From: Herbaspirillum sp. SJZ106
Lineage (GTDB): Bacteria > Pseudomonadota > Gammaproteobacteria > Burkholderiales > Burkholderiaceae_D
Reading direction: 5' to 3'
Length of the DNA stretch: 64,000 nt
Assembly (NCBI RefSeq): GCF_006715495.1
Contig: NZ_VFNI01000004.1
Location: forward strand, 377,013 to 441,012
Positions 1-64,000 of the stretch are shown here, one piece after another. A model generated the notes under the pieces. It saw nothing but the letters and a program-made list of their open reading frames with translations, did not search any database and had not been told where the DNA came from. The position numbers and the translations under genes are program-made. Within the stretch, counting starts at the first letter, position 1; every line of letters begins with the position of its first letter.

Positions 1-1
1 T

Positions 2-1504
2 GGGCCGGCCCTGGAGAAGGTGGCCGCAGGCCTGGCCATCGAGCCGGAATTCTTCCCCCTGCTGATGCAACGCGGGCGCCTGCAGGAGCAGGGCGGATAT
101 CTCCAGGACGCAGTCGCCAGTTACGAGGAATGCTTGGCGCTTAGCCCAGCGCTGGCCGAAGCCGCAGCCGCGCGCACGCGGGCTTTGCAGGCGCTGGTCG
201 GGCAATGCGAGCGCCAGCAGGCGGCATCATCTCCGTCCCCATCCCAAGAGGCCAGCATCCGCAAGGCGGAAGCGCTGTTCAAGCTGGGGCTGCCGGAACA
301 GGCGCTGGAGGCGATTGCTCCCGCAGCAGTCGCCTTTCCCTCCGATTTTTCCATCCTCAACCTGCGCGCCGATATCCTGCTCAGGCTGAACCGCCATGAG
401 CAGGCGCTGGCCTGCTACGAGCGCCAAGAGGCGCTCGACAGCGGCGCCGGCATGGCGCTGATCCAGTTCAACCGCGGCAACGTATTGCGCCAGATGGGGC
501 GTTTTGGCGATGCGCTGTCGTGCTATGAACAGGCCATCTCCCGGCATCCCGGTTTCGCCGAGGCGCGCGTGGCGCGTAGCCATTTGCTGTTGATGGCAGG
601 CCGTTACGAGGAAGGCTGGCGCGAGCACGAGGCCAGGCGCGCGATCGCGCAGATCCGTCGTGCCGACTTGCGCAGCGCGAGCCCGCCATGGCAAGCGGGA
701 ATGGATCTCGCCGGCAAGACGGTGCTGCTGTGGGCCGAGCAGGGGCTGGGCGATTCGCTGCAATTTGCCCGCTATATCCCGGATGTGGCGCAGCGCGCGC
801 AACACGTCATCGTCTGCGTGCCGCCGCAATTGCTGCCGCTGTTGCAGCCTGCATTTCCGGCGTGCCGTTTTATCGGAAACGACAAGGCGCTGCCTCCCCA
901 TGACGTGCATGCGCCGTTGCTGAGCCTGCCGTTGCTGCTGGGCCGGCTGGACCCGGCGCAAGGCCCGTTGCCGCCCTATCTGGCGACCGATCCGGGGCAG
1001 GTGGCGCATTGGGCGGCGCGTCTGGGCCGGCGCGACGGCTTGCCGCGGCGTCCACGCATCGGCATGGCCTGGGCCGGGCGGCAATATGGCATCGTCAACC
1101 ATACGCGCGACCTGGCGCTGGCGCAGCTCAAGCCGGTGCTGGATGTCGATGCCGATTTCATCTGCCTGCAGCAGTCGGTTCCGGTGCCGGACCAGGAGTA
1201 CGCCGCTACGCTGCCCAACCTGCAGGTCTTTCCATTGACGGATTGGGCCGATACGGCGGCGCTGCTGGCCAATCTCGATCTGGTGATCAGCGTAGACAGC
1301 GCGGCGGCCCACCTGGCCGGCGCGCTGGGCATGCCGGTATGGCTGATGCTGCGGCTGGAAGGCGAATGGCGCTGGGGGCAGCAGCCCGATCGCAGCGCCT
1401 GGTATCCGCGCATGCGGCTGTTTCGCCAGCGGGAGCGCGGCAATTGGGACGATGTCCTTGAAGAGGTCGCCGCGGCCGTGCGCTTGCTGCCGGGGATGGA
1501 TTAA
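2..1504 (+). CDS. TPR-repeat protein with GT9-like C-terminal domain (5' truncated)
   Basis: The frame is open to the left window edge, so the true start lies upstream; a GTG at 20 is only an internal candidate. The N-terminal 200 residues look like tandem tetratricopeptide repeats (Ala/Leu-rich helices with QGGYLQDAVASYEECLALSP and FGDALSCYEQAISRHPGFAE). The C-terminal 270 residues carry the EQGLGDSLQFARY segment and a late ISVDSAAAHLAGALG segment typical of the glycosyltransferase family 9-like domain that follows TPRs in many proteobacterial proteins. Such proteins are often near glycosylation or motility genes, but no such neighbour is visible. The substrate is unknown. A hairpin terminator follows. 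Confidence 0.8.
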   Translation, partial: GPALEKVAAGLAIEPEFFPLLMQRGRLQEQGGYLQDAVASYEECLALSPALAEAAAARTRALQALVGQCERQQAASSPSPSQEASIRKAEALFKLGLPEQALEAIAPAAVAFPSDFSILNLRADILLRLNRHEQALACYERQEALDSGAGMALIQFNRGNVLRQMGRFGDALSCYEQAISRHPGFAEARVARSHLLLMAGRYEEGWREHEARRAIAQIRRADLRSASPPWQAGMDLAGKTVLLWAEQGLGDSLQFARYIPDVAQRAQHVIVCVPPQLLPLLQPAFPACRFIGNDKALPPHDVHAPLLSLPLLLGRLDPAQGPLPPYLATDPGQVAHWAARLGRRDGLPRRPRIGMAWAGRQYGIVNHTRDLALAQLKPVLDVDADFICLQQSVPVPDQEYAATLPNLQVFPLTDWADTAALLANLDLVISVDSAAAHLAGALGMPVWLMLRLEGEWRWGQQPDRSAWYPRMRLFRQRERGNWDDVLEEVAAAVRLLPGMD

Positions 1505-1528
1505 GCAATGAACCTATGAATCAATGAA

Positions 1529-1558
1529 AACGGCTGCGCGAGGCAGCCGTTGTTTTTT
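1529..1558 (+). terminator. Rho-independent terminator after the TPR gene
   Basis: A nine-base stem (AACGGCTGC paired with GCAGCCGTT) with a five-base loop is followed by GTTTTTT. It sits between the TPR gene and the convergent smpB. The AAAA just before the stem could let it act weakly on the other strand too. Confidence 0.8.
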
Positions 1559-1577
1559 GCCGGAAACGGCGCGCAGA

Positions 1578-2027
1578 TCAACGCCGGTGCTGCTTCATCG
1601 CGGACTGGATTTCACGCTGGCTGTCGCGCTGCTTCTCGGTCTCGCGCTTGTCGTGCTGCTTCTTGCCCTTGGCCAGGCCGATGTCGCATTTGACGCGTCC
1701 TTTGCTGTAATGCAGGTTCAATGGCACCAGGGTATAGCCGGAGCGTTCCACCTTGCCGATCAGCTTGCTGATCTCGGCCGCATTCAACAGCAACTTGCGG
1801 GTGCGCAGGGTTTCCGGGTGCACATGGGTGGAGGTGCTCGTCAGGGCGCTGATGTGCGCGCCGAACAGGAATACCTCGCCGTTGCGCACGATCACATAGG
1901 CTTCTTTCAGTTGCACGCGGCCGGCGCGTATCGATTTGACTTCCCAACCTTGCAGGACGATGCCCGCTTCGAATCGCTCCTCGATGAAGTAATCGAAAAA
2001 GGCTTTTTTGTTGTCAACTATGCTCAT
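1578..2027 (-). CDS. smpB: SsrA-binding protein SmpB
   Basis: 149 residues, the usual SmpB length. SmpB binds tmRNA and brings it to stalled ribosomes for trans-translation in the cytoplasm. The product begins [17 protein letters not shown] and contains the conserved [19 protein letters not shown] block and the SYTLVPL-like strand ([20 protein letters not shown]). The C-terminal tail is basic and disordered ([15 protein letters not shown]), as needed to occupy the ribosome decoding site. It is divergent from ratA with a 67-base gap, an arrangement widespread in beta- and gammaproteobacteria. Confidence 0.97.
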
Positions 2028-2094
2028 CTAAGGAAAACTCGTCCCGTCGGTTTAAAATTATTACTTTGCGATTTTATCAAACGGACCACCCTCG

Positions 2095-2526
2095 ATGGCA
2101 GTCGTACACAAAACCGTCTTGATCAACTATAGCGCGGAGCAGATGTTCAACCTGGTGGACCAGGTCGAAGATTACCCGCAATTCCTGCCCTGGTGCGGAG
2201 GAGTGGAAGTGGCCGAACGCGGCGAGCATAGTCTCACGGCCAAGCTGAAGATCAATTACCACGGGCTGAAACAGTCATTCAGCACCCAAAATACCAATGT
2301 GCGTCCCACCAGCATGACCATGCGCCTGGTGGAGGGACCATTCAAGCATTTCGAGGGGCGCTGGCATTTCAAGCCCTTGCGCGAAGACGCCTGCAAGATC
2401 GAATTCGACATGGAATATGAATTCTCCAGCCGTCTCCTGGAAGGCGTCATCGGCCCGGTGTTCAGCATGATCGCCAACAGCTTCGTCGATTCCTTCTGCA
2501 AGCGCGCCGAACAGATATATGGCTGA
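2095..2526 (+). CDS. ratA: RatA-family START/COQ10-like protein
   Basis: 143-residue START-like (polyketide cyclase/COQ10) protein. It begins MAVVHKTVLINYSAEQMFNLV and has the family block QVEDYPQFLPWCGGVEV. The family includes E. coli RatA, reported to interfere with ribosome subunit joining, and mitochondrial Coq10, which binds ubiquinone; the true role here cannot be told from sequence. It overlaps rnfH by eight bases, so the two are probably translationally coupled, matching the ratA-rnfH (yfjG-yfjF) pair seen elsewhere. Confidence 0.9.
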   Translation: MAVVHKTVLINYSAEQMFNLVDQVEDYPQFLPWCGGVEVAERGEHSLTAKLKINYHGLKQSFSTQNTNVRPTSMTMRLVEGPFKHFEGRWHFKPLREDACKIEFDMEYEFSSRLLEGVIGPVFSMIANSFVDSFCKRAEQIYG

Positions 2527-2815
2527 GCCGACCCGTTTGCAAGTGCAGATCTGCTATGCCGCCCCCGGTTTGCAGGTCTTGAAGGATGTTGAAGTGGAGC
2601 AGGGTTGCACGATACAGCAAGCCATCATGGACAGCGGCCTGCTGCGCGAGCAGCCGGCGATCGACCTGACCGTATGCCGCGTCGGCATCTTCGGCAAGCT
2701 CAAGGCGCTGGACACGCCGCTGCGCGCGCGGGACAGGATCGAGATCTACCGCCCGCTGATCGCCGATCCCAAGGATTCCCGCCGTCGCCGGGTGGCGCAC
2801 AAGGCCCAGCGCTGA
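2519..2815 (+). CDS. rnfH: RnfH family ubiquitin-like protein
   Basis: 98-residue RnfH (UPF0125) protein with a beta-grasp fold. The characteristic segment VCRVGIFGKLKALDTPLRARDRIEIYRPL runs over residues 52-80 and is followed by a basic tail (DPKDSRRRRVAHKAQR). The start ATG lies inside the last codons of ratA. RnfH proteins sometimes accompany rnf electron-transport genes but commonly, as here, follow ratA. The biochemical role is not established. Confidence 0.92.
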   Translation: MAEPTRLQVQICYAAPGLQVLKDVEVEQGCTIQQAIMDSGLLREQPAIDLTVCRVGIFGKLKALDTPLRARDRIEIYRPLIADPKDSRRRRVAHKAQR

Positions 2816-2886
2816 CGTGCTCCCGCCCTCGGGCGGGCCTTCTCTCATCCGCATCGCAGGCGGTGCTTGCCTGAATTTCAACGGAT

Positions 2887-2909
2887 CCGGCCTGTTTGCC
2901 ACAGGCCGG
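2887..2909. other. Hairpin in the guaB leader region
   Basis: CCGGCCTG and CAGGCCGG form an eight-base stem around a seven-base loop in the 170-base gap between rnfH and guaB. No T-run follows, so it is not a standard terminator. It may end rnfH transcripts inefficiently or shape the region upstream of the guaB promoter. Confidence 0.4.
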
Positions 2910-2953
2910 ACGGCAAAACTCAACTGTCGCGCGACGCACGCAAGACTTTTCTG

Positions 2954-4455
<1,502 letters not shown>

Positions 4456-4574
4456 TCCCCGGTGCGGCCACAGCCCGACAGTCCGCAGGCAAGATGCCGG
4501 ACTGCCGGGCTGTTGAATTTTTGTAGCAGCTATCACTGCCATTTCATCCATCAACGCAGCCATCTCCCATCGCC

Positions 4575-6167
4575 ATGTCTACGCATTCGCACTCGAAAAT
4601 TCTGATCCTCGACTTCGGTTCCCAGGTTACCCAGCTGATCGCGCGTCGCGTGCGCGAAGCCGGCGTGTTTTCCGAGGTTTTCCCGCATGACGTGAGCGAC
4701 GAGTTCGTACGCAACTACGGCGCGGCCGGCGTGATCCTCTCCGGCGGCCCCAACAGCGTCACCGAAGGCGACACCCCGCGCGCGCCGCAGGCGGTGTTCG
4801 AACTGGGCGTGCCGGTGCTGGGCATCTGCTACGGCATGCAGACCATGGCCCAGCAACTGGGCGGCAAGGTTGAAAACGGCAAACTGCGCGAATTCGGTTA
4901 CGCCGAAGTGCGCGCGCATGGGCATACTGCTTTGCTCAAAGACATCGCCGACTTCACCACCGCCGAAGGCCACGGCATGTTGAAGGTGTGGATGAGCCAC
5001 GGCGACAAGGTCAACGAAATGCCGGCCGGCTTCAAGCTGATGGCTTCCACCGGCAACTGCCCGATCGCCGGCATGGCCGATGAAGAGCGCCGTTTCTACG
5101 CCGTGCAATTCCACCCGGAAGTGACCCACACCGTGCAGGGCAAGGCCATGCTGGCGCGCTTCGTGCACGAGATCTGCGGCTGCCAGTCGGACTGGAACAT
5201 GCCCGACTATATCGCCGAAGCGGTCGAATCCATCCGCCAGCAAGTCGGCAGCGATGAAGTCATCCTCGGCCTCTCGGGCGGCGTCGATAGCAGCGTGGCG
5301 GCGGCCCTGATCCACCGCGCCATCGGCGACCAGCTGACCTGCGTATTCGTCGACCACGGCCTGCTGCGCCTGGACGAAGGCAAGATGGTCATGGAGATGT
5401 TCGGCAAGAACCTGGGCGTGAAGGTGATCCACGTGGATGCCACCGACCAGTTCATGGGCCACCTGGCCGGCGTGACCGACCCCGAAGCCAAGCGCAAGAT
5501 CATCGGTCGCGAGTTCGTCGAAGTGTTCCAGGCCGAATCGGGCAAGCTCAAGAGCGCCAAGTGGCTGGCCCAAGGCACAATCTACCCGGACGTGATCGAA
5601 AGCGCCGGCAAGGGCAAGAAGACCGCCCACACCATCAAGAGCCATCACAACGTCGGCGGCCTGCCGGAAACCCTGAACCTGAAACTGCTGGAGCCGCTGC
5701 GCGAACTGTTCAAGGACGAAGTGCGCGAACTGGGCGTGGCGCTGGGCCTGCCGCCGGAGATGGTGTACCGCCACCCGTTCCCGGGTCCCGGCCTGGGCGT
5801 GCGCATCCTGGGCGAAGTGAAGAAGGAATACGCCGACCTGCTGCGTCGCGCCGACGCCATCTTCATCGAAGAGCTGCGCAACACCAAGGACGAAGACGGC
5901 CAGACCTGGTACGAAAAGACCAGCCAGGCTTTCGCGGTGTTCCTGCCGGTCAAGTCGGTGGGCGTCATGGGCGACGGCCGCACCTATGAATACGTGGTGG
6001 CGCTGCGCGCCGTGCAGACTCAGGACTTCATGACCGCGCACTGGGCGCACCTGCCGCACGAGCTGCTGGGCCGCGTGTCCAATCGCATCATCAACGAAGT
6101 GCGCGGCCTGAACCGCGTTGTCTACGACATCTCGGGCAAGCCGCCGGCGACGATCGAGTGGGAGTGA
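4575..6167 (+). CDS. guaA: GMP synthase (glutamine-hydrolysing)
   Basis: 530 residues. It converts XMP to GMP using ATP and glutamine-derived ammonia. The class I amidotransferase domain comes first ([22 protein letters not shown] with the nucleophile Cys, and a later FHPEV His). The ATP pyrophosphatase domain follows with the P-loop [16 protein letters not shown], then the dimerisation domain ending in [10 protein letters not shown] strong terminator follows. Confidence 0.98.
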
Positions 6168-6220
6168 GTTGCAATTATTATTAATTATTAATATTGCATA
6201 ATCGCGCATTTGACGGATTT

Positions 6221-6249
6221 AAGGCCCTGTTTTTACAGGGCCTTTTTTC
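6221..6249 (+). terminator. Rho-independent terminator of guaBA
   Basis: AAGGCCCTGT and ACAGGGCCTT form a ten-base perfect stem with a TTTT loop, running into TTTTTT. It is placed 54 bases after the guaA stop. Confidence 0.92.
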
Positions 6250-6341
6250 ATATATTCGTCGTTCGCGAGCCGCTGGTTTTTCCTCCCCTTTGGCCGCCAT
6301 TTCAATCGGCCGTGTCTTATAGGACAGAACAGAACTGTTTG

Positions 6342-6989
6342 CTATCGGCCCGCGTGGCCGTTGCCCCCGTGCGCGGCAATGAACATGGCGACGGCGGAGC
6401 GGCAATAGGATTCGATTTCCTTGTCGTTCTCTGCTCTCGCCTCATCGAAGAGAGCGATTGTCAGGAGGTCGGATCCTTTGATAAGCGCGGCAAACAAGCG
6501 GGCGGACCGGAGAGGATCGGGCACGTTCAGAACCGCGTTCGCGTGCAACTGACGCAACAGTGCCTCGATCTGGGCGATGACATAGGCGGGGCCGGCTTCG
6601 TAATGGAGCTTGCTTAACGACTTCTGATTTGTCTTGTCGGCCATGATCATGGCTTCGACACTGCGCACGTCCGGGCTCAACAGCGTGCGAAGGAGGGATG
6701 ATCCCACCGCCATGAGCTGTTCTTCGGCCGAACCGTCGACGTCTTCCATAAGGGCCTGTGGTGCAAACTGATGACAGTGAGCCGCGATGGCTGCGCTGAA
6801 CAGCGCCTCCTTGTTCTCGAAGTGCCGATAGATACTTAGCTTGGATATTTTCGCCCGTTGGGCGACCTTGTCCATTGTCGTCGCTTGAAAACCCAATTCC
6901 ACAAAGAGTTCGCTCGCGGCGTCGACTATCGTTTGGCCAAGCGCCTCGTTGGCCGGCCGGCCGCGCCGCCCCTGTTTTTTTTCGGTCAC
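6342..6989 (-). CDS. TetR/AcrR family transcriptional regulator
   Basis: 215 residues. The N-terminal helix-turn-helix is clear: ATTMDKVAQRAKISKLSIYRHF with the FENKEALF continuation at about residues 38-65, preceded by a basic GRRGRPANEA tail. The C-terminal ligand domain is typical in length but does not identify an inducer. It is divergent from a flavin oxidoreductase gene, and the shared 160-base gap holds an inverted repeat overlapping the oxidoreductase promoter. It therefore most likely represses that gene and possibly itself. Confidence 0.9.
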   Translation of the reverse strand: MTEKKQGRRGRPANEALGQTIVDAASELFVELGFQATTMDKVAQRAKISKLSIYRHFENKEALFSAAIAAHCHQFAPQALMEDVDGSAEEQLMAVGSSLLRTLLSPDVRSVEAMIMADKTNQKSLSKLHYEAGPAYVIAQIEALLRQLHANAVLNVPDPLRSARLFAALIKGSDLLTIALFDEARAENDKEIESYCRSAVAMFIAAHGGNGHAGR

Positions 6990-7003
6990 GTGAATTCCAG
7001 TAC

Positions 7004-7033
7004 TTGACAGTATTTAAATTTATAAATTATGAT
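7004..7033 (+). promoter_or_regulatory. Sigma-70-type promoter for the flavin oxidoreductase
   Basis: TTGACA (7004-7009) and TATGAT (7028-7033) are separated by 18 bases in an AT-rich island between the TetR gene and the oxidoreductase. The -35 box is a perfect consensus match. Confidence 0.65.
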
Positions 7034-7038
7034 ACTGT
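7007..7038. promoter_or_regulatory. Putative TetR operator (inverted repeat)
   Basis: ACAGTAT (7007-7013) and ATACTGT (7032-7038) are exact inverted repeats that overlap the -35 and -10 boxes of the promoter. This is the expected position for a repressor of the TetR type encoded next door. The 18-base spacing between arms is long, so two dimers or only part of the site may be used. Confidence 0.55.
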
Positions 7039-7149
7039 AAATTACCTGAAATTTGCAACCAATGGACAGGTTTCAACCTGTTGCCCAAATCAAGTTTCCC
7101 GGGGCCGCCCTGCGATATCCCCTCCATCCACAACACGGAGCCCATCACC

Positions 7150-8043
7150 ATGAATGACGTCATCATCATCGGCGGCAGCTTTGCCGGTCTCGCCGCTGCC
7201 TTGCAGCTCGGCCGTGCCCGCCGCAAGGTCACCGTTCTCGATACCGGCCTGCCGCGCAATCGCTTCGCCGGCCACTCGCATGGTCTGCTCGGCCACGATC
7301 ACAAGCCCCCGCAGGACATCCTGGCCGAGGCACGGCGGCAGCTGGCGCGTTATCCCGCCATCAGGCTGGTCAGTGCCCGGGCCGACAGCGTCTCCGGCGC
7401 CATCGACGATTTCTCCGTGTTGACTGGCGATGGCGAAAGCCTTGGAGCGCGCCGCCTGATCCTGAGCTATGGCGTCGCTGACCAGATGCCTGATGTTCCG
7501 GGTTTTGCCGAAAGCTGGGGCACGTCCATCGTGCCTTGCCCCTATTGCGACGGCTTCGAAGTCGCCGGCCAGCATTGGGGCCTCGTCTGGTCTGGTCCGC
7601 AGTCGCACAATCAGGTCAGGCTGTTCCTCGATTGGACCGATAAGTTGACTGTCTTCGCCGATGGTCACGACATTGCGCCCGATATCCGGGCCGATCTGGC
7701 ACGCCGCAACGTCCCTGTCGTCGATGGCCGGATCGTCGAGATCGCCCATCAAAAGGGCCATATCACCACCGTCAATCTCGATAGCCGCCTTAATATCGCG
7801 GTCGACGTCCTGTTCGCCCATCCGCGCACCAAGCCCTCCGCAAGCCTGCATGAATCATTGGGCCTCGCTACGGTGGATACGCCCACTGGAGTCGTTCTCA
7901 AAGTCGACGAGCGCCGCCAAACCAGCATGCCCGGCATCTACGCCGCCGGCGATCTCACGACGCCTTTCTTGCCCTCGGTCACCCAGGCATCGTCGCAGGG
8001 TGCGATGGCGGGTATCTTCGCCCAGCAATCGATGCTGGTCTGA
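7150..8043 (+). CDS. NAD(P)/FAD-dependent oxidoreductase, thioredoxin reductase-like
   Basis: 297 residues from the ATG at 7150; an upstream in-frame TTG at 7081 is unlikely because it would begin inside the leader. The FAD-binding motif IIIGGSFAGLAAALQLGRA starts at residue 5. A CPYCDGFE segment near residue 133 is the position of the CxxC redox pair of thioredoxin reductases. The C-terminal GIYAAGDLTTPFLPSVTQA segment is the second FAD contact. This family often lacks a thioredoxin partner. The gene is divergent from a TetR regulator that probably controls it. Confidence 0.87.
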   Translation: MNDVIIIGGSFAGLAAALQLGRARRKVTVLDTGLPRNRFAGHSHGLLGHDHKPPQDILAEARRQLARYPAIRLVSARADSVSGAIDDFSVLTGDGESLGARRLILSYGVADQMPDVPGFAESWGTSIVPCPYCDGFEVAGQHWGLVWSGPQSHNQVRLFLDWTDKLTVFADGHDIAPDIRADLARRNVPVVDGRIVEIAHQKGHITTVNLDSRLNIAVDVLFAHPRTKPSASLHESLGLATVDTPTGVVLKVDERRQTSMPGIYAAGDLTTPFLPSVTQASSQGAMAGIFAQQSMLV

Positions 8044-8130
8044 GGATACAAATTCCTTCTCCGGCTGCCTCGATCCAAGGGGCGCTAATCAAGAAAGTTA
8101 GTTAAGAACGAATCAGAGCAAGGAGAGGGC

Positions 8131-8304
8131 ATGGCGGAGCAAAATGCCTATCAGGTTGCCGACTGGAATGGCCAAAGCGGGGAGTACTGGGGCGCCAACC
8201 AGGCTCGGCAGGCCACCAAGCCCAACGCCGGCCTGCGCGCCCGCGACGAACTGATGCGCGACTGGCCCGCCATGGCCGGCACGCTCCACAAAAGCCCGCT
8301 GTAA
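8131..8304 (+). pseudogene. N-terminal remnant of a SAM-dependent methyltransferase-like gene
   Basis: A 57-codon reading frame with a GGAGAGGGC ribosome-binding region just upstream. Its first 27 residues (NAYQVADWNGQSGEYWGANQ and neighbours) resemble the N-terminus of class I methyltransferases that begin with a WNGxxGExW segment. It then continues with unrelated sequence (LRARDELMRDWPAMAGTLHK) and stops. The SAM-binding core is absent. A deletion or fusion during rearrangement would explain it; a genuine small protein cannot be excluded. Confidence 0.45.
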
Positions 8305-8443
8305 CCGATAGTGCCGCAGAGGCGGAGGCGCGCGATTCTGGAGCGTGCAGTGAAACCGTGAAGGCCTGTTGAGTGCGTTTCGGGAATTCCCGGCCTGTCC
8401 CTGCCGCTGTGCATGTTTTTTGTGCAATCACCGCGAGAATGTT

Positions 8444-8472
8444 TTGCAGGGGGCCGGCCTGACGGGGATAAT
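8444..8472 (+). promoter_or_regulatory. Putative sigma-70 promoter of the OsmC-YcaO gene
   Basis: TTGCAG (8444-8449) and GATAAT (8467-8472) are spaced by 17 bases and end 30 bases before the start codon. The rest of the 8305-8501 gap shows nothing else recognisable. Confidence 0.5.
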
Positions 8473-8501
8473 AGCCGCCACTCCCATTTTTAGAGCCCCT
8501 C

Positions 8502-10712
8502 ATGGAAATTAAGGTCAACTTCCTCGACAAGCTGCGCCTCGAAGCCAAGTTCGACGACTTTACCGTCATTGCCGACCAGCCCATCCGCTACAAGGGCGAC
8601 GGCTCGGCGCCCGGTCCGTTCGATTACTTCCTGGCTTCGTCGGCCTTGTGCGCGGCTTACTTCGTGAAGTTGTACTGCAACACGCGCAACATTCCGACCG
8701 AAAACATCCGCTTGTCGCAGAACAATATCGTCGACCCGGAAAACCGTTACCAGCAGACCTTCAAGATCCAGGTCGAGCTGCCGGCCGATATCTCGGAAGC
8801 CGACCGCCGGGGCATCCTGCGTTCCATCGAGCGCTGTACCGTCAAGAAAGTGGTGCAGGAAGGCCCCGAGTTCGTCATCGAAGAAGTCGAGAACCTGGAT
8901 GCCGATGCGCAGGCCTTGCTGACGGTGAAGCCGGACAGCGATGCCAATACCTACATCCTGGGCAAGGATCTGCCGCTGGAGCAGACCATCGCCAATATGT
9001 CGGGCGTGCTGGCGGAGCTGGGCATCAAGATCGAAATCGCCTCGTGGCGCAATATCATTCCCAACGTGTGGTCGCTGCACATCCGCGACGCGCACTCGCC
9101 GATGTGCTTCACCAACGGCAAGGGCGCGACCAAGGAGAGCGCGCTGGCCTCGGCGCTGGGCGAGTACATCGAGCGCATCAGCAACAACCATTTCTACGCC
9201 GGTTCCTACTGGGGCGAAGACATCGCCAACGCCGGGTTCGTGCATTACCCGAACGAACGCTGGTTCAAGCCGGGCCGCAAGGATGCGTTGCCGCAGGAGA
9301 TCCTCGATCCCTATTGCCTGGCAATCTACAACCCCGATGGCGAGCTGCGCGCCTCGCACCTGGTCGATACCAACTCCGGCAATGCCGGGCGCGGTATCTG
9401 TTCGCTGCCGTACGTGCGGCAGTCGGATGGCGAAACCGTGTATTTCCCCTCCAATCTGATTGAAAACCTGTTCGTCAGCAACGGCATGAGCGCCGGCAAT
9501 ACGCTGGCCGAAGCGCAGGTGCAATGCCTGTCCGAAATCTTCGAGCGGGCGGTCAAGCGTGAAATCCTGGAAGGCGAAATCGCCTTGCCGGACGTGCCGC
9601 AAGAAGTGCTGGCCAAATACCCCGGCATCGTGGCCGGGATCCAGGGGCTGGAAGAGCAGGGCTTTCCGGTGCTGGTCAAGGATGCCTCGCTGGGCGGGAC
9701 TTATCCGGTGATGTGCGTGACATTGATGAACCCGCGCACCGGCGGCGTCTTCGCCTCGTTCGGCGCGCATCCCAGCTTCGAAGTGGCGCTGGAGCGCAGC
9801 CTGACGGAATTGCTGCAGGGACGCAGTTTTGAAGGCTTGAACGATTTGCCGCAGCCGACCTTCGAAAGCAACGCGGTGGCCGAGCCCAACAACTTCGTCG
9901 AGCACTTCATCGATTCCAGCGGCATCGTGTCGTGGCGCTTTTTCAGCGCCAGGTCGGATTTCGAGTTTGTCGAGTGGGACTTTTCCGGCCAGGGCGAGAA
10001 CTCCAACGCCGACGAAGCGGCGGCCTTGTTCGGCATTCTCGAAGCGATGGGCAAGGAAGCCTATACGGCAGTGTACGACCAACTGGGCGCGACGGCCTGC
10101 CGGATCCTGGTGCCGGGATATTCCGAGATTTATCCGATCGAGGATCTGATCTGGGACAACACCAACAAGGCGTTGCTGTTCCGCGCCGACATCCTAAACC
10201 TGCATCGCCTGGACGACGCCAGCCTGGCGGCGCTGCTCGATCGCCTGGAAAACAATGAGCTGGACGAGTACTCGGACATCGCGACTCTGATCGGCATCGA
10301 GTTCGATGAAAACACCGAGTGGGGGCAACTGACGGTGCTTGAGCTGAAGCTGCTGATCCGCCTGGCCCTGAAGCAGTACGAGGAGGCGCACGAGCTGGTG
10401 GGCGCCTTCCTGCAGTACAACGACAACACGGTCGAGCGCGGATTGTTCTACCAGGCCTTGAACGTGGTGCTGGAAGTGCTGCTCGACGACGAACTGGAAC
10501 TGGCCGATTACGAAGCCAACTTCCGCCGCATGTTCGGCAATGAGCGGATGGATGCGGTCATCGGCTCGGTGGATGGCAGCGTGCGTTTCTACGGACTGAC
10601 GCCAACCAGCATGACGCTGGAAGGGTTGGACCGGCACCAGCGCCTGCTCGACAGTTACCGGAAGCTGCATAAGGCGCGGGCCAAGGCGGCGGTTGCTGCT
10701 GCGCCAGGCTAA
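8502..10712 (+). CDS. ycaO: OsmC-YcaO fusion protein, ribosomal S12 methylthiolation accessory type
   Basis: 736 residues. The first 140 residues form an OsmC-like domain (PGPFDYFLASSALCAAYFVKLYC with its conserved Cys). The YcaO ATP-dependent cyclodehydratase domain follows (NGKGATKESALASALGEYIER is the typical ATP-site segment, with further motifs near CLSEIFERAVK). The C-terminal 150 residues match the helical tail of E. coli YcaO. E. coli YcaO lacks the OsmC part and is linked genetically to RimO methylthiolation of ribosomal protein S12. The role of the OsmC part is unknown. A terminator follows. Confidence 0.9.
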   Translation: MEIKVNFLDKLRLEAKFDDFTVIADQPIRYKGDGSAPGPFDYFLASSALCAAYFVKLYCNTRNIPTENIRLSQNNIVDPENRYQQTFKIQVELPADISEADRRGILRSIERCTVKKVVQEGPEFVIEEVENLDADAQALLTVKPDSDANTYILGKDLPLEQTIANMSGVLAELGIKIEIASWRNIIPNVWSLHIRDAHSPMCFTNGKGATKESALASALGEYIERISNNHFYAGSYWGEDIANAGFVHYPNERWFKPGRKDALPQEILDPYCLAIYNPDGELRASHLVDTNSGNAGRGICSLPYVRQSDGETVYFPSNLIENLFVSNGMSAGNTLAEAQVQCLSEIFERAVKREILEGEIALPDVPQEVLAKYPGIVAGIQGLEEQGFPVLVKDASLGGTYPVMCVTLMNPRTGGVFASFGAHPSFEVALERSLTELLQGRSFEGLNDLPQPTFESNAVAEPNNFVEHFIDSSGIVSWRFFSARSDFEFVEWDFSGQGENSNADEAAALFGILEAMGKEAYTAVYDQLGATACRILVPGYSEIYPIEDLIWDNTNKALLFRADILNLHRLDDASLAALLDRLENNELDEYSDIATLIGIEFDENTEWGQLTVLELKLLIRLALKQYEEAHELVGAFLQYNDNTVERGLFYQALNVVLEVLLDDELELADYEANFRRMFGNERMDAVIGSVDGSVRFYGLTPTSMTLEGLDRHQRLLDSYRKLHKARAKAAVAAAPG

Positions 10713-10805
10713 TCCTTTTTCAATTCAGGCAACTGAAAACCATCATCGATAGCCGGGGCGGGAGCGATCCCGTGCCTGGCAAGCGGTGAGCAAGCCATCG
10801 CCATG

Positions 10806-10840
10806 AAGCCCGCATGAAAAATTGCGGGCTTTCTTTTTTT
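10806..10840 (+). terminator. Rho-independent terminator after the OsmC-YcaO gene
   Basis: AAGCCCGCA and TGCGGGCTT form a nine-base stem with an eight-base loop, followed by TTCTTTTTTT. Confidence 0.88.
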
Positions 10841-10891
10841 GCCGCCATGCAGTCACAGATGATCGATATCAGGCGGCTGATCAAATTAGAT

Positions 10892-10926
10892 TGTTCCATT
10901 TAGGGATAGTGTTGAAAAATGGAACA
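10892..10926. promoter_or_regulatory. Putative upstream activator site, TGTTCCA-N21-TGGAACA
   Basis: TGTTCCA (10892-10898) and TGGAACA (10920-10926) are exact inverted half-sites. The same pair occurs upstream of the PQQ alcohol dehydrogenase gene with nearly identical spacing. It lies 85 bases before the sigma-54 promoter of the TonB receptor, a normal distance for an enhancer-bound activator such as the AcoR-like protein encoded at 31057-33060. Confidence 0.6.
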
Positions 10927-11011
10927 GTCGCGATTGCGTCATTTGTGCCGGGTCTGGTTTTGAGTTTTTCCGCTGCCGTCGTATTCGTCCTCATCCTCAT
11001 GTTTTATCCGC

Positions 11012-11027
11012 TGGCAAACATATTGCT
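11012..11027 (+). promoter_or_regulatory. Sigma-54 promoter of the TonB receptor gene
   Basis: TGGCAAACATATTGCT has GG and GC separated by exactly ten bases, with TGGCA and TTGCT boxes. It ends 38 bases before the start codon. The 353-base gap 10713-11065 otherwise holds the terminator and the inverted repeat described above. Confidence 0.75.
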
Positions 11028-11065
11028 TAGAGCAGGATGAAAGTAAAAGAACATGAGGAGACGAT

Positions 11066-13612
11066 ATGTACCGATCCACCATCCTGCGGGGGCGGCAGCG
11101 ATGGCCATTGGCGGCAGCCTTGCGACTGGCGCTGGCGCTTGGCGCCGCCGCATCGGTGGCGGGCCAGGCGCAGGCCCTGGCGGCATCGGCTGAGTTGCCG
11201 ACGGTCGAAGTTGTCGGCACCACGCCGTTGCCCGGCATCGGCCAATCGCGCAATGAAATGGCGGCGCCGGTGCAAACCGCCACCAGCAAGGATATCCAGC
11301 GTAGTGGCGCACTCGATCTGGGCGACTTCATGAACCGCCGCCTGGGCAGCGTTTACGTCAATGAAATGCAGGGTAATCCATTCCAGATGGATGTCAGCTA
11401 TCGCGGCTACACCGCCTCGCCCTTGCTCGGTACGCAACAAGGCTTGTCGGTATATGTGGACGGCGTGCGCATGAACCAGCCGTTCGGCGATACGGTCAGC
11501 TGGGATCTGATTCCGCGAGCAGCGATTTCTTCCATGAGCCTGATGCCCGGCTCCAATCCGCTGTTCGGCCTCAATACGCTGGGCGGCGCGGTATCGGTAC
11601 AAACCAAGGATGGCCGCGCCAATCCTGGCACGTCGGTGCAAACCACGCTGGGCAGCAATGCGCGCCGTGCGGTGGAATTCGAGCATGGCGGCTCCAACGA
11701 TGCGCTCGATTGGTATGTCACCGGCAATTTGTTCAAGGAAGACGGCTGGCGCAATGATTCGCCGTCCGACGTGCGCCAGGTTTTCGGCAAGCTGGGCTGG
11801 CGCAATGCCGGCACCACGCTGAAACTGAGCTTCGCCCACGCCGACAATGACATGACCGGCAACGGCTTGCAGGAGCAGACCCTGATGGCGAACGACCGCG
11901 CCAGCGTCTATACCAAACCGGACCAGACCCGGAACCGCTCCACCATGTTCAATCTGGCGGCTACGCATGCGCTCAATGACAATCTGTTGTTGTCCGGCAA
12001 TGCGTATTACCGCGATATGCATACCTCAACGCTGAATGGCGACATCAACGAAGATGCGTTGAGTCAGTCCATTTATCAACTGAGTGCGGCCGAGCGTGCG
12101 GCGCTGGGCGCAGCCGGTTATGCCGGGTTTCCGACCGGCGCCATGAATGCCGCCAATACGCCGTTTCCTTACTGGCGTTGTATCGCCCAGGGTTTGCTCA
12201 ACGATGAACCCGCTGAAAAATGCACCGGCCTGATCAACCGTACCGAGACTAAGCAGCAGAACTACGGCATTTCGGCGCAAGCTGCCTGGCTCGGTGACTT
12301 GTTCGGGCAACGCAATGAACTGGTTGCCGGCGGCGCTTATGACGGCAGTCGCATCAACTTCAAGCAATCGTCGCAACTCGGTTACATCAATGCAGACCGC
12401 AGCGTCACCGGCATCAATGCATATGGCGATGGCGTCATCGGCGGCAATGTCGATGGCGAGCCGTTCGACACGCGCGTCAATCTATCGGGCCGGATCGAAA
12501 CCTGGAGCGCCTTCGCCAGCGACACCATGACTTTTGCCGACAAATGGCACCTGACCTTATCCGGCCGCTACAACACCACATCGATCAGGAACTCAGATCA
12601 GATTCATGCCGACGGCGACCCGGCTTCGCTCAGCGGCAATCATCGTTATTCGCGTTTCAATCCGGCCATCGGCCTGACCTACAGCCCGAGCTCCAGCCTC
12701 AATCTGTATGGCGGTTACAGCGAGAGCAGCCGGGCGCCGACCGCCATTGAACTGGGCTGTGCCAATCCTGATCGGCCCTGCAAGCTGCCCAACGCCATGG
12801 CCAGCGATCCGCCGCTCAAACAGGTGGTGACGCGCACGCTGGAAGCCGGCATCAGGGGCTCGGTCGGCGCCAGCCTGCAATGGAATGCCGGGGTGTTCAG
12901 CGCGCGCAATCAGGATGACATTCTGTTCGTGGCCGACAATCAATCCGGCTATGGCTACTTCAAGAACTTCGGCCAGACCAAACGCCAGGGCATCGAACTG
13001 GGCGTGAGCAGCAAGCTCGGCAATCTGGAAGTCGGCGGCCAATATACCTTCCTCGATGCCACCTACCAAAGCGCCGAGACCGTCAATGGCGCCGGCAACA
13101 GCACCAACAGCGCGGCACTGGCGGGCAGTCCGGGCCAAGAGGGCAATATCAACATCAAACCGGGCGACAAGATTCCGCTGATTCCGCGCCAGATGCTCAA
13201 GCTGTTTGCCGACTATGCGTTCTCGCCGGCATTGACCGTGAGTGCCGGCATGGTGGCAGTGGCCGGTTCACTGGCGCGCGGCAATGAAAACGGCCAGCAT
13301 CAGCCGGACGGCAAGTATTACCTCGGCCCGGGACGCAGCGCTGGCTACGCCATCTTCAATCTCGGCGCGGCCTTGCGGGTGACGCCGCAATTGCAGGTCA
13401 TGGCGCAGGTCAACAACCTGTTCGACACCCGCTATGACACCGCGGCACAGCTTGGCGCGACCGCTTTCGACGGCAACGGCAATGTCAGCGCGCGGCCGTT
13501 CGGCGGTTCCTCCGCGGCCGGGTATGCGGTGCGGCAATCCACTTTCTACGCACCGGGCGCGCCGCGCCTGTTCTGGATTGCCCTGCGTTACGAATTCGAC
13601 AAACCGAAGTAA
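11066..13612 (+). CDS. TonB-dependent outer-membrane receptor
   Basis: 848 residues with an N-terminal signal sequence (hydrophobic stretch to about residue 42). A TonB-box-like [10 protein letters not shown] is followed by a plug domain ([22 protein letters not shown] and [18 protein letters not shown]) and a long beta-barrel ending in [14 protein letters not shown], with a terminal aromatic-rich strand. The imported ligand is not evident. Its position at the head of a PQQ alcohol-oxidation block, behind a sigma-54 promoter shared with the dehydrogenase, suggests uptake of a metal complex (possibly lanthanide) or a cofactor. An iron siderophore is the default alternative. Confidence 0.9.
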
Positions 13613-13724
13613 TGCCAGGCCGACGACGGCCGACTGTTTCAATTTGCAGCAGTCGCCTGTGGACAATTGCAACAATGCACCGGGCACGCGGCGCGCCGGA
13701 CGCATGCCGGCAGTTGCGCCGCTT

Positions 13725-13740
13725 CGGCATGCTTATTGCC
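13725..13740 (+). promoter_or_regulatory. Candidate sigma-54 promoter of the beta-propeller/cytochrome b561 unit
   Basis: CGGCATGCTTATTGCC has the ten-base GG to GC spacing and a TTGC box; only the first base of the -24 box departs from TGGCA. It lies 64 bases before the beta-propeller start. Confidence 0.6.
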
Positions 13741-13803
13741 TGCGCATATTGATCCAAGCCGCAGCGATATAAAACAATAACCCCGTTCAGGAGACTTGAC
13801 ATC

Positions 13804-14781
13804 ATGACCATCACGCAAAGCATTCTTGCCGTTTCCGCCAGGCGTCTGGCATTCGCCGGCCTGCTGTCCGCGGCATTGTTGCCGGGCATGGCCGCAGCCG
13901 CTCCGTTCGCCTATGTGCCGAATGAAAGATCCGGCACCATTTCCATCATCGATTGCGCTACCGATACAGTGGCGGGGCAGATCAAGGTCGGCACCAAGCC
14001 GCGCGGGCTGGCGGTCAGCCACGATGGCAAGATGTTGTACGTCAGCGACCAGCCGGCCAATGCCTTGCTGCTTGTCGATCTCGACAAGCGGGCCCAGGTA
14101 GGTACCGTGCCGCTCGGCGAATCGCCTGAAGGTGTCGGTATTTCCGCCGCCGGCGACTGGATCGTGGCAGCCAGTGAAATCAGCAATTCGGTCAGTTTCA
14201 TTTCCAGCGCCACCAATCAAAAAGTCTTCAGCATCAAGACTGCCGGCAAGAATCCGGAACACGCGGTATTCAGCCCCGACGGAAAATGGCTGTATGTCAG
14301 CGCCGAAGAAGCCGACTCGCTCGATATCATCGATGTCGCGCAGCGCAAGCAGGTCGGTTCGGTCAAGCTCGGCATGCGGCCGCGCGGCATCGCCTTCACG
14401 CCGGACGGCCGCAAGGCCTATGTCGCCGCCGAGATTGCCAGCACCGTGTACGCCATCGATGTGGCAACGCAAAAAGTCAGCGCGAAAATCAAGCCCGGGA
14501 ATTTTTCCAATGGCGTGACGATCGCGCCCGATGGCAAGCGCGTGTATATCTCCAATGGCAAGGATGGCACGGTAACGGTGATCGACAGCGCCAGCAATAC
14601 GGTGGTGGCGACGGTGCCGGTCGGCAAGCGGCCATGGAATATGGCGATCACGCCGGATGGGAAAAAACTGTATGTCGCCAATGGCCGTTCCAATTCAGTA
14701 TCGGTGATCGACACCGCCACCAATACCGTCAGCAAGGAAGTCGCGGTTGGCGAATTGCCATGGGGCGTGGTGATCCGGTGA
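13804..14781 (+). CDS. PQQ-dependent catabolism-associated beta-propeller protein
   Basis: 325 residues with a signal peptide ([18 protein letters not shown]). It is built of about seven YVTN-type repeats of roughly 42 residues, each with a D/NG-K-x-V/L-YVSN/D core and an IDxAT/xxxV strand. This matches the family of secreted beta-propeller proteins that sit in quinoprotein alcohol dehydrogenase clusters. The molecular role is undefined; periplasmic scaffold or cofactor-handling roles are guesses. It overlaps the next gene by four bases. Confidence 0.85.
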   Translation: MTITQSILAVSARRLAFAGLLSAALLPGMAAAAPFAYVPNERSGTISIIDCATDTVAGQIKVGTKPRGLAVSHDGKMLYVSDQPANALLLVDLDKRAQVGTVPLGESPEGVGISAAGDWIVAASEISNSVSFISSATNQKVFSIKTAGKNPEHAVFSPDGKWLYVSAEEADSLDIIDVAQRKQVGSVKLGMRPRGIAFTPDGRKAYVAAEIASTVYAIDVATQKVSAKIKPGNFSNGVTIAPDGKRVYISNGKDGTVTVIDSASNTVVATVPVGKRPWNMAITPDGKKLYVANGRSNSVSVIDTATNTVSKEVAVGELPWGVVIR

Positions 14782-15329
14782 GCGCGGCGCCAAGCCGCAT
14801 GCGCGGCCAGGCCCGCTATGACAGAGTGGCCGTATTGCTGCACTGGAGCATTGCCTTGCTGGTGCTCGGCATGCTGGCGCTGGGTTATTACATGGTCGGG
14901 ATTCCCAAGGGCACGCCGGATCGCGCGGTGTATTTCAACCTGCATAAGTCCTGCGGCGTGCTGGCCGGGGTCTTGGTCGTGATCCGGTTGCTGTGGCGCC
15001 TGACGCACCGGCCGCCAGCGTTCCCGGTCGACATGGCGGCATGGAATATCAAGGCCGCACAGGGAGGCCATCTGTTGTTGTATGCGCTGATGGTATTGCA
15101 ACCGCTGAGCGGTTATCTGTCGTCGTCCTTCAACAAATATGGCGTCAAGTTTTTCGGCCTGCAGCTGCCGCGCTGGGCGACCGAAGACGCCGGTTTGCGC
15201 GATAGCCTGATGGGCTATCACAAGCTGTTGGCGTTGCTGTTTGCCGTGCTGATTGCGCTCCATGTGCTGGCGGCATGCAAGCACCTGCTGTCTGGCCGCC
15301 AGCACGCGGCGCGCCGCATGTGGTTCTGA
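14778..15329 (+). CDS. Cytochrome b561 family protein
   Basis: 183 residues from a GTG that overlaps the TGA of the preceding gene (GTGA). An ATG at 14799 would shorten it by seven residues. It has four hydrophobic membrane segments with the haem-ligand histidines expected of the family (VAVLLHWSIALLVLG, FNLHKSCGVLAGVLV, GHLLLYALMVLQPLSGY, GYHKLLALLFAVLIALHVLAA). Such proteins move electrons between quinol and periplasmic carriers. Coupling to the beta-propeller gene suggests a part in the electron path of the quinoprotein system. Confidence 0.88.
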   Translation: MSAAPSRMRGQARYDRVAVLLHWSIALLVLGMLALGYYMVGIPKGTPDRAVYFNLHKSCGVLAGVLVVIRLLWRLTHRPPAFPVDMAAWNIKAAQGGHLLLYALMVLQPLSGYLSSSFNKYGVKFFGLQLPRWATEDAGLRDSLMGYHKLLALLFAVLIALHVLAACKHLLSGRQHAARRMWF

Positions 15330-15362
15330 ATTCGCGCGCTTGCTGGCGCCGGCGGCGGCCGT

Positions 15363-16397
15363 TCAGCCCTGCCGTTGCCGCAATCCGGCGGATGACCATA
15401 CCTGGCCCTGTTTGCTGACCAGCAAGACATCCACTCGCGGCAGGCTTGCCGCCAGGCGCAAGGCTTTGGCGCTGCCCATCACGAACAGGGCGGTCGACAA
15501 GCCGTCGGCCTGCAGGCCGGTGGGCGCAGCCACGGTCACGCTGGCCAGCTGCAACGGCGAATCGCCGGTGGCCGGATCGAAAATGTGATGATGGCGAAAG
15601 TCGGGCGTAAATGTCGTTTCATAATCGCCCGAAGTGGCGATGCTGCGGCCATCCATTTCCAGCACCGCAGTCAGCGCCTGCGTATCGCGCGGATTCTGCA
15701 CGCCGATGGCCCAGTGCCGATTGGCCGGTTTGCGGCCGACGGAAATGAATTCGCCGGTATCCAGCAAAGCGTGGCGCACGCCGCGCGCCTTGAGCGCCGC
15801 CAATGCCAGATCGACGGCATAGCCTTGCGCAATGCCATTGAGCGTGATCGCCATGCCGGGCTGGCGCAAACGGATTTCATCGGCGCCGATGCTGACATCC
15901 CGCCAGTTGACCAGGGCGCGGGCGGCGCGCAGGGCGGCGGGCTCGGGCAGGGTCCGGTTCTTTGCAGCCTGGCTGAATTGCTGCCACAGCGGCTGCACCG
16001 TCATGTCGAACGCGCCGGCACTCAATGCCGACAGCCGCATCGCATCCTGCATCACATGCAGCAGGCGGGCATCGGGCGCGGCCAGGCGGCCGTCGCGGTT
16101 GAGCTGGTAAACCTGGCTGCGCGGACTGTAGATGCTCATCAGGGCATCGACGTCCTTGGCCGCCTGGAAGGCATCTTCAATCGCCAGCTCCGCTTGCCGG
16201 CGGTTGTCGTGCAGCACCTGTATCGACATGGTGGTGCCGAAGGCGAGATCGCTGCCGGTGTACAGATGAAAACCATCCGGCGTCGCCGTGCCGCGGGTCA
16301 GTTGGGCGGCCGCGGCATCCGGGCGCGACAGGCGCCAGCCGGCGGCATTGATCAGGGCGCCGCCGACGGCGGCGGAAATCAAGGTGCGACGTTGCAT
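15363..16397 (-). CDS. apbE: FAD:protein FMN transferase ApbE
   Basis: 344 residues with an RRTLIS Tat-like N-terminus. ApbE transfers FMN from FAD onto a Thr of periplasm-facing flavoproteins. Recognisable segments are GTTMSIQV, the GAFDMTVQPLW block, ITLNGIAQGYAVD, and the DTGEFISVGRK and SIATSGDYETTF stretches that bind FAD and metal. The gene follows, in the same direction, a NosR-like protein that carries a candidate flavinylation site, so that protein is its likely substrate. Confidence 0.93.
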   Translation of the reverse strand: MQRRTLISAAVGGALINAAGWRLSRPDAAAAQLTRGTATPDGFHLYTGSDLAFGTTMSIQVLHDNRRQAELAIEDAFQAAKDVDALMSIYSPRSQVYQLNRDGRLAAPDARLLHVMQDAMRLSALSAGAFDMTVQPLWQQFSQAAKNRTLPEPAALRAARALVNWRDVSIGADEIRLRQPGMAITLNGIAQGYAVDLALAALKARGVRHALLDTGEFISVGRKPANRHWAIGVQNPRDTQALTAVLEMDGRSIATSGDYETTFTPDFRHHHIFDPATGDSPLQLASVTVAAPTGLQADGLSTALFVMGSAKALRLAASLPRVDVLLVSKQGQVWSSAGLRQRQG

Positions 16398-16410
16398 GCG
16401 ATGCTCCTGG

Positions 16411-18519
16411 TCAATCGATCGGGATTGCCTGAATCGGAATGAAGTCGCGCTTCACTCCCTGTTTTTTCTTTTCCAGCATCAGCGGCGCGCACTTTTCATC
16501 GCTGGCGTAGATTACGACGCAATCCATGCACTGGAAGCATTCCTGATAGGCGATCTTGCCGTCGCCGGCGATGGCTTGATAATCGCAGCGATGCCGGCAG
16601 GTCTGGCAGGGCGTGCCGCATTGCTTGCGCCGCGGCAGCCAGTTGAACACGCGCAGGCGGCCGAGCACGGCCAGGCCGGCGCCGAACGGGCACAGGTAGC
16701 GGCAAAAGAATTTGTAGACGAAGCCGCTGAGCAGCAGCAAACCGGCCGCATAAGCGACGTAAGGCCAGGAGCGCACGAAGTTGAGGGTGATGGCCGTCTT
16801 GAACGGCTCGACTTCGACCAGCACGTCGGTGATGGCGCTGGAGAACATGCTGCTGGCCACGATCCCGGCCAGCAGCGCGTACTTGATCAGTTTCAGGCGG
16901 GCATCGGTCCTGGCGCGGATTTTCAATTGCGGCAGGTGCAGCAGGCGTCCGAGCTTGCCGGTGAACTCCTGCAGGGCGCCGAACGGACACAGCCAGCCGC
17001 AAAACGTGCCGCGGCCCCAGACGACCAGGGATACCGCAACGAAGGCCCACAGCGTCACGGTCATCGGATCGTACAGGAAGAAATCGAGACTGCGGCCGGC
17101 CGCCAGCGCCTGTAGCAAGCCGGTGATATTGACGATGGATAGCTGGCCTTGGGCATACCAGCCGATGAACAGCAAGGTGAACAGCAGGAACCCCAGGCGG
17201 AACCGGATAAAGCGGCGCCCATTGCGGGTCAGTTGCCGTTGCCGGATCAGCACCAGCGACAACAGCGCCAGCGCCGCGGCCAGAATCGCCAGTTCCGGCC
17301 AGCGGCTTTTCCAGATTCCTTGCCAGGTTTTGTTGTCGCTGTCGGGCACCGTATAGAAGCGCGCCGGCAGCGTCATGCTGACGGCGAAATTCTCGGTGAA
17401 GCGTTCAGGATAAACGATGCCTTTGCTGCGGATCACCGGCAGCAGGAAATCCAGCGGGCGCGACGGATCCAGTCCCGATTGGCCGATGATGCGAAATACC
17501 TTGAGCTGCTCCGGCGCCGGCAAATCACGGGTGTCCTTGAGCTGCATTTCCATATTGAGGTCGCGCATTTCCAGCGGCAGCTTGTCTTGCTGCAACAGCA
17601 AGCGCTCGGGCACCGAGCCGGGGATGAAGTCATCGCCGGCAATGCCGTAGCGGCCATTCGACATCACCAGGATGGCATGGTCGCCGGGTTCCAGCCGCTT
17701 TTGCAATTTGTCCCAGCTGGCGGCATTGAGCAGGTTGCTGCCGATCGACGGCACCGATACATACGCCAGGTACAGATCGATGAACACGGCATCGGGATGG
17801 TTGACGGCCTCGGGATCAAGGCCGGCGCCGCCGCCGGTGGCGAATTTCTTTTCAATATCCTTGTTGTATAGCGTCAGGTGTTTGATCAGGCCGTCGTCGA
17901 GCATCGACCTGATGCTGTGTTGCTCTTGCAGATCCGGCTTGATGCGGGCGATCAGGTCGGGATCGCGGCCGGCGGAAAATCCGAGTTTCTTGTGCGCCAC
18001 CTTGAGCGCCGATGCCAATACCGTCTGATTGATGATGCGCACCGATGCCGTGGCCTTGGTAACGCCGTCGAGGTAAGCGTTGGCGCCGCCGCTCTGGCGG
18101 CCATTGCGTGCTTCGATCTTGATGTTCTGGTTCAGCGACAAGCCGCGATACTGGCTGACGAACTGGAACAAGGGCGCTTCGCCGAGACCTTCCAGAAATA
18201 CCGGTTCATGGTGCGAGAGCACCTTGACATCGAGAAAGTTGCCCTTGGGATCGATGGCGATCAACAGATTGACCGGGACGCCGGAAAATCCCGGCACCGG
18301 CGCCAGATCAACCGATTCGAATACATAGCCGACCAGTTCATTGGCGGTCGCGTTTTGGCGGAACAAAGGCCACACCGGGATATCGCCGGCTTTGTCAGCG
18401 ACGATCAGCGGCGCCGGGAAATTCTTCCGCATGGCTTCGCGCGTCATCACGCCTGCGCAGGCCTGCGGCAGGCAACAGGATGCGATCAATAACAGCAGGA
18501 TTTTTTTCCAGATATGCAT
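16411..18519 (-). CDS. NosR/NirI-like FMN-binding, polyferredoxin membrane protein
   Basis: 702 residues from the ATG at 18519, chosen because a signal peptide (MHIWKKILLLLIASCCLPQACA) follows; longer in-frame starts would add basic, unstructured residues. A periplasmic FMN-binding domain contains DGVTKATAS near residue 170, a likely ApbE flavinylation site. Several membrane segments follow, then two CxxxCP motifs (CGWLCPFGALQEF, CRYLCPFGAGLAV) and a ferredoxin-like Cys cluster near the C-terminus (CFQCMDC). NosR feeds electrons to nitrous oxide reductase, but no nos genes are here. This copy probably serves the PQQ system. Confidence 0.85.
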   Translation of the reverse strand: MHIWKKILLLLIASCCLPQACAGVMTREAMRKNFPAPLIVADKAGDIPVWPLFRQNATANELVGYVFESVDLAPVPGFSGVPVNLLIAIDPKGNFLDVKVLSHHEPVFLEGLGEAPLFQFVSQYRGLSLNQNIKIEARNGRQSGGANAYLDGVTKATASVRIINQTVLASALKVAHKKLGFSAGRDPDLIARIKPDLQEQHSIRSMLDDGLIKHLTLYNKDIEKKFATGGGAGLDPEAVNHPDAVFIDLYLAYVSVPSIGSNLLNAASWDKLQKRLEPGDHAILVMSNGRYGIAGDDFIPGSVPERLLLQQDKLPLEMRDLNMEMQLKDTRDLPAPEQLKVFRIIGQSGLDPSRPLDFLLPVIRSKGIVYPERFTENFAVSMTLPARFYTVPDSDNKTWQGIWKSRWPELAILAAALALLSLVLIRQRQLTRNGRRFIRFRLGFLLFTLLFIGWYAQGQLSIVNITGLLQALAAGRSLDFFLYDPMTVTLWAFVAVSLVVWGRGTFCGWLCPFGALQEFTGKLGRLLHLPQLKIRARTDARLKLIKYALLAGIVASSMFSSAITDVLVEVEPFKTAITLNFVRSWPYVAYAAGLLLLSGFVYKFFCRYLCPFGAGLAVLGRLRVFNWLPRRKQCGTPCQTCRHRCDYQAIAGDGKIAYQECFQCMDCVVIYASDEKCAPLMLEKKKQGVKRDFIPIQAIPID

Positions 18520-18584
18520 GTTGCGGCCTTGGGAGGGAGGGGCAGGCATGTCGTTGCCGGTGCGCGCGTCTGGAAGAAGCCGAG

Positions 18585-18600
18585 AGCAAATCGTATGCCA
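18585..18600 (-). promoter_or_regulatory. Sigma-54 promoter of the NosR-like/apbE operon
   Basis: Read on the minus strand the sequence is TGGCATACGATTTGCT, with perfect TGGCA and TTGCT boxes and ten bases between GG and GC. It lies 66 bases upstream of the NosR-like start. Confidence 0.75.
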
Positions 18601-18855
18601 TCGCTGCGGCCTGATCGATGCTGCCGGCATGCCAAAGCGATTGCGGCGGACGATCAAAATCTGAACAAGCCAGCGCACAAGTGATCCGTATTTGCGCAGC
18701 CGGGCATGCCGGTTTGAGCGCTGTTGTACTGCCGCAAGTGGTGGCGCGGGCCGCTGCCGGCGCGGCTTTCGGCATTGCGCTCACTCTGGCGGCAAGACGC
18801 CGGATCCGCCTGCTGATGGCGATATTGAAGCGGCGGCGCAAAGATGGCGCCGACA

Positions 18856-18871
18856 GGCATGCATTTTGCCC
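18856..18871 (+). promoter_or_regulatory. Candidate sigma-54 promoter of the porin gene
   Basis: AGGCATGCATTTTGCC has correct ten-base spacing and a TTGC box; the -24 box starts with A rather than T. It is 78 bases before the porin start. The rest of the 18520-18948 gap shows only the divergent sigma-54 site at 18585-18600. Confidence 0.55.
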
Positions 18872-18948
18872 TTAGCCGTGGGCATCGATAAACAGATGCA
18901 GGACAGACAGATGCTGGACAGAAAATCCATTAGACAGAGGAGATACAG

Positions 18949-20094
18949 ATGGACAAAAAAATGAATAAATCATTAGGCTCATTGCTGGCGCTCGGCGCCA
19001 TCATGGGGGCCGGCCTGCAACAGGCGCAGGCGCAATCGTCAGTCACCATTTATGGCGTGATCGATGCCGGCGTGGTGATGGTGAATAACCAGAAAACCGC
19101 GAGCGGAGGCAACGGCACCGTGGTGGGCATGAGCACTGGCGGCCTGAGCCCCAGCATCCTCGGCTTCAAGGGCAGCGAAGATCTCGGCGGCGGCCTGAAA
19201 GCCAATTTCAATCTGGAAGGACATTTCGTCTCGACCACGGGAGAGGGCGGACAATGGGGCGGCCTGTTCGGACGGCAATCGAATATCGGCCTGTCCAATA
19301 GCCTGGGTTCGGTCACGCTCGGCAAGCAGTATTCGCCGGCGGTGCTGGCATTTGCCGCGACCGATCCGCGCGGCTTGAAGGAAACCTTTTCCGGCCTGAT
19401 TTCCTGGGCGCTGACGCAAAATCCGTTGAATGGCGGCGCCGCTGCGGCGCCGGCCAATTCGAATTCGGTGATTGACGTGTTCGTGGCCAATGCGCTCGGC
19501 CTGAGCACCAAGGTCGGTGACGTCAATCTGAGCGGTTCCTACAGTTTCGGCGAACAGGCCGGCAGCATGAGCGCCAATCGCGTGATCGCGCTGGGCGCGA
19601 CCTATACCGGCCCGGTTACCTTGTCGGCCGCCTATCAGACCGAAAACGGCCGGCCCACCGCGACCCTCGGCAGCACCGGCGCGCAGACCCGCAAATACAG
19701 CCTCGGCGCCGCCTACACCATGGGCGCCGCGACCCTGACCGGCAACTATCTGAATGACAAGAACACCGATCCGGCGACCGGTTCGCGGCTGGCCCAATAT
19801 CACGTGTACGGGCTGGGCCTGAACTATCGCACCTCGGCGGCGAATACGGCGACGCTGGCGTTTTACTACTCCACCAACAAGGATGGCAACAGCGATACCT
19901 CGCGCACCTGGATACTCAGCGACGACTATGCGTTGTCCAAGCGCACCACGCTGTACGGCCTGATCGCCGGCGTCAATGCCGGCAGCGGCTACACCGCCGG
20001 CGCAGCGTTCGGCATTGCCAACAACAATGCCTACCTGGCCGCAGCGGGAAAAACCACGACCGCGATTCAACTGGGCATCAAGCACGCGTTTTGA
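18949..20094 (+). CDS. Gram-negative porin (Burkholderiales trimeric type)
   Basis: 381 residues. The signal peptide ends at AQAQ, followed by SSVTIYGVIDAGVVMV, the standard first strand of neisserial/Burkholderia porins. FKGSEDLGGGLKANFNLEG and the SLGSVTLGKQYSP segment are family hallmarks, and the chain ends in Phe (GIKHAF), the outer-membrane assembly signal. An AGAGGAG ribosome-binding site lies eight bases upstream. Its place in the alcohol-oxidation block suggests it admits substrate or releases products, but porins of this type are not very selective. Confidence 0.93.
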   Translation: MDKKMNKSLGSLLALGAIMGAGLQQAQAQSSVTIYGVIDAGVVMVNNQKTASGGNGTVVGMSTGGLSPSILGFKGSEDLGGGLKANFNLEGHFVSTTGEGGQWGGLFGRQSNIGLSNSLGSVTLGKQYSPAVLAFAATDPRGLKETFSGLISWALTQNPLNGGAAAAPANSNSVIDVFVANALGLSTKVGDVNLSGSYSFGEQAGSMSANRVIALGATYTGPVTLSAAYQTENGRPTATLGSTGAQTRKYSLGAAYTMGAATLTGNYLNDKNTDPATGSRLAQYHVYGLGLNYRTSAANTATLAFYYSTNKDGNSDTSRTWILSDDYALSKRTTLYGLIAGVNAGSGYTAGAAFGIANNNAYLAAAGKTTTAIQLGIKHAF

Positions 20095-20135
20095 ACCTGT
20101 GAAGTGGGTCTGTTGCTGCCGGCGGCAGCACATGG

Positions 20136-20178
20136 CCGGGATGGCTGGATCTTCGGATTCCACCATCCCGGTTTTTTT
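20136..20178 (+). terminator. Rho-independent terminator after the porin gene
   Basis: CCGGGATGG and CCATCCCGG form a nine-base stem, followed by TTTTTTT. The 18-base loop contains a second small pairing. Confidence 0.85.
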
Positions 20179-20205
20179 ATGCCTGCCGCCGGCAGCGGCG
20201 CAGGG

Positions 20206-20243
20206 TTGAACAGTTTGGGACAGCGGGCAGCCGATGTGTTCAA
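20206..20243. promoter_or_regulatory. Inverted repeat TTGAACA-N24-TGTTCAA upstream of the aldehyde dehydrogenase
   Basis: TTGAACA (20206-20212) and TGTTCAA (20237-20243) are exact inverted copies about 100 bases before the sigma-54 promoter. They resemble the TGTTCCA/TGGAACA half-sites found elsewhere in the block but in the opposite relative orientation. A possible activator site, weaker than the other two. Confidence 0.35.
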
Positions 20244-20340
20244 AAATATGACACTCGCGGCACAACTGTGACGCTTCCTGAACATCATGCCGGGGGCCGG
20301 CAACCGGCCGCAGCGCCGGGCCGGTGAGCGAATGAGGTTC

Positions 20341-20356
20341 TGGCATGGCGATTGCT
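20341..20356 (+). promoter_or_regulatory. Sigma-54 promoter of the aldehyde dehydrogenase gene
   Basis: TGGCATGGCGATTGCT has perfect boxes and spacing (GG-N10-GC). It ends 68 bases before the start codon. The 330-base gap before the gene also contains the porin terminator and an inverted repeat. Confidence 0.8.
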
Positions 20357-20424
20357 GATATCTGCATGTGTTCGGAGGCGCGGCCTCCGGAGCGCTCAAT
20401 GACACATTTCAACAGGAGGATGAC

Positions 20425-21945
20425 ATGAATCTGGCAGACATCAGCAAACTGGGTGTGAAGAACCCGTTCAAGCAACGCTACGACAACTTTATCGGCGGCA
20501 AATTTGTGCCGCCGGCCAACGGCGCCTACTTCGAAAACGTCACGCCGGTCACCGGCAAGCCATTTTGTGAAATTGCCCGTTCCACTGCGGAAGATATCGA
20601 ACTGGCGCTGGACGCCGCGCATGCGGCAAAAGCCGCCTGGGGCAAAACCTCGCCGGCCGAACGCGCCGATATCCTGAACCGCATTGCCGATCGCATGCAA
20701 GCCAACCTGGAATTGCTGGCGACGGCCGAGACGATCGATAACGGCAAGCCGATCCGCGAAACCATGGCGGCCGATATTCCGCTGGCGATCGATCATTTCC
20801 GTTACTTTGCCGGTTGCATCCGTGCGCAGGAAGGCAGCATCGCCCAGATCGATTCCGAAACCTATGCGTATCACTTCCATGAACCGCTGGGCGTGGTCGG
20901 CCAGATCATTCCATGGAATTTCCCGATCCTGATGGGGGTCTGGAAAATGGCGCCGGCGCTGGCCGCCGGCAATTGCATCGTGCTCAAGCCGGCTGAGCAG
21001 ACCCCGGCATCGATCATGGTCCTGATGGAACTGATCGGCGACCTGTTGCCGCCGGGCGTGCTGAACGTGGTCAACGGCTTCGGCCTGGAAGCGGGGAAAC
21101 CATTGGCCTCCAGCAAGCGTATCGCCAAGATCGCCTTCACCGGTGAAACCGGCACCGGGCGCCTGATCATGCAATATGCGTCGCAAAACCTGATCCCGGT
21201 GACGCTGGAACTGGGCGGCAAGTCGCCCAACATTTTCTTTGCCGATGTGATGGATCAGGACGACGCATTCTTCGACAAGTGCCTGGAAGGCTTTGCCATG
21301 TTTGCGCTGAACCAGGGGGAAGTGTGCACTTGCCCGTCGCGCGTACTGATTCAGGAGTCGATCTACGATCGCTTCATCGAGCGCGCCGTCAAGCGCGTGG
21401 CGGCGATCAAGCAAGGCAATCCGCTCGACAAGAGCACCATGATCGGCGCGCAGGCTTCCCAGGAGCAATTGGAAAAGATTCTGTCCTACATGGATATCGG
21501 CCGCCAGGAAGGCGCGCAAACCTTGCTCGGCGGCGCCCGCCAGGCCCTGAAGGGAGATCTCGAAAACGGATACTACGTGCAACCGACGATTTTCAAGGGG
21601 CACAACAAGATGCGCATCTTCCAGGAAGAAATCTTTGGCCCGGTGGTATCGGTCACGACCTTCAAGGATGAAGCGGAAGCATTGGAAATCGCCAACGACA
21701 CGCTGTACGGTCTGGGCGCCGGCTTGTGGACGCGCGACGGTTCGCGTGCGTTCCGCGTCGGCCGTGCGATTCAGGCTGGCCGCGTGTGGACCAATTGCTA
21801 TCACCTGTATCCGGCCCATGCGGCATTCGGCGGTTACAAGCAATCCGGCATCGGACGCGAAAACCACAAGATGATGCTGGATCACTACCAGCAAACCAAA
21901 AATCTCCTGGTCAGCTACAACCCGAACGCAATGGGCTTCTTCTGA
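20425..21945 (+). CDS. exaC: NAD-dependent aldehyde dehydrogenase (acetaldehyde type)
   Basis: 506 residues from the ATG preceded by AGGAGG; the longer frame upstream is not needed. It oxidises an aldehyde, probably acetaldehyde, to the acid. Motifs seen are [19 protein letters not shown], the cofactor loop FTGETGTGR, the general-base segment [12 protein letters not shown] and the catalytic Cys301 in GEVCTCPSR. The length and the [21 protein letters not shown]-terminus fit the ExaC/AcoD group. It has its own sigma-54 promoter and terminator and precedes a DUF779 gene, a common pairing. Confidence 0.93.
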
Positions 21946-21957
21946 TCAATGCGGGTT

Positions 21958-21989
21958 GCGGCATATCGAAAGGTATGCCGCTTTTTTTT
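21958..21989 (+). terminator. Rho-independent terminator after the aldehyde dehydrogenase gene
   Basis: GCGGCATA and TATGCCGC form an eight-base stem, followed by eight T. It lies just 11 bases before the DUF779 start, so DUF779 depends on read-through or on a promoter not recognised here. Confidence 0.85.
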
Positions 21990-21999
21990 CGAGGGCACT

Positions 22000-22419
22000 A
22001 TGACTCATTCCTTCATCGCGCGCGTGATCGCCACCGACGAGGCCATTGCCTTTATCCGCAGTTTGCATGAGCGGCATGGCGCCTTGATGTTCTTCCAGTC
22101 GGGCGGCTGTTGCGATGGCAGTTCGCCGATGTGCTACGCGCTGGGCGATTTCGAACTGAGCGAAACCGATGTCTTCATGGGCCTGCTGGACGGCGCCCCT
22201 TTTTACATGGGCGCCGAGCAGTTCGAGTATTGGAAGCATACCCAACTCATCATCGATGTCGTGCCGGGCATGGGCGGCATGTTTTCGCTCGACAACGGCA
22301 CCGGAAAACGTTTTCTGACGCGCTCGAGATTGTTTTCCGATGAAGAGTATGAACAGGTGGAAATGACGTCGGCGCAAATCGGTCCGGAAACGGCCCTGGC
22401 AGCGGAAAAGTCGTCGTAG
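22000..22419 (+). CDS. DUF779 domain protein
   Basis: 139 residues from the ATG at 22000. The DUF779 signature is clear: [16 protein letters not shown] with three Cys, followed by [13 protein letters not shown] and [14 protein letters not shown]. The Cys-rich motif could bind metal or act in redox. Genes of this family are repeatedly found beside acetaldehyde/aldehyde dehydrogenases, as here, but no biochemical role is established. The ribosome-binding site is poor (GAGGGCACT). Confidence 0.85.
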
Positions 22420-22425
22420 GTGTCT

Positions 22426-22461
22426 TGTTCCAGAGCGTGACAATTGCCCGCTTTTGGAACA
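22426..22461. promoter_or_regulatory. Putative upstream activator site, TGTTCCA-N22-TGGAACA
   Basis: TGTTCCA (22426-22432) and TGGAACA (22455-22461) repeat the pair seen before the TonB receptor gene, with one base more between them. The site ends 52 bases before the sigma-54 promoter of the alcohol dehydrogenase. Confidence 0.62.
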
Positions 22462-22513
22462 GGAAAAATCGCTTTATGCCGCCTGCCGATGCAGGAAATC
22501 GCGCGGATACGGT

Positions 22514-22529
22514 TGGCACGGGGATTGCC
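22514..22529 (+). promoter_or_regulatory. Sigma-54 promoter of the PQQ alcohol dehydrogenase gene
   Basis: TGGCACGGGGATTGCC is a full match to the sigma-54 consensus TGGCACG-N4-TTGC with ten bases between GG and GC. It ends 78 bases before the start codon. Confidence 0.85.
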
Positions 22530-22607
22530 TATACGGAGATGGCTTCACAACATGAATTCCAAAACGGCGTACTTGAAATAATTGATGCGAAAAAACAGGA
22601 GGATGAC

Positions 22608-24359
22608 ATGCAAAGAAAACTGATAGCAGGCTTGTTGGGCGTGGCGCTGAGCGGCGCGGGGCCAGTCGTGGCGTATGCGGCAGGCGTCACCGACGCCATG
22701 ATCGCCAAGGACGCCACCAATCCCGGCAGCGTCTTGTCGTGGGGCATGGGGACGCAGGGCCAGCGCTTTTCGCCGCTGACCCAGATCAATACCAAGACGG
22801 TCGGCAAGCTGGTGCCGGCGTGGTCGTTTTCCTTCGGCGGCGAGAAACAGCGCGGCCAGGAATCGCAGCCGCTGATATACAACGGCAAGATGTTCGTGAC
22901 CGGTTCGTACTCGCGCATCTATGCGATCGACATCAAAACCGGCGCCAAGCTGTGGAAGTATGAACACCGCCTGCCGGACGGCATCATGCCATGCTGTGAC
23001 GTGGTCAACCGCGGCGCGGCGCTGTACGACAATCTGGTGATTTTCGGCACGCTGGATGCGCAACTGGTCGCGCTGGACCAGGATACCGGCAAGATCGTCT
23101 GGAAAGAAAAAGTGGATGACTACGCCGCCGGCTATTCGATGTCGGCCGCGCCGCTCATCGCCAAGGGCCTGTTGCTGACCGGCGTTTCCGGCGGCGAGTT
23201 CGGCGTGGTCGGACGGGTCGACGCGCGTGATCCGAAGACCGGGCAACTGGTCTGGAGCCGGCCGATGATCGAAGGCCACATGGGCTACAAGTACGACAAG
23301 GACGGCAAGGCCACCGAAAACGGCATTACCGGCACGACCAACAAGAGCTGGCCCGGCGAATTGTGGAAAACCGGCGGCGGCGCTACCTGGCTCGGCGGCA
23401 CCTATGATCCGACTACCGGCCTGGCTTATTTCGGCACCGGCAATCCGGCGCCATGGAACAGCCACCTGCGGCCCGGCGACAATCTGTATTCGTCCTCCAC
23501 CGTGGCGCTCGATATCGAAACCGGCCAGATCAAGTGGAGCTACCAGACGACCCCGCACGACGGCTGGGATTACGATGGCGTCAACGAGTTCATCACGTTC
23601 GACATGGACGGCAAGCGTATGGGTGGCAAGGCCGACCGCAATGGCTTTTTCTACGTGATCGACGCCAAGGATGGCAAGCTGCAAAACGCCTTCCCGTTCG
23701 TCAACAAGATCACCTGGGCTTCCGGCATCGATCTGAAGACCGGGCGTCCGAATTACATCGACAAGGGCCGTCCGGGCGACCCGACCAAGGGTGAAGAAGG
23801 CAAGAAGGGCGCCACCGTATTTGCCGCTCCGGCGTTCCTCGGCGCCAAGAACCAGATGCCGATGGCCTACAGCCCGCAAACCAAACTGTTCTATGTGCCG
23901 GCCAATGAATGGGGCATGGATATCTGGAACGAACCGGTCACTTACAAGAAGGGCGGGGCTTTCCTCGGCGCCGGTTTCACCATTCATCCGATCAATGAAG
24001 ATTACATCGGCGCCATGCGCGCGGTGGATCCGAAGACCGGCAAGATCGTCTGGGAAATCAAGAACAATGCGCCGCTCTGGGGCGGTGTGATGACGACTGC
24101 CGGCGGCCTGGTGTTCTACGGCACGCCGGAAGGATTCCTCAAGGCGGTAGATGCCAAGAGCGGCAAGGAATTGTGGAAATTCCAGACCGGTTCCGGCGTG
24201 GTCGCGCCTCCGGTGACCTGGAAAGACGGCGATACGCAATACGTCGCCGTGGTGTCCGGCTGGGGCGGCGCAGTGCCGCTGTGGGGCGGCGAAGTGGCGA
24301 AGAAGGTCAACTTCCTCGAACAGGGCGGTTCGGTCTGGGTTTTCAAGCTGGCAAAATAA
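22608..24359 (+). CDS. PQQ-dependent alcohol dehydrogenase, lanthanide-type metal site
   Basis: 583 residues from an ATG with AGGAGG seven bases upstream. A signal peptide (ending near AYA, residue 26) sends it to the periplasm, where it oxidises a primary alcohol with pyrroloquinoline quinone. The adjacent Cys129-Cys130 pair ([10 protein letters not shown]) is the vicinal disulphide of these enzymes. Catalytic Asp321 is in [10 protein letters not shown]; Asp323 two residues on is the extra ligand found in XoxF, PedH and ExaF, where calcium enzymes have Ala, Ser or Thr. Propeller motifs such as [18 protein letters not shown] follow. Sequence style fits the ethanol-oxidising group, but substrate is inferred. 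Confidence 0.92.
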
Positions 24360-24503
24360 ATGCGGCAATGATACGGCTGCTGCCGGCAGCGATACAGGCA
24401 GCGGGCAGCAGCAATCAAGTTTTTTGGAATGTAATCAACGACAGCGATTCTCCAGGCTGTTGAGGCATGGCATCCATTTCCTTGCTCGTGCTTGAGCAGT
24501 TTT

Positions 24504-24535
24504 GGCTGACGACTGCGGTCGTCAGCCATTTTTTT
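24504..24535 (+). terminator. Rho-independent terminator between alcohol dehydrogenase and acetyl-CoA synthetase
   Basis: GGCTGACGAC and GTCGTCAGCC form a perfect ten-base stem with a TGCG loop, followed by ATTTTTTT. Only 65 bases remain before the synthetase start, so that gene's promoter must lie downstream of the hairpin or it depends on read-through. Confidence 0.88.
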
Positions 24536-24600
24536 GCCCGCGCCGCAGGGATCGGCTTGCCGGCCGATTCGCGCAACAATTCTTCACAGGCAGAATAGAC

Positions 24601-26583
<1,983 letters not shown>

Positions 26584-26707
26584 AGCCGGGGTCGGCGATG
26601 CCCGGGATGTTCAGGCTGAAACAGTCGGAAAATGGGCTGCCAAGAATGAACATGGGCATCGGCCGGATCCCAAGGAAAGGACAGGCGGAGCGGTTACTTG
26701 CCTGGGC

Positions 26708-27853
26708 TTACGAGGTCGATCGGAAAAAACGCCGCGAGTTGGCATCGGTCCTGAACAAGATCGGCTGCGATTCCGCGGTCGGTTTGCTGCGCGCGTGCAT
26801 CACAATATTGGTGACGTCGCCGTGCCGCTCCGATTTGGCGCAAACCGGGTCGGCCGCGGCGGCATCGCCGGTCAAGGCAAAGGCTTGGCAGCGGCAGCCG
26901 CCAAAATCCTTTTTCTTTTCATCGCAACTGCGGCAGGGTTCCTGCATCCAGTCGTCGCCGCGGAACCGGTTGAAGGCCTGGCTGCGCTGCCAGATCTCTT
27001 CGATGCTGTAGTCGGTGACATTGGGATAGCTGATGCCGGGCAGGCTGCGCGCAGCGTGGCAGGGCAGCGCGGTGCCGTCGGCGCCGATCGCCATGAATAC
27101 CGAACCCCAGCCATTCATGCAGGCCTTGGGGCGTTCTTCAAAATAGTCCGGCACCACGAACAGGATCTTCATCTTGTTGCCGATGCGGCTGCGGTATTCG
27201 TTCACCACCGCTTCGGCACGCTCGACCTGTTCGCGCAGCGGCATCAGATGCGCGCGATTGAGCATGCCCCAGCCATAGTATTGGGTATTGGCCAGTTCCA
27301 GATATTCGACCTCCATCGCCAGCGCCATGTCGATGATGCGCGCCACATGGTCGAGGTTGTATCGATGCAGCACGACATTGAGCACCATCGGATAATCGTA
27401 GCGCTTGATCAGTCCGGCAACGCGCGACTTGAGGTCGAAGGTTTTGGTGCTCGACAAGAAATCGTTCATTTCCTTGGTCGAATCCTGAAACGAAAGCTGG
27501 ATATGATCCAGGCCGAGCCGCTTCATGCGGGCAATGCGATCTTCGTTGAGGCCGATGCCGGAAGTGACCAGGTTGGTGTAATAGCCCAGCCCGTGAGCGG
27601 CGCCGATCAATTCTTCAAGGTCGTCGCGCAACAAGGGCTCGCCGCCGGAAAAACCGAGTTGCGCCGCGCCCAGCTTGCGCGCCTGCCGCATCACATCGAT
27701 CCACTGCGCGGTGTCGAGCTCGTTGCGGTTCTCGGCATAGTTGAGCGGGTTATAGCAAAACACGCAATGCAGCGGACAGCGATAGGTCAGCTCGGCCAGC
27801 AGCCACAGCGGCGGCGGGACGGCGGCGGTTTCAGGAAATCCAGTTGCGCTCAT
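26708..27853 (-). CDS. pqqE: PQQ biosynthesis radical SAM enzyme PqqE
   Basis: 381 residues from the ATG at 27853, which lies inside pqqD (23-base overlap); the longer frame is rejected. PqqE forms the Glu-Tyr carbon-carbon cross-link in PqqA. The radical SAM cluster motif CPLHCVFCYNP is at about residues 22-32, with GFSGGEPLLRDD after it. The C-terminal SPASM region has the Cys residues of auxiliary Fe-S clusters (ALPCHAARSLPG, CRSCDEKKKDFGGCRCQAF, DPVC). The tail beyond that is about 40 residues of low-conservation sequence. Confidence 0.96.
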   Translation of the reverse strand: MSATGFPETAAVPPPLWLLAELTYRCPLHCVFCYNPLNYAENRNELDTAQWIDVMRQARKLGAAQLGFSGGEPLLRDDLEELIGAAHGLGYYTNLVTSGIGLNEDRIARMKRLGLDHIQLSFQDSTKEMNDFLSSTKTFDLKSRVAGLIKRYDYPMVLNVVLHRYNLDHVARIIDMALAMEVEYLELANTQYYGWGMLNRAHLMPLREQVERAEAVVNEYRSRIGNKMKILFVVPDYFEERPKACMNGWGSVFMAIGADGTALPCHAARSLPGISYPNVTDYSIEEIWQRSQAFNRFRGDDWMQEPCRSCDEKKKDFGGCRCQAFALTGDAAAADPVCAKSERHGDVTNIVMHARSKPTAESQPILFRTDANSRRFFRSTS

Positions 27854-28094
27854 TGGCGATCCGTAAGAAATCATCGACATCGGGACGCAGGCCGCTGACC
27901 GAGAACGCCCGTTCCAGATCCAAGGTGATGCCGGCGACATCATGTGCGCCGTCGCACAGCTTCAGAATTTCGGCCGCGCTGCGGTTGAGCTTGATCATGC
28001 CTTCCGGATACAGCAGCACGTAATTGCCTTGCGCTTCTTCCCATTGCAAGCGAAACAGGCGCGAGAGTCGGGGTTTTTCTGGCAGTGTCGTCAT
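27831..28094 (-). CDS. pqqD: PQQ biosynthesis peptide chaperone PqqD
   Basis: 87 residues, normal for PqqD. It binds the PqqA peptide and presents it to PqqE. The conserved core is visible: QWEEAQGNYVLLYPEGMIKLNRSAAEIL followed by LCDGAHDVAGI. It begins 39 bases after pqqC and overlaps pqqE by 23 bases. Coupled translation of D and E fits the complex they form. Confidence 0.94.
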   Translation of the reverse strand: MTTLPEKPRLSRLFRLQWEEAQGNYVLLYPEGMIKLNRSAAEILKLCDGAHDVAGITLDLERAFSVSGLRPDVDDFLRIANERNWIS

Positions 28095-28133
28095 GATCTC
28101 AATGGCAGGAAAGTGGATGAATGATCGGTCCGG

Positions 28134-28850
28134 CTACGGATACGCTTTGTCGATGGCGTCCAGCATGCTCCACAGCACATCGAGTTTGAATTGGAGGATT
28201 TCCAGTGCGCGCTCCTGCTGGGCCCGGGTAACGAAATGGTCGAGCGTGACTTGCAAGCCGTGTTCGACATCGCGCTCGGCCAGCGAGATGCGGCTGCGGA
28301 AATACTGCAAGCCATCGGACTCGATCCAGCTGTAGTGTTGCGGCCAGTTGGCCAGCCGGTCTTTGTGGATTTTCGGCGCAAACATTTCGGTCAGCGAAGA
28401 GCAGACCGCTTCTTGCCACGGCGCACGGCGAGCAAAGTTGACATAGGCATCGACCGCAAAACGTACGCCGGGCGCCACATGCCGCAGCGACCATAATTCC
28501 TCGCGCGGGATGCCGGCGGCGCCGGCCAGCCGGCTCCAGGCTTCGATGCCGCCGGCATTGCCCTCCCATCCATCATGGTCGAGTATGCGCTGGACCCATT
28601 TCCTGCGGGTTTCGCGGTCGGGGCAATTGGCGATGATGGCGCCGTCCTTTTGCGGAATGTTGATCTGGTAATAAAAGCGGTTGGCAATCCAGCCGCGCAC
28701 CTGGTCGGGGCTGAGCAAGCCATCGTTCATCTTGACGTTGAACGGATGGTGAATGTGGTAACCGGCGCCCTTGGCGCGCAGGCGTGATTCGAATTCGGCA
28801 CGGTCCCATGCCGGCAGTGCGGTTGATGCTGCGCAGGCGGGCTGGTTCAT
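28134..28850 (-). CDS. pqqC: Pyrroloquinoline-quinone synthase PqqC
   Basis: 238 residues. PqqC is the cofactorless oxidase that performs the final ring closure and oxidation to PQQ. Recognisable stretches are [32 protein letters not shown], and the [22 protein letters not shown] block with active-site His and Tyr. The start overlaps the pqqB stop by four bases (ATGA). It is all-helical, TenA-like in fold. Confidence 0.96.
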
Positions 28851-29764
28851 AGTTCGATTTCCATTCCATCCCAGGCGACCTCGATACCGTGCCGCGTCAA
28901 CGTGGCGCGTTCGGCGGAGTCTTCGTCAAGTATCGGGTTGGTGTTGTTGATGTGGATCAGGATCTTGCGGGTATCGTTGATCGTATCCAGCACGTCGATC
29001 ATGCCGCCCGGGCCGGATTGCGGCAGGTGCCCCATGTCGGCGGCCTTTTTCCTGGAGAAGCCGAGGTTGATCATTTCATCTTCGCTCCAGAAGGTGCCGT
29101 CGACGAGAAGGCAATCGGCGGCATGCATGGCCGCCAGCACATGCGCTTCGAGTTCGCCCAGGCCGGGCGCGTAAAACAGTTTTTTGCCGGTCTTGCGGTT
29201 TTCGATGATGAGGCCCAGGTTGTCGCCCGGTTGCGGCAATTCCCGATGCGGTGAATACGGCGGGGCCTTGCTGGTCAGCGGCAACGGCGTGAAACGGAGG
29301 TCTTCGATTTGCGGCAATTCCTGCGATGACGGCGTCTGGTTCGGCGCCAGCACATGCCATTGCACGCGGCAGTAATGCGACAGCACGTGCACCAGCGGCA
29401 AACCGCCGGTCAGGTCGTCCCAGACCGCGGCCGAACAATACAGCGGCAAGGGCTTGCCTTCGCGCAGCATGAGCAAGCCGGTAACGTGGTCGATCTGGGC
29501 ATCCATGAGCATCACGGCGGCGATGCCGGTGTCGCGGGCGGCGCGCGCCGGTTGCAGCGCCGGCGTCGCCTTGATCTGGGTCAGGATATCGGGTGATGCA
29601 TTGATCAGCAGCCAGTCGCGGCCATTGGACGATACCGCGATCGATGATTGCGTGCGGGGCCTGGCGTTGATGACGCCTTCGCGTACCCCTTTGCAGTTGC
29701 GGCAATTGCAGTTCCATTGTGGGAAGCCGCCGCCCGCCGCAGAACCTAATACGATGATTTTCAT
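28847..29764 (-). CDS. pqqB: PQQ biosynthesis protein PqqB
   Basis: 305 residues of the metallo-beta-lactamase fold. It starts [21 protein letters not shown]; the Cys pair near the N-terminus (NCNCRNC) is typical. Further motifs are [15 protein letters not shown] and GTFWSEDEM and the C-terminal HINNTNPIL. PqqB has been shown to be an iron-dependent hydroxylase of a Tyr-derived precursor in other bacteria. It follows pqqA after an 80-base gap containing a stem-loop. Confidence 0.95.
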
Positions 29765-29796
29765 TATGTGCCGGGGTCAGATCCAGAGAGGGGCAG

Positions 29797-29825
29797 GCGC
29801 GGCAATCGTTATGCGACTGCCGCGC
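29797..29825 (-). promoter_or_regulatory. Stem-loop between pqqA and pqqB
   Basis: GCGCGGCA (29797-29804) and TGCCGCGC (29818-29825) form an eight-base GC-rich stem with a 13-base loop and no T-run. Such intergenic hairpins let the substrate peptide be made in excess over the enzymes by partial termination or 3'-end protection; that role here is inferred from placement. Confidence 0.5.
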
Positions 29826-29845
29826 ATTCCCGGATATCAGCGGAA

Positions 29846-29920
29846 TTAACGATTGGCGATATACATCGTGATTTCAAAGCCAAAACGCAGATCGGAAAAC
29901 TCAGGTTTGCTCCATGTCAT
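29846..29920 (-). CDS. pqqA: PQQ precursor peptide PqqA
   Basis: A 24-residue peptide starting [12 protein letters not shown] and ending EITMYIANR. The ExxxY motif that supplies the PQQ backbone is present as Glu16 and Tyr20, one residue later than in the 23-residue Klebsiella peptide. GGAGAC lies four bases upstream of the ATG. It is the first gene of a pqqABCDE operon read leftwards. It is ribosomally made, bound by PqqD, cross-linked by PqqE and then proteolysed. Confidence 0.93.
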
Positions 29921-30012
29921 GTTTGTCTCCATCAATGGGTTGAAAAAAAACGGGTACGATTTGTGATTGCATGTCAGCATCGTGTTCATGTTCCCTTGCC
30001 GCTGGCGCAATC

Positions 30013-31011
30013 ATGTCGATAAACGCAAGTTCCGTGCCGAAGTCCAATCCCGTTCCGCTGCGTTCCGGCCATCTGCCGGACAGTGCCGGCCACCGTGTCT
30101 ATTTCGCCGAGTTCGGATGCGCCGACGGCCCAGCCAGCGTGGTGTTGCATGGCGGCCCCGGCGGCAGAAGCCAGTTGTCGATGCTGGAGTGGTTCGACCT
30201 GACGCGGCAGCGCGTGGTGTTGTTCGATCAGCGCGGCGCCGGCCTCAGCTTGCCGGCCGGCGAGCTGGCGCACAACACGACTGCCGATCTGGTCGCCGAT
30301 ATCGAACGGCTGCGGGCCTATCTCGGGATCGGATGCTGGCATGTCATCGGCGGCTCATGGGGCGCGGTGCCGGCGATCCTGTATGCCGGCAGTTATCCGC
30401 AGCGCTTGCGCGGGCTGGTGTTGCGCGGCAGCTTTTTGACCAGCCCGCGCGAGATGCAATGGTTCTTCCAGGATCTGCAGGCGCTGGCGCCGCAGGCGTG
30501 GGCGCGCCTGACGCAGGGCTGGAACCGGGCGCAGAAACAGCAGGTGCTTCATTCCTTAACAGTGTTGTTGCAAAATGGGACGGTTGCCCGGCAACGTGAC
30601 GGGGCGGCCAGGTGGGGGAGTTACGAAGACGCGCTGATGCTGGCGATGAACGGGGCGGCGCCGAGGGCGTTGGCCGCGGCCGATGGCGACATGACGCCGG
30701 CCCGCCTCAACAAATACCGCATCCAGGCGCATTATTTGTCGCAGCACTGTTTCACCAGCGAGCGGAAGTTGTTGCGTGCGGCGCGCCAGGCCGATGCGGC
30801 CGGCATTCCCGCCATCATCATTCATGGCACCCGCGACTGGATCTGTCCGCCGCAAAACGCCGTCCGGCTGCAACGCTTCATGCCGGCGGCAGACCTGCGC
30901 TGGATTGCCGGCGGCGCCCATACCGCCGACGATGCGCTGATCGCCGCTGCATTGCGACAAGCGGTGGCGGATCTGCATCAGGCGCAGTCACCGCCGCCGC
31001 TGTCCGGATGA
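30013..31011 (+). CDS. Prolyl aminopeptidase-like alpha/beta hydrolase
   Basis: 332 residues from the ATG at 30013 (an earlier in-frame start at 29971 is possible). The peptidase S33 features are present: oxyanion HGGPGG, DQRGAGLS, nucleophile Ser in GGSWGAVPA, the Asp in HGTRDWICPP and the late His in GGAHTADD. It is divergent from pqqA with 92 bases between. Peptidases are needed to release the cross-linked PqqA fragment, and no pqqF is in the window, so a role in trimming PqqA is plausible but unproven. A general proline iminopeptidase is the plain alternative. Confidence 0.85.
   Translation: MSINASSVPKSNPVPLRSGHLPDSAGHRVYFAEFGCADGPASVVLHGGPGGRSQLSMLEWFDLTRQRVVLFDQRGAGLSLPAGELAHNTTADLVADIERLRAYLGIGCWHVIGGSWGAVPAILYAGSYPQRLRGLVLRGSFLTSPREMQWFFQDLQALAPQAWARLTQGWNRAQKQQVLHSLTVLLQNGTVARQRDGAARWGSYEDALMLAMNGAAPRALAAADGDMTPARLNKYRIQAHYLSQHCFTSERKLLRAARQADAAGIPAIIIHGTRDWICPPQNAVRLQRFMPAADLRWIAGGAHTADDALIAAALRQAVADLHQAQSPPPLSG
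30024..30039 (-). promoter_or_regulatory. Candidate sigma-54 promoter of the pqqABCDE operon
   Basis: Read on the minus strand: CGGCACGGAACTTGCG, with ten bases between GG and GC and a GGCACG/CTTGC pair. It lies about 100 bases upstream of pqqA and inside the first codons of the divergent hydrolase. The first base of the -24 box is C. Confidence 0.5.
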
Positions 31012-31056
31012 GCCGATGCGCTGCGGCGCAACATGCGTTGCCGATGCGCTCCAGGC

Positions 31057-33060
31057 TTACTTGGCGAGCGGGATCTTGCGGTAGATGGTATTGCGTGAAA
31101 CGCCCAGGGCGCGGGCGGTAGCGGAGACGTTGCCGCCATTGGATTTGAGCGCCTTCTGAATCACCGACAACTCCACCTGTTCCAGGTTGGCGCCTTGCGA
31201 CACCATCCAGTTGGTATTGTCTTCCGACGCTTGTGCCTGCGCGCTTTCGACATCGTCGAGGAAGTCATCGGGCAAGTGCTGGCGCTGGATTTCGGTTTCA
31301 TTGCCGGCCATCACGATGGCGGTGCGCAGCAGGTTGGTCAACTGGCGGAAGTTGCCGGGCCAGCTGTGCTGCTTGAACAGGCGCATGATCTCGGGCGCCA
31401 CCTTGTAGCGCTCCCCGCTGGATTCGGCAATCAGAATCTTTTCCACGACGATATCGAGGTCGGTGCGCTCGCGCAGCGGCGGCAGCTTGACCACCAGTCC
31501 ATTGAGCCGGTAATACAGGTCTTCGCGGAATTGACCCTTGGCGATGAGGTCGCGCAGGTTGCGGTTGGTGGCGCAGATCAGTTCGACGTTGACCGGAATC
31601 GACTTGGTGCTGCCCAGCGGCGTCACCATGCGTTCCTGCAGCACCCGCAGCAGGCGGGCCTGCAGGCTGAACGGCATGTCGCCGATTTCATCCAGGAACA
31701 AGGTGCCGCCATTGGCCTGCAGCAATTTGCCGACTGCGCCTTTCTTGCGGGCGCCGGTGAAGGCGCCGTCTTCATAACCGAACAGCTCGGATTCAATCAG
31801 GGTTTCCGGAATCGAGGCGCAGTTGACGGCGACAAACGGGCCTTCAGCGCGAGGAGAGTCGTTGTGGATGGCTTGCGCCAGCAATTCCTTGCCGGTGCCG
31901 GTTTCGCCCATGACCAGAATCGGGATGTCGCGTCCCAGCACTTTGTTGACCTTGTCGATCAGGGCGGCTACTTGCGGATCGCCGGTATTGAGGTAACGCA
32001 AACCGGACATGCGGCGCTGGCTCTGGCTGGCTGTCTGCGAGGACGCTGGCTGGGGCGCGTGAGCGCCGCTCTGTCGGCCCGGTTCGCCATCGTTGCCCTG
32101 ATCGTTGCGCGCCAGGTCGGCGGAGTGTTGGAATACGCTGTTGGCAATTTGCAACTGAGCCCGTCCGTATACCCGCACGCCGCTTGGCATGCACAGATTC
32201 AGCAAGCCCGGTGTTGCGGTGCGGTAGTGATCGAACAGGGCCGAAATCGGCAAACCGAACAGGGAGCTGAAGGTGTGCGACTGCAATGCCGACAGCGGCA
32301 GGCCCAACTGAAACAGGCCGGTGCGGTTGGCCGACAGGAAGCGCCCGCTCGGTGTGAATGAGGCGATGCCTTCCATCAGCGTGCCGATGAATTCGGGACG
32401 CGTATTGAAGTGCAGGGTAATGGCGTTGTGGAAGGCGGCGGAGAATATATGGTTCTCGATCATTTGCGCCGACATCCGCACCAGCGCCATGGTGTGCTTG
32501 TGAAAGCTGGACTGGTCGCCGGTCACATCCAGCACGCCGATCACATTGCCCTGATGATCGGAAATCGGCGCGGCCGAACAGGTGAGGAAATGATTGGCCT
32601 GTAAATAATGTTCATTCGCATGTATCTGCACGGGCTGTTTTTCGACAATGGCGGTGCCGATGGCATTGGTGCCCTTGCTTTGTTCCGACCAGGTGACGCC
32701 CGGCTGCAATGCCACGCGGTTGGCCTTTTCCAGGAAGTCGTCGTCGCCGAGCGTATGGACGATCAGACCGTTGACGTCGGTCAGGATCACCATATTGTGG
32801 GTGTTGATGATTTGCTCGTACAGCGTTTCCATGACAGGCAGCGCATGCAGATGCAGCGTGCGGTTTTGCTCCAGCAGCATCGAAAAATCGGCGCGCGCGA
32901 TCGGGCTGTAGTCCGGGGCCTCGGTCTCGGACAAGCCATGTGCGATGGAACGCTGGCGGGATTCTTCTACGATCATGATGTGGGGACCATATGCAGAAAG
33001 CATGCCCGTCGTATTGGCGGCAGCAATCGGTCCGCCGTTGCCGTCTGTCATTGTCTGCAC
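31057..33060 (-). CDS. acoR: Sigma-54-dependent activator, AcoR type
   Basis: 667 residues in three parts. A GAF-type sensor occupies about residues 60-230 (GVTWSEQSKGTNAIGTAI and HYLQANHFLTCSAAPI are hallmarks of AcoR-like sensors). The AAA+ domain follows, with Walker A GETGTGKE, the sigma-54-contacting GAFTGA and Walker B LFLDEIGDMP. A Fis-type helix-turn-helix closes the protein (NGGNVSATARALGVSRNTIYRK). AcoR activates acetoin or alcohol catabolism genes in related bacteria. Here it is adjacent to the PQQ genes and many sigma-54 promoters surround it, so it is the probable master activator. Its inducer is unknown. Confidence 0.93.
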   Translation of the reverse strand: MQTMTDGNGGPIAAANTTGMLSAYGPHIMIVEESRQRSIAHGLSETEAPDYSPIARADFSMLLEQNRTLHLHALPVMETLYEQIINTHNMVILTDVNGLIVHTLGDDDFLEKANRVALQPGVTWSEQSKGTNAIGTAIVEKQPVQIHANEHYLQANHFLTCSAAPISDHQGNVIGVLDVTGDQSSFHKHTMALVRMSAQMIENHIFSAAFHNAITLHFNTRPEFIGTLMEGIASFTPSGRFLSANRTGLFQLGLPLSALQSHTFSSLFGLPISALFDHYRTATPGLLNLCMPSGVRVYGRAQLQIANSVFQHSADLARNDQGNDGEPGRQSGAHAPQPASSQTASQSQRRMSGLRYLNTGDPQVAALIDKVNKVLGRDIPILVMGETGTGKELLAQAIHNDSPRAEGPFVAVNCASIPETLIESELFGYEDGAFTGARKKGAVGKLLQANGGTLFLDEIGDMPFSLQARLLRVLQERMVTPLGSTKSIPVNVELICATNRNLRDLIAKGQFREDLYYRLNGLVVKLPPLRERTDLDIVVEKILIAESSGERYKVAPEIMRLFKQHSWPGNFRQLTNLLRTAIVMAGNETEIQRQHLPDDFLDDVESAQAQASEDNTNWMVSQGANLEQVELSVIQKALKSNGGNVSATARALGVSRNTIYRKIPLAK

Positions 33061-33144
33061 TTTTGTCTCCTCTTTCTATTTATGCTGCGGCTTGTATCAG
33101 CCTGCTTTGGCTTGTTTCTTTTTTGGTGTTGTTTAATGTAGCAC

Positions 33145-33163
33145 TTGTTCATTAACAGAACAA
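33145..33163. promoter_or_regulatory. Palindrome TTGTTC-N7-GAACAA between acoR and the cytochrome gene
   Basis: TTGTTC (33145-33150) and GAACAA (33158-33163) are inverted and share the TGTTC core of the two long inverted repeats upstream. The site is 52 bases before the cytochrome sigma-54 promoter and near the expected start of acoR transcription, so it could activate one gene and restrain the other. Confidence 0.45.
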
Positions 33164-33172
33164 AAAATGTGC

Positions 33173-33188
33173 AGCAATTTCAGTGCCA
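33173..33188 (-). promoter_or_regulatory. Candidate sigma-54 promoter of acoR
   Basis: Read on the minus strand: TGGCACTGAAATTGCT, with perfect boxes and a ten-base GG to GC interval. It is 113 bases upstream of the acoR start, suggesting that the activator controls its own synthesis. Confidence 0.6.
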
Positions 33189-33215
33189 GTGTGGCGCTTT
33201 CAAACTTCTGCCGCG

Positions 33216-33231
33216 TGGCATGGTAATTGCA
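33216..33231 (+). promoter_or_regulatory. Sigma-54 promoter of the cytochrome c gene
   Basis: TGGCATGGTAATTGCA matches the consensus throughout. It ends 43 bases before the start codon of the cytochrome gene and is back-to-back with the candidate acoR promoter. Confidence 0.82.
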
Positions 33232-33274
33232 CAACGCTCCTCATTCTTTCAACAATTGCACTGAGGAGACTTGC

Positions 33275-33745
33275 ATGAACCGTATCGGACACTTCATTTC
33301 AATCTGCACCCTGGCGGCGGCAGCCATGTTGCCAGTCAGCGCTCACGCCCATGGCGATGTCACTCCGCAGGCTGTGGATACCAAGACCTTGCCGACGCTG
33401 GGTGCGGCATGGAAAGACAGTAACCCTTATCGCGGCCAGAAGGAAGCGATCAAGATCGGCAGCTCGGCCTATGCTGAAAATTGCGCGCGCTGCCACGGCC
33501 TGCAAGCGCAATCGGGGGGTATCGCGCCGGATCTGCGGTTGCTCGACCGCGATTGCACAGACCTCAAGGCCGATGCCAAGAAGCAAGCCTGCTACAAAGA
33601 CACCGACAAGTATTTCCTGCAATCGGTGCGGCACGGCAAAGTGCGTAACGGCGCGGTCTATATGCCGCCGTTCGAAGGCATCCTGAACCAGGAAGCGATG
33701 TGGTCGATCAAGGCCTATCTGGAAACCTTGCGCGCCGCGAAATAA
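33275..33745 (+). CDS. pedF: Cytochrome c-550, PedF type
   Basis: 156 residues from the ATG preceded by GAGGAG. A signal peptide ends near HAHA. One haem-binding CARCH motif follows in SAYAENCARCHGLQAQSGG, and a Met ligand is likely in VYMPPFEG. Extra Cys residues (RDCTDLKADAKKQACYKD) form the insertion typical of PedF-like cytochromes. It accepts electrons from the PQQ alcohol dehydrogenase in the periplasm. The perfect sigma-54 promoter upstream ties its expression to the same regulon. Confidence 0.9.
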   Translation: MNRIGHFISICTLAAAAMLPVSAHAHGDVTPQAVDTKTLPTLGAAWKDSNPYRGQKEAIKIGSSAYAENCARCHGLQAQSGGIAPDLRLLDRDCTDLKADAKKQACYKDTDKYFLQSVRHGKVRNGAVYMPPFEGILNQEAMWSIKAYLETLRAAK

Positions 33746-33844
33746 GCAGCGCCGTTTGCGGCGCCGGCGAAACCGGCGCCGCGATCCCGTTTTCATGTGG
33801 TTCGGCATCGGCCTGATCCGATCAATACAACGGAGTTTGGCATC

Positions 33845-34684
33845 ATGATCAAATTTTCCTGCAAAGCATTCATTGCGATGCTTTCGCTCGCATGCCTGCT
33901 GGCCGGCGCCAGCGCTTCCGCGCGCGCTGATGATGCGTTCGCCAAGATCAAGAAATCGGGCGTGCTCAAGGTGGCGGTGTACAACGATTTCGCGCCGTTC
34001 TCGGCCGGCGGCAATGGCATCGATGTCGATCTGGCCGAAGCGCTGGCGAACAAGCTCGGGCTGACGGTCAGCCTGTTGCCATTCCCGGCCGGCGATGATC
34101 TCGGCGACGATTTGCGCAATATGGTGTGGAAAGGACATTACCTCGGTTATGGTCCGGCCGATGTCTTGCTGCATGTGCCGGTCGATTCCAATCTGGCGCG
34201 CCAGAACAAGCAGGTGGTGATTTTCGCGCCGTATCATCGAGAGACGATTCGTCTTGTGAATGACGTGCGCAAGGTGCCGCGGTTCGATAATCTCGATTCG
34301 CTGGCCGGCAAGAACATCGGCGTGGAAAAGGTCTCGATCAGCGCGGTGGTGCTGCTCGGTGCGGAAGATGGAAAATTCCGCGATAACGTGAAAATTTATC
34401 CGACCTCGAACGAAGCCTTGGATGCGCTGAAGAGTGGCGCGCTGGACGGCGTGCTGGCAAGCCGGTCGGAAATCGAAGCGGCGGTGCGCGACGATCCCAA
34501 CTACCGGATTTCCGAAGTCAGCTTTCCGCGTCTGCCGCATCAAGGCTGGGTGATCGGCATGGCGGTGAAAAAGGATGATGGCGAACTGGTGCGGCAATTG
34601 CAGGACGCGACTGCGCAAATGGTGGCATCGGGCGAGATGGCAAAAATCTTCGCCCGGCACGGCGTGGCAGTCGTCACGCCATAA
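33845..34684 (+). CDS. Quinoprotein-associated periplasmic binding protein (MoxJ/XoxJ-like)
   Basis: 279 residues from the ATG at 33845; a signal peptide ends near SARA. It has the family 3 solute-binding fold ([30 protein letters not shown] at the start of the mature chain). No ABC permease or ATPase accompanies it. This matches the stand-alone MoxJ/XoxJ-like proteins of methanol and ethanol quinoprotein clusters, thought to help assemble or activate the dehydrogenase. It follows the cytochrome by 99 bases and is probably in the same transcript. Confidence 0.82.
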
Positions 34685-34769
34685 GCGGCGGATCGCCGCG
34701 CATGTCCTGGCAGGCGATGCGCGCGGCATGACAACAATAAAAACGATGCAGCAGTCGAGGGGCCGCAAC

Positions 34770-36386
34770 ATGTCTGAAATCGAAAAACAGTTGCCGCGTG
34801 TGCCACTGGCGCATCAGTGGGCATGGCTGTGGCCGGCGGGCGTCGGCCTGGCCCTGGCGTGCGCGCTGGAGCGCTGGGCCGCGGCCGAGGTGAGTTCATT
34901 GGGCATCAGTGCGCTGGCGGTGATGGTGGCCGCGCTGGTGGCCTTGCCGCACCAGCGGCGCGTCAGGATGCGTAACGCGATGGCGATTGCCAGGGTTGCC
35001 GACGAGATCGATCACATCATGATCGGCGCGGCCGAAACATCGTACTTTGTCGATACCATCAAGAACAAGATTGCGCATGACGTGCAGGCCGCCAATGGCA
35101 TCGTCACCGGCGCCGCGCATAATGCCGCCAGCACCGAGCAGATTGCCGCCAATGCTGAAAGGGCGTCGGGCGTGGCGGCCAAAGTGCGCGCCGAGAGCAT
35201 GGCCGGACGCACCGAGGTCGATCTCGGACTGGCGCAGATCGGCCAGGCGCGCAACGATGCGCAAACGGCATCGGCGATGATGATGCAGTTGCAGGAGAAG
35301 GCGAGCCGGATTCACGGCATCACGGAAGTGATCAGCGAAATTGCGGCACGCACCAATTTGCTGGCGCTCAATGCCGCCATCGAAGCGGCCCGGGCCGGTG
35401 AACACGGCCGCGGATTTGCGGTGGTGGCAGGCGAGGTGCGGCAATTGGCGCAACGGACCAAGACCGCGACCGACGATATCGAAGCCATGGTGCGCGCCAT
35501 CAATGAAGAAGCCGAACGCGCCGCCGGCGGCATGCATGCGCTGAGCAAGAAGGTATTGGAGGCCGCGGCCAACGTCGAGCGCGTGCATGGTTTTCTGGGC
35601 AATATCGAGCAGGCGGCCGGCGTGTCCGAAGAAGAGATCGAGCAAATCGCCAAAGCTTCGCGCCAGCATGTCGACACCACGCAGCGCATTGCCGATGCGA
35701 TCCTGGCCATTCGCGATGGCATGCTGGCCACCGACAATGAGTTGCCGCGGGTGGCGACGGCTGCCATGGCCTTGTCGGAGCGTGCCGAGGTCATTTATGC
35801 CGCCATTGCCGCCAGTCAGGTGCCGACCCGGCATGACGATATCCGGCGCGTGGCCAGCGCCGCCGCGCGCGAGGTCGGGAAATTGTTTGAAGAGGCGCTG
35901 GCAGCAGGGCGCATCAGCGATGCCGCCTTGTTTGGCCGCGCCTATGAACCGATACCGAACACGGCGCCACCCAAGTATCGCACCGGTTTTGATGCTTTCA
36001 CCGACCGCGTGCTGCCAGCGATACAGGAACCGATCCTGGCGGCCATGCCGCATCTGGCCTATGCCGGGGCCGTGGACGACCACGGCTATTTCCCGACCCA
36101 TAACAAGAAATTTTCGCAGCCGCTGAGCGGCAACTATGAAGTCGACCTGCTTCACAACCGTACCAAACGGATTTTCAATGACCGCACCGGCAGTCGATGC
36201 GGCAGCAATACCCAGGCCTTCCTGTTGCAAACCTATCAGCGCGATACCGGCGAAGTGATGCACGACCTGTCCGTGCCGATCTATGTCAATGGCCGGCACT
36301 GGGGCGGTTTCCGGATTGGCTATCGTTCCGGCCAGCGCCCAACGCCGGCGGCGGCAACGCCGTTGCTGGCAGCGGCGGCGCATTGA
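34770..36386 (+). CDS. Methyl-accepting chemotaxis protein with C-terminal sensor domain
   Basis: 538 residues from the ATG at 34770 with GAGGGG upstream; an ATG at 34728 is also in frame. One or two membrane segments lie near residues 15-55. The signalling hairpin tip is unmistakable ([38 protein letters not shown]) at about residues 190-230. The last 130 residues contain [20 protein letters not shown] and [11 protein letters not shown], a Cache/PAS-like domain that lies after the signalling domain, so sensing is probably cytoplasmic. Clustered with alcohol oxidation genes, it may steer cells towards the substrate or by energy state. Confidence 0.88.
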
Positions 36387-36560
36387 CCCGGCTTGCCGCC
36401 TGATCAAGCTCAGGCGATCGAGACGGATCCGGCGATGAATGGCTGAACACCGTCCAATTGCAACTGTATTTCCTTTTTGCAACAAATGTCCCGGCGACCA
36501 GGGATTGTTGTTTGGCATCACCCCATCCTGCGGGGCGCCCGGCTGCCGCGCCGGACAGGC

Positions 36561-36566
36561 TATAAT
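36561..36566 (+). promoter_or_regulatory. Putative -10 box upstream of queE
   Basis: A perfect TATAAT about 105 bases before the queE start, in the 284-base gap after the chemoreceptor gene. No clear -35 box is seen. A small stem-loop without a T-run (CGCCTGA/TCAGGCG) lies at 36397-36416. Confidence 0.35.
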
Positions 36567-36670
36567 GCCGCCTTACGGACGAGCCGCGCATGAGGTCGAA
36601 GCGCCTTGCGCAAGCGGCCACCAGGCTCCGAAACCCACGGCACCCCAAGCAGCCGGCGCTTTCTATCATT

Positions 36671-37306
36671 GTGACTTACAGCATCAAAGAAATTTTCTAT
36701 ACCTTGCAAGGCGAGGGCACGCATGCCGGACGTCCGGCAGTGTTTTGCCGTTTCAGCGGCTGCAATCTGTGGACCGGCCGCGAAGAAGACCGCAGCAAGG
36801 CGATTTGCCAGTTTTGCGATACCGATTTCGTCGGTACCGACGGTGAGGGCGGCGGCAAGTTCAAGACCGCCGACGAACTGGCGCGGACCATCAATCATCT
36901 CTGGCCGCAAACCTATGCTGCCAGCAAGTATGTCGTCTTCACCGGCGGCGAGCCTTTGCTGCAATTGGACTCGGCATTGATCGCGAGCATGCATGCGGTC
37001 GGTTTCGAGATCGCCATCGAAACCAATGGCACGATTCCGGTGCCGGAAGGCGTCGACTGGATTTGCGTCAGCCCCAAGATGGGCTCGGAGCTCAAGGTCT
37101 TCAAAGGCAACGAACTGAAGGTCGTGATCCCGCAGCAGGCACAAGTGCTGGCCGATTATGAAAAACTGGATTTCCAGCATTTTCTGCTGCAGCCGATGGA
37201 CGGCCCCGACGCCGCGCGCAATACCCGGCTGGCGATCGAGCTGGTCAAGGCCAATCCCAGATGGAAACTGAGCATCCAGACCCACAAGCTGCTGCAGATT
37301 CCTTGA
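36671..37306 (+). CDS. queE: 7-carboxy-7-deazaguanine synthase QueE
   Basis: 211 residues from a GTG start (VTYSIKEIFYTLQGEG), chosen because homologous QueE proteins begin at this point; the frame remains open upstream to 36590. It is a radical SAM enzyme that makes 7-carboxy-7-deazaguanine for queuosine. The cluster motif has a long first spacer (CRFSGCNLW then CQFCDTDFVG), the form seen in many proteobacteria. FTGGEPLLQLD and ETNGTIPVP follow. queD is 106 bases downstream and supplies its substrate. Confidence 0.93.
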   Translation: MTYSIKEIFYTLQGEGTHAGRPAVFCRFSGCNLWTGREEDRSKAICQFCDTDFVGTDGEGGGKFKTADELARTINHLWPQTYAASKYVVFTGGEPLLQLDSALIASMHAVGFEIAIETNGTIPVPEGVDWICVSPKMGSELKVFKGNELKVVIPQQAQVLADYEKLDFQHFLLQPMDGPDAARNTRLAIELVKANPRWKLSIQTHKLLQIP

Positions 37307-37412
37307 GTGCGTTTTTCTTTCACGCATACTTGCGGTAGCGCAGCAGGTGTGGTGATGCGGCGCCGGTCTGCAATCCTGTCATCCGTTTTCAATATCAAAC
37401 ATCAGAGCATTC

Positions 37413-39414
<2,002 letters not shown>

Positions 39415-39426
39415 TTCCAATAATCC

Positions 39427-40014
39427 CTACTGCTCCTTGATCTCCACTTTCACCGCATCCTTTTCCACGGTGATCTTGCCCGGTTCGAAACGCTTGCCGT
39501 TCATCTGCAGTTGCTCGGGCGTGAAGGTATAGACCGCGTAGTCGCGCAGCAGCTTGTCGGCGGCGGCATTGCCCAGCGCGCTCAACTGCTGGCTGTATTG
39601 CGGCGGTAGGTCTTGCGAATCGACGTTTTCCACCCTGGGCGCATCCAGCCGCAGCGAGCGCGTGGCGGGATCGTACTTGAAGCCGCTGCTCATGGTCAGC
39701 GCGGCATTGACCGGCCGGGCCAGCAGCAACGGGTTGGCGATTTGCGCATCGACCACGGTGCTCAGGCGGTTCTTGTCCGGCTCCATCCCCAGGCGCGGGT
39801 TGCTCAGGGTAACCTCGAAAATTTCCATATAGCGCAGCTTGCGCGGAAACTGCGGCGCGATCGCCGCCTCCAATTCTTTTTTCGACACGCTGTATTCGCC
39901 GCTCCAGAGGTTGTAGGCGGCATGGCTGGCCGCGGCAAGTCCCATCCCGATGAGGGCAACAGCGGCGAGGGCGGCGAGAGTGGTGCGGCGGGGCATCTTT
40001 TTTGCTTGCGTCAT
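39427..40014 (-). CDS. DUF1439 family lipoprotein-like/exported protein
   Basis: 195 residues from the ATG at 40014 (the frame is open further upstream but without support). An N-terminal signal anchor (RTTLAALAAVALIGMGLAAASHAA) is followed by YSVSKKELEAAIAPQFPRK and alternating strands, the pattern of DUF1439 (YceB-like) proteins, which adopt a lipid-binding tubular fold. No lipobox Cys is visible at the signal end, unlike E. coli YceB. Function unknown. Confidence 0.82.
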   Translation of the reverse strand: MTQAKKMPRRTTLAALAAVALIGMGLAAASHAAYNLWSGEYSVSKKELEAAIAPQFPRKLRYMEIFEVTLSNPRLGMEPDKNRLSTVVDAQIANPLLLARPVNAALTMSSGFKYDPATRSLRLDAPRVENVDSQDLPPQYSQQLSALGNAAADKLLRDYAVYTFTPEQLQMNGKRFEPGKITVEKDAVKVEIKEQ

Positions 40015-40203
40015 ATCGTCTTCATGGCAATGCTGCGAAGCAGCTTGGAGTGAGGACTGCTGGCTAAAATCCCGGCCATTGTAGCTTTCGGCGGGCAGGC
40101 GGGTTGCGCCTGAGGCTTGCTGCCGGGAAAGGGCAGCGGAATCGGGCGGCGCCGGTTGCCCCGCAGGCGGGCTGCAACGCAAGCCGGCACTGGCCCGCAG
40201 TGG

Positions 40204-40209
40204 TAAAAT
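40204..40209 (+). promoter_or_regulatory. Putative -10 box upstream of the ABC-F gene
   Basis: TAAAAT preceded by TGG, 88 bases before the GTG start. No good -35 box is visible. The 282-base gap between the DUF1439 and ABC-F genes shows no other element. Confidence 0.3.
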
Positions 40210-40296
40210 TGCCGTTTTCGCCCGTTTTGGCGCGCCTGGCGGCAATGCCCGCTTTTTTGCCGCGCGCACGTTTCATTTTAGAAAAGGTTTTTCGCA

Positions 40297-41898
<1,602 letters not shown>

Positions 41899-41920
41899 CC
41901 CGCAGAGACAACCTACTGCC

Positions 41921-43060
41921 ATGCAAGCAACAGCAACCAAGGTCGTCGAATTCGAGCGGCCGCAAATGGAGACCGGCGGGAGTTGTACCGCCAACGCCTG
42001 GGCCAAGGTGCCGCCGACGCCCAGCGCGGAGGAGCGCGCCAGCCTCAAAGCGCGCATCAGGCAACTGCTCAAGGAAAAGCAGGCGGTGCTGGTGGCGCAC
42101 TATTACGTCGACGCCGACCTGCAGGACCTGGCCGAGGAAACCGGCGGCTGCGTGTCCGACTCGCTGGAGATGGCGCGCTTCGGGCGCGACCATCCGGCCC
42201 AGACCCTGGTCGTGGCCGGGGTGCGCTTCATGGGCGAGACCGCCAAGATCCTGAGCCCGGAAAAACGCATCCTGATGCCGGACCTGGATGCCACCTGTTC
42301 GCTCGACCTGGGTTGCGCCCCGGACGAATTCGCCGCCTTCTGCGACTTGCATCCGGACCGCACCGTGGTGGTTTATGCCAACACCAGCGCCGCCGTCAAG
42401 GCGCGCGCTGACTGGATGGTGACCTCCTCGATCGGGCTGGAGATCGTGCAGGAGCTGCACGCGCAGGGCAAGAAGATATTGTGGGCGCCCGACAAGCACC
42501 TGGGCAGCTACATCCAGCAGCAGACAGGGGCCGACATGCTGCTGTGGCAGGGTTCCTGCCTGGTGCACGACGAATTCAAGGGCGTCGAGCTGGAACTGAT
42601 GCGCGCCGAGCATCCCGAGGCGCTGGTGCTGGTGCACCCGGAGTCGCCCGCGGCGGTGGTGGCGCAGGCCGATGTGATCGGCTCGACCTCGCAGCTGATC
42701 GCCGCCGTGCAGGCCTCCGATGCGCCCTCGTTCATCGTGGCCACCGATAACGGCATCCTGCACAAGATGCGCCAGGCCGCGCCCGGCAAGCTGTTCATCG
42801 ACGCGCCCACGGCCGGCAACAGCGCCACCTGCAAGAGCTGCGCGCATTGCCCGTGGATGGCGATGAACGGCTTGCAGAATCTGTTGCACGTACTGGAAAC
42901 CGGCGCCAACGAGATTCACGTCGATCCCGCTGTCGGCAAGCAAGCCGTGGTGTGCATCGACCGCATGCTGGATTTCGCCGCCAGAAAGAAAGCCAATGTC
43001 CGCCCCTCGGCGCGGCTTGAAGACGAACAGACCCTGTTTGCAGGAATCGGCCCAGCATGA
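41921..43060 (+). CDS. nadA: Quinolinate synthase NadA
   Basis: 379 residues. It condenses iminoaspartate with dihydroxyacetone phosphate to quinolinate using a 4Fe-4S cluster. The three cluster Cys are in place: one in the [12 protein letters not shown] region, one in GSCLVHDEF and one in [29 protein letters not shown] marks the start of the fold. It overlaps nadC by four bases (ATGA). nadB, which supplies its substrate, is 6 kb away on the other strand. Confidence 0.96.
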
Positions 43061-43968
43061 CACTCCACGCCATCAAAACCAGCCCCAGCAGCATCAGCGC
43101 CACCAGCAGCCTGCGCAATCCCTTCGCCCCGTTCGATGCCGCGCTGCACGCCGCGTTCGACGCCAACGTCAATCAGGCCATCGCCGAGGACGTGGGGGAT
43201 GGCGATTACACCGGCCTGTTGGTGCCGGAGAACGAATTCGTCAAGGCGCGCGTGATCGTGCGCGAAGCCGCCGTGCTGTGCGGGGCGCCCTGGTGCGAAG
43301 CCGTCATGACCCGTCTCGACCCGCGCCTGCAGATCGGCTGGCGCTATGCCGAAGGCGACCTGATGCAACCCGACACCGAGGTCTGCACCATCGAAGGCCC
43401 GGCGCGCGCCTTGCTGACCGCCGAGCGCGGCGCCCTGAATTTCCTGCAATTGCTGTCCGGCGTGGCCACCGCCACCCGGCGCTACGTCGACGTGGTGGCC
43501 GGCACCGGAGCGAGCATCCTCGATACCCGCAAGACCTTGCCCGGCCTGCGCCTGGCGCAGAAGTACGCGGTCCGCGTGGGCGGCGGCGCCAACCAGCGCC
43601 TGGCGCTGTACGACGGCATCCTGATCAAGGAAAACCACATCGCCGCGGCCGGCGGCATCACCGCCGCGATGAACGCCGCGCAGAAACTGGGGGCGGGGGT
43701 GGGCATCCAGGTCGAGGTGGAAGACCTCGCGGAACTGAAGGAGGCGCTGGCCGCCGGCGCCGTCTCCATCCTGCTCGACAACTTCTCGCTAGAGATGATG
43801 CGCGAAGCGGTCGCCTGCAATGCCGGTCGCGCCGTGCTGGAGGCGTCCGGCGGCATCAACATGGAAACCGTGCGCGCGATTGCCGAAACCGGGGTGGACC
43901 GCATTTCCATCGGCAGCCTGACCAAGGACATTCGCGCGGCGGATTTTTCTTTGCGCGTGATTGCTTGA
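43057..43968 (+). CDS. nadC: Nicotinate-nucleotide pyrophosphorylase NadC
   Basis: 303 residues. It makes nicotinate mononucleotide from quinolinate and PRPP. Motifs: [37 protein letters not shown] with quinolinate-binding Arg/Lys, [20 protein letters not shown] and the phosphate site [19 protein letters not shown]. About 20 extra N-terminal residues precede the usual start and may not all be translated. Translationally coupled to nadA. Confidence 0.96.
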
Positions 43969-44040
43969 TCATCTGCTATCCCATCCCTGAAAAAACGCAG
44001 CATCAATAGCAGAAATTCCGTTCCGTTCAATTAAGAAAAT

Positions 44041-44141
44041 CGTCATCCCGGCGAAGGCCGGGATCCAGTGCCTTTCGTTGTGCTTCAATGGCCGGTCAAC
44101 GACCCTGGGCCCTGACTTTCGTCAGGGCGACGGAGGATGGA
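44041..44141. repeat. Dispersed intergenic repeat with two hairpins
   Basis: GTCATCCCGGCGAAGGCCGGGATCC-type sequence with a perfect stem (ATCCCGGC/GCCGGGAT at 44045-44064), followed by a second stem GCCCTGAC/GTCAGGGC at 44109-44128. This resembles the small palindromic repeats scattered between genes in many beta- and gammaproteobacteria. Only one copy is seen in this window. The remainder of the 340-base gap after nadC is unremarkable. Confidence 0.6.
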
Positions 44142-44308
44142 TTTCGGCTTAACTGAACGGCATTCGACGCAATAGCGGCTTTTTATTGCCGGTCTTTTGC
44201 AGCGCCTGCTTGCCAGTGCGACGCCATGCGCCGTCCTGATAGAATGGCCGGCATTATCGCGGCCAAGATCGCGCAGGCATCGCCACCTTCATTTCCGGGG
44301 ACTCCATT

Positions 44309-45598
44309 GTGAAACCAGACAATCTTGTTGCGCCATTGGCGTGGGCTGTCGTGTATTTCCTGTTCGGCTTCGCGTCGCATGAGCTCAACGGGGCATTCAT
44401 CGCCAGCGGCTATATCTGGCTGCCGGCCGGCATCACCGTCGGCGCGCTGCTGCTCACGCCGACCGCGCGTTGGTTCCCGTTGCTGGTGCTGCTAGTGGCG
44501 GCCCAGGTGTTGCTGGGCTGGATCGAGCAGCGCGAACTGTGGCGCATGATGCTGTTTTCGCTGGACGAGATCGGCGTGGCCGCCATCGTCGTATGGCTGG
44601 TACGGCGCGCGCCCTTCCCGATGGAAGGGTTGTTCTTCGTGCGCGGCCTGCTGATCATCGGCGTGGGCGTGAGCGTGGTCAGCGGTATTTTCGGCGCCGC
44701 CTGGTTCCAGTTCACACAAGGCTTGTCGTTCTGGCAGACGCTGCGCATCTGGGCGCTGTCCGACCTGGTCGGCATCCTGATCATGACGCCGGTGCTGGCC
44801 GGCTGGTCGCAGTTTCGCGCGACCCGCTCGGGGGGCATCGCCCGCACCGAGTTCCTGCTGGGCCTGGCCTCCTTCGTCGCCATGGTCGCATCGGCGTACC
44901 TGGCCTTCGACAGCCACATCGACCGCCTGGTATTCGACGTCGAATTCTCCACAACTTACGTTCCCCTGTTTTTCATCGCGCTGGTGACCCTGCTGTGGGG
45001 CGGGCGCGGCGGCGCACTGTCGGTGGTGGTGCTGTCGCTGATGGCCTTCGTCTACAACTCGCTGGGGCGCGGCCCCTTCGTCGAGCTGGTGCGGCTGCAT
45101 TCCAGCAATGCCTTGCTGGAGCTGCAGGTCTACCTGGCGGTGGCCTCGCTGCTATCGCTGCTGATCAGCACGCTCAAGACTACCCGCGAGCAATTGCATG
45201 ACGATGTCGCGCGCTGGAAAAACGAGGTCGAGCTGTCGCTGTCGGCCAGCCGCCAGTTGGCTTATACGCTCGATCCGCAGCAGCTTGTCTTCACCTGGAG
45301 CGGCGATGTCGAGGCGCTGCTGGGCTTGCCGGCGACGCAGTTGCACACGCTGGATCAGGTGCTGCGGCGGGTGTCGCCGCTGGACCAGGCGCGTCTGCGC
45401 CAGCGTTGGCTGGACGGGAGCGATGGCGAGGCGCGCGCCGACATGCAGTTCCGCCTGCAGGATGGCAGTGCGCTGGTGCTCGACAGCAGCCGTAGCCTGC
45501 TGGACGCCGAAGACCGCCTGGCGCTGGTGGCCGGCGTCTGGCGTTTCTCCGACCAGGCGCTGCAGGCACAGGATATGGCGCCAAGCCGGGGCGCGTAG
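44309..45598 (+). CDS. MASE1-domain membrane sensor with PAS-like tail
   Basis: 429 residues from a GTG start. The first 290 residues form eight or so membrane segments with MASE1 features (SGYIWLPAGITVGALLL, RIWALSDLVGILIMTPVL, LLWGGRGGALSVVVLS). The rest looks like a PAS domain (LVFTWSGDVEALLGLPATQLHTL ... VSPLDQARLRQRWLDG). MASE1 usually precedes GGDEF or histidine kinase outputs; none is present, so it is either a stand-alone sensor or works through a partner. It ends in a TAG that overlaps the GTG of the next gene by one base. Confidence 0.82.
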   Translation: MKPDNLVAPLAWAVVYFLFGFASHELNGAFIASGYIWLPAGITVGALLLTPTARWFPLLVLLVAAQVLLGWIEQRELWRMMLFSLDEIGVAAIVVWLVRRAPFPMEGLFFVRGLLIIGVGVSVVSGIFGAAWFQFTQGLSFWQTLRIWALSDLVGILIMTPVLAGWSQFRATRSGGIARTEFLLGLASFVAMVASAYLAFDSHIDRLVFDVEFSTTYVPLFFIALVTLLWGGRGGALSVVVLSLMAFVYNSLGRGPFVELVRLHSSNALLELQVYLAVASLLSLLISTLKTTREQLHDDVARWKNEVELSLSASRQLAYTLDPQQLVFTWSGDVEALLGLPATQLHTLDQVLRRVSPLDQARLRQRWLDGSDGEARADMQFRLQDGSALVLDSSRSLLDAEDRLALVAGVWRFSDQALQAQDMAPSRGA

Positions 45599-46422
45599 TG
45601 GGTGGCCGTGTCGGCGCCTTGCTCATCCATGGGTTGGGCGGCACCCAGTACGATCTGGGCTCGATGCACAAGATCCTGCAGAAGGCCGGGGTGGAAACGC
45701 ACGCCATCACCCTGGCCGGCCACGGCACCACGCCGGAGGATCTGGTGCGGGTGCGTGCCGAGCAATGGGTCGATGCCGTTGAGGCCCAATACCGCGAACT
45801 GCAGCCGCAGTACGACCAATTGCATATCATGGGCATGTGCATGGGGGCGCTGGTGGGGTTGGCGCTGGCCGAGCGCGTGCAGCACGGCGCGGCCCAGGGC
45901 AAGCTGGTGGCGCTGGCGCCGCCGATCCATATCGACGGCTGGTCCACGCCCTGGTACGCCATGCTGCGTCCGCTGTTCTACCTGATTCCCGGCGTGGCCG
46001 CGCGCATGAAGGTGGAGGAGGGCGAACCCTACGGCATCAAGAACACGCTGGTGCGCGCCGTGGTGAAAGCCAAGTTCGAGCGCGGCGACAATTTCCATTA
46101 CCGCTGGGTGCCGTTGAGCTGCGTGCGGCAGGTCGACCGCCTGCGCGCCTGGGTCATGCGCGGCGCCAGGAACATCAAGGCGCCCACGCTGGTGGTGCAT
46201 GCGCGCGAGGATGAGCTGACCAGCCTGCGGTCGGCAGATTTCCTCAAGGAGCAGATCGCGCAGGCGCGCGTGGTGGTGCTGGAAAACAGTTACCACATGA
46301 TCTGCGTGGACAATGACCGCGACCAGGTCGCCAGCAGCATCCTGGCGTTTTTCGGCTTGCCGCCGCAGGAATTCCGCCCGCGCAGGCGGGAACGGGGCGG
46401 CGAAGCGCCGCCGCAGGGCTGA
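45598..46422 (+). CDS. Alpha/beta hydrolase with Cys at the nucleophile position
   Basis: 274 residues from a GTG that shares a base with the preceding stop. It begins directly with the core (VGALLIHGLGGTQYDLGSM) and has the DELTS Asp region and a late His in NSYHMICVDND. The nucleophile elbow reads MGMCMGALVG, so Cys replaces the Ser expected in monoacylglycerol lipase or carboxylesterase relatives. Dienelactone hydrolases use such a Cys. The fusion-like coupling to a MASE1 sensor is notable. The substrate is unknown. Confidence 0.85.
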   Translation: MGGRVGALLIHGLGGTQYDLGSMHKILQKAGVETHAITLAGHGTTPEDLVRVRAEQWVDAVEAQYRELQPQYDQLHIMGMCMGALVGLALAERVQHGAAQGKLVALAPPIHIDGWSTPWYAMLRPLFYLIPGVAARMKVEEGEPYGIKNTLVRAVVKAKFERGDNFHYRWVPLSCVRQVDRLRAWVMRGARNIKAPTLVVHAREDELTSLRSADFLKEQIAQARVVVLENSYHMICVDNDRDQVASSILAFFGLPPQEFRPRRRERGGEAPPQG

Positions 46423-46442
46423 GTCCCGATCATTTCATGTCA

Positions 46443-46465
46443 GTGCCTGTGCCTGTGCCTGTGCC
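46443..46465. repeat. Short tandem repeat (GTGCCT)
   Basis: Three copies of GTGCCT plus a partial fourth, in the 52-base gap between the convergent hydrolase and patatin genes. Slippage could change its length, but no coding effect is expected. Confidence 0.6.
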
Positions 46466-46474
46466 GTGTGCGGG

Positions 46475-48790
46475 TCAGAACACCCGGCCTAACTGCATAT
46501 ACACGTTCCACACGCCGCGTTGCCCCACTGCGACGCCGAAGTAGATCGGCCCGACCGCGCTATTGCCGCCCAAAAATACGCTGGCGCTGGTCTTGTAAGG
46601 GCCGTCGCCGAAATTCTCCTTGTTTTGCCAGACGTTGCCCACTTCCAGGCTGGTGCCCAGCACGGGGTTGCGCAGGCCGGCCAGGCTGTACTGGTTAAGG
46701 TCGCGCAGCCAGGTCAGGCGGGCGTACAGCAGGTAGTTGCCGGAGAATTGGTCCTGCGCGTAGGCCGACAGGTGCTGGAAGCCGCCGAGCATGAATCCTA
46801 CGCCGTTGCTTCCCAGGCTGGTGCCGTTGGCCGACAGGCTGCGGGCGCCTTCCAGGGCGACGTTAATGGTGTCGATTCCGCTGCCGAAGGCCCATAAGCC
46901 CTTGGCCTGGATGTCGGAATAGCGCGCCTCGCTGTTGCCGAAACCATGATTGGTCTCGGCATAGGCGTAGTAGCCCTTGCGAGGGAACAGCACATCGTCC
47001 AACTGGTCGATGGTCACGCGCAGGCGGGCCGTGGGCTGGTTGTCGCTGCCGCTGGGAAAGCCCAGTCCGTCGCCGATCGGGTAGTCATAGTTGGGCGAGT
47101 AGCGCTGATGGCGATAGTTCAGGCCCAGCCGCATCTCGCCCAGGCGCGCCAGCGGCAAGCCCAGGTCGATCCCGGCGATGGCGGTGTCGAGGCGATATTC
47201 GTTGAGCGGCGATGCCTTGACATCGCTGCCGTCGGCATACAGGTCCAGATAGCGGCGGCTGATCTCCAGATACGGGGCGACATAGGCCCCGGTGCCGCCC
47301 CAGATCGGCTGGCGCAGTTCGCTTTGCAGGCTCAGGCGCGTATTGCCCAGCACCAGGTCGTTGCGCCATTCCAGCCCGCTGGCATTGATCCACGGATAGC
47401 GATGCCCGATCTGCAGGTTATAGCCGCCGCGGCCGTTGAAACTGTTGGACAGGCCCAGGCCGAACAGCAGGTATTGCGGCCCCCAGGATTTCTCTTCGGC
47501 GTCGATCACCAGCACATTGCCGCCATCGCGCGTGATCATTTCCTGCGTCACGCTATTGAAGTCGCCATTGGTCGAGAGCTCCGACAATTGGCGATTGAGG
47601 TCGGCGCCGTCGTAGACGTCGCCTTCCTTCACCGCCAGCCTGCTGCGTACGTAGTCGGTGGGAATGCGCGTGCCGTTGTGAATTTCGATGGCGTCGATGC
47701 GCGTGCCTTTGGCCAGGGTACTGCCGTTGTGCGCGCGCTCGGCCAGATAGGCTTGCCATTGCATGGGCGGCATCGACAGTTCGGTCAGGCGGACGTTTTG
47801 CTGTTGCGCCGCCTCCCAGCCGGCATTGATGCCATCCTTGCCGCGCGCGAAGTCGGTGAAGGACATGCCGGCCAGGTTCGGTTCGATCAGCACGTCCGAT
47901 TTGCCGAGCAGGGCTTTTTGCGCCTTCACGTTCTGCTGGATCAGGATTCCCACCATCTGCTGCGCCACCGCGGTGGGCGATTGCAACTGCGCAGCGTCTT
48001 GCAGCGGGGTGGCGATGTTGACCGCGATCACCACGTCGGCGCCCATGTCGCGCGCGATTTGCACCGGCAGGTTGCTGACCAGCCCGCCATCGACCAGCGT
48101 GCGCTCGCCGATGCGAAAGGGGGCGAACAGCCCCGGCACCGCCATGCTGGCGCGCATGGCGCGCGGCAAGGAACCGTCTTCCAGCACTACTTCGCTGCCT
48201 TTGCCGAGGTCGGTTGCCACGGCGCGAAAGGGAATCGGCAGGCGGGAAAACTCGATATTGGCCGGCAACTGCGCGGTCCAGTTCTGCAGCAGCGAGAGCA
48301 GGTTGTTGCCCTGGACCAGGCCGGAGGCCAGCTTGATTTTTTCGCCGTCAAAACCGGCTGCCAGCGCAATCGGATACTGGAATTCATCCTCGCGCTGCGA
48401 TTGCGGCAGGTGCGAGCGCTCGCTGCGGTCGAAGGCGATGTCGGAAAGGTTGGTGGCGGCTAGGCGCTTTTCCAGCTCGTCGGCCGGGATGCCGCTGGCG
48501 TACAGCCCGCCGATCAGCGCCCCCATGCTGGTGCCGGCAATGCAGTCGACCGGGACGTGCAGTTTTTCAAGGTATTGCAGCACCCCCAGGTGGGCATAGC
48601 CGCGCGCGCCGCCGCCGGACAGCACCAGGCAGATGCGCGGACGCTGCTTGCCGGCAGCCGGGCTGCTGGCCGGCGCATCGGCCCGGGCAGGTGCGCCCAG
48701 GACGGCCGCCAGGGCCAGGGTCGCCAGATGAATGAACAGGATGGACAGGCGCAGACGGCTGCGCCGAAAGAGGAAAAAGGGCCGTGGCAC
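46475..48790 (-). CDS. plpD: Patatin-like phospholipase, type Vd autotransporter
   Basis: 771 residues from a GTG at 48790, the most likely start because a signal sequence (LRLSILFIHLATLALAAVLGAPARADA) follows; no ATG lies between it and an upstream one at 48907. The passenger is a patatin lipase domain: GGGARGYAHLGVL, GTSMGALIGG with nucleophile Ser, and DGGLVSNLP with the catalytic Asp. A POTRA domain follows (IDAIEIHNGTRIPTDYVRSRLAV), then a BamA-like beta-barrel ending in MQLGRVF with a terminal Phe. This is the layout of Pseudomonas PlpD. Confidence 0.88.
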   Translation of the reverse strand: MPRPFFLFRRSRLRLSILFIHLATLALAAVLGAPARADAPASSPAAGKQRPRICLVLSGGGARGYAHLGVLQYLEKLHVPVDCIAGTSMGALIGGLYASGIPADELEKRLAATNLSDIAFDRSERSHLPQSQREDEFQYPIALAAGFDGEKIKLASGLVQGNNLLSLLQNWTAQLPANIEFSRLPIPFRAVATDLGKGSEVVLEDGSLPRAMRASMAVPGLFAPFRIGERTLVDGGLVSNLPVQIARDMGADVVIAVNIATPLQDAAQLQSPTAVAQQMVGILIQQNVKAQKALLGKSDVLIEPNLAGMSFTDFARGKDGINAGWEAAQQQNVRLTELSMPPMQWQAYLAERAHNGSTLAKGTRIDAIEIHNGTRIPTDYVRSRLAVKEGDVYDGADLNRQLSELSTNGDFNSVTQEMITRDGGNVLVIDAEEKSWGPQYLLFGLGLSNSFNGRGGYNLQIGHRYPWINASGLEWRNDLVLGNTRLSLQSELRQPIWGGTGAYVAPYLEISRRYLDLYADGSDVKASPLNEYRLDTAIAGIDLGLPLARLGEMRLGLNYRHQRYSPNYDYPIGDGLGFPSGSDNQPTARLRVTIDQLDDVLFPRKGYYAYAETNHGFGNSEARYSDIQAKGLWAFGSGIDTINVALEGARSLSANGTSLGSNGVGFMLGGFQHLSAYAQDQFSGNYLLYARLTWLRDLNQYSLAGLRNPVLGTSLEVGNVWQNKENFGDGPYKTSASVFLGGNSAVGPIYFGVAVGQRGVWNVYMQLGRVF

Positions 48791-48929
48791 GGTGGGTGTT
48801 CCGCAATGAAATAGGGAAAACGGCCAGTTGCCTGAATACGCTTCCCAGGCGAACAATGGCCGATGATCGATGGCGGATATTACACCAGAGCGGCGCTTGC
48901 GCCGCATCCCGGCTCGGCAGGAATCCAGC

Positions 48930-49208
48930 TCAGGAGTAGTAGGCGCCGGTGGGCGGTTCGGCCAGGAACTCCTTGGCCTGGCGGATGCTTTCGGGCGGCA
49001 CGTGGCGCAGCGATTCCTTGTGCGCTTCCACACTGTCCCAGACCTCGACGATGACGATGCGGCGCGGATCGGCGTGGTCTTGCAGCAGTTCGCAGGATTG
49101 GCAGCCGGCGGAGGCGCGCACGGCGGGCAGGATGCCCATCAGGAAGTTCTTGAGCTCGCCGGCCCGGTGTTCCTGTGCGCGGAAGCTGTTGATGCGGGTG
49201 ATGCTCAT
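48930..49208 (-). CDS. Antibiotic biosynthesis monooxygenase (ABM) family protein
   Basis: 92 residues from an ATG with a strong AAGGAGGTC ribosome-binding site six bases upstream. The dimeric alpha-beta barrel pattern is visible: CQSCELLQDHADPRRIVIVEVWDSVEAHKESLRH. The family includes quinol monooxygenases and haem-degrading enzymes, but many members have no assigned reaction, and no specific residue settles the function here. Confidence 0.82.
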   Translation of the reverse strand: MSITRINSFRAQEHRAGELKNFLMGILPAVRASAGCQSCELLQDHADPRRIVIVEVWDSVEAHKESLRHVPPESIRQAKEFLAEPPTGAYYS

Positions 49209-49389
49209 GATGACCTCCTTGGCCGTTCTCTGTGTTGACGCAATGCGCCATGCCTGGAGCGTGGCGCACTGTGCATCCAAAGGTAAAGGTGCTGGCAACG
49301 CGCTGTCGATGCTAGTCGCGCGCAGGGCGGCATGGCAAGGGGATTTGATGCTGCGCGGCGTCATCGGCCGCGCAGCCCCCGCCAGGCGT

Positions 49390-50991
49390 TTATAGCCCCG
49401 GCAGGATGGTCGGCGTGGCGCGCGGCAGCGTGCGCGGGTAATCCTGGCTGAAATGCAGGCCGCGGCTTTCCTTGCGGGTGAGTGCGCTGGCCACGATCAG
49501 CTGGGCCACGTCGACCAGGTTGCGCAGTTCCAGCAAGTCGCGCGTGATGCGGAAGTTGGCGTAGTACTCGTCGATTTCTTCCTTGAGCAGGCGGATGCGG
49601 TGCTGGGCGCGCTCCAGGCGCTTGTCGGTGCGCACGATGCTGACGTAATTCCACATGAAGCGGCGCAGCTCGTCCCAGTTGTGGGCGATGACCACTTCCT
49701 CGTCGGCATCGGTGACGCGACTCTCGTCCCACTGCGGCACCTCGGCGGCGGGCTGTGCGTCGGCCGCCAGTTCCCGTTCGATGTCGCCTGCCGCCGCGCG
49801 ACCCAGCACCAGGCATTCGAGCAGCGAGTTGCTGGCCAGCCGGTTGGCGCCATGCAGGCCGGTATAGGCGGTCTCGCCGACGGCATACAGGCCCGGCATG
49901 TCGGTGCGCCCGGCCATGTCGGTGACCACCCCGCCGCAGGTGTAGTGCGCAGCCGGCACCACCGGGATCGGTTGTCTGGTGATGTCGATGCCGAACTCCA
50001 GGCAGCGCGCCATGATGGTCGGGAAATGTTCGCGGATGAATTCGGGGCTCTGGTGGCTGATGTCGAGGTCGACATGGTCCAGGCCGCGTTTTTTCATCTC
50101 GAAGTCGATGGCGCGCGCCACGATGTCGCGCGGGGCCAGTTCGGCGCGCTCGTCGTGCTCCGGCATGAAACGCATGCCCGCCGCCGCGCCGGCCGACTGC
50201 GGCAGCTTGAGCAGCGCGCCTTCGCCGCGCAGCGCCTCGCTGATCAGGAAGGATTTGGCATAGGGATGGTACAGGCAGGTCGGATGGAACTGGATGAATT
50301 CCATGTTGGCCACCCGGCAGCCGGCGCGCCAGGCCATGGCGATGCCGTCGCCGGTGGCCGAATCCGGATTGGAGGTGTACAGGTAGACCTTGCCGGCGCC
50401 GCCGGTGGCCAGCACCGTATGGCGCGCGGCGATGGACAGCACGCGTTCCGAATCCGTATCCTGCACATACACGCCCAGGCAGCGCGCCTCGGCCCGGGGA
50501 TCGAGCTTGCGGGCATGGATCAGGTCGATCGCGCAGTGGTGTTCCAGCAGGGTGATGTTGGGATGCGTGCGCACCCGTTGCTCCAGCGTCACCTGCACCG
50601 CATGGCCGGTGGCGTCGGCCGCGTGGATGATGCGGCGTTGGCTGTGGCCGCCTTCGCGCGTGAGGTGGTAACCCAGTTCGGCGCTGTCGTCGCGGGTGAA
50701 AGGCACGCCTTGTTCGATCAGCCATTCGATGGCTTCGCGGCCGTGCTCGACGATGAAGCGCGTGGCGCCCTCGTCGCACAACCCGGCGCCGGCCACCAGG
50801 GTATCGGCGATGTGCTGGCCGTGGCTGTCGCCGGAATCGAGCACGGCGGCGATGCCGCCCTGGGCCCAGTTGCTGGCGCCATCGAGCAGTTCGCCCTTGG
50901 AGACGACGACGACCCGGTGTTTTTCGGCGAGGTGGAGCGCAACGGAGAGACCGGCCAGACCGCTGCCGATGATGGCGACATCGAACTTCAT
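49390..50991 (-). CDS. nadB: L-aspartate oxidase NadB
   Basis: 533 residues from the ATG at 50991. It oxidises L-aspartate to iminoaspartate for NadA. The FAD motif [20 protein letters not shown] is at the N-terminus. [36 protein letters not shown] and [22 protein letters not shown] follow, then [24 protein letters not shown]. It is separated from nadAC, so its expression may differ from the rest of the pathway. Confidence 0.96.
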
Positions 50992-51124
50992 GATGGTGGG
51001 CAACACTGCTGTTGTGTGAGGGGTGGGGCAGTGATTATAACCACCGTGCGCTGGAAACTGTTTAGCGCGTTTGGGAGCGGATGGGCGGAGAGCGTTTCGG
51101 ATACGTCGTTTTGCTGTCGCTCCC

Positions 51125-51163
51125 CAAAACAAACCGGGCTCCGATTCGCATCGGAGCCCGGTT
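51125..51163 (-). terminator. Rho-independent terminator after purT
   Basis: AACCGGGCTCCGAT and ATCGGAGCCCGGTT form a 14-base perfect stem with a four-base loop. Read on the minus strand it is followed by TTGTTTT. It lies 27 bases after the purT stop. Confidence 0.88.
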
Positions 51164-51190
51164 CAAGGCAGGACAGCTGGCAGCGTGTCC

Positions 51191-52402
51191 TTATTCGGGA
51201 ATCACCGGCTTGACCTTGGCCGCGGCCTGCTTGGCGCGGATGCGGGCCGATTCGATGTTTTCGCCGCAGGCCAGCGCTACGCCCATGCGGCGGCGCTGGA
51301 AGGATTCCGGCTTGCCGAACAGGCGGATGTCCGCGCCGGGGATGCGCAGCGCATCGGCCACGCCTTCGAAGGCGATCGCGCGGGCGTCGTGCTGGCCGTA
51401 GATCACGGCGGAGGCGCCCGGGGTTTTCAGCGCGGTGTTGACCGGCAGGCCGAGGATGGCCTTGGCGTGCAGTTCGAACTCGCTCTGCACCTGGCTGACC
51501 ATGGTGACCATGCCGGTATCGTGCGGACGCGGGCTGACTTCGGAGAACCACACCATGTCGCCCTTGACGAACAGCTCGACGCCGAACAGGCCCAGTCCGC
51601 CGAGGTTGTCGGTGACCTTGCGGGCGATGTCGCGGGCCTTGTCCAGCGCCGCGGCCGGCATTGGGTGCGGCTGCCAGGATTCGACGTAGTCGCCCTTGAC
51701 CTGCACGTGGCCGATGGGGTCGCAGAAGCTGGTGACGGTATCGCCGTTTTCATTGAGCGAACGCACGGTCAGCAGGGTGATTTCATAATCGAAATCGATG
51801 AAGCCTTCCACGATCACGCGGCCGGCATCGACGCGCCCGCCGGCGGCTGCGTAGTTCCACGCAGCCTCGATTTCATCGGGGCCGTCGACCTTGGACTGGC
51901 CCTTGCCGGAGGACGACATCACCGGTTTGATCACGCACGGGAAACCGATCTGCTGCACGGCGGCCTTGAGCTCTTCCAGGCTGTCGGCAAAGCGGTAGGG
52001 GGAGGTGGCCAGGCCCAGGGTCTCGCCGGCCAGGCGGCGGATGCCTTCACGGTTCATGGTCAGCCAGGCGGCGCGCGCGGTCGGGATGACGCGGGCTTTG
52101 CCGGCTTCTTCCAGCTTGACCAGGGTCTCGGTGGCGATCGCCTCGATTTCCGGCACCACCAGGTCCGGTTGTTCCTTTTCGATCAGCGCGGCCAGCGCGG
52201 CGCCGTCGGTCATGTTGATCACGTGGGCGCGATGCGCGACCTGATGGCCGGGCGCATTCTCGTAGCGATCCACGGCGATCACTTCCACGCCCAGGCGTTG
52301 CAGCGCGATGATGACTTCCTTGCCGAGCTCGCCGGAGCCGAGCAGCATGACTTTGGTAGCCGATGGGGAAAGCGGAGTGCCGAGTCGGATTGGTTTTTTC
52401 AT
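51191..52402 (-). CDS. purT: Formate-dependent GAR transformylase PurT
   Basis: 403 residues, standard length. It formylates glycinamide ribonucleotide using formate and ATP, an ATP-grasp enzyme. Motifs: [29 protein letters not shown] at the N-terminus, [29 protein letters not shown], and [14 protein letters not shown] with the metal-binding Glu. The 319 bases upstream (52403-52721) contain no recognisable gene or strong signal apart from whatever promoter serves purT. Confidence 0.97.
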
Positions 52403-52721
52403 AACGGGAGGGAGCTAATCAGGAACAGCCTGATCCGGGTGCGAGGAATCGATAACGGCGGGACGATACCAAATCTTGCCGTGTTTGGACAGCCGCATTA
52501 TCCGGAGTAATGCGCGCTGGATGCCCGTTATCGGCACAAGGCACAGCCAATGGTTTCTTATTGGAAACCTTGCAAGGCGAGCTTCGGAACACCTTTTCGT
52601 CAAACTTCACCGTATGTTCCGATAACAGAGCGCAATTGCCGGCAAAACGGATTGGCCGGAACAGATCGTGTTTGCGAATGCCCATGCCTTCCTCCGATGG
52701 GAATCTGTTCGCCGGCACGAA

Positions 52722-53030
52722 TTATTTTTCGTTCAAATGCAAATTAAGCATCGCTCCCGACAGCGATTTTCCGTGTGCATCCAATGCCAGCGAACGGGTG
52801 ACGCCGCCGCCCAGGGCTTTTTGCATGACGAAGTTGAGCGCGCCCAGGTGCGGCAGCGCATGGCGCACCACCTCGCCGTGCACCACGCCGGCGAAATGCG
52901 TGCGCACGCGTTCGGCGGTCAGTTCGCGCTCCAGCAGGGCATAGTCTTGCTGGCGATAGACGATCACCGAGATATTGGAAATGTCGCCTTTGTCGCCGGC
53001 GCGGGAATGGGCAATGTCACGCAGCAGCAT
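52722..53030 (-). CDS. AtuA-related small protein
   Basis: 102 residues, equivalent to the C-terminal domain that follows AtuA in larger proteins. Typical sequence: LRDIAHSRAGDKGDISNISVIVY and ALPHLGALNFVMQKALGGGVTRSLALDAHGK. The start is one base after the stop of the AtuA gene, so the pair act as two halves of the same function. The reaction is not established. Confidence 0.85.
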   Translation of the reverse strand: MLLRDIAHSRAGDKGDISNISVIVYRQQDYALLERELTAERVRTHFAGVVHGEVVRHALPHLGALNFVMQKALGGGVTRSLALDAHGKSLSGAMLNLHLNEK

Positions 53031-53031
53031 G

Positions 53032-54372
53032 TCAGATCTCCTCGAAATGGACCGATGCGTTTGCCAGCTCGCGCGGCAGCAACATGGACAGCACCGCGAT
53101 CACTTCGCGCGCCGATTTGGTGGCGCCGCCGCCGCCGGCCGGGCCGTTGGTATAGAGCGTCTCGACTTCATTGCCGATGCGCACCGCCTCCTTCATGCTG
53201 GCGGTGCGGCCGGCGACGCGGGCGCGCACCTCGAACGGTTCGGCGGCGGCAGATGACATGTCGTTGCCGCAGATGGCGTTGACGCCGATCAGGTCGAAAC
53301 GCAATTCGTCGGCTTGTACGCCGGTCAGTTGCAGGCGTTCGCGCACGATGTCCAGCGCCAGTTGCGCGCGCGCCTGGGCGCCTGGGCCGGCATAGGAAAT
53401 CTGGCCCTCGCCGATGAAGCTGTCGCGGTAACCCAGCGTGGTCTTGAGCGTGGCGGTGCGGGGGCGGCCGCGGCCGCCGGTGACGGCCACGCGGTCGGGG
53501 CCGATCTCGGTGATGTGCACGGCGGAGAAGTCGGCCACCACATCCGGCGTGAAGTAACTGCGCGGGTCATGGATTTCGTAGAGCAATTGCTCTTTGCAGG
53601 TTCGCGCCGTCACCTGGCCGCCGGAGCCGGCCACCTTGGTGATGACCGCGCTGCCGTCGGCGCTGACTTCGCCGATCGGGAAACCCAGCCGCGCCAGCCC
53701 GGCCACATCCTTCTTGCCCGGATCGGCGAAGTAGCCGCCGGTGATCTGGCCGGCGCATTCCAGCAGATGGCCCACCAGCGTGCCCTGGCCCAGCTTGTCC
53801 CAATCGTCCATGGCCCAGCCGAATTCATGCACCAGCGGCGCCAGCACCAGCGCCGGATCGGCTACGCGGCCGGTGACCACGACATCGGCGCCGCCTTGCA
53901 GCGCCTCGACGATGGGGGCGATGCCGAGATAGGCATTGGCCGAGATCAGCTTGTCGCCCAGCGAGGCGACCGGCTGGCTGTTGTCTTCGATGGTGAAGTT
54001 GCTGCCCTTGAGCACATCCAGCACGTCATCGCCGCTGACGGCGGCGACCTTGAGCCGCTTCAGGCCGATCTCTCGGGCGATTTCCCGGATGCGGCGCGCG
54101 GCGGCTTGCGGATTGGCCGCGCCCATGTTGGTGATGATGCGGATGCCCTTTTCTGCGCAGGTCTTGAGCACCGCCCGCATGCGTTCGGCCAGCAGCGGGT
54201 CGTAGCCCTTGGCCGGGTCGGCCAGGCGCGCCTGCTGGCCGATGGCGATGGTGCGTTCGGCCAGGCATTCGAAGATCAGGTAGTCGAGTTCGCCTTGTTC
54301 AGCGAGTTCGACAGCGGGTTCGATACGGTCGCCGGAATAACCGGCGCCGGTACCGATGCGGATGGATCGCAT
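53032..54372 (-). CDS. Acyclic terpene utilisation AtuA family protein (DUF1446)
   Basis: 446 residues. DUF1446 hallmarks are present: RIGTGAGYSGDRIEPAVELAEQGELDYLIFECLAERT, IITNMGAANPQAAARRIREIA, DVVVTGRVADPALVLAPLVHEFGW and ECAGQITGGYFADPGKKDV. AtuA is needed for citronellol growth in Pseudomonas, but no other atu genes are present. Coupling to a citrate-type transporter points instead to use of a carboxylic acid. The gene is 27 bases downstream of the transporter in one operon. Confidence 0.87.
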   Translation of the reverse strand: MRSIRIGTGAGYSGDRIEPAVELAEQGELDYLIFECLAERTIAIGQQARLADPAKGYDPLLAERMRAVLKTCAEKGIRIITNMGAANPQAAARRIREIAREIGLKRLKVAAVSGDDVLDVLKGSNFTIEDNSQPVASLGDKLISANAYLGIAPIVEALQGGADVVVTGRVADPALVLAPLVHEFGWAMDDWDKLGQGTLVGHLLECAGQITGGYFADPGKKDVAGLARLGFPIGEVSADGSAVITKVAGSGGQVTARTCKEQLLYEIHDPRSYFTPDVVADFSAVHITEIGPDRVAVTGGRGRPRTATLKTTLGYRDSFIGEGQISYAGPGAQARAQLALDIVRERLQLTGVQADELRFDLIGVNAICGNDMSSAAAEPFEVRARVAGRTASMKEAVRIGNEVETLYTNGPAGGGGATKSAREVIAVLSMLLPRELANASVHFEEI

Positions 54373-54399
54373 TGCATACTCCTTGAAACGGGCCTATGC

Positions 54400-55728
54400 C
54401 TAGAATGGGAATAAGCCGAACGCCACCGCAACGAAGGTCATGAAGACCGAGGTGGCGAACAGAAACGGAATGGTGAATTTCTGGTGATCGCCCAGTTCGA
54501 TGCCGACCAGGCCGATCAGCAGGAAGGTCGCCGGCGTCAGCGGGCTGACCGGAAAACCGGTGGTCATCTGGCCCAGCAGTGCGGCTTGCGCCATCTGCAC
54601 GCTGGGAACGCCGAGCGCATTGCTGGCTTCGGCCAATACCGGCAAGACGCCGAAATAGAACGAGTCAGGATCGAACAACAGGCTCAGCGGCATCGACACC
54701 AGGCCGAGCAAAAAGGGCAGGTGATGCGCCATATCGAGCGGAATGCTGGAGGCGACGAATTTGGCCATCGCGGTCAGCATGCCGCTGCCTTTCATGATGC
54801 CGGTGAAGACGCCGGCTGCCAGCAGGATGCTGGCCATCATCAGCGCCGCCTTGGCATGCGCGTCGATGCGGGCGCGTTGCTGCGCGACTTCAGGATAATT
54901 GATGAACAAGGCCAGTACGGTGCCGATCATGAAGCAGACCACGGGATCGACCTTGCCGGTGATCATGCAGCCGAGGACCAGCAAGACCAGCACGACATTG
55001 ATCAGGAATTTGCCGGGGCGGCGCAGGCTGCGCTGTTCTTTGCTCAGTTCCTGCTGGTGGTAGCCGGCGCCGACATCCTGCGTTGCCAGGGCCGGGGCGG
55101 CGCCGGAAGCGGTCAGGCCGAGGCGGCGTTCTTCCCGTTTGCCGAGCAGCCAGGCGCAGGCAAAGACGAACAGCATGCCGCAAATCTGCACCGGCACCAG
55201 CGGCAGATACAGGTCGGCGACCGGAATATGCAATGCGGCGGCGGCGCGCAAGGTCGGCCCGCCCCAGGGCAAGGCATTGGCCACGCCGGCGGCCATGGCG
55301 ACCACGCAGGCCAGGATGCGCTTGTCCATGTTCAGGCGCTCATAGAGCGGCAGCAGGGCCGGAATCGTCACCAGGAAGGTGACGGCGCCGGAGCCGTCCA
55401 GGTGCACGATGGCGGCCAGAATGGCCGAGCCGAGCACGATGCGCGAGGGCCGCAGGCCGACCACTTTCAGGACCTTGTTGATGATCGGATCGAGCATGCC
55501 GGCATCTTTGAGGATGCCGAAGAAAAGGATGGCGAAGACGAACATGCCGACGATCGGGGCAATGCTCTTGATGCCGTCGACCATGAATTTCCCGGTTCCC
55601 AGGCCGAAGCCGCCGATCAGGGCCGCCGCAAACGGAATGGCGATCAGCGCCGCCAGCGGCGACATTTTCTTGGTCAGGATGGCGGCCAGCAAAACGACAA
55701 TCGTGATAAAGCCGAGCAGGGCGAGCAT
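54400..55728 (-). CDS. CitMHS family metal-citrate/H+ symporter
   Basis: 442 residues with about twelve membrane segments. The family pattern is clear: MLALLGFITIVVLLAAILTKK, HLDGSGAVTFLVTIPALLPLYERL, ANALPWGGPTLRAAAAL and FDPDSFYFGVLPVLAE. CitMHS proteins import citrate or related acids with a metal ion or protons. It leads the transporter-AtuA-AtuA-related operon and is divergent from a LysR gene that likely controls it. Confidence 0.88.
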   Translation of the reverse strand: MLALLGFITIVVLLAAILTKKMSPLAALIAIPFAAALIGGFGLGTGKFMVDGIKSIAPIVGMFVFAILFFGILKDAGMLDPIINKVLKVVGLRPSRIVLGSAILAAIVHLDGSGAVTFLVTIPALLPLYERLNMDKRILACVVAMAAGVANALPWGGPTLRAAAALHIPVADLYLPLVPVQICGMLFVFACAWLLGKREERRLGLTASGAAPALATQDVGAGYHQQELSKEQRSLRRPGKFLINVVLVLLVLGCMITGKVDPVVCFMIGTVLALFINYPEVAQQRARIDAHAKAALMMASILLAAGVFTGIMKGSGMLTAMAKFVASSIPLDMAHHLPFLLGLVSMPLSLLFDPDSFYFGVLPVLAEASNALGVPSVQMAQAALLGQMTTGFPVSPLTPATFLLIGLVGIELGDHQKFTIPFLFATSVFMTFVAVAFGLFPF

Positions 55729-55846
55729 AGATGTCTCCGGTTTTTATTCGAGGATGTCCGCAGGCGGCGGAGCATCGCATTTATGGTTTGAAGTACGACG
55801 CAACGAGTGTAGGTGGTGGTCGATTTTGCTGTAAAGTGCGTATTTT

Positions 55847-55860
55847 CGATCAATTAATCG
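55847..55860. promoter_or_regulatory. Putative LysR operator palindrome
   Basis: CGAT-CAATTA-ATCG lies in the 148-base gap between the CitMHS operon and the divergent LysR gene, 17 bases before the LysR start. The position suits autorepression and control of the operon; the assignment rests on symmetry and location only. Confidence 0.4.
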
Positions 55861-55876
55861 TTTTTTAAGATTAATA

Positions 55877-56824
55877 ATGGCCGCCAATATTTCGACCCGC
55901 CTGCTGCAGGCCTTCCTGGCGCTGGCCGAGTGCCGCCATTTCGGCCATGCGGCCGAGCGTTGCCATGTTTCGCAGTCGGCTTTCAGCGTGATGATCCAGA
56001 AACTGGAGGCCGCCGCCGGCGCACGGCTGTTCGAGCGCGACACGCGCAACGTGACGCTCACGCCGGAAGGCGAACTGTTCGTGGAAGTGGCGCGTCAATT
56101 GGTGGCCGACATCGAATCGGCTTTCTCCGACATGAGCGACTATGTGGCGCGCCGCAAGGGGCGGGTCGCCATTGCCGCCTTGCCTTCGCTGGCGGCCGGC
56201 TGGCTGCCGCCGGTGCTGGCGCAATATCGGCAGCGCTACCCGGGGGTGACGGTGGAGTTGTTCGACGCCATTTCAGACCACTGCCTGGATCTGCTGCGCC
56301 ACGGCAAGGCCGATATCGCATTGACCGCGCCGGGGCCCAGGCTGCTGGAATTCGATACCCGGCCGTTGTGTTCCGATCCGTTCTATCTGGTGTGCCGGCG
56401 CGACCACAAGCTGGCCGGCAAACGGCGCATCAAGGTGGCCCAGTTGGCCGGTTGCGCGCTGATCCACCTGGCGCGCTCGACCAGCGTGCGCCAGCACCTG
56501 GATGCGATGCTGCATCCAGGCGGGACGGTCAATACCGGGCTGGAAGTGGAACATCTGGCGACGGTGGCGGCGCTAATCGAGAGCGGCCTGGGCGTGAGCG
56601 TGGTGCCTGAGTTGACGCTGTTCCAGTTCCGCCTTCCCAACCTGGTGGCGATTCCGCTGGATGCGCCGGAGCTGGTGCGGCCGCTGTTGATCGTCACGCC
56701 CAAGGAGCGCAGCCTGTCGATCGCGGCGCAGGGCTTGCTGGCGCTGGTGGAGGAGAAAGCGGCGGCGGAAACGGGCAATGCGGAGAAAGGGCGGCCGCCG
56801 GCAGGCAAGCGCGGCGCCAAATAA
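55877..56824 (+). CDS. LysR family transcriptional regulator
   Basis: 315 residues. The N-terminal helix-turn-helix is typical: LLQAFLALAECRHFGHAAERCHVSQSAFSVMIQKLEAAAGARLFERDTRNVTLT. The effector domain follows with VAIAALPSLAAGWLPPVLAQYRQRYP, and an unstructured basic tail ends the protein. It is divergent from the CitMHS-AtuA operon and is therefore its likely regulator. The inducer is unknown, plausibly the transported acid. Confidence 0.92.
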   Translation: MAANISTRLLQAFLALAECRHFGHAAERCHVSQSAFSVMIQKLEAAAGARLFERDTRNVTLTPEGELFVEVARQLVADIESAFSDMSDYVARRKGRVAIAALPSLAAGWLPPVLAQYRQRYPGVTVELFDAISDHCLDLLRHGKADIALTAPGPRLLEFDTRPLCSDPFYLVCRRDHKLAGKRRIKVAQLAGCALIHLARSTSVRQHLDAMLHPGGTVNTGLEVEHLATVAALIESGLGVSVVPELTLFQFRLPNLVAIPLDAPELVRPLLIVTPKERSLSIAAQGLLALVEEKAAAETGNAEKGRPPAGKRGAK

Positions 56825-56857
56825 AAAAGCCGATCGGATATCCGGTTCCGATCGGCC
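56822..56857 (-). terminator. Rho-independent terminator of the MHS transporter gene
   Basis: GCCGATCGG and CCGATCGGC form a nine-base stem. Read on the minus strand it runs into TTTTTTAT. It ends right at the LysR stop codon, 105 bases past the transporter stop. Confidence 0.8.
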
Positions 56858-56961
56858 CAACGAATGCAGGAATAATTTTTTTCTGTCGATCCCGCCGTCC
56901 TGCGCAACTCAAGCAATCCAAGCTGCGGCAGGACGGCGTCCCCCACCATCTGTGCCCCGAT

Positions 56962-58629
56962 TCAGTCGGCGGCGTAGATGTTGTTGTGAACGCTTTCCTT
57001 CACGAAGAACAGGCCGATCACGAAGGTCGCCAGGGCGATCACGATCGGATACCACAGGCCGTAGTAGATGTCGCCCTTGAAGGCCACCAGCGCGAACGAG
57101 GTGGTCGGCAGCAGGCCGCCGAACCAGCCGTTGCCGATGTGGTAAGGCATCGACATCGAGGTGTAGCGGATGCGGGTCGGGAACATTTCCACCAGCGCGG
57201 CGGCGATCGGGCCGTACACCATGGTCACGTACAGCACCAGGATGAACAGCAGCAACAGGACCATGGGCTTGTTCATCTGGTCCGGATCGGCCTTGCTCGG
57301 ATAGCCAGCGGCCTTGATGTCGTCAGCCAGTTCCTTGGACAGGGCCTTGTCTTTCGCGGCGGCTTCTTCCTTGGACAAGGTGGAGGCGTCATACGAGGTG
57401 ATGACCTTGTCGCCGATGGTGACGGTGGCCACCGAACCCGGTGCGCCGGCCACGTTCTCGTAGTTCACCGATGCGGCCGACAGCTTGGCCTTGACGATGT
57501 CGCACGAGGAGGTGAACTTCTTGGTGCCGGTCGGGTTGAACTGGAACTGGCAGTTTGCCGGATCCGCGGTCACGATCACCGGCGCCTTTTTCAGGGCTGC
57601 TTCCAGCGCCGGGTTGGCGAAGTGGGTCAGGCCGCTGAAGATCGGGAAGTAGGTCAGCGCGGCGATCAGGCAGCCGCCCAGGATGATGGGCTTGCGGCCG
57701 ATCTTGTCGGACAGCGAACCGAAGAAGATGAAGAACGGCGTGGCCAGCAGCAGTGCCATCGCAATCAGGATATTGGCGGTGGCGCCATCGACCTTGAGCG
57801 ATTGCGTCAGGAAGAACAGCGCGTAGAACTGGCCGGTGTACCACACCACGGCCTGGCCGGCGGTCAGGCCGATCAGCGCCAGGATCACCAGCTTCAGGTT
57901 CTTCCATTGGCCGAAGGCTTCGGTCAGCGGCGCCTTGGAAACCTTGCCCTCGGACTTCATCTTCAGGAACGCCGGCGATTCATTCATCGACAGGCGGATC
58001 CACACCGAGATGGCCAGCAGCAGGATAGAGACCAGGAACGGAATGCGCCAGCCCCATTCGGCAAAGGCGGCTTCGCCCACCGAGGTGCGCACGCCCAGGA
58101 TCACCAGCAGCGACAGGAACAGGCCCAGGGTCGCGGTGGTCTGGATCCATGCGGTGAAGGCGCCGCGGCGGCCTTCCGGCGCGTGCTCGGCCACGTAGGT
58201 GGCAGCGCCGCCGTATTCGCCGCCCAGCGCCAGGCCTTGCAGGATGCGCAGGATGATCAGGATGATCGGCGCGGTGATGCCGATGGCGTTGTAGTTGGGC
58301 AGGATGCCGACGATGAAGGTCGACGCGCCCATGATCAGGATGGTTACCAGGAAGGTGTACTTGCGTCCCACCAGGTCGCCCAGGCGGCCGAACACCAGCG
58401 CGCCGAACGGACGCACGATGAAGCCCGCGGCAAACGCCAGCAGCGCGAAGATGAACGCGGTGTTGGGGTCGGTGCCGGCGAAGAACTGCTTGGCGATGAT
58501 AGCCGCCAGCGAGCCGTACAGGTAAAAGTCATACCATTCGAAAACGGTGCCGAGGGAGGACGCGAAAATGACCTTGCGTTCCTCAGGTGTGATGCCGCGC
58601 GCAGTCGTGTTGACTGAAGCTGTCGTCAT
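56962..58629 (-). CDS. MHS-family (MFS) metabolite:H+ symporter
   Basis: 555 residues, about 100 more than usual for this family. It starts with EERKVIFASSLGTVFEWYDFYLYGSLA, the MHS-family first membrane segment, and has FGRLGDLVGRKYTF and the GLALGGEYGGAATYVAEHAPEGRRG loop. The extra length is a hydrophilic insert of about 100 residues with two Cys at roughly residues 345-455, between late membrane segments. Substrates in the family include citrate, ketoglutarate, proline/betaine and shikimate; none can be chosen here. Confidence 0.9.
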   Translation of the reverse strand: MTTASVNTTARGITPEERKVIFASSLGTVFEWYDFYLYGSLAAIIAKQFFAGTDPNTAFIFALLAFAAGFIVRPFGALVFGRLGDLVGRKYTFLVTILIMGASTFIVGILPNYNAIGITAPIILIILRILQGLALGGEYGGAATYVAEHAPEGRRGAFTAWIQTTATLGLFLSLLVILGVRTSVGEAAFAEWGWRIPFLVSILLLAISVWIRLSMNESPAFLKMKSEGKVSKAPLTEAFGQWKNLKLVILALIGLTAGQAVVWYTGQFYALFFLTQSLKVDGATANILIAMALLLATPFFIFFGSLSDKIGRKPIILGGCLIAALTYFPIFSGLTHFANPALEAALKKAPVIVTADPANCQFQFNPTGTKKFTSSCDIVKAKLSAASVNYENVAGAPGSVATVTIGDKVITSYDASTLSKEEAAAKDKALSKELADDIKAAGYPSKADPDQMNKPMVLLLLFILVLYVTMVYGPIAAALVEMFPTRIRYTSMSMPYHIGNGWFGGLLPTTSFALVAFKGDIYYGLWYPIVIALATFVIGLFFVKESVHNNIYAAD

Positions 58630-59110
58630 GCTGGTCTCCTAGTTTTAATTGATTGGCTGATGCATGGCCGAATGGGGCGTTATGCAAGAACGCAGCGGAG
58701 ATGTTGTGATCGATGCGACAGCCATCCCCGGATACACAAAGTTGCGATATTGGTTCCGCATTGCTTGCGTAATGGCCCACTTGTCCACGCGGCGAGTGTG
58801 CGACTCAAAACTTACGCAGGACTTGCTTGAAACTTACACAGGCTTACAGGCAAAGGGCGGCGAAATCGGTTGCGCTGCAGCATGGAGGGGCCATGCCGGC
58901 GCGCATGCCAAGGGAAGGGCGGTTTTTGCGGCGCAGCGGCCGGGGTGGATGTGTCGAAGAATGATTTTCTGGCGGCCGATGCCGGCCAGGCCTGGCGCCG
59001 GGGGCGGGCGGCATTTCTGCGGCGGCTAACGGTACCGAAACCTGGCGCAAGCCAGGAGCCGGTGCCGCGCATCGCCTCTCGCGGAATGCCCGGACAAGTC
59101 TATCCGGTCC
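58630..59110. other. Intergenic region with no gene recognised
   Basis: This 481-base stretch holds no convincing reading frame. A direct near-repeat (AAACTTACGCAGG and AAACTTACACAGG) lies at about 58806-58845. The promoter of the MHS transporter should lie in its left part, but no clear boxes are seen. Confidence 0.4.
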
Positions 59111-60307
59111 TTATGCCAGCACCGTGCTTGGCGCAGGCGCCGCGGCGGTACTCCCCGAAGGCAGCGCATCGCCGGCCAGCAGCGCCTTGACCACGCGCTC
59201 GCCCAACCCCAGTCCCACGCTCATGCCGATGCCGGTATGCATCAGCACGGCCGTGGTCTTGTCATCGATCGGCAGCGCCGAGAACGGGCCGGGGCCCTTG
59301 CTGCCGTACACGCCTTGCCAGCGTTCGAGCACCTGCACGCGGGTGGCCAGCGTGTCTTCGGCCAGGCCGATCATCAACTGGTCGATCTCTTCGCTGTTGA
59401 AGGGCGGCGAGTCGGCGCCGTAGTAGTGCGAATCGCCGATGATCAGTTCCTGATAGGGCGTCGGGCTGACCAGCAGGTGGATGCCATGCTTGTTGAGCAG
59501 CGGCGCGGTCTGGTCGATCTCGGCATGTACCGCGCGCGCGGTGGGCAGGTCGGAGAAGGCGCCGTAGTGGGTGCAGGAGAGGCCGGTCAGCACCGCGTGC
59601 GTCAGCGGCAGCGCGTCTTCGGTTTTCACGCGCAGCATCTGCAGGCGGCATTGCTTCAGGTTCATCGCCTGCAGGCGGTCGGCGAACAGGGTCTGGTAGT
59701 CGTGGCCGGAGCACACCACCACGCGTTCGGCGCGGAATTCGCCGGCGGTGGTGGAGAGGCGGCCGTCGCCAGCGCCATGCACCAGCGTGTTGAAACGGAA
59801 ATGCACGCCCTGCGAATGCAGGTAGGCCACCAGGGCCGGCATGGCCTCGCGCGAATACAGTTGCAGGTCTTCGGTGCCATGCAGGGCCGCGAGGTGATGG
59901 CTGAAACGGCCGTTGTAGAGGGTATTGAGCTTGTCGCCTTGCAGCAGCGAGGCGCGGTATTCGTATTGGCGCGCGCGCACGATCATGAATTCCTGCAGCA
60001 CGTCGCGTTCGGCCTCGGTGCGGGCGAACAGCAGGGTGCCGGCTTCGCGCGCGCTGAAATTGGCGCGCGTCGACAGGTGGAGCCACAGCTCGCGGCTTTC
60101 GCGGGCCAGCTCCAGCATGATGCCGGGCGGCTGGCCGGTGACCAGGCCCATGCCGAAGTTGCGGATCGAGGCGCCCAGCGGGGTGCCGGTGCGCTCGAAG
60201 ACGGCCACGCGCAGGCCGCGCTTGACGGCGGCGTAGGCGTGCGCCAGGCCGAGGATGCCGGAGCCGACCACGGCCAGGTCGAAGTGTTGGGGATCGGTGC
60301 TGTTCAT
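59111..60307 (-). CDS. FAD-dependent oxidoreductase, phosphonate-cluster (TIGR03364) type
   Basis: 398 residues from the ATG at 60307. A DAO-type flavoenzyme with the N-terminal FDLAVVGSGILGLAHAYAAVKRGLRVAVFER motif and a late GIGMSVGLGLGERVV flavin contact. RNFGMGLVTGQPPG and SLLQGDKLNTLYNG are features of the group found beside aminophosphonate transport genes, which act on amino or N-methyl aminophosphonates. The gene is the last of an operon whose upstream genes encode a 2-aminoethylphosphonate-type ABC transporter, which supports that substrate class. Confidence 0.82.
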   Translation of the reverse strand: MNSTDPQHFDLAVVGSGILGLAHAYAAVKRGLRVAVFERTGTPLGASIRNFGMGLVTGQPPGIMLELARESRELWLHLSTRANFSAREAGTLLFARTEAERDVLQEFMIVRARQYEYRASLLQGDKLNTLYNGRFSHHLAALHGTEDLQLYSREAMPALVAYLHSQGVHFRFNTLVHGAGDGRLSTTAGEFRAERVVVCSGHDYQTLFADRLQAMNLKQCRLQMLRVKTEDALPLTHAVLTGLSCTHYGAFSDLPTARAVHAEIDQTAPLLNKHGIHLLVSPTPYQELIIGDSHYYGADSPPFNSEEIDQLMIGLAEDTLATRVQVLERWQGVYGSKGPGPFSALPIDDKTTAVLMHTGIGMSVGLGLGERVVKALLAGDALPSGSTAAAPAPSTVLA

Positions 60308-60450
60308 GAATGCTCCATCTGGTTCTGTTTGCAAAGATGTCGTTGAAGAACCTGATTGAAATGACATTTGCTCAACTCCCATCGAGATCGCAATCAGGTT
60401 CTAAGCGGGCGCTCTGACGTCGCCCGTCGGTTGCCGCTGTTCCTCTTGCA

Positions 60451-60478
60451 GCCTGCGCCACCGGGTGGCGGCGCAGGC
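60451..60478. other. Hairpin between the oxidoreductase and the binding-protein gene
   Basis: GCCTGCGCC and GGCGCAGGC form a nine-base stem with a ten-base loop in the 193-base gap. Without a T-run it is more likely an mRNA stabiliser after the binding-protein gene than a terminator. Confidence 0.35.
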
Positions 60479-60500
60479 CGTACTGCCTTGGCCGTACGGC

Positions 60501-61535
60501 TTATTGCTTCTTCTCGGCCTTGCTTTCGTAGCGTTTGCTCCACTCGGTCAGGATGCGGTCGCGATTGGTGCTGGCCCAGGTGAAGTCGTTCTTGATCAGG
60601 CGCTTTTCATAGTCGGCCGGCAGCAACTCGTCCGGTTTGGCGATGCCGGGCATGGCGACCACCGCGAAGTTCTTCTCATACAGGGCCATGGCATCCTTGC
60701 TGGCGGAGAAGTCGGCCAGTTTTTTCGCGGCTTCCAGGTTCTTGGTGCCCTTGACGATGGCGGTGGCTTCGATGTCCCAGCCCAGGCCTTCGGACGGCAG
60801 GATCACGTCGATCGGCGCGCCTTCCTTCTTGGTCTTCACGGCGCGGTATTCAAACGCGATGCCGATCGGGAACTCGCCGGTGGCGGCCTGCTTGCAGGGC
60901 TTGGAGCCGGAGTGGGTGTACTGGCCGATGTTCTTGTGCAGGGCGTCCATGTAGGCCCAGCCCTTTTCCTCGCCCATCATCTGCAGCCACGCCGAGACGT
61001 CCAGGTAGCCGGTGCCGGAGGAGGCCGGGTGCGGCATCACGATCTTGCCGGCGTAGACCGGCTTGGTCAGGTCGGCCCAGGAAGTCGGCTTGGGCAGGCC
61101 CAGCTTTTGCGCTTCCACGGTGTTGAAGCAGATTGCCGAAGCCCACACGTCCATGCCGACCCAGGCCGGCGGATTGGCGGCGCTGCGGTACTTGGCATCG
61201 ATGTTGGACAGGGTCTTGGGCGCGTATGGGGTCAGCATGCCTTCCTTGTCCAGCATGGCCAGGCTGGTGGCGGCCAGGCCCCAGATCACGTCGGCTTGCG
61301 GATTGGCCTTTTCGGCCAGCAGCTTGGCGGTGACGATGCCGGTGGAGTCGCGCACCCACTTGATTTCGATATCCGGGTTGGCCTTCTGGAAGGCGGCCTG
61401 GTAAGCCTTGATCTGGTCCGCCTCGAGGGCGGTGTAGACCGTCAGCGTGGTGGCGGCATGCGCGGCCTGCGCCGAGAACAGCATGCCGGCGCCGATGACC
61501 GATGCGAGCAGTTTGAACAGCTTGGTTTTTTTCAT
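60501..61535 (-). CDS. phnS: 2-aminoethylphosphonate-type ABC transporter substrate-binding protein
   Basis: 344 residues from the ATG at 61535 with a signal peptide (LLASVIGAGMLFSAQAAHA). Family 1 (iron/phosphonate-like) binding fold beginning TTLTVYTALEADQIKAYQAAF. The segments WVRDSTGIVTAKLLAEK and MPHPASSGTGYLDVSAWLQ contribute to the phosphonate pocket in homologues. It lies just after the permease gene (62-base gap), as in other AEP uptake operons. Confidence 0.88.
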   Translation of the reverse strand: MKKTKLFKLLASVIGAGMLFSAQAAHAATTLTVYTALEADQIKAYQAAFQKANPDIEIKWVRDSTGIVTAKLLAEKANPQADVIWGLAATSLAMLDKEGMLTPYAPKTLSNIDAKYRSAANPPAWVGMDVWASAICFNTVEAQKLGLPKPTSWADLTKPVYAGKIVMPHPASSGTGYLDVSAWLQMMGEEKGWAYMDALHKNIGQYTHSGSKPCKQAATGEFPIGIAFEYRAVKTKKEGAPIDVILPSEGLGWDIEATAIVKGTKNLEAAKKLADFSASKDAMALYEKNFAVVAMPGIAKPDELLPADYEKRLIKNDFTWASTNRDRILTEWSKRYESKAEKKQ

Positions 61536-61597
61536 GATGGCCTTTGGATGGGCTGGGTTGAAAAAGCGTCCGAGGAACGCCGGATGGGAAAATCGGG

Positions 61598-63331
61598 TCA
61601 GTGGCTGCGCCCGCGGCGCCAAGCCTGGGCGCGGACGATCCAGCGGCTGCCGGCGGCGTGCATCAGCAGCGAGGCGGCGGCCGAGGTCAGCAGGATCAGC
61701 GTCGACATCGCCGCAGCCGGGCCGACGTCGCCGGCGTCGTCCATGTTGAGCACGGCGACCGAGGCCAGCACGGTGTCGGGGCGGTACAGGAAGATCACCG
61801 CCGAGACCGTGGTCATCGACGATACGAACAGGTAGCGGAAGATATCCAGCAGCGCCGGCAGGCACAGCGGCACGGTGATGCGCACGAAGGTCTTGAGCAA
61901 GGGCACCTTCAGCGACAGCGAGGCGGCTTCGAATTCGGGATCGAGCTGCTTGAGCGCGGTGACGGCGCTCAGGTGGGCGGTGGTGTAGAAATGCACCACC
62001 GAACACAGCACCAGCAGCGTCATCGTGCCGTACAGGAAATTGAACGGATTGGCCGGGTGGTTGAAGAACAGCAGGCTGCCCAGGCCCAGCACCAGTCCGG
62101 GCACCGCCATCGGCAGGAAGCACAGGAACCGCAACAGCGGGCCGAGCATGGCCGGGCCGCGCGTCTTTTCCATCAGCCAGGCGCCGGTGAAGATCACCAG
62201 GGTGCCGGCGATGCTGGTGCCGCAGGCCAGCTTGAGGCTGTTCCAGTAGGCCAGCCAGCCGCCGCCGTCCATGTTGTCGAAATCGTAGTGCTGCAGCGTG
62301 AGTTGCAGGTTGTACGGCCACAGCTTGACCAGCGAGGCGCCGATGGCGACCGCGATGATGGTCAGGATGGCGGCGGCCAGCGCCGTCACCGCCAGCAGGT
62401 TGGCGCCATCGCGGCGCCAGTCCGGGCGCGGCACATAGGATTCCGAGCGGCTGCTCATCTGGGCGCGCTGGCGGCGCTGCAGCCAGGCGTCGACGGCGAA
62501 GGTGAGCACCGCCGGCACCAGCAGCAGCAGGCCGATCAGCGCGCCGCGGCCGAACTGCTGCTGGCCGACCACCGCTTTGTAGGCTTCCACCGCCAGCACG
62601 CTGTAGGCGCCGCCGACGATCTTGGGCACGCCGAAATCGGTGATGGTGAGCGTAAATACCAGGCAAAAGGCGCCGAAGATGCCGTAGCGCGTGGCCGGCA
62701 GGGTGACGCTTTTGAAGGTGCGCCAGCGCGACGAGCCCATGGCGGCGGCGGCGTCGTACAGGCGGCCATCGGCTTGCGACAAGGCCGACAGCAAGATCAT
62801 CAGCGCATGCGGGAAGGTGTAGAACACTTCGCCCAGCAGGATGCCCCAGAAACCGTAGATGCTGCCGTCCATCCATTCCTTGAACAAGCCCTGGTTGCCG
62901 AACAGGTAGATGAGCGCGATGCCAGGCAGCAGCGACGGCGCCAGCAGCGGCAAGAGCCCGATGCCGCGCCACACCCCTTTGAGCGGAATGCAGGTGCGCT
63001 GCAGGGCGTAGGCGAACACATAGGCCAGCGGCACCGTGACCAGCGCGGTGACAAAGGACACCCACAGGCTGCGTCCCAGCATGGGCAGGAAATTGATGTT
63101 GGAAAACAGGGCGGTCAACGGCTGCAAGCCGGCCCAGCGGCCATCGGGAGTGAGCGCCGCCTGCATCAGGATGAACGCCAGCGGGCCGCCCAGCCCCAGC
63201 AGCAGCGCGGCCAGCAGCAGCCACTTGAGGCCGCCAGCGCTGTGCAGGCCCGGCGCTCCCAGTTCGGGCATGGCGCTGCTAGCAGTGGCGGCGGTGGCGG
63301 CGGTGGGAGGCATCGCGGCGGCGTTTCTCAT
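61598..63331 (-). CDS. phnU: 2-aminoethylphosphonate-type ABC transporter permease
   Basis: 577 residues with twelve or so membrane segments in two similar halves, each with a binding-protein-dependent transport signature (DAAAAMGSSRWRTFKSVTLPA and EAASLSLKVPLLKTFVRITVPL, the EAA loops). A duplicated permease of this size matches the PhnU-type fusion used with PhnS and PhnT. The start overlaps the stop of the ATPase gene by one base. Confidence 0.9.
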   Translation of the reverse strand: MRNAAAMPPTAATAATASSAMPELGAPGLHSAGGLKWLLLAALLLGLGGPLAFILMQAALTPDGRWAGLQPLTALFSNINFLPMLGRSLWVSFVTALVTVPLAYVFAYALQRTCIPLKGVWRGIGLLPLLAPSLLPGIALIYLFGNQGLFKEWMDGSIYGFWGILLGEVFYTFPHALMILLSALSQADGRLYDAAAAMGSSRWRTFKSVTLPATRYGIFGAFCLVFTLTITDFGVPKIVGGAYSVLAVEAYKAVVGQQQFGRGALIGLLLLVPAVLTFAVDAWLQRRQRAQMSSRSESYVPRPDWRRDGANLLAVTALAAAILTIIAVAIGASLVKLWPYNLQLTLQHYDFDNMDGGGWLAYWNSLKLACGTSIAGTLVIFTGAWLMEKTRGPAMLGPLLRFLCFLPMAVPGLVLGLGSLLFFNHPANPFNFLYGTMTLLVLCSVVHFYTTAHLSAVTALKQLDPEFEAASLSLKVPLLKTFVRITVPLCLPALLDIFRYLFVSSMTTVSAVIFLYRPDTVLASVAVLNMDDAGDVGPAAAMSTLILLTSAAASLLMHAAGSRWIVRAQAWRRGRSH

Positions 63332-64000
63332 CAGACGAAGACCTGCAGCGATTGCCGCGGCAAGGCGATCCAGATGCTTTCGCCGCCATGCATGGCGCCG
63401 AGGCGCTCATGCGTCCCGGCCATGATGTCGGCCATCAGCGTTTGCCCGGGCAGGGCATCGGCGGCAAGGGCGATGCGGTAACGGTTGCCGAGATAGATGC
63501 GGTCGATCACGCGGGCCTGGAAGCGGTTGGCGGCTTGCTCGGCGGGGAACAGGTCGACCGCTTCCGGCCGGCAGAACAGGCGGCCGCTGGAGAGTTCGTC
63601 TTCCTCCGGCCGGATCTCCAGTTGCAGCGAACCGACCGCGACCTGGGAACCCGAGATCCGGGTGAAGGGCAGCCAGTTGGACTGGCCGATGAAGTCGGCC
63701 ACGAAGGGCGAAGCCGGGCGGCGGTAGATCTCGTCCGGCGTGCCGAATTGCTCGATGCGGCCGCGGTTCATCACGGCGATGCGGTCGGCCATCACCATGG
63801 CTTCTTCCTGGTCGTGCGTGACCATCAGGGTGGTGATGCGGAATTCCTTTTGCAGGCGGCGGATTTCCAGTTGCAGGTGTTCGCGCACCAGGGCATCCAG
63901 GGCCGACAGCGGTTCGTCGAGCAGCAGCAGCGAAGGCGACGGCGCCAGCGCGCGCGCCAGGGCCACGCGCTGCTGCTGGCCGCCGGAGAGCTGGCCGGGA
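63331..64000 (-). CDS. phnT: 2-aminoethylphosphonate-type ABC transporter ATP-binding protein (5' truncated)
   Basis: About 220 C-terminal residues; the N-terminal part with Walker A lies beyond the right edge. The signature [15 protein letters not shown], Walker [13 protein letters not shown] and the switch [13 protein letters not shown] are intact. A TOBE-type C-terminal domain follows ([24 protein letters not shown]), as in spermidine/iron-type importers. First gene of the visible phnTUS-oxidoreductase operon on the minus strand. Confidence 0.92.

Follow-up and report, generated by a model that had tools for sequence, protein, structure and literature searches.

A predicted RpoN/AcoR regulon for periplasmic PQQ-dependent alcohol oxidation in Herbaspirillum sp. 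SJZ106

What is known of the control of PQQ-dependent alcohol oxidation concerns chiefly two-component and LuxR-type regulators. A block of Herbaspirillum sp. SJZ106 DNA (positions 11,012 to 33,231 of the 64,000-nucleotide stretch analysed here, the window) raises the question of whether such a pathway might be run as one unit by sigma-54. A first-pass annotation had read a single sigma-54 regulon from the layout of nine sites, and this reading is supported by conservation across genera, by a common activator-type enhancer and by the genome-wide density of sites. Because of this density, conservation and matching enhancer, we conclude that the block is very probably one RpoN/AcoR regulon by which ethanol, or a short alcohol like it, would be oxidised in the periplasm with PQQ as cofactor. 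The sites, their conservation, the enhancer motif and the gene identities were established directly; the genome has a single rpoN.

The first gene of the block encodes a TonB-dependent receptor of 848 aa (11066-13612, plus strand; PF00593/PF07715), preceded by the predicted sigma-54 promoter TGGCAAACATATTGCT (11012-11027, plus). A beta-propeller protein of 325 aa with six TIGR02276 repeats (13804-14781, plus; TIGR03866 below cut-off) follows behind CGGCATGCTTATTGCC (13725-13740, plus). On the minus strand lie an ApbE-type FMN transferase (15363-16397; PF02424) and a flavin/4Fe-4S membrane protein (16411-18519) with the predicted promoter TGGCATACGATTTGCT (18585-18600, minus); the latter scores 601 bits with NF046105, below the cut-off of 1000 for NosR proper, and is labelled NosR-like only. 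The porin gene (18949) has AGGCATGCATTTTGCC (18855-18870, plus), the ExaC acetaldehyde dehydrogenase (ALDH; 20425-21945, plus; NF050026 953.7 bits, above the cut-off of 900) has TGGCATGGCGATTGCT (20341-20356, plus) and the ExaA-type PQQ-dependent alcohol dehydrogenase (ADH; 22608-24359, plus; TIGR03075 767 bits, above 480) has TGGCACGGGGATTGCC (22514-22529, plus). Next come an acetate--CoA ligase (ACS; 24601-26583, plus; TIGR02188 962 bits, above its cut-off), the genes pqqE, pqqD, pqqC and pqqB (26708-29764, minus; TIGR02109; TIGR03859, TIGR02111 and TIGR02108 above their cut-offs) and pqqA, a precursor peptide of 24 aa named by eye (29846-29920, minus), with the predicted promoter CGGCACGGAACTTGCG (30024-30039, minus). 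The block closes with the activator gene acoR (31057-33060, minus) and its predicted promoter TGGCACTGAAATTGCT (33173-33188, minus), divergent from TGGCATGGTAATTGCA (33216-33231, plus) and the cytochrome c-550 gene pedF (33275-33745, plus; TIGR04494 197 bits, above 122). A periplasmic binding protein gene, PedG-like by position (33845-34684, plus; TIGR03871 24 bits, far below cut-off), is possibly cotranscribed with the cytochrome c gene.

The nine GG-N10-GC sites all lie where the first-pass annotation had placed them and on the same strands, save that the porin site starts at 18855 and not at 18856. Within the layout TGGCAY-N5-TTGCW the spacing is correct in 9/9; six carry the full TGGCA and TTGC boxes, and those at 13725, 18855 and 30024 deviate, as had been said, solely in the first base of the -24 box. 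Three sites (18585, 22514 and 30024) fall within over-long frames produced by mechanical ORF calling. We placed the starts of the NosR-like gene (18519) and of the ADH gene (22608) downstream of their sites, by ribosome-binding site and homology, and the site at 30024 overlaps a divergent hydrolase frame at its start. For pqqBCDE, ApbE, the hydrolase and ACS we found no separate sigma-54 site in the block; these genes may be transcribed by read-through from the genes upstream.

Are such sites more frequent here than elsewhere? Across 4.58 Mb of genome the strict core TGGCAN6TTGC has 84 matches and a reversed control pattern has 15, and the proposed comparison of densities identifies the block as the densest 22-kb stretch for full-core sites. 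It holds seven of the 84, namely six promoters and one match inside the ACS gene (26285), and the count in any other 22.2-kb stretch is at most four. When 84 sites were placed uniformly in simulations, at least seven fell within some 22.2 kb in 1 of 20,000 runs, and at least six in 71 of 20,000. The relaxed form NGGCAN6TTGC occurs 14 times in the whole window; beyond the nine named sites these matches (26285, 33318, 36352, 39991 and 40093) are all intragenic by coordinates. A loose consensus (TGGCACN5TTGCW with up to three mismatches) shows no excess, with 335 matches in the window against a shuffle mean of 354. Loose matching is worthless as evidence here and the strict core is informative.

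In the sister species, whose aligned stretches are 89-90% identical, the GGCA/TTGC cores are unchanged at 9/9 sites; the whole site is identical for the TonB receptor, ALDH, pqqA and acoR, and the core is kept for the beta-propeller, NosR-like, ADH and cytochrome c genes. A wider comparison covered 80 loci, which are related to each other and not independent. A sigma-54 site precedes the orthologues of the ALDH in 55/56 cases, of the beta-propeller in 38/39 and of the cytochrome c in 19/19; an exact site precedes acoR in 48 of 77 relatives and the other 29 have none. Shuffles preserving mononucleotide composition would give 0.2-0.5 for each of these four. The pqqA site recurs as CGGCATGGAAMTTGCS in 7/7 loci bearing pqqB and also in L066; it is absent from L061 (G037). 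Sites are likewise missing before acoR in L056 and L062 and before a remote beta-propeller gene in L055, and none was found before ApbE (0/53 relatives), the PedG-like gene (0/18) or ACS (0/9). The boxes are near-invariant across relatives while flanks and spacer vary, a pattern partly built in by the selection of sites bearing it. Counts on the opposite strand, used as a control, are high (beta-propeller 36/39, cytochrome c 13/19, porin 3/3, acoR 15/77), and in the cases inspected they are due to divergent genes that carry their own sites.

Upstream of most of the predicted promoters of the block we found a conserved palindromic enhancer, TGTTCCAnnnTGGAACA. Palindromes with spacings of 5, 6, 7, 8 and 9 bp were tried and, by eye, only the spacing of 7 seemed concentrated in the gaps of the block. 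We trained a matrix on 42 sites from relatives, with the window held out and the training sites partly preselected by the pattern; its six best matches in the window all lie in intergenic gaps preceding sigma-54 promoters of the block. The TonB receptor has two candidates (10892-10908 and 10910-10926, plus; scores 13.5 and 22.2, ranks 6 and 1), the second of which ends 85 bp short of the -24 box and is identical in the sister species. The beta-propeller candidate (13635-13651, plus; score 14.8, rank 4) ends 73 bp before its site and is nearer to consensus in the sister species, and the ALDH candidate (20237-20253, plus; score 15.0, rank 3) ends 87 bp before the promoter and is identical there. 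One candidate without assigned strand lies between the NosR-like and porin promoters (18651-18667; score 13.6, rank 5) and is also the nearest one to the porin gene, two precede the ADH (22426-22442 and 22445-22461, plus; scores 12.7 and 12.9; both identical in the sister species), and pqqA has no recognisable one nearby. Palindrome search and matrix agree on a perfect copy without strand, TGTTCATTAACAGAACA (33146-33162), upstream of the cytochrome c promoter and identical in Herbaspirillum autotrophicum (L072). With up to two mismatches, the pattern occurs in 56/56 ALDH, 15/19 cytochrome c and 54/65 acoR regions of relatives, where shuffles give 7.1, 3.1 and 11.1; it is at shuffle level or little above it for NosR (7/52 against 6.3) and ADH (12/55 against 6.8), and for the beta-propeller it occurs in 1/25 relatives against 2.5 in shuffles. 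Elsewhere in the genome, a perfect and a near-perfect palindrome lie 52 bp apart (C4:281838-281906), with no sigma-54 site nearby at up to one mismatch and a next gene without family match, and another lies inside a GntR-type gene (C2:446378); we retained neither as a target. The palindrome need not be essential, since in BmoR activation stayed intact after deletion of the inverted repeat, according to the available part of PMC8899819.

Which activator would read this enhancer? The block encodes one with the features of the AcoR type: a GAF domain (PF01590), a sigma-54 AAA+ domain with GAFTGA (PF00158) and a Fis-type HTH (PF02954). We call it AcoR after the first-pass annotation; of the NCBIfam models, the 25 shown all scored below their cut-offs. 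The name AcoR would imply control of acetoin catabolism, and the neighbours here are ethanol-oxidation genes. It is, as had been claimed, the single sigma-54 activator in the window, where only one of the PF00158 matches of the genome falls (C4:408504). Among the seven strong matches of the genome one is a second AcoR, AcoR2 (C4:23946-25838), which is 57-60% identical to the first and has a near-identical recognition helix (AGNVSAAAKALGISRNTIYRRI in AcoR2, GGNVSATARALGVSRNTIYRKI in the block AcoR). AcoR2 could act on the sites of the block too. The neighbouring ExaC gene also bears an enhancer of this type, a perfect TGTTCCAGATTGGAACA, together with a sigma-54 site, so that AcoR2 may be the cognate activator of the block. 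The promoters would then be real and their master AcoR2, or the two proteins interchangeable. We give this the status of a minority possibility, since the block AcoR travels with the block genes in other genera, and, among the 18 genus members that have a match at the level of AcoR2, 17 are without the block AcoR.

Slightly less likely still is that the true regulon comprises just a core (ALDH operon, cytochrome c, beta-propeller, acoR and pqqA), the NosR, porin, TonB or ADH sites being local additions or chance. Sites at these genes are indeed rare or poorly sampled among the relatives: 2 of 52 others for NosR, 6 of 55 for ADH, three porin orthologues in all and, among the 80 loci, no TonB receptor orthologue past the filter. 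Yet every core is kept in the sister species, high-scoring candidate enhancers lie upstream of the NosR, ADH and TonB sites, all three porin orthologues have the box layout (NGGCA..TTGC at -125 to -136), and in L055 and L080 the ADH gene is divergent from the ALDH gene with an exact site of its own. That the whole set of sites arose by chance because the DNA is GC-rich, as the shuffle-level loose matches might suggest, is barely credible and is contradicted by their conservation before the same genes, besides the strict-core density and the matching enhancer.

For the RpoN/AcoR regulon that we favour, the inducer, the binding, the induction, the transcript starts and the direction of autoregulation are what we infer from these data. 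Sigma-54 RNA polymerase would be poised at the nine promoters, and AcoR would be activated via its GAF domain, probably by the alcohol or its aldehyde. It would then bind TGTTCCAnnnTGGAACA-type palindromes some 50-100 bp upstream of most of these promoters, its AAA+ domain powering open-complex formation. Outer-membrane uptake, PedF, the alcohol and aldehyde dehydrogenases, PQQ synthesis and the NosR/ApbE flavin redox branch would thus be induced jointly.

The control of acoR itself has an odd layout: its sigma-54 site lies upstream, and the enhancer at or downstream of the predicted start of that promoter. A sigma-70-like promoter (33135-33163, minus; TTGTTC-N17-TACATT, with TGC before the -10) overlaps the enhancer and includes the conserved TGNTACATT. 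This pattern, picked after viewing the alignment, is found in 57 of the 81 acoR upstream regions (window included) against 0 of 369 control regions; it overlaps the enhancer in 54 of the 57, and TTGYYC lies 17 bp upstream in 40. Since a strict search for sigma-70 promoters (TTG-N16-18, at least 8/12 matches, TG before the -10) returned just 2 of 81 acoR regions and no controls, the sigma-70-like assignment rests on the conservation of TGNTACATT. The sigma-70 promoter would keep acoR on; rising AcoR would probably cover it and feed the divergent cytochrome c promoter, and may move acoR transcription to the sigma-54 promoter farther upstream. In the Pr/Ps region of XylR (TOL plasmid), activator sites for a divergent sigma-54 promoter also overlap the activator's own sigma-70 promoter, but acoR alone has the extra conserved sigma-54 site upstream.

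The TonB receptor of the window was rejected as PqqU (NF041535 97 bits against a cut-off of 1200), and receptors of two relatives reach 607 and 639 bits, being PqqU-like only. Where a genome lacks pqqC, a PqqU-like receptor is usually found near the dehydrogenase, and in both such loci inspected (L053 and L057) a sigma-54 site precedes it; a dependence on environmental PQQ is therefore predicted for such genomes. Tentatively, and with confidence somewhat short of even, we suggest two designs from these sequences: a two-promoter switch with the enhancer in the transcribed leader, where AcoR would cover the sigma-70 promoter, act from downstream on the conserved sigma-54 promoter and hand acoR to sigma-54 once alcohol appears; and an interchangeable cofactor module, in which PQQ would be made via pqqABCDE or imported via a PqqU-like receptor, each under sigma-54 sites.

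The first-pass annotation called a full sigma-54 circuit for uptake, cofactor synthesis, electron transfer and oxidation unusual. This does not hold for every part of it. In the accessible part of PMC4676750, growth of Ralstonia solanacearum on ethanol needs rpoN1, and acoR (Rsc3129) lies, as here, beside exaC (Rsc3128) with predicted RpoN regulation; the accessible text of PMC6115532 cites exaA of Azospirillum as sigma-54-dependent, again a PQQ alcohol dehydrogenase gene as in the block. For the remainder the description stands. The target named in the Ralstonia excerpt is exaC only, whereas the regulon predicted here adds the PQQ alcohol dehydrogenase, PedF, PQQ synthesis, receptor, porin and NosR/ApbE; the Azospirillum regulator partner is, in that excerpt, of LuxR type and not of AcoR type. 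Likened by its description in the excerpt of PMC8899819, BmoR of Thauera butanivorans is, as the block AcoR would be, a sigma-54 activator that responds to alcohol and has an inverted repeat upstream, but it controls an alkane (butane) monooxygenase and its UAS lies 193 bp upstream of the -24/-12 boxes. The Pseudomonas ped cluster shares PQQ dehydrogenases, PedF and the periplasmic binding protein PedG with the block, whereas the excerpt of PMC12997753 mentions sigma-54 just for the response regulator CbrB and does not mention AcoR. In the accessible portions of the open-licence literature on AcoR, sigma-54 and PQQ alcohol oxidation we found no described regulon of this make-up; PMC8427195 and PMC3480352 touch there on AcoR and PQQ in Pseudomonas, and a term search of the available text of the sigma-54 regulon survey PMC12316311 returned no mention of PQQ, ethanol or AcoR. 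RpoN-dependent ethanol growth and the AcoR-ExaC pairing are thus known already, and the block is a variant with a wider predicted regulon. It makes a sequence-level case that Oxalobacteraceae, an environmental family, wire a PQQ alcohol module, cofactor supply included, to sigma-54 and an AcoR-type activator, and from it follow a specific consensus for the enhancer, a set of predicted targets and a form of autoregulation that is unusual. Set beside the Ralstonia pair, the acoR2-ALDH2 pair in another part of the genome looks closer than the block does.

The block of genes between about 11012 and 33231 of the window encodes what is, as read from the predicted products, a set for periplasmic ethanol oxidation. 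Among the products are a TonB-dependent receptor, a porin, a beta-propeller protein, an ApbE FMN transferase and a protein resembling NosR but scoring below the NosR cut-off. Others are the ExaC aldehyde dehydrogenase (ALDH), a DUF779 protein, the PQQ alcohol dehydrogenase (ADH) and an acetate-CoA ligase (ACS). The remaining genes encode PqqEDCB, a PqqA recognised by eye, a hydrolase, the cytochrome c-550 PedF and an activator of the AcoR type. The first-pass annotation had placed nine GG-N10-GC sigma-54 sites in this block, before the genes for the TonB receptor (11012), beta-propeller (13725), NosR-like protein (18585), porin (given as 18856, in fact starting at 18855), ALDH (20341), ADH (22514), pqqA (30024), acoR (33173) and cytochrome c (33216), and we found all of them, with the correct spacing. 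A mechanical ORF caller had buried the sites at 18585, 22514 and 30024 within over-long frames; the starts of the NosR-like and ADH genes were set downstream of their sites using ribosome-binding sites and homology. The loose consensus shows no excess in the window (335 matches vs 354 in shuffles), and the strict core is therefore the informative test. The genome (4.58 Mb in 14 contigs, the window being C4:377013-441012) contains 84 copies of TGGCAN6TTGC, against 15 of the reversed control pattern. Of these 84, seven belong to the block, where six precede genes and the other is within the ACS gene; every other 22.2-kb stretch holds at most 4. When 84 sites were placed uniformly in 20,000 simulations, at least 7 fell in any 22.2 kb only once, and 6 were reached 71 times. 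The stricter TGGCAYN5TTGCW is matched exactly by 36 of the matches listed, four of these in the block.

The sites are also conserved. A sister-species genome, 89-90% identical where it aligns, keeps both GGCA and TTGC at the seven sites compared, with changes at some spacer, first and last bases; the cores of the acoR and cytochrome c sites are likewise kept in the sister species (L052). We then scored 80 loci fetched by AcoR alignment, several of which belong also to an earlier locus set, so that the counts of the two sets are not additive. Genes were found by tblastn (at least 40% identity and 55% coverage, query start within 60), those with less than 250 bp of upstream sequence were dropped, and a site was called at up to one mismatch within 350 bp upstream of the gene. 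Sites are common before ALDH (55/56), the beta-propeller (38/39) and cytochrome c (19/19), and occur in 48 of 77 acoR upstream regions, all 48 being exact. They are rare before ADH (6/55), NosR (2/52), porin (1/3) and DUF779 (2/66), and we found none within 350 bp upstream of ApbE (0/53), SBP (0/18), ACS (0/9), hydrolase (0/6) or MCP (0/1), nor in any of the 6 or 7 upstream regions each of pqqB, C, D and E. Simple base shuffles gave 0 to 0.5 sites per gene. The opposite-strand control was high for the beta-propeller (36/39), cytochrome c (13/19), porin (3/3) and acoR (15/77), and was 5/56 for ALDH. Where inspected, this reflects divergent neighbours carrying their own sites: a PqqU-like receptor (L053, L057, L059) and the acoR/cytochrome c pair; the opposite-strand sites at porin in L077, L078 and L080 look like those of the receptor.

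The sites initially described as weaker persist as weak sites in relatives, both for pqqA and for porin. CGGCATGGAAMTTGCS precedes pqqB/pqqA in all seven pqqB-bearing loci compared, four of them from Collimonas, pqqA itself being seen in the four regions displayed, and NGGCA..TTGC precedes porin in 3/3. A pqqA site of the CGGCATGGAAMTTGCS type is also present in L066 and absent from L061. The divergent hydrolase frame begins within the pqqA site, so coding constraint could contribute to the conservation of the site; L078 and L080 retain the box but differ in the sequence past it.

AcoR carries a GAF domain, an AAA+ domain with GAFTGA and a Fis-type HTH, and the window contains no other sigma-54 activator, as had been noted. 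We spotted a TGTTC-N7-GAACA palindrome in the acoR/cytochrome c gap, a candidate AcoR-binding enhancer. At up to two mismatches within 450 bp of the gene, it is found at ALDH in 56/56 loci, 43 of them at up to one mismatch (shuffles 7.1 and 0.9), and stands above shuffles at cytochrome c (15/19 vs 3.1), acoR (54/65 vs 11.1) and porin (2/3 vs 0.6). The counts at NosR (7/52 vs 6.3), ADH (12/55 vs 6.8) and the beta-propeller (1/25 vs 2.5) are to be set against these, and the remaining genes are near or under the shuffle level at these thresholds. We derived a matrix (consensus TGTTCCAAATTGGAACA) from 42 distinct sites in 49 loci of relatives, leaving out the window and the Herbaspirillum autotrophicum locus; its best six window matches are at intergenic positions of the block (10910, 33146, 20237, 13635, 18651 and 10892). 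Matches at 22445 and 22426, also among the best nine, are again intergenic in the block, the seventh (35945) lies in a chemoreceptor gene, and the tenth (48797) is also genic but outside the block. A score of at least 12 is reached by ten window matches, vs 1.0 expected under a first-order Markov model. For TonB, beta-propeller, NosR, ALDH, ADH and cytochrome c, 50-87 bp separate the -24 box from the end of the nearest candidate enhancer upstream. No match lies near pqqA; its missing enhancer is possibly a pair of weak palindromes of this kind, spaced 21 bp, in the hydrolase gene (30545-30582, scores 11.2 and 9.7), some 500 bp upstream of the pqqA promoter. Elsewhere in the genome, two strong AcoR-type palindromes lie 52 bp apart in a gap (C4:281838-281906; L003:9839-9907) with no recognisable sigma-54 site at up to one mismatch and beside a gene without a Pfam match.

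The control of acoR itself is differently arranged. Relative to the predicted start, 54 of 55 ALDH regions with both elements have the enhancer centre between -247 and -74, whereas 40 of 42 such acoR regions have it downstream of the predicted sigma-54 start, at +9 to +130. Among 71 acoR regions, 42 have both elements, 2 the sigma-54 site only, 18 the enhancer only and 9 neither. In an alignment of 24 chosen loci, TGCTACATT stands out as conserved; TTGYTC precedes it by 17 bp. TGNTACATT occurs in 57/81 acoR regions (window included) vs 0/369 control regions; among these 57, it overlaps an enhancer at up to two mismatches in 54, and TTGYYC stands 17 bp before it in 40. We read this element, with moderate confidence, as a putative sigma-70 promoter; the confidence is only moderate because the pattern was picked after the alignment was viewed, because some loci have it as one portion of a palindrome, and because a strict sigma-70 filter matched only 2/81 regions. 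The design resembles XylR autoregulation, but acoR adds a conserved sigma-54 site.

The genome encodes one rpoN and seven strong proteins of the activator kind of AcoR. One is a second AcoR, 57-60% identical to that of the block, whose acoR-exaC-DUF779 set (C4:21684-25838) has a perfect palindrome TGTTCCAGATTGGAACA and a sigma-54 site. Since the recognition helices of the two are almost identical, cross-talk between them is likely. Similar pairs are found in L063-L065 of other members of the genus. In Ralstonia solanacearum, rpoN1 is needed for growth on ethanol and acoR adjoins exaC, according to one report (PMC4676750); Azospirillum exaA is sigma-54-dependent, as cited in another (PMC6115532). 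The literature excerpts searched showed no AcoR regulon spanning the PQQ module.

The acoR of the block occurs in two of 34 same-genus genomes, the present one and its sister species; of the others, 17 have a match only as good as that of the second AcoR, and 15 gave none at E<=1e-100. Among the named relatives scanned, H. autotrophicum is nearest (acoR 95% identical). Third-position GC is 0.75-0.81 in eight block genes vs 0.82-0.91 in 13 flanking genes (3 left, 10 right; window 10713-36386). Given this distribution and composition, the block is patchy within the genus, and its history may include gain or differential loss. The cluster of Janthinobacterium sp. LM6 directly adjoins an rRNA operon (L086:4100-9278), which is probably why many draft contigs (many of L079-L151) stop a few hundred bases before acoR. 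Another Janthinobacterium locus has a 398-aa gene between the NosR-like and ADH genes (L079:5800-6996, minus strand), with no Pfam match at 1e-5 and no NCBIfam match at 1e-10.

Cofactor supply varies among relatives. In a sample of 116 family genomes, ADH (E<=1e-290) is present in 32, 22 with pqqC and 10 without. A PqqU-like receptor (E<=1e-120, none above the curated cut-off) is found in 9/10 genomes with ADH and no pqqC, in 15/22 with both and in 35/74 lacking the two genes. The receptor is no more than 20 kb from ADH in 8/9 genomes without pqqC vs 5/15 with it (Fisher P=0.013, ignoring relatedness and contig breaks), and in the former mostly within about 6 kb (8/9 of those having the receptor). 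This proximity in genomes lacking pqqC suggests an exchange between making and importing the cofactor. PQQ scavenging via PqqU is common to many bacteria, according to a published report (PMC12124388). The receptor of the window is a different one (25% identity to the PqqU-like receptor over 302 aligned columns of the best segment), and the site preceding it, TGGCAAACATATTGCT, is close to the receptor-side sigma-54 site of L053, L057 and L059, TGGCAGGYATATTGCT.
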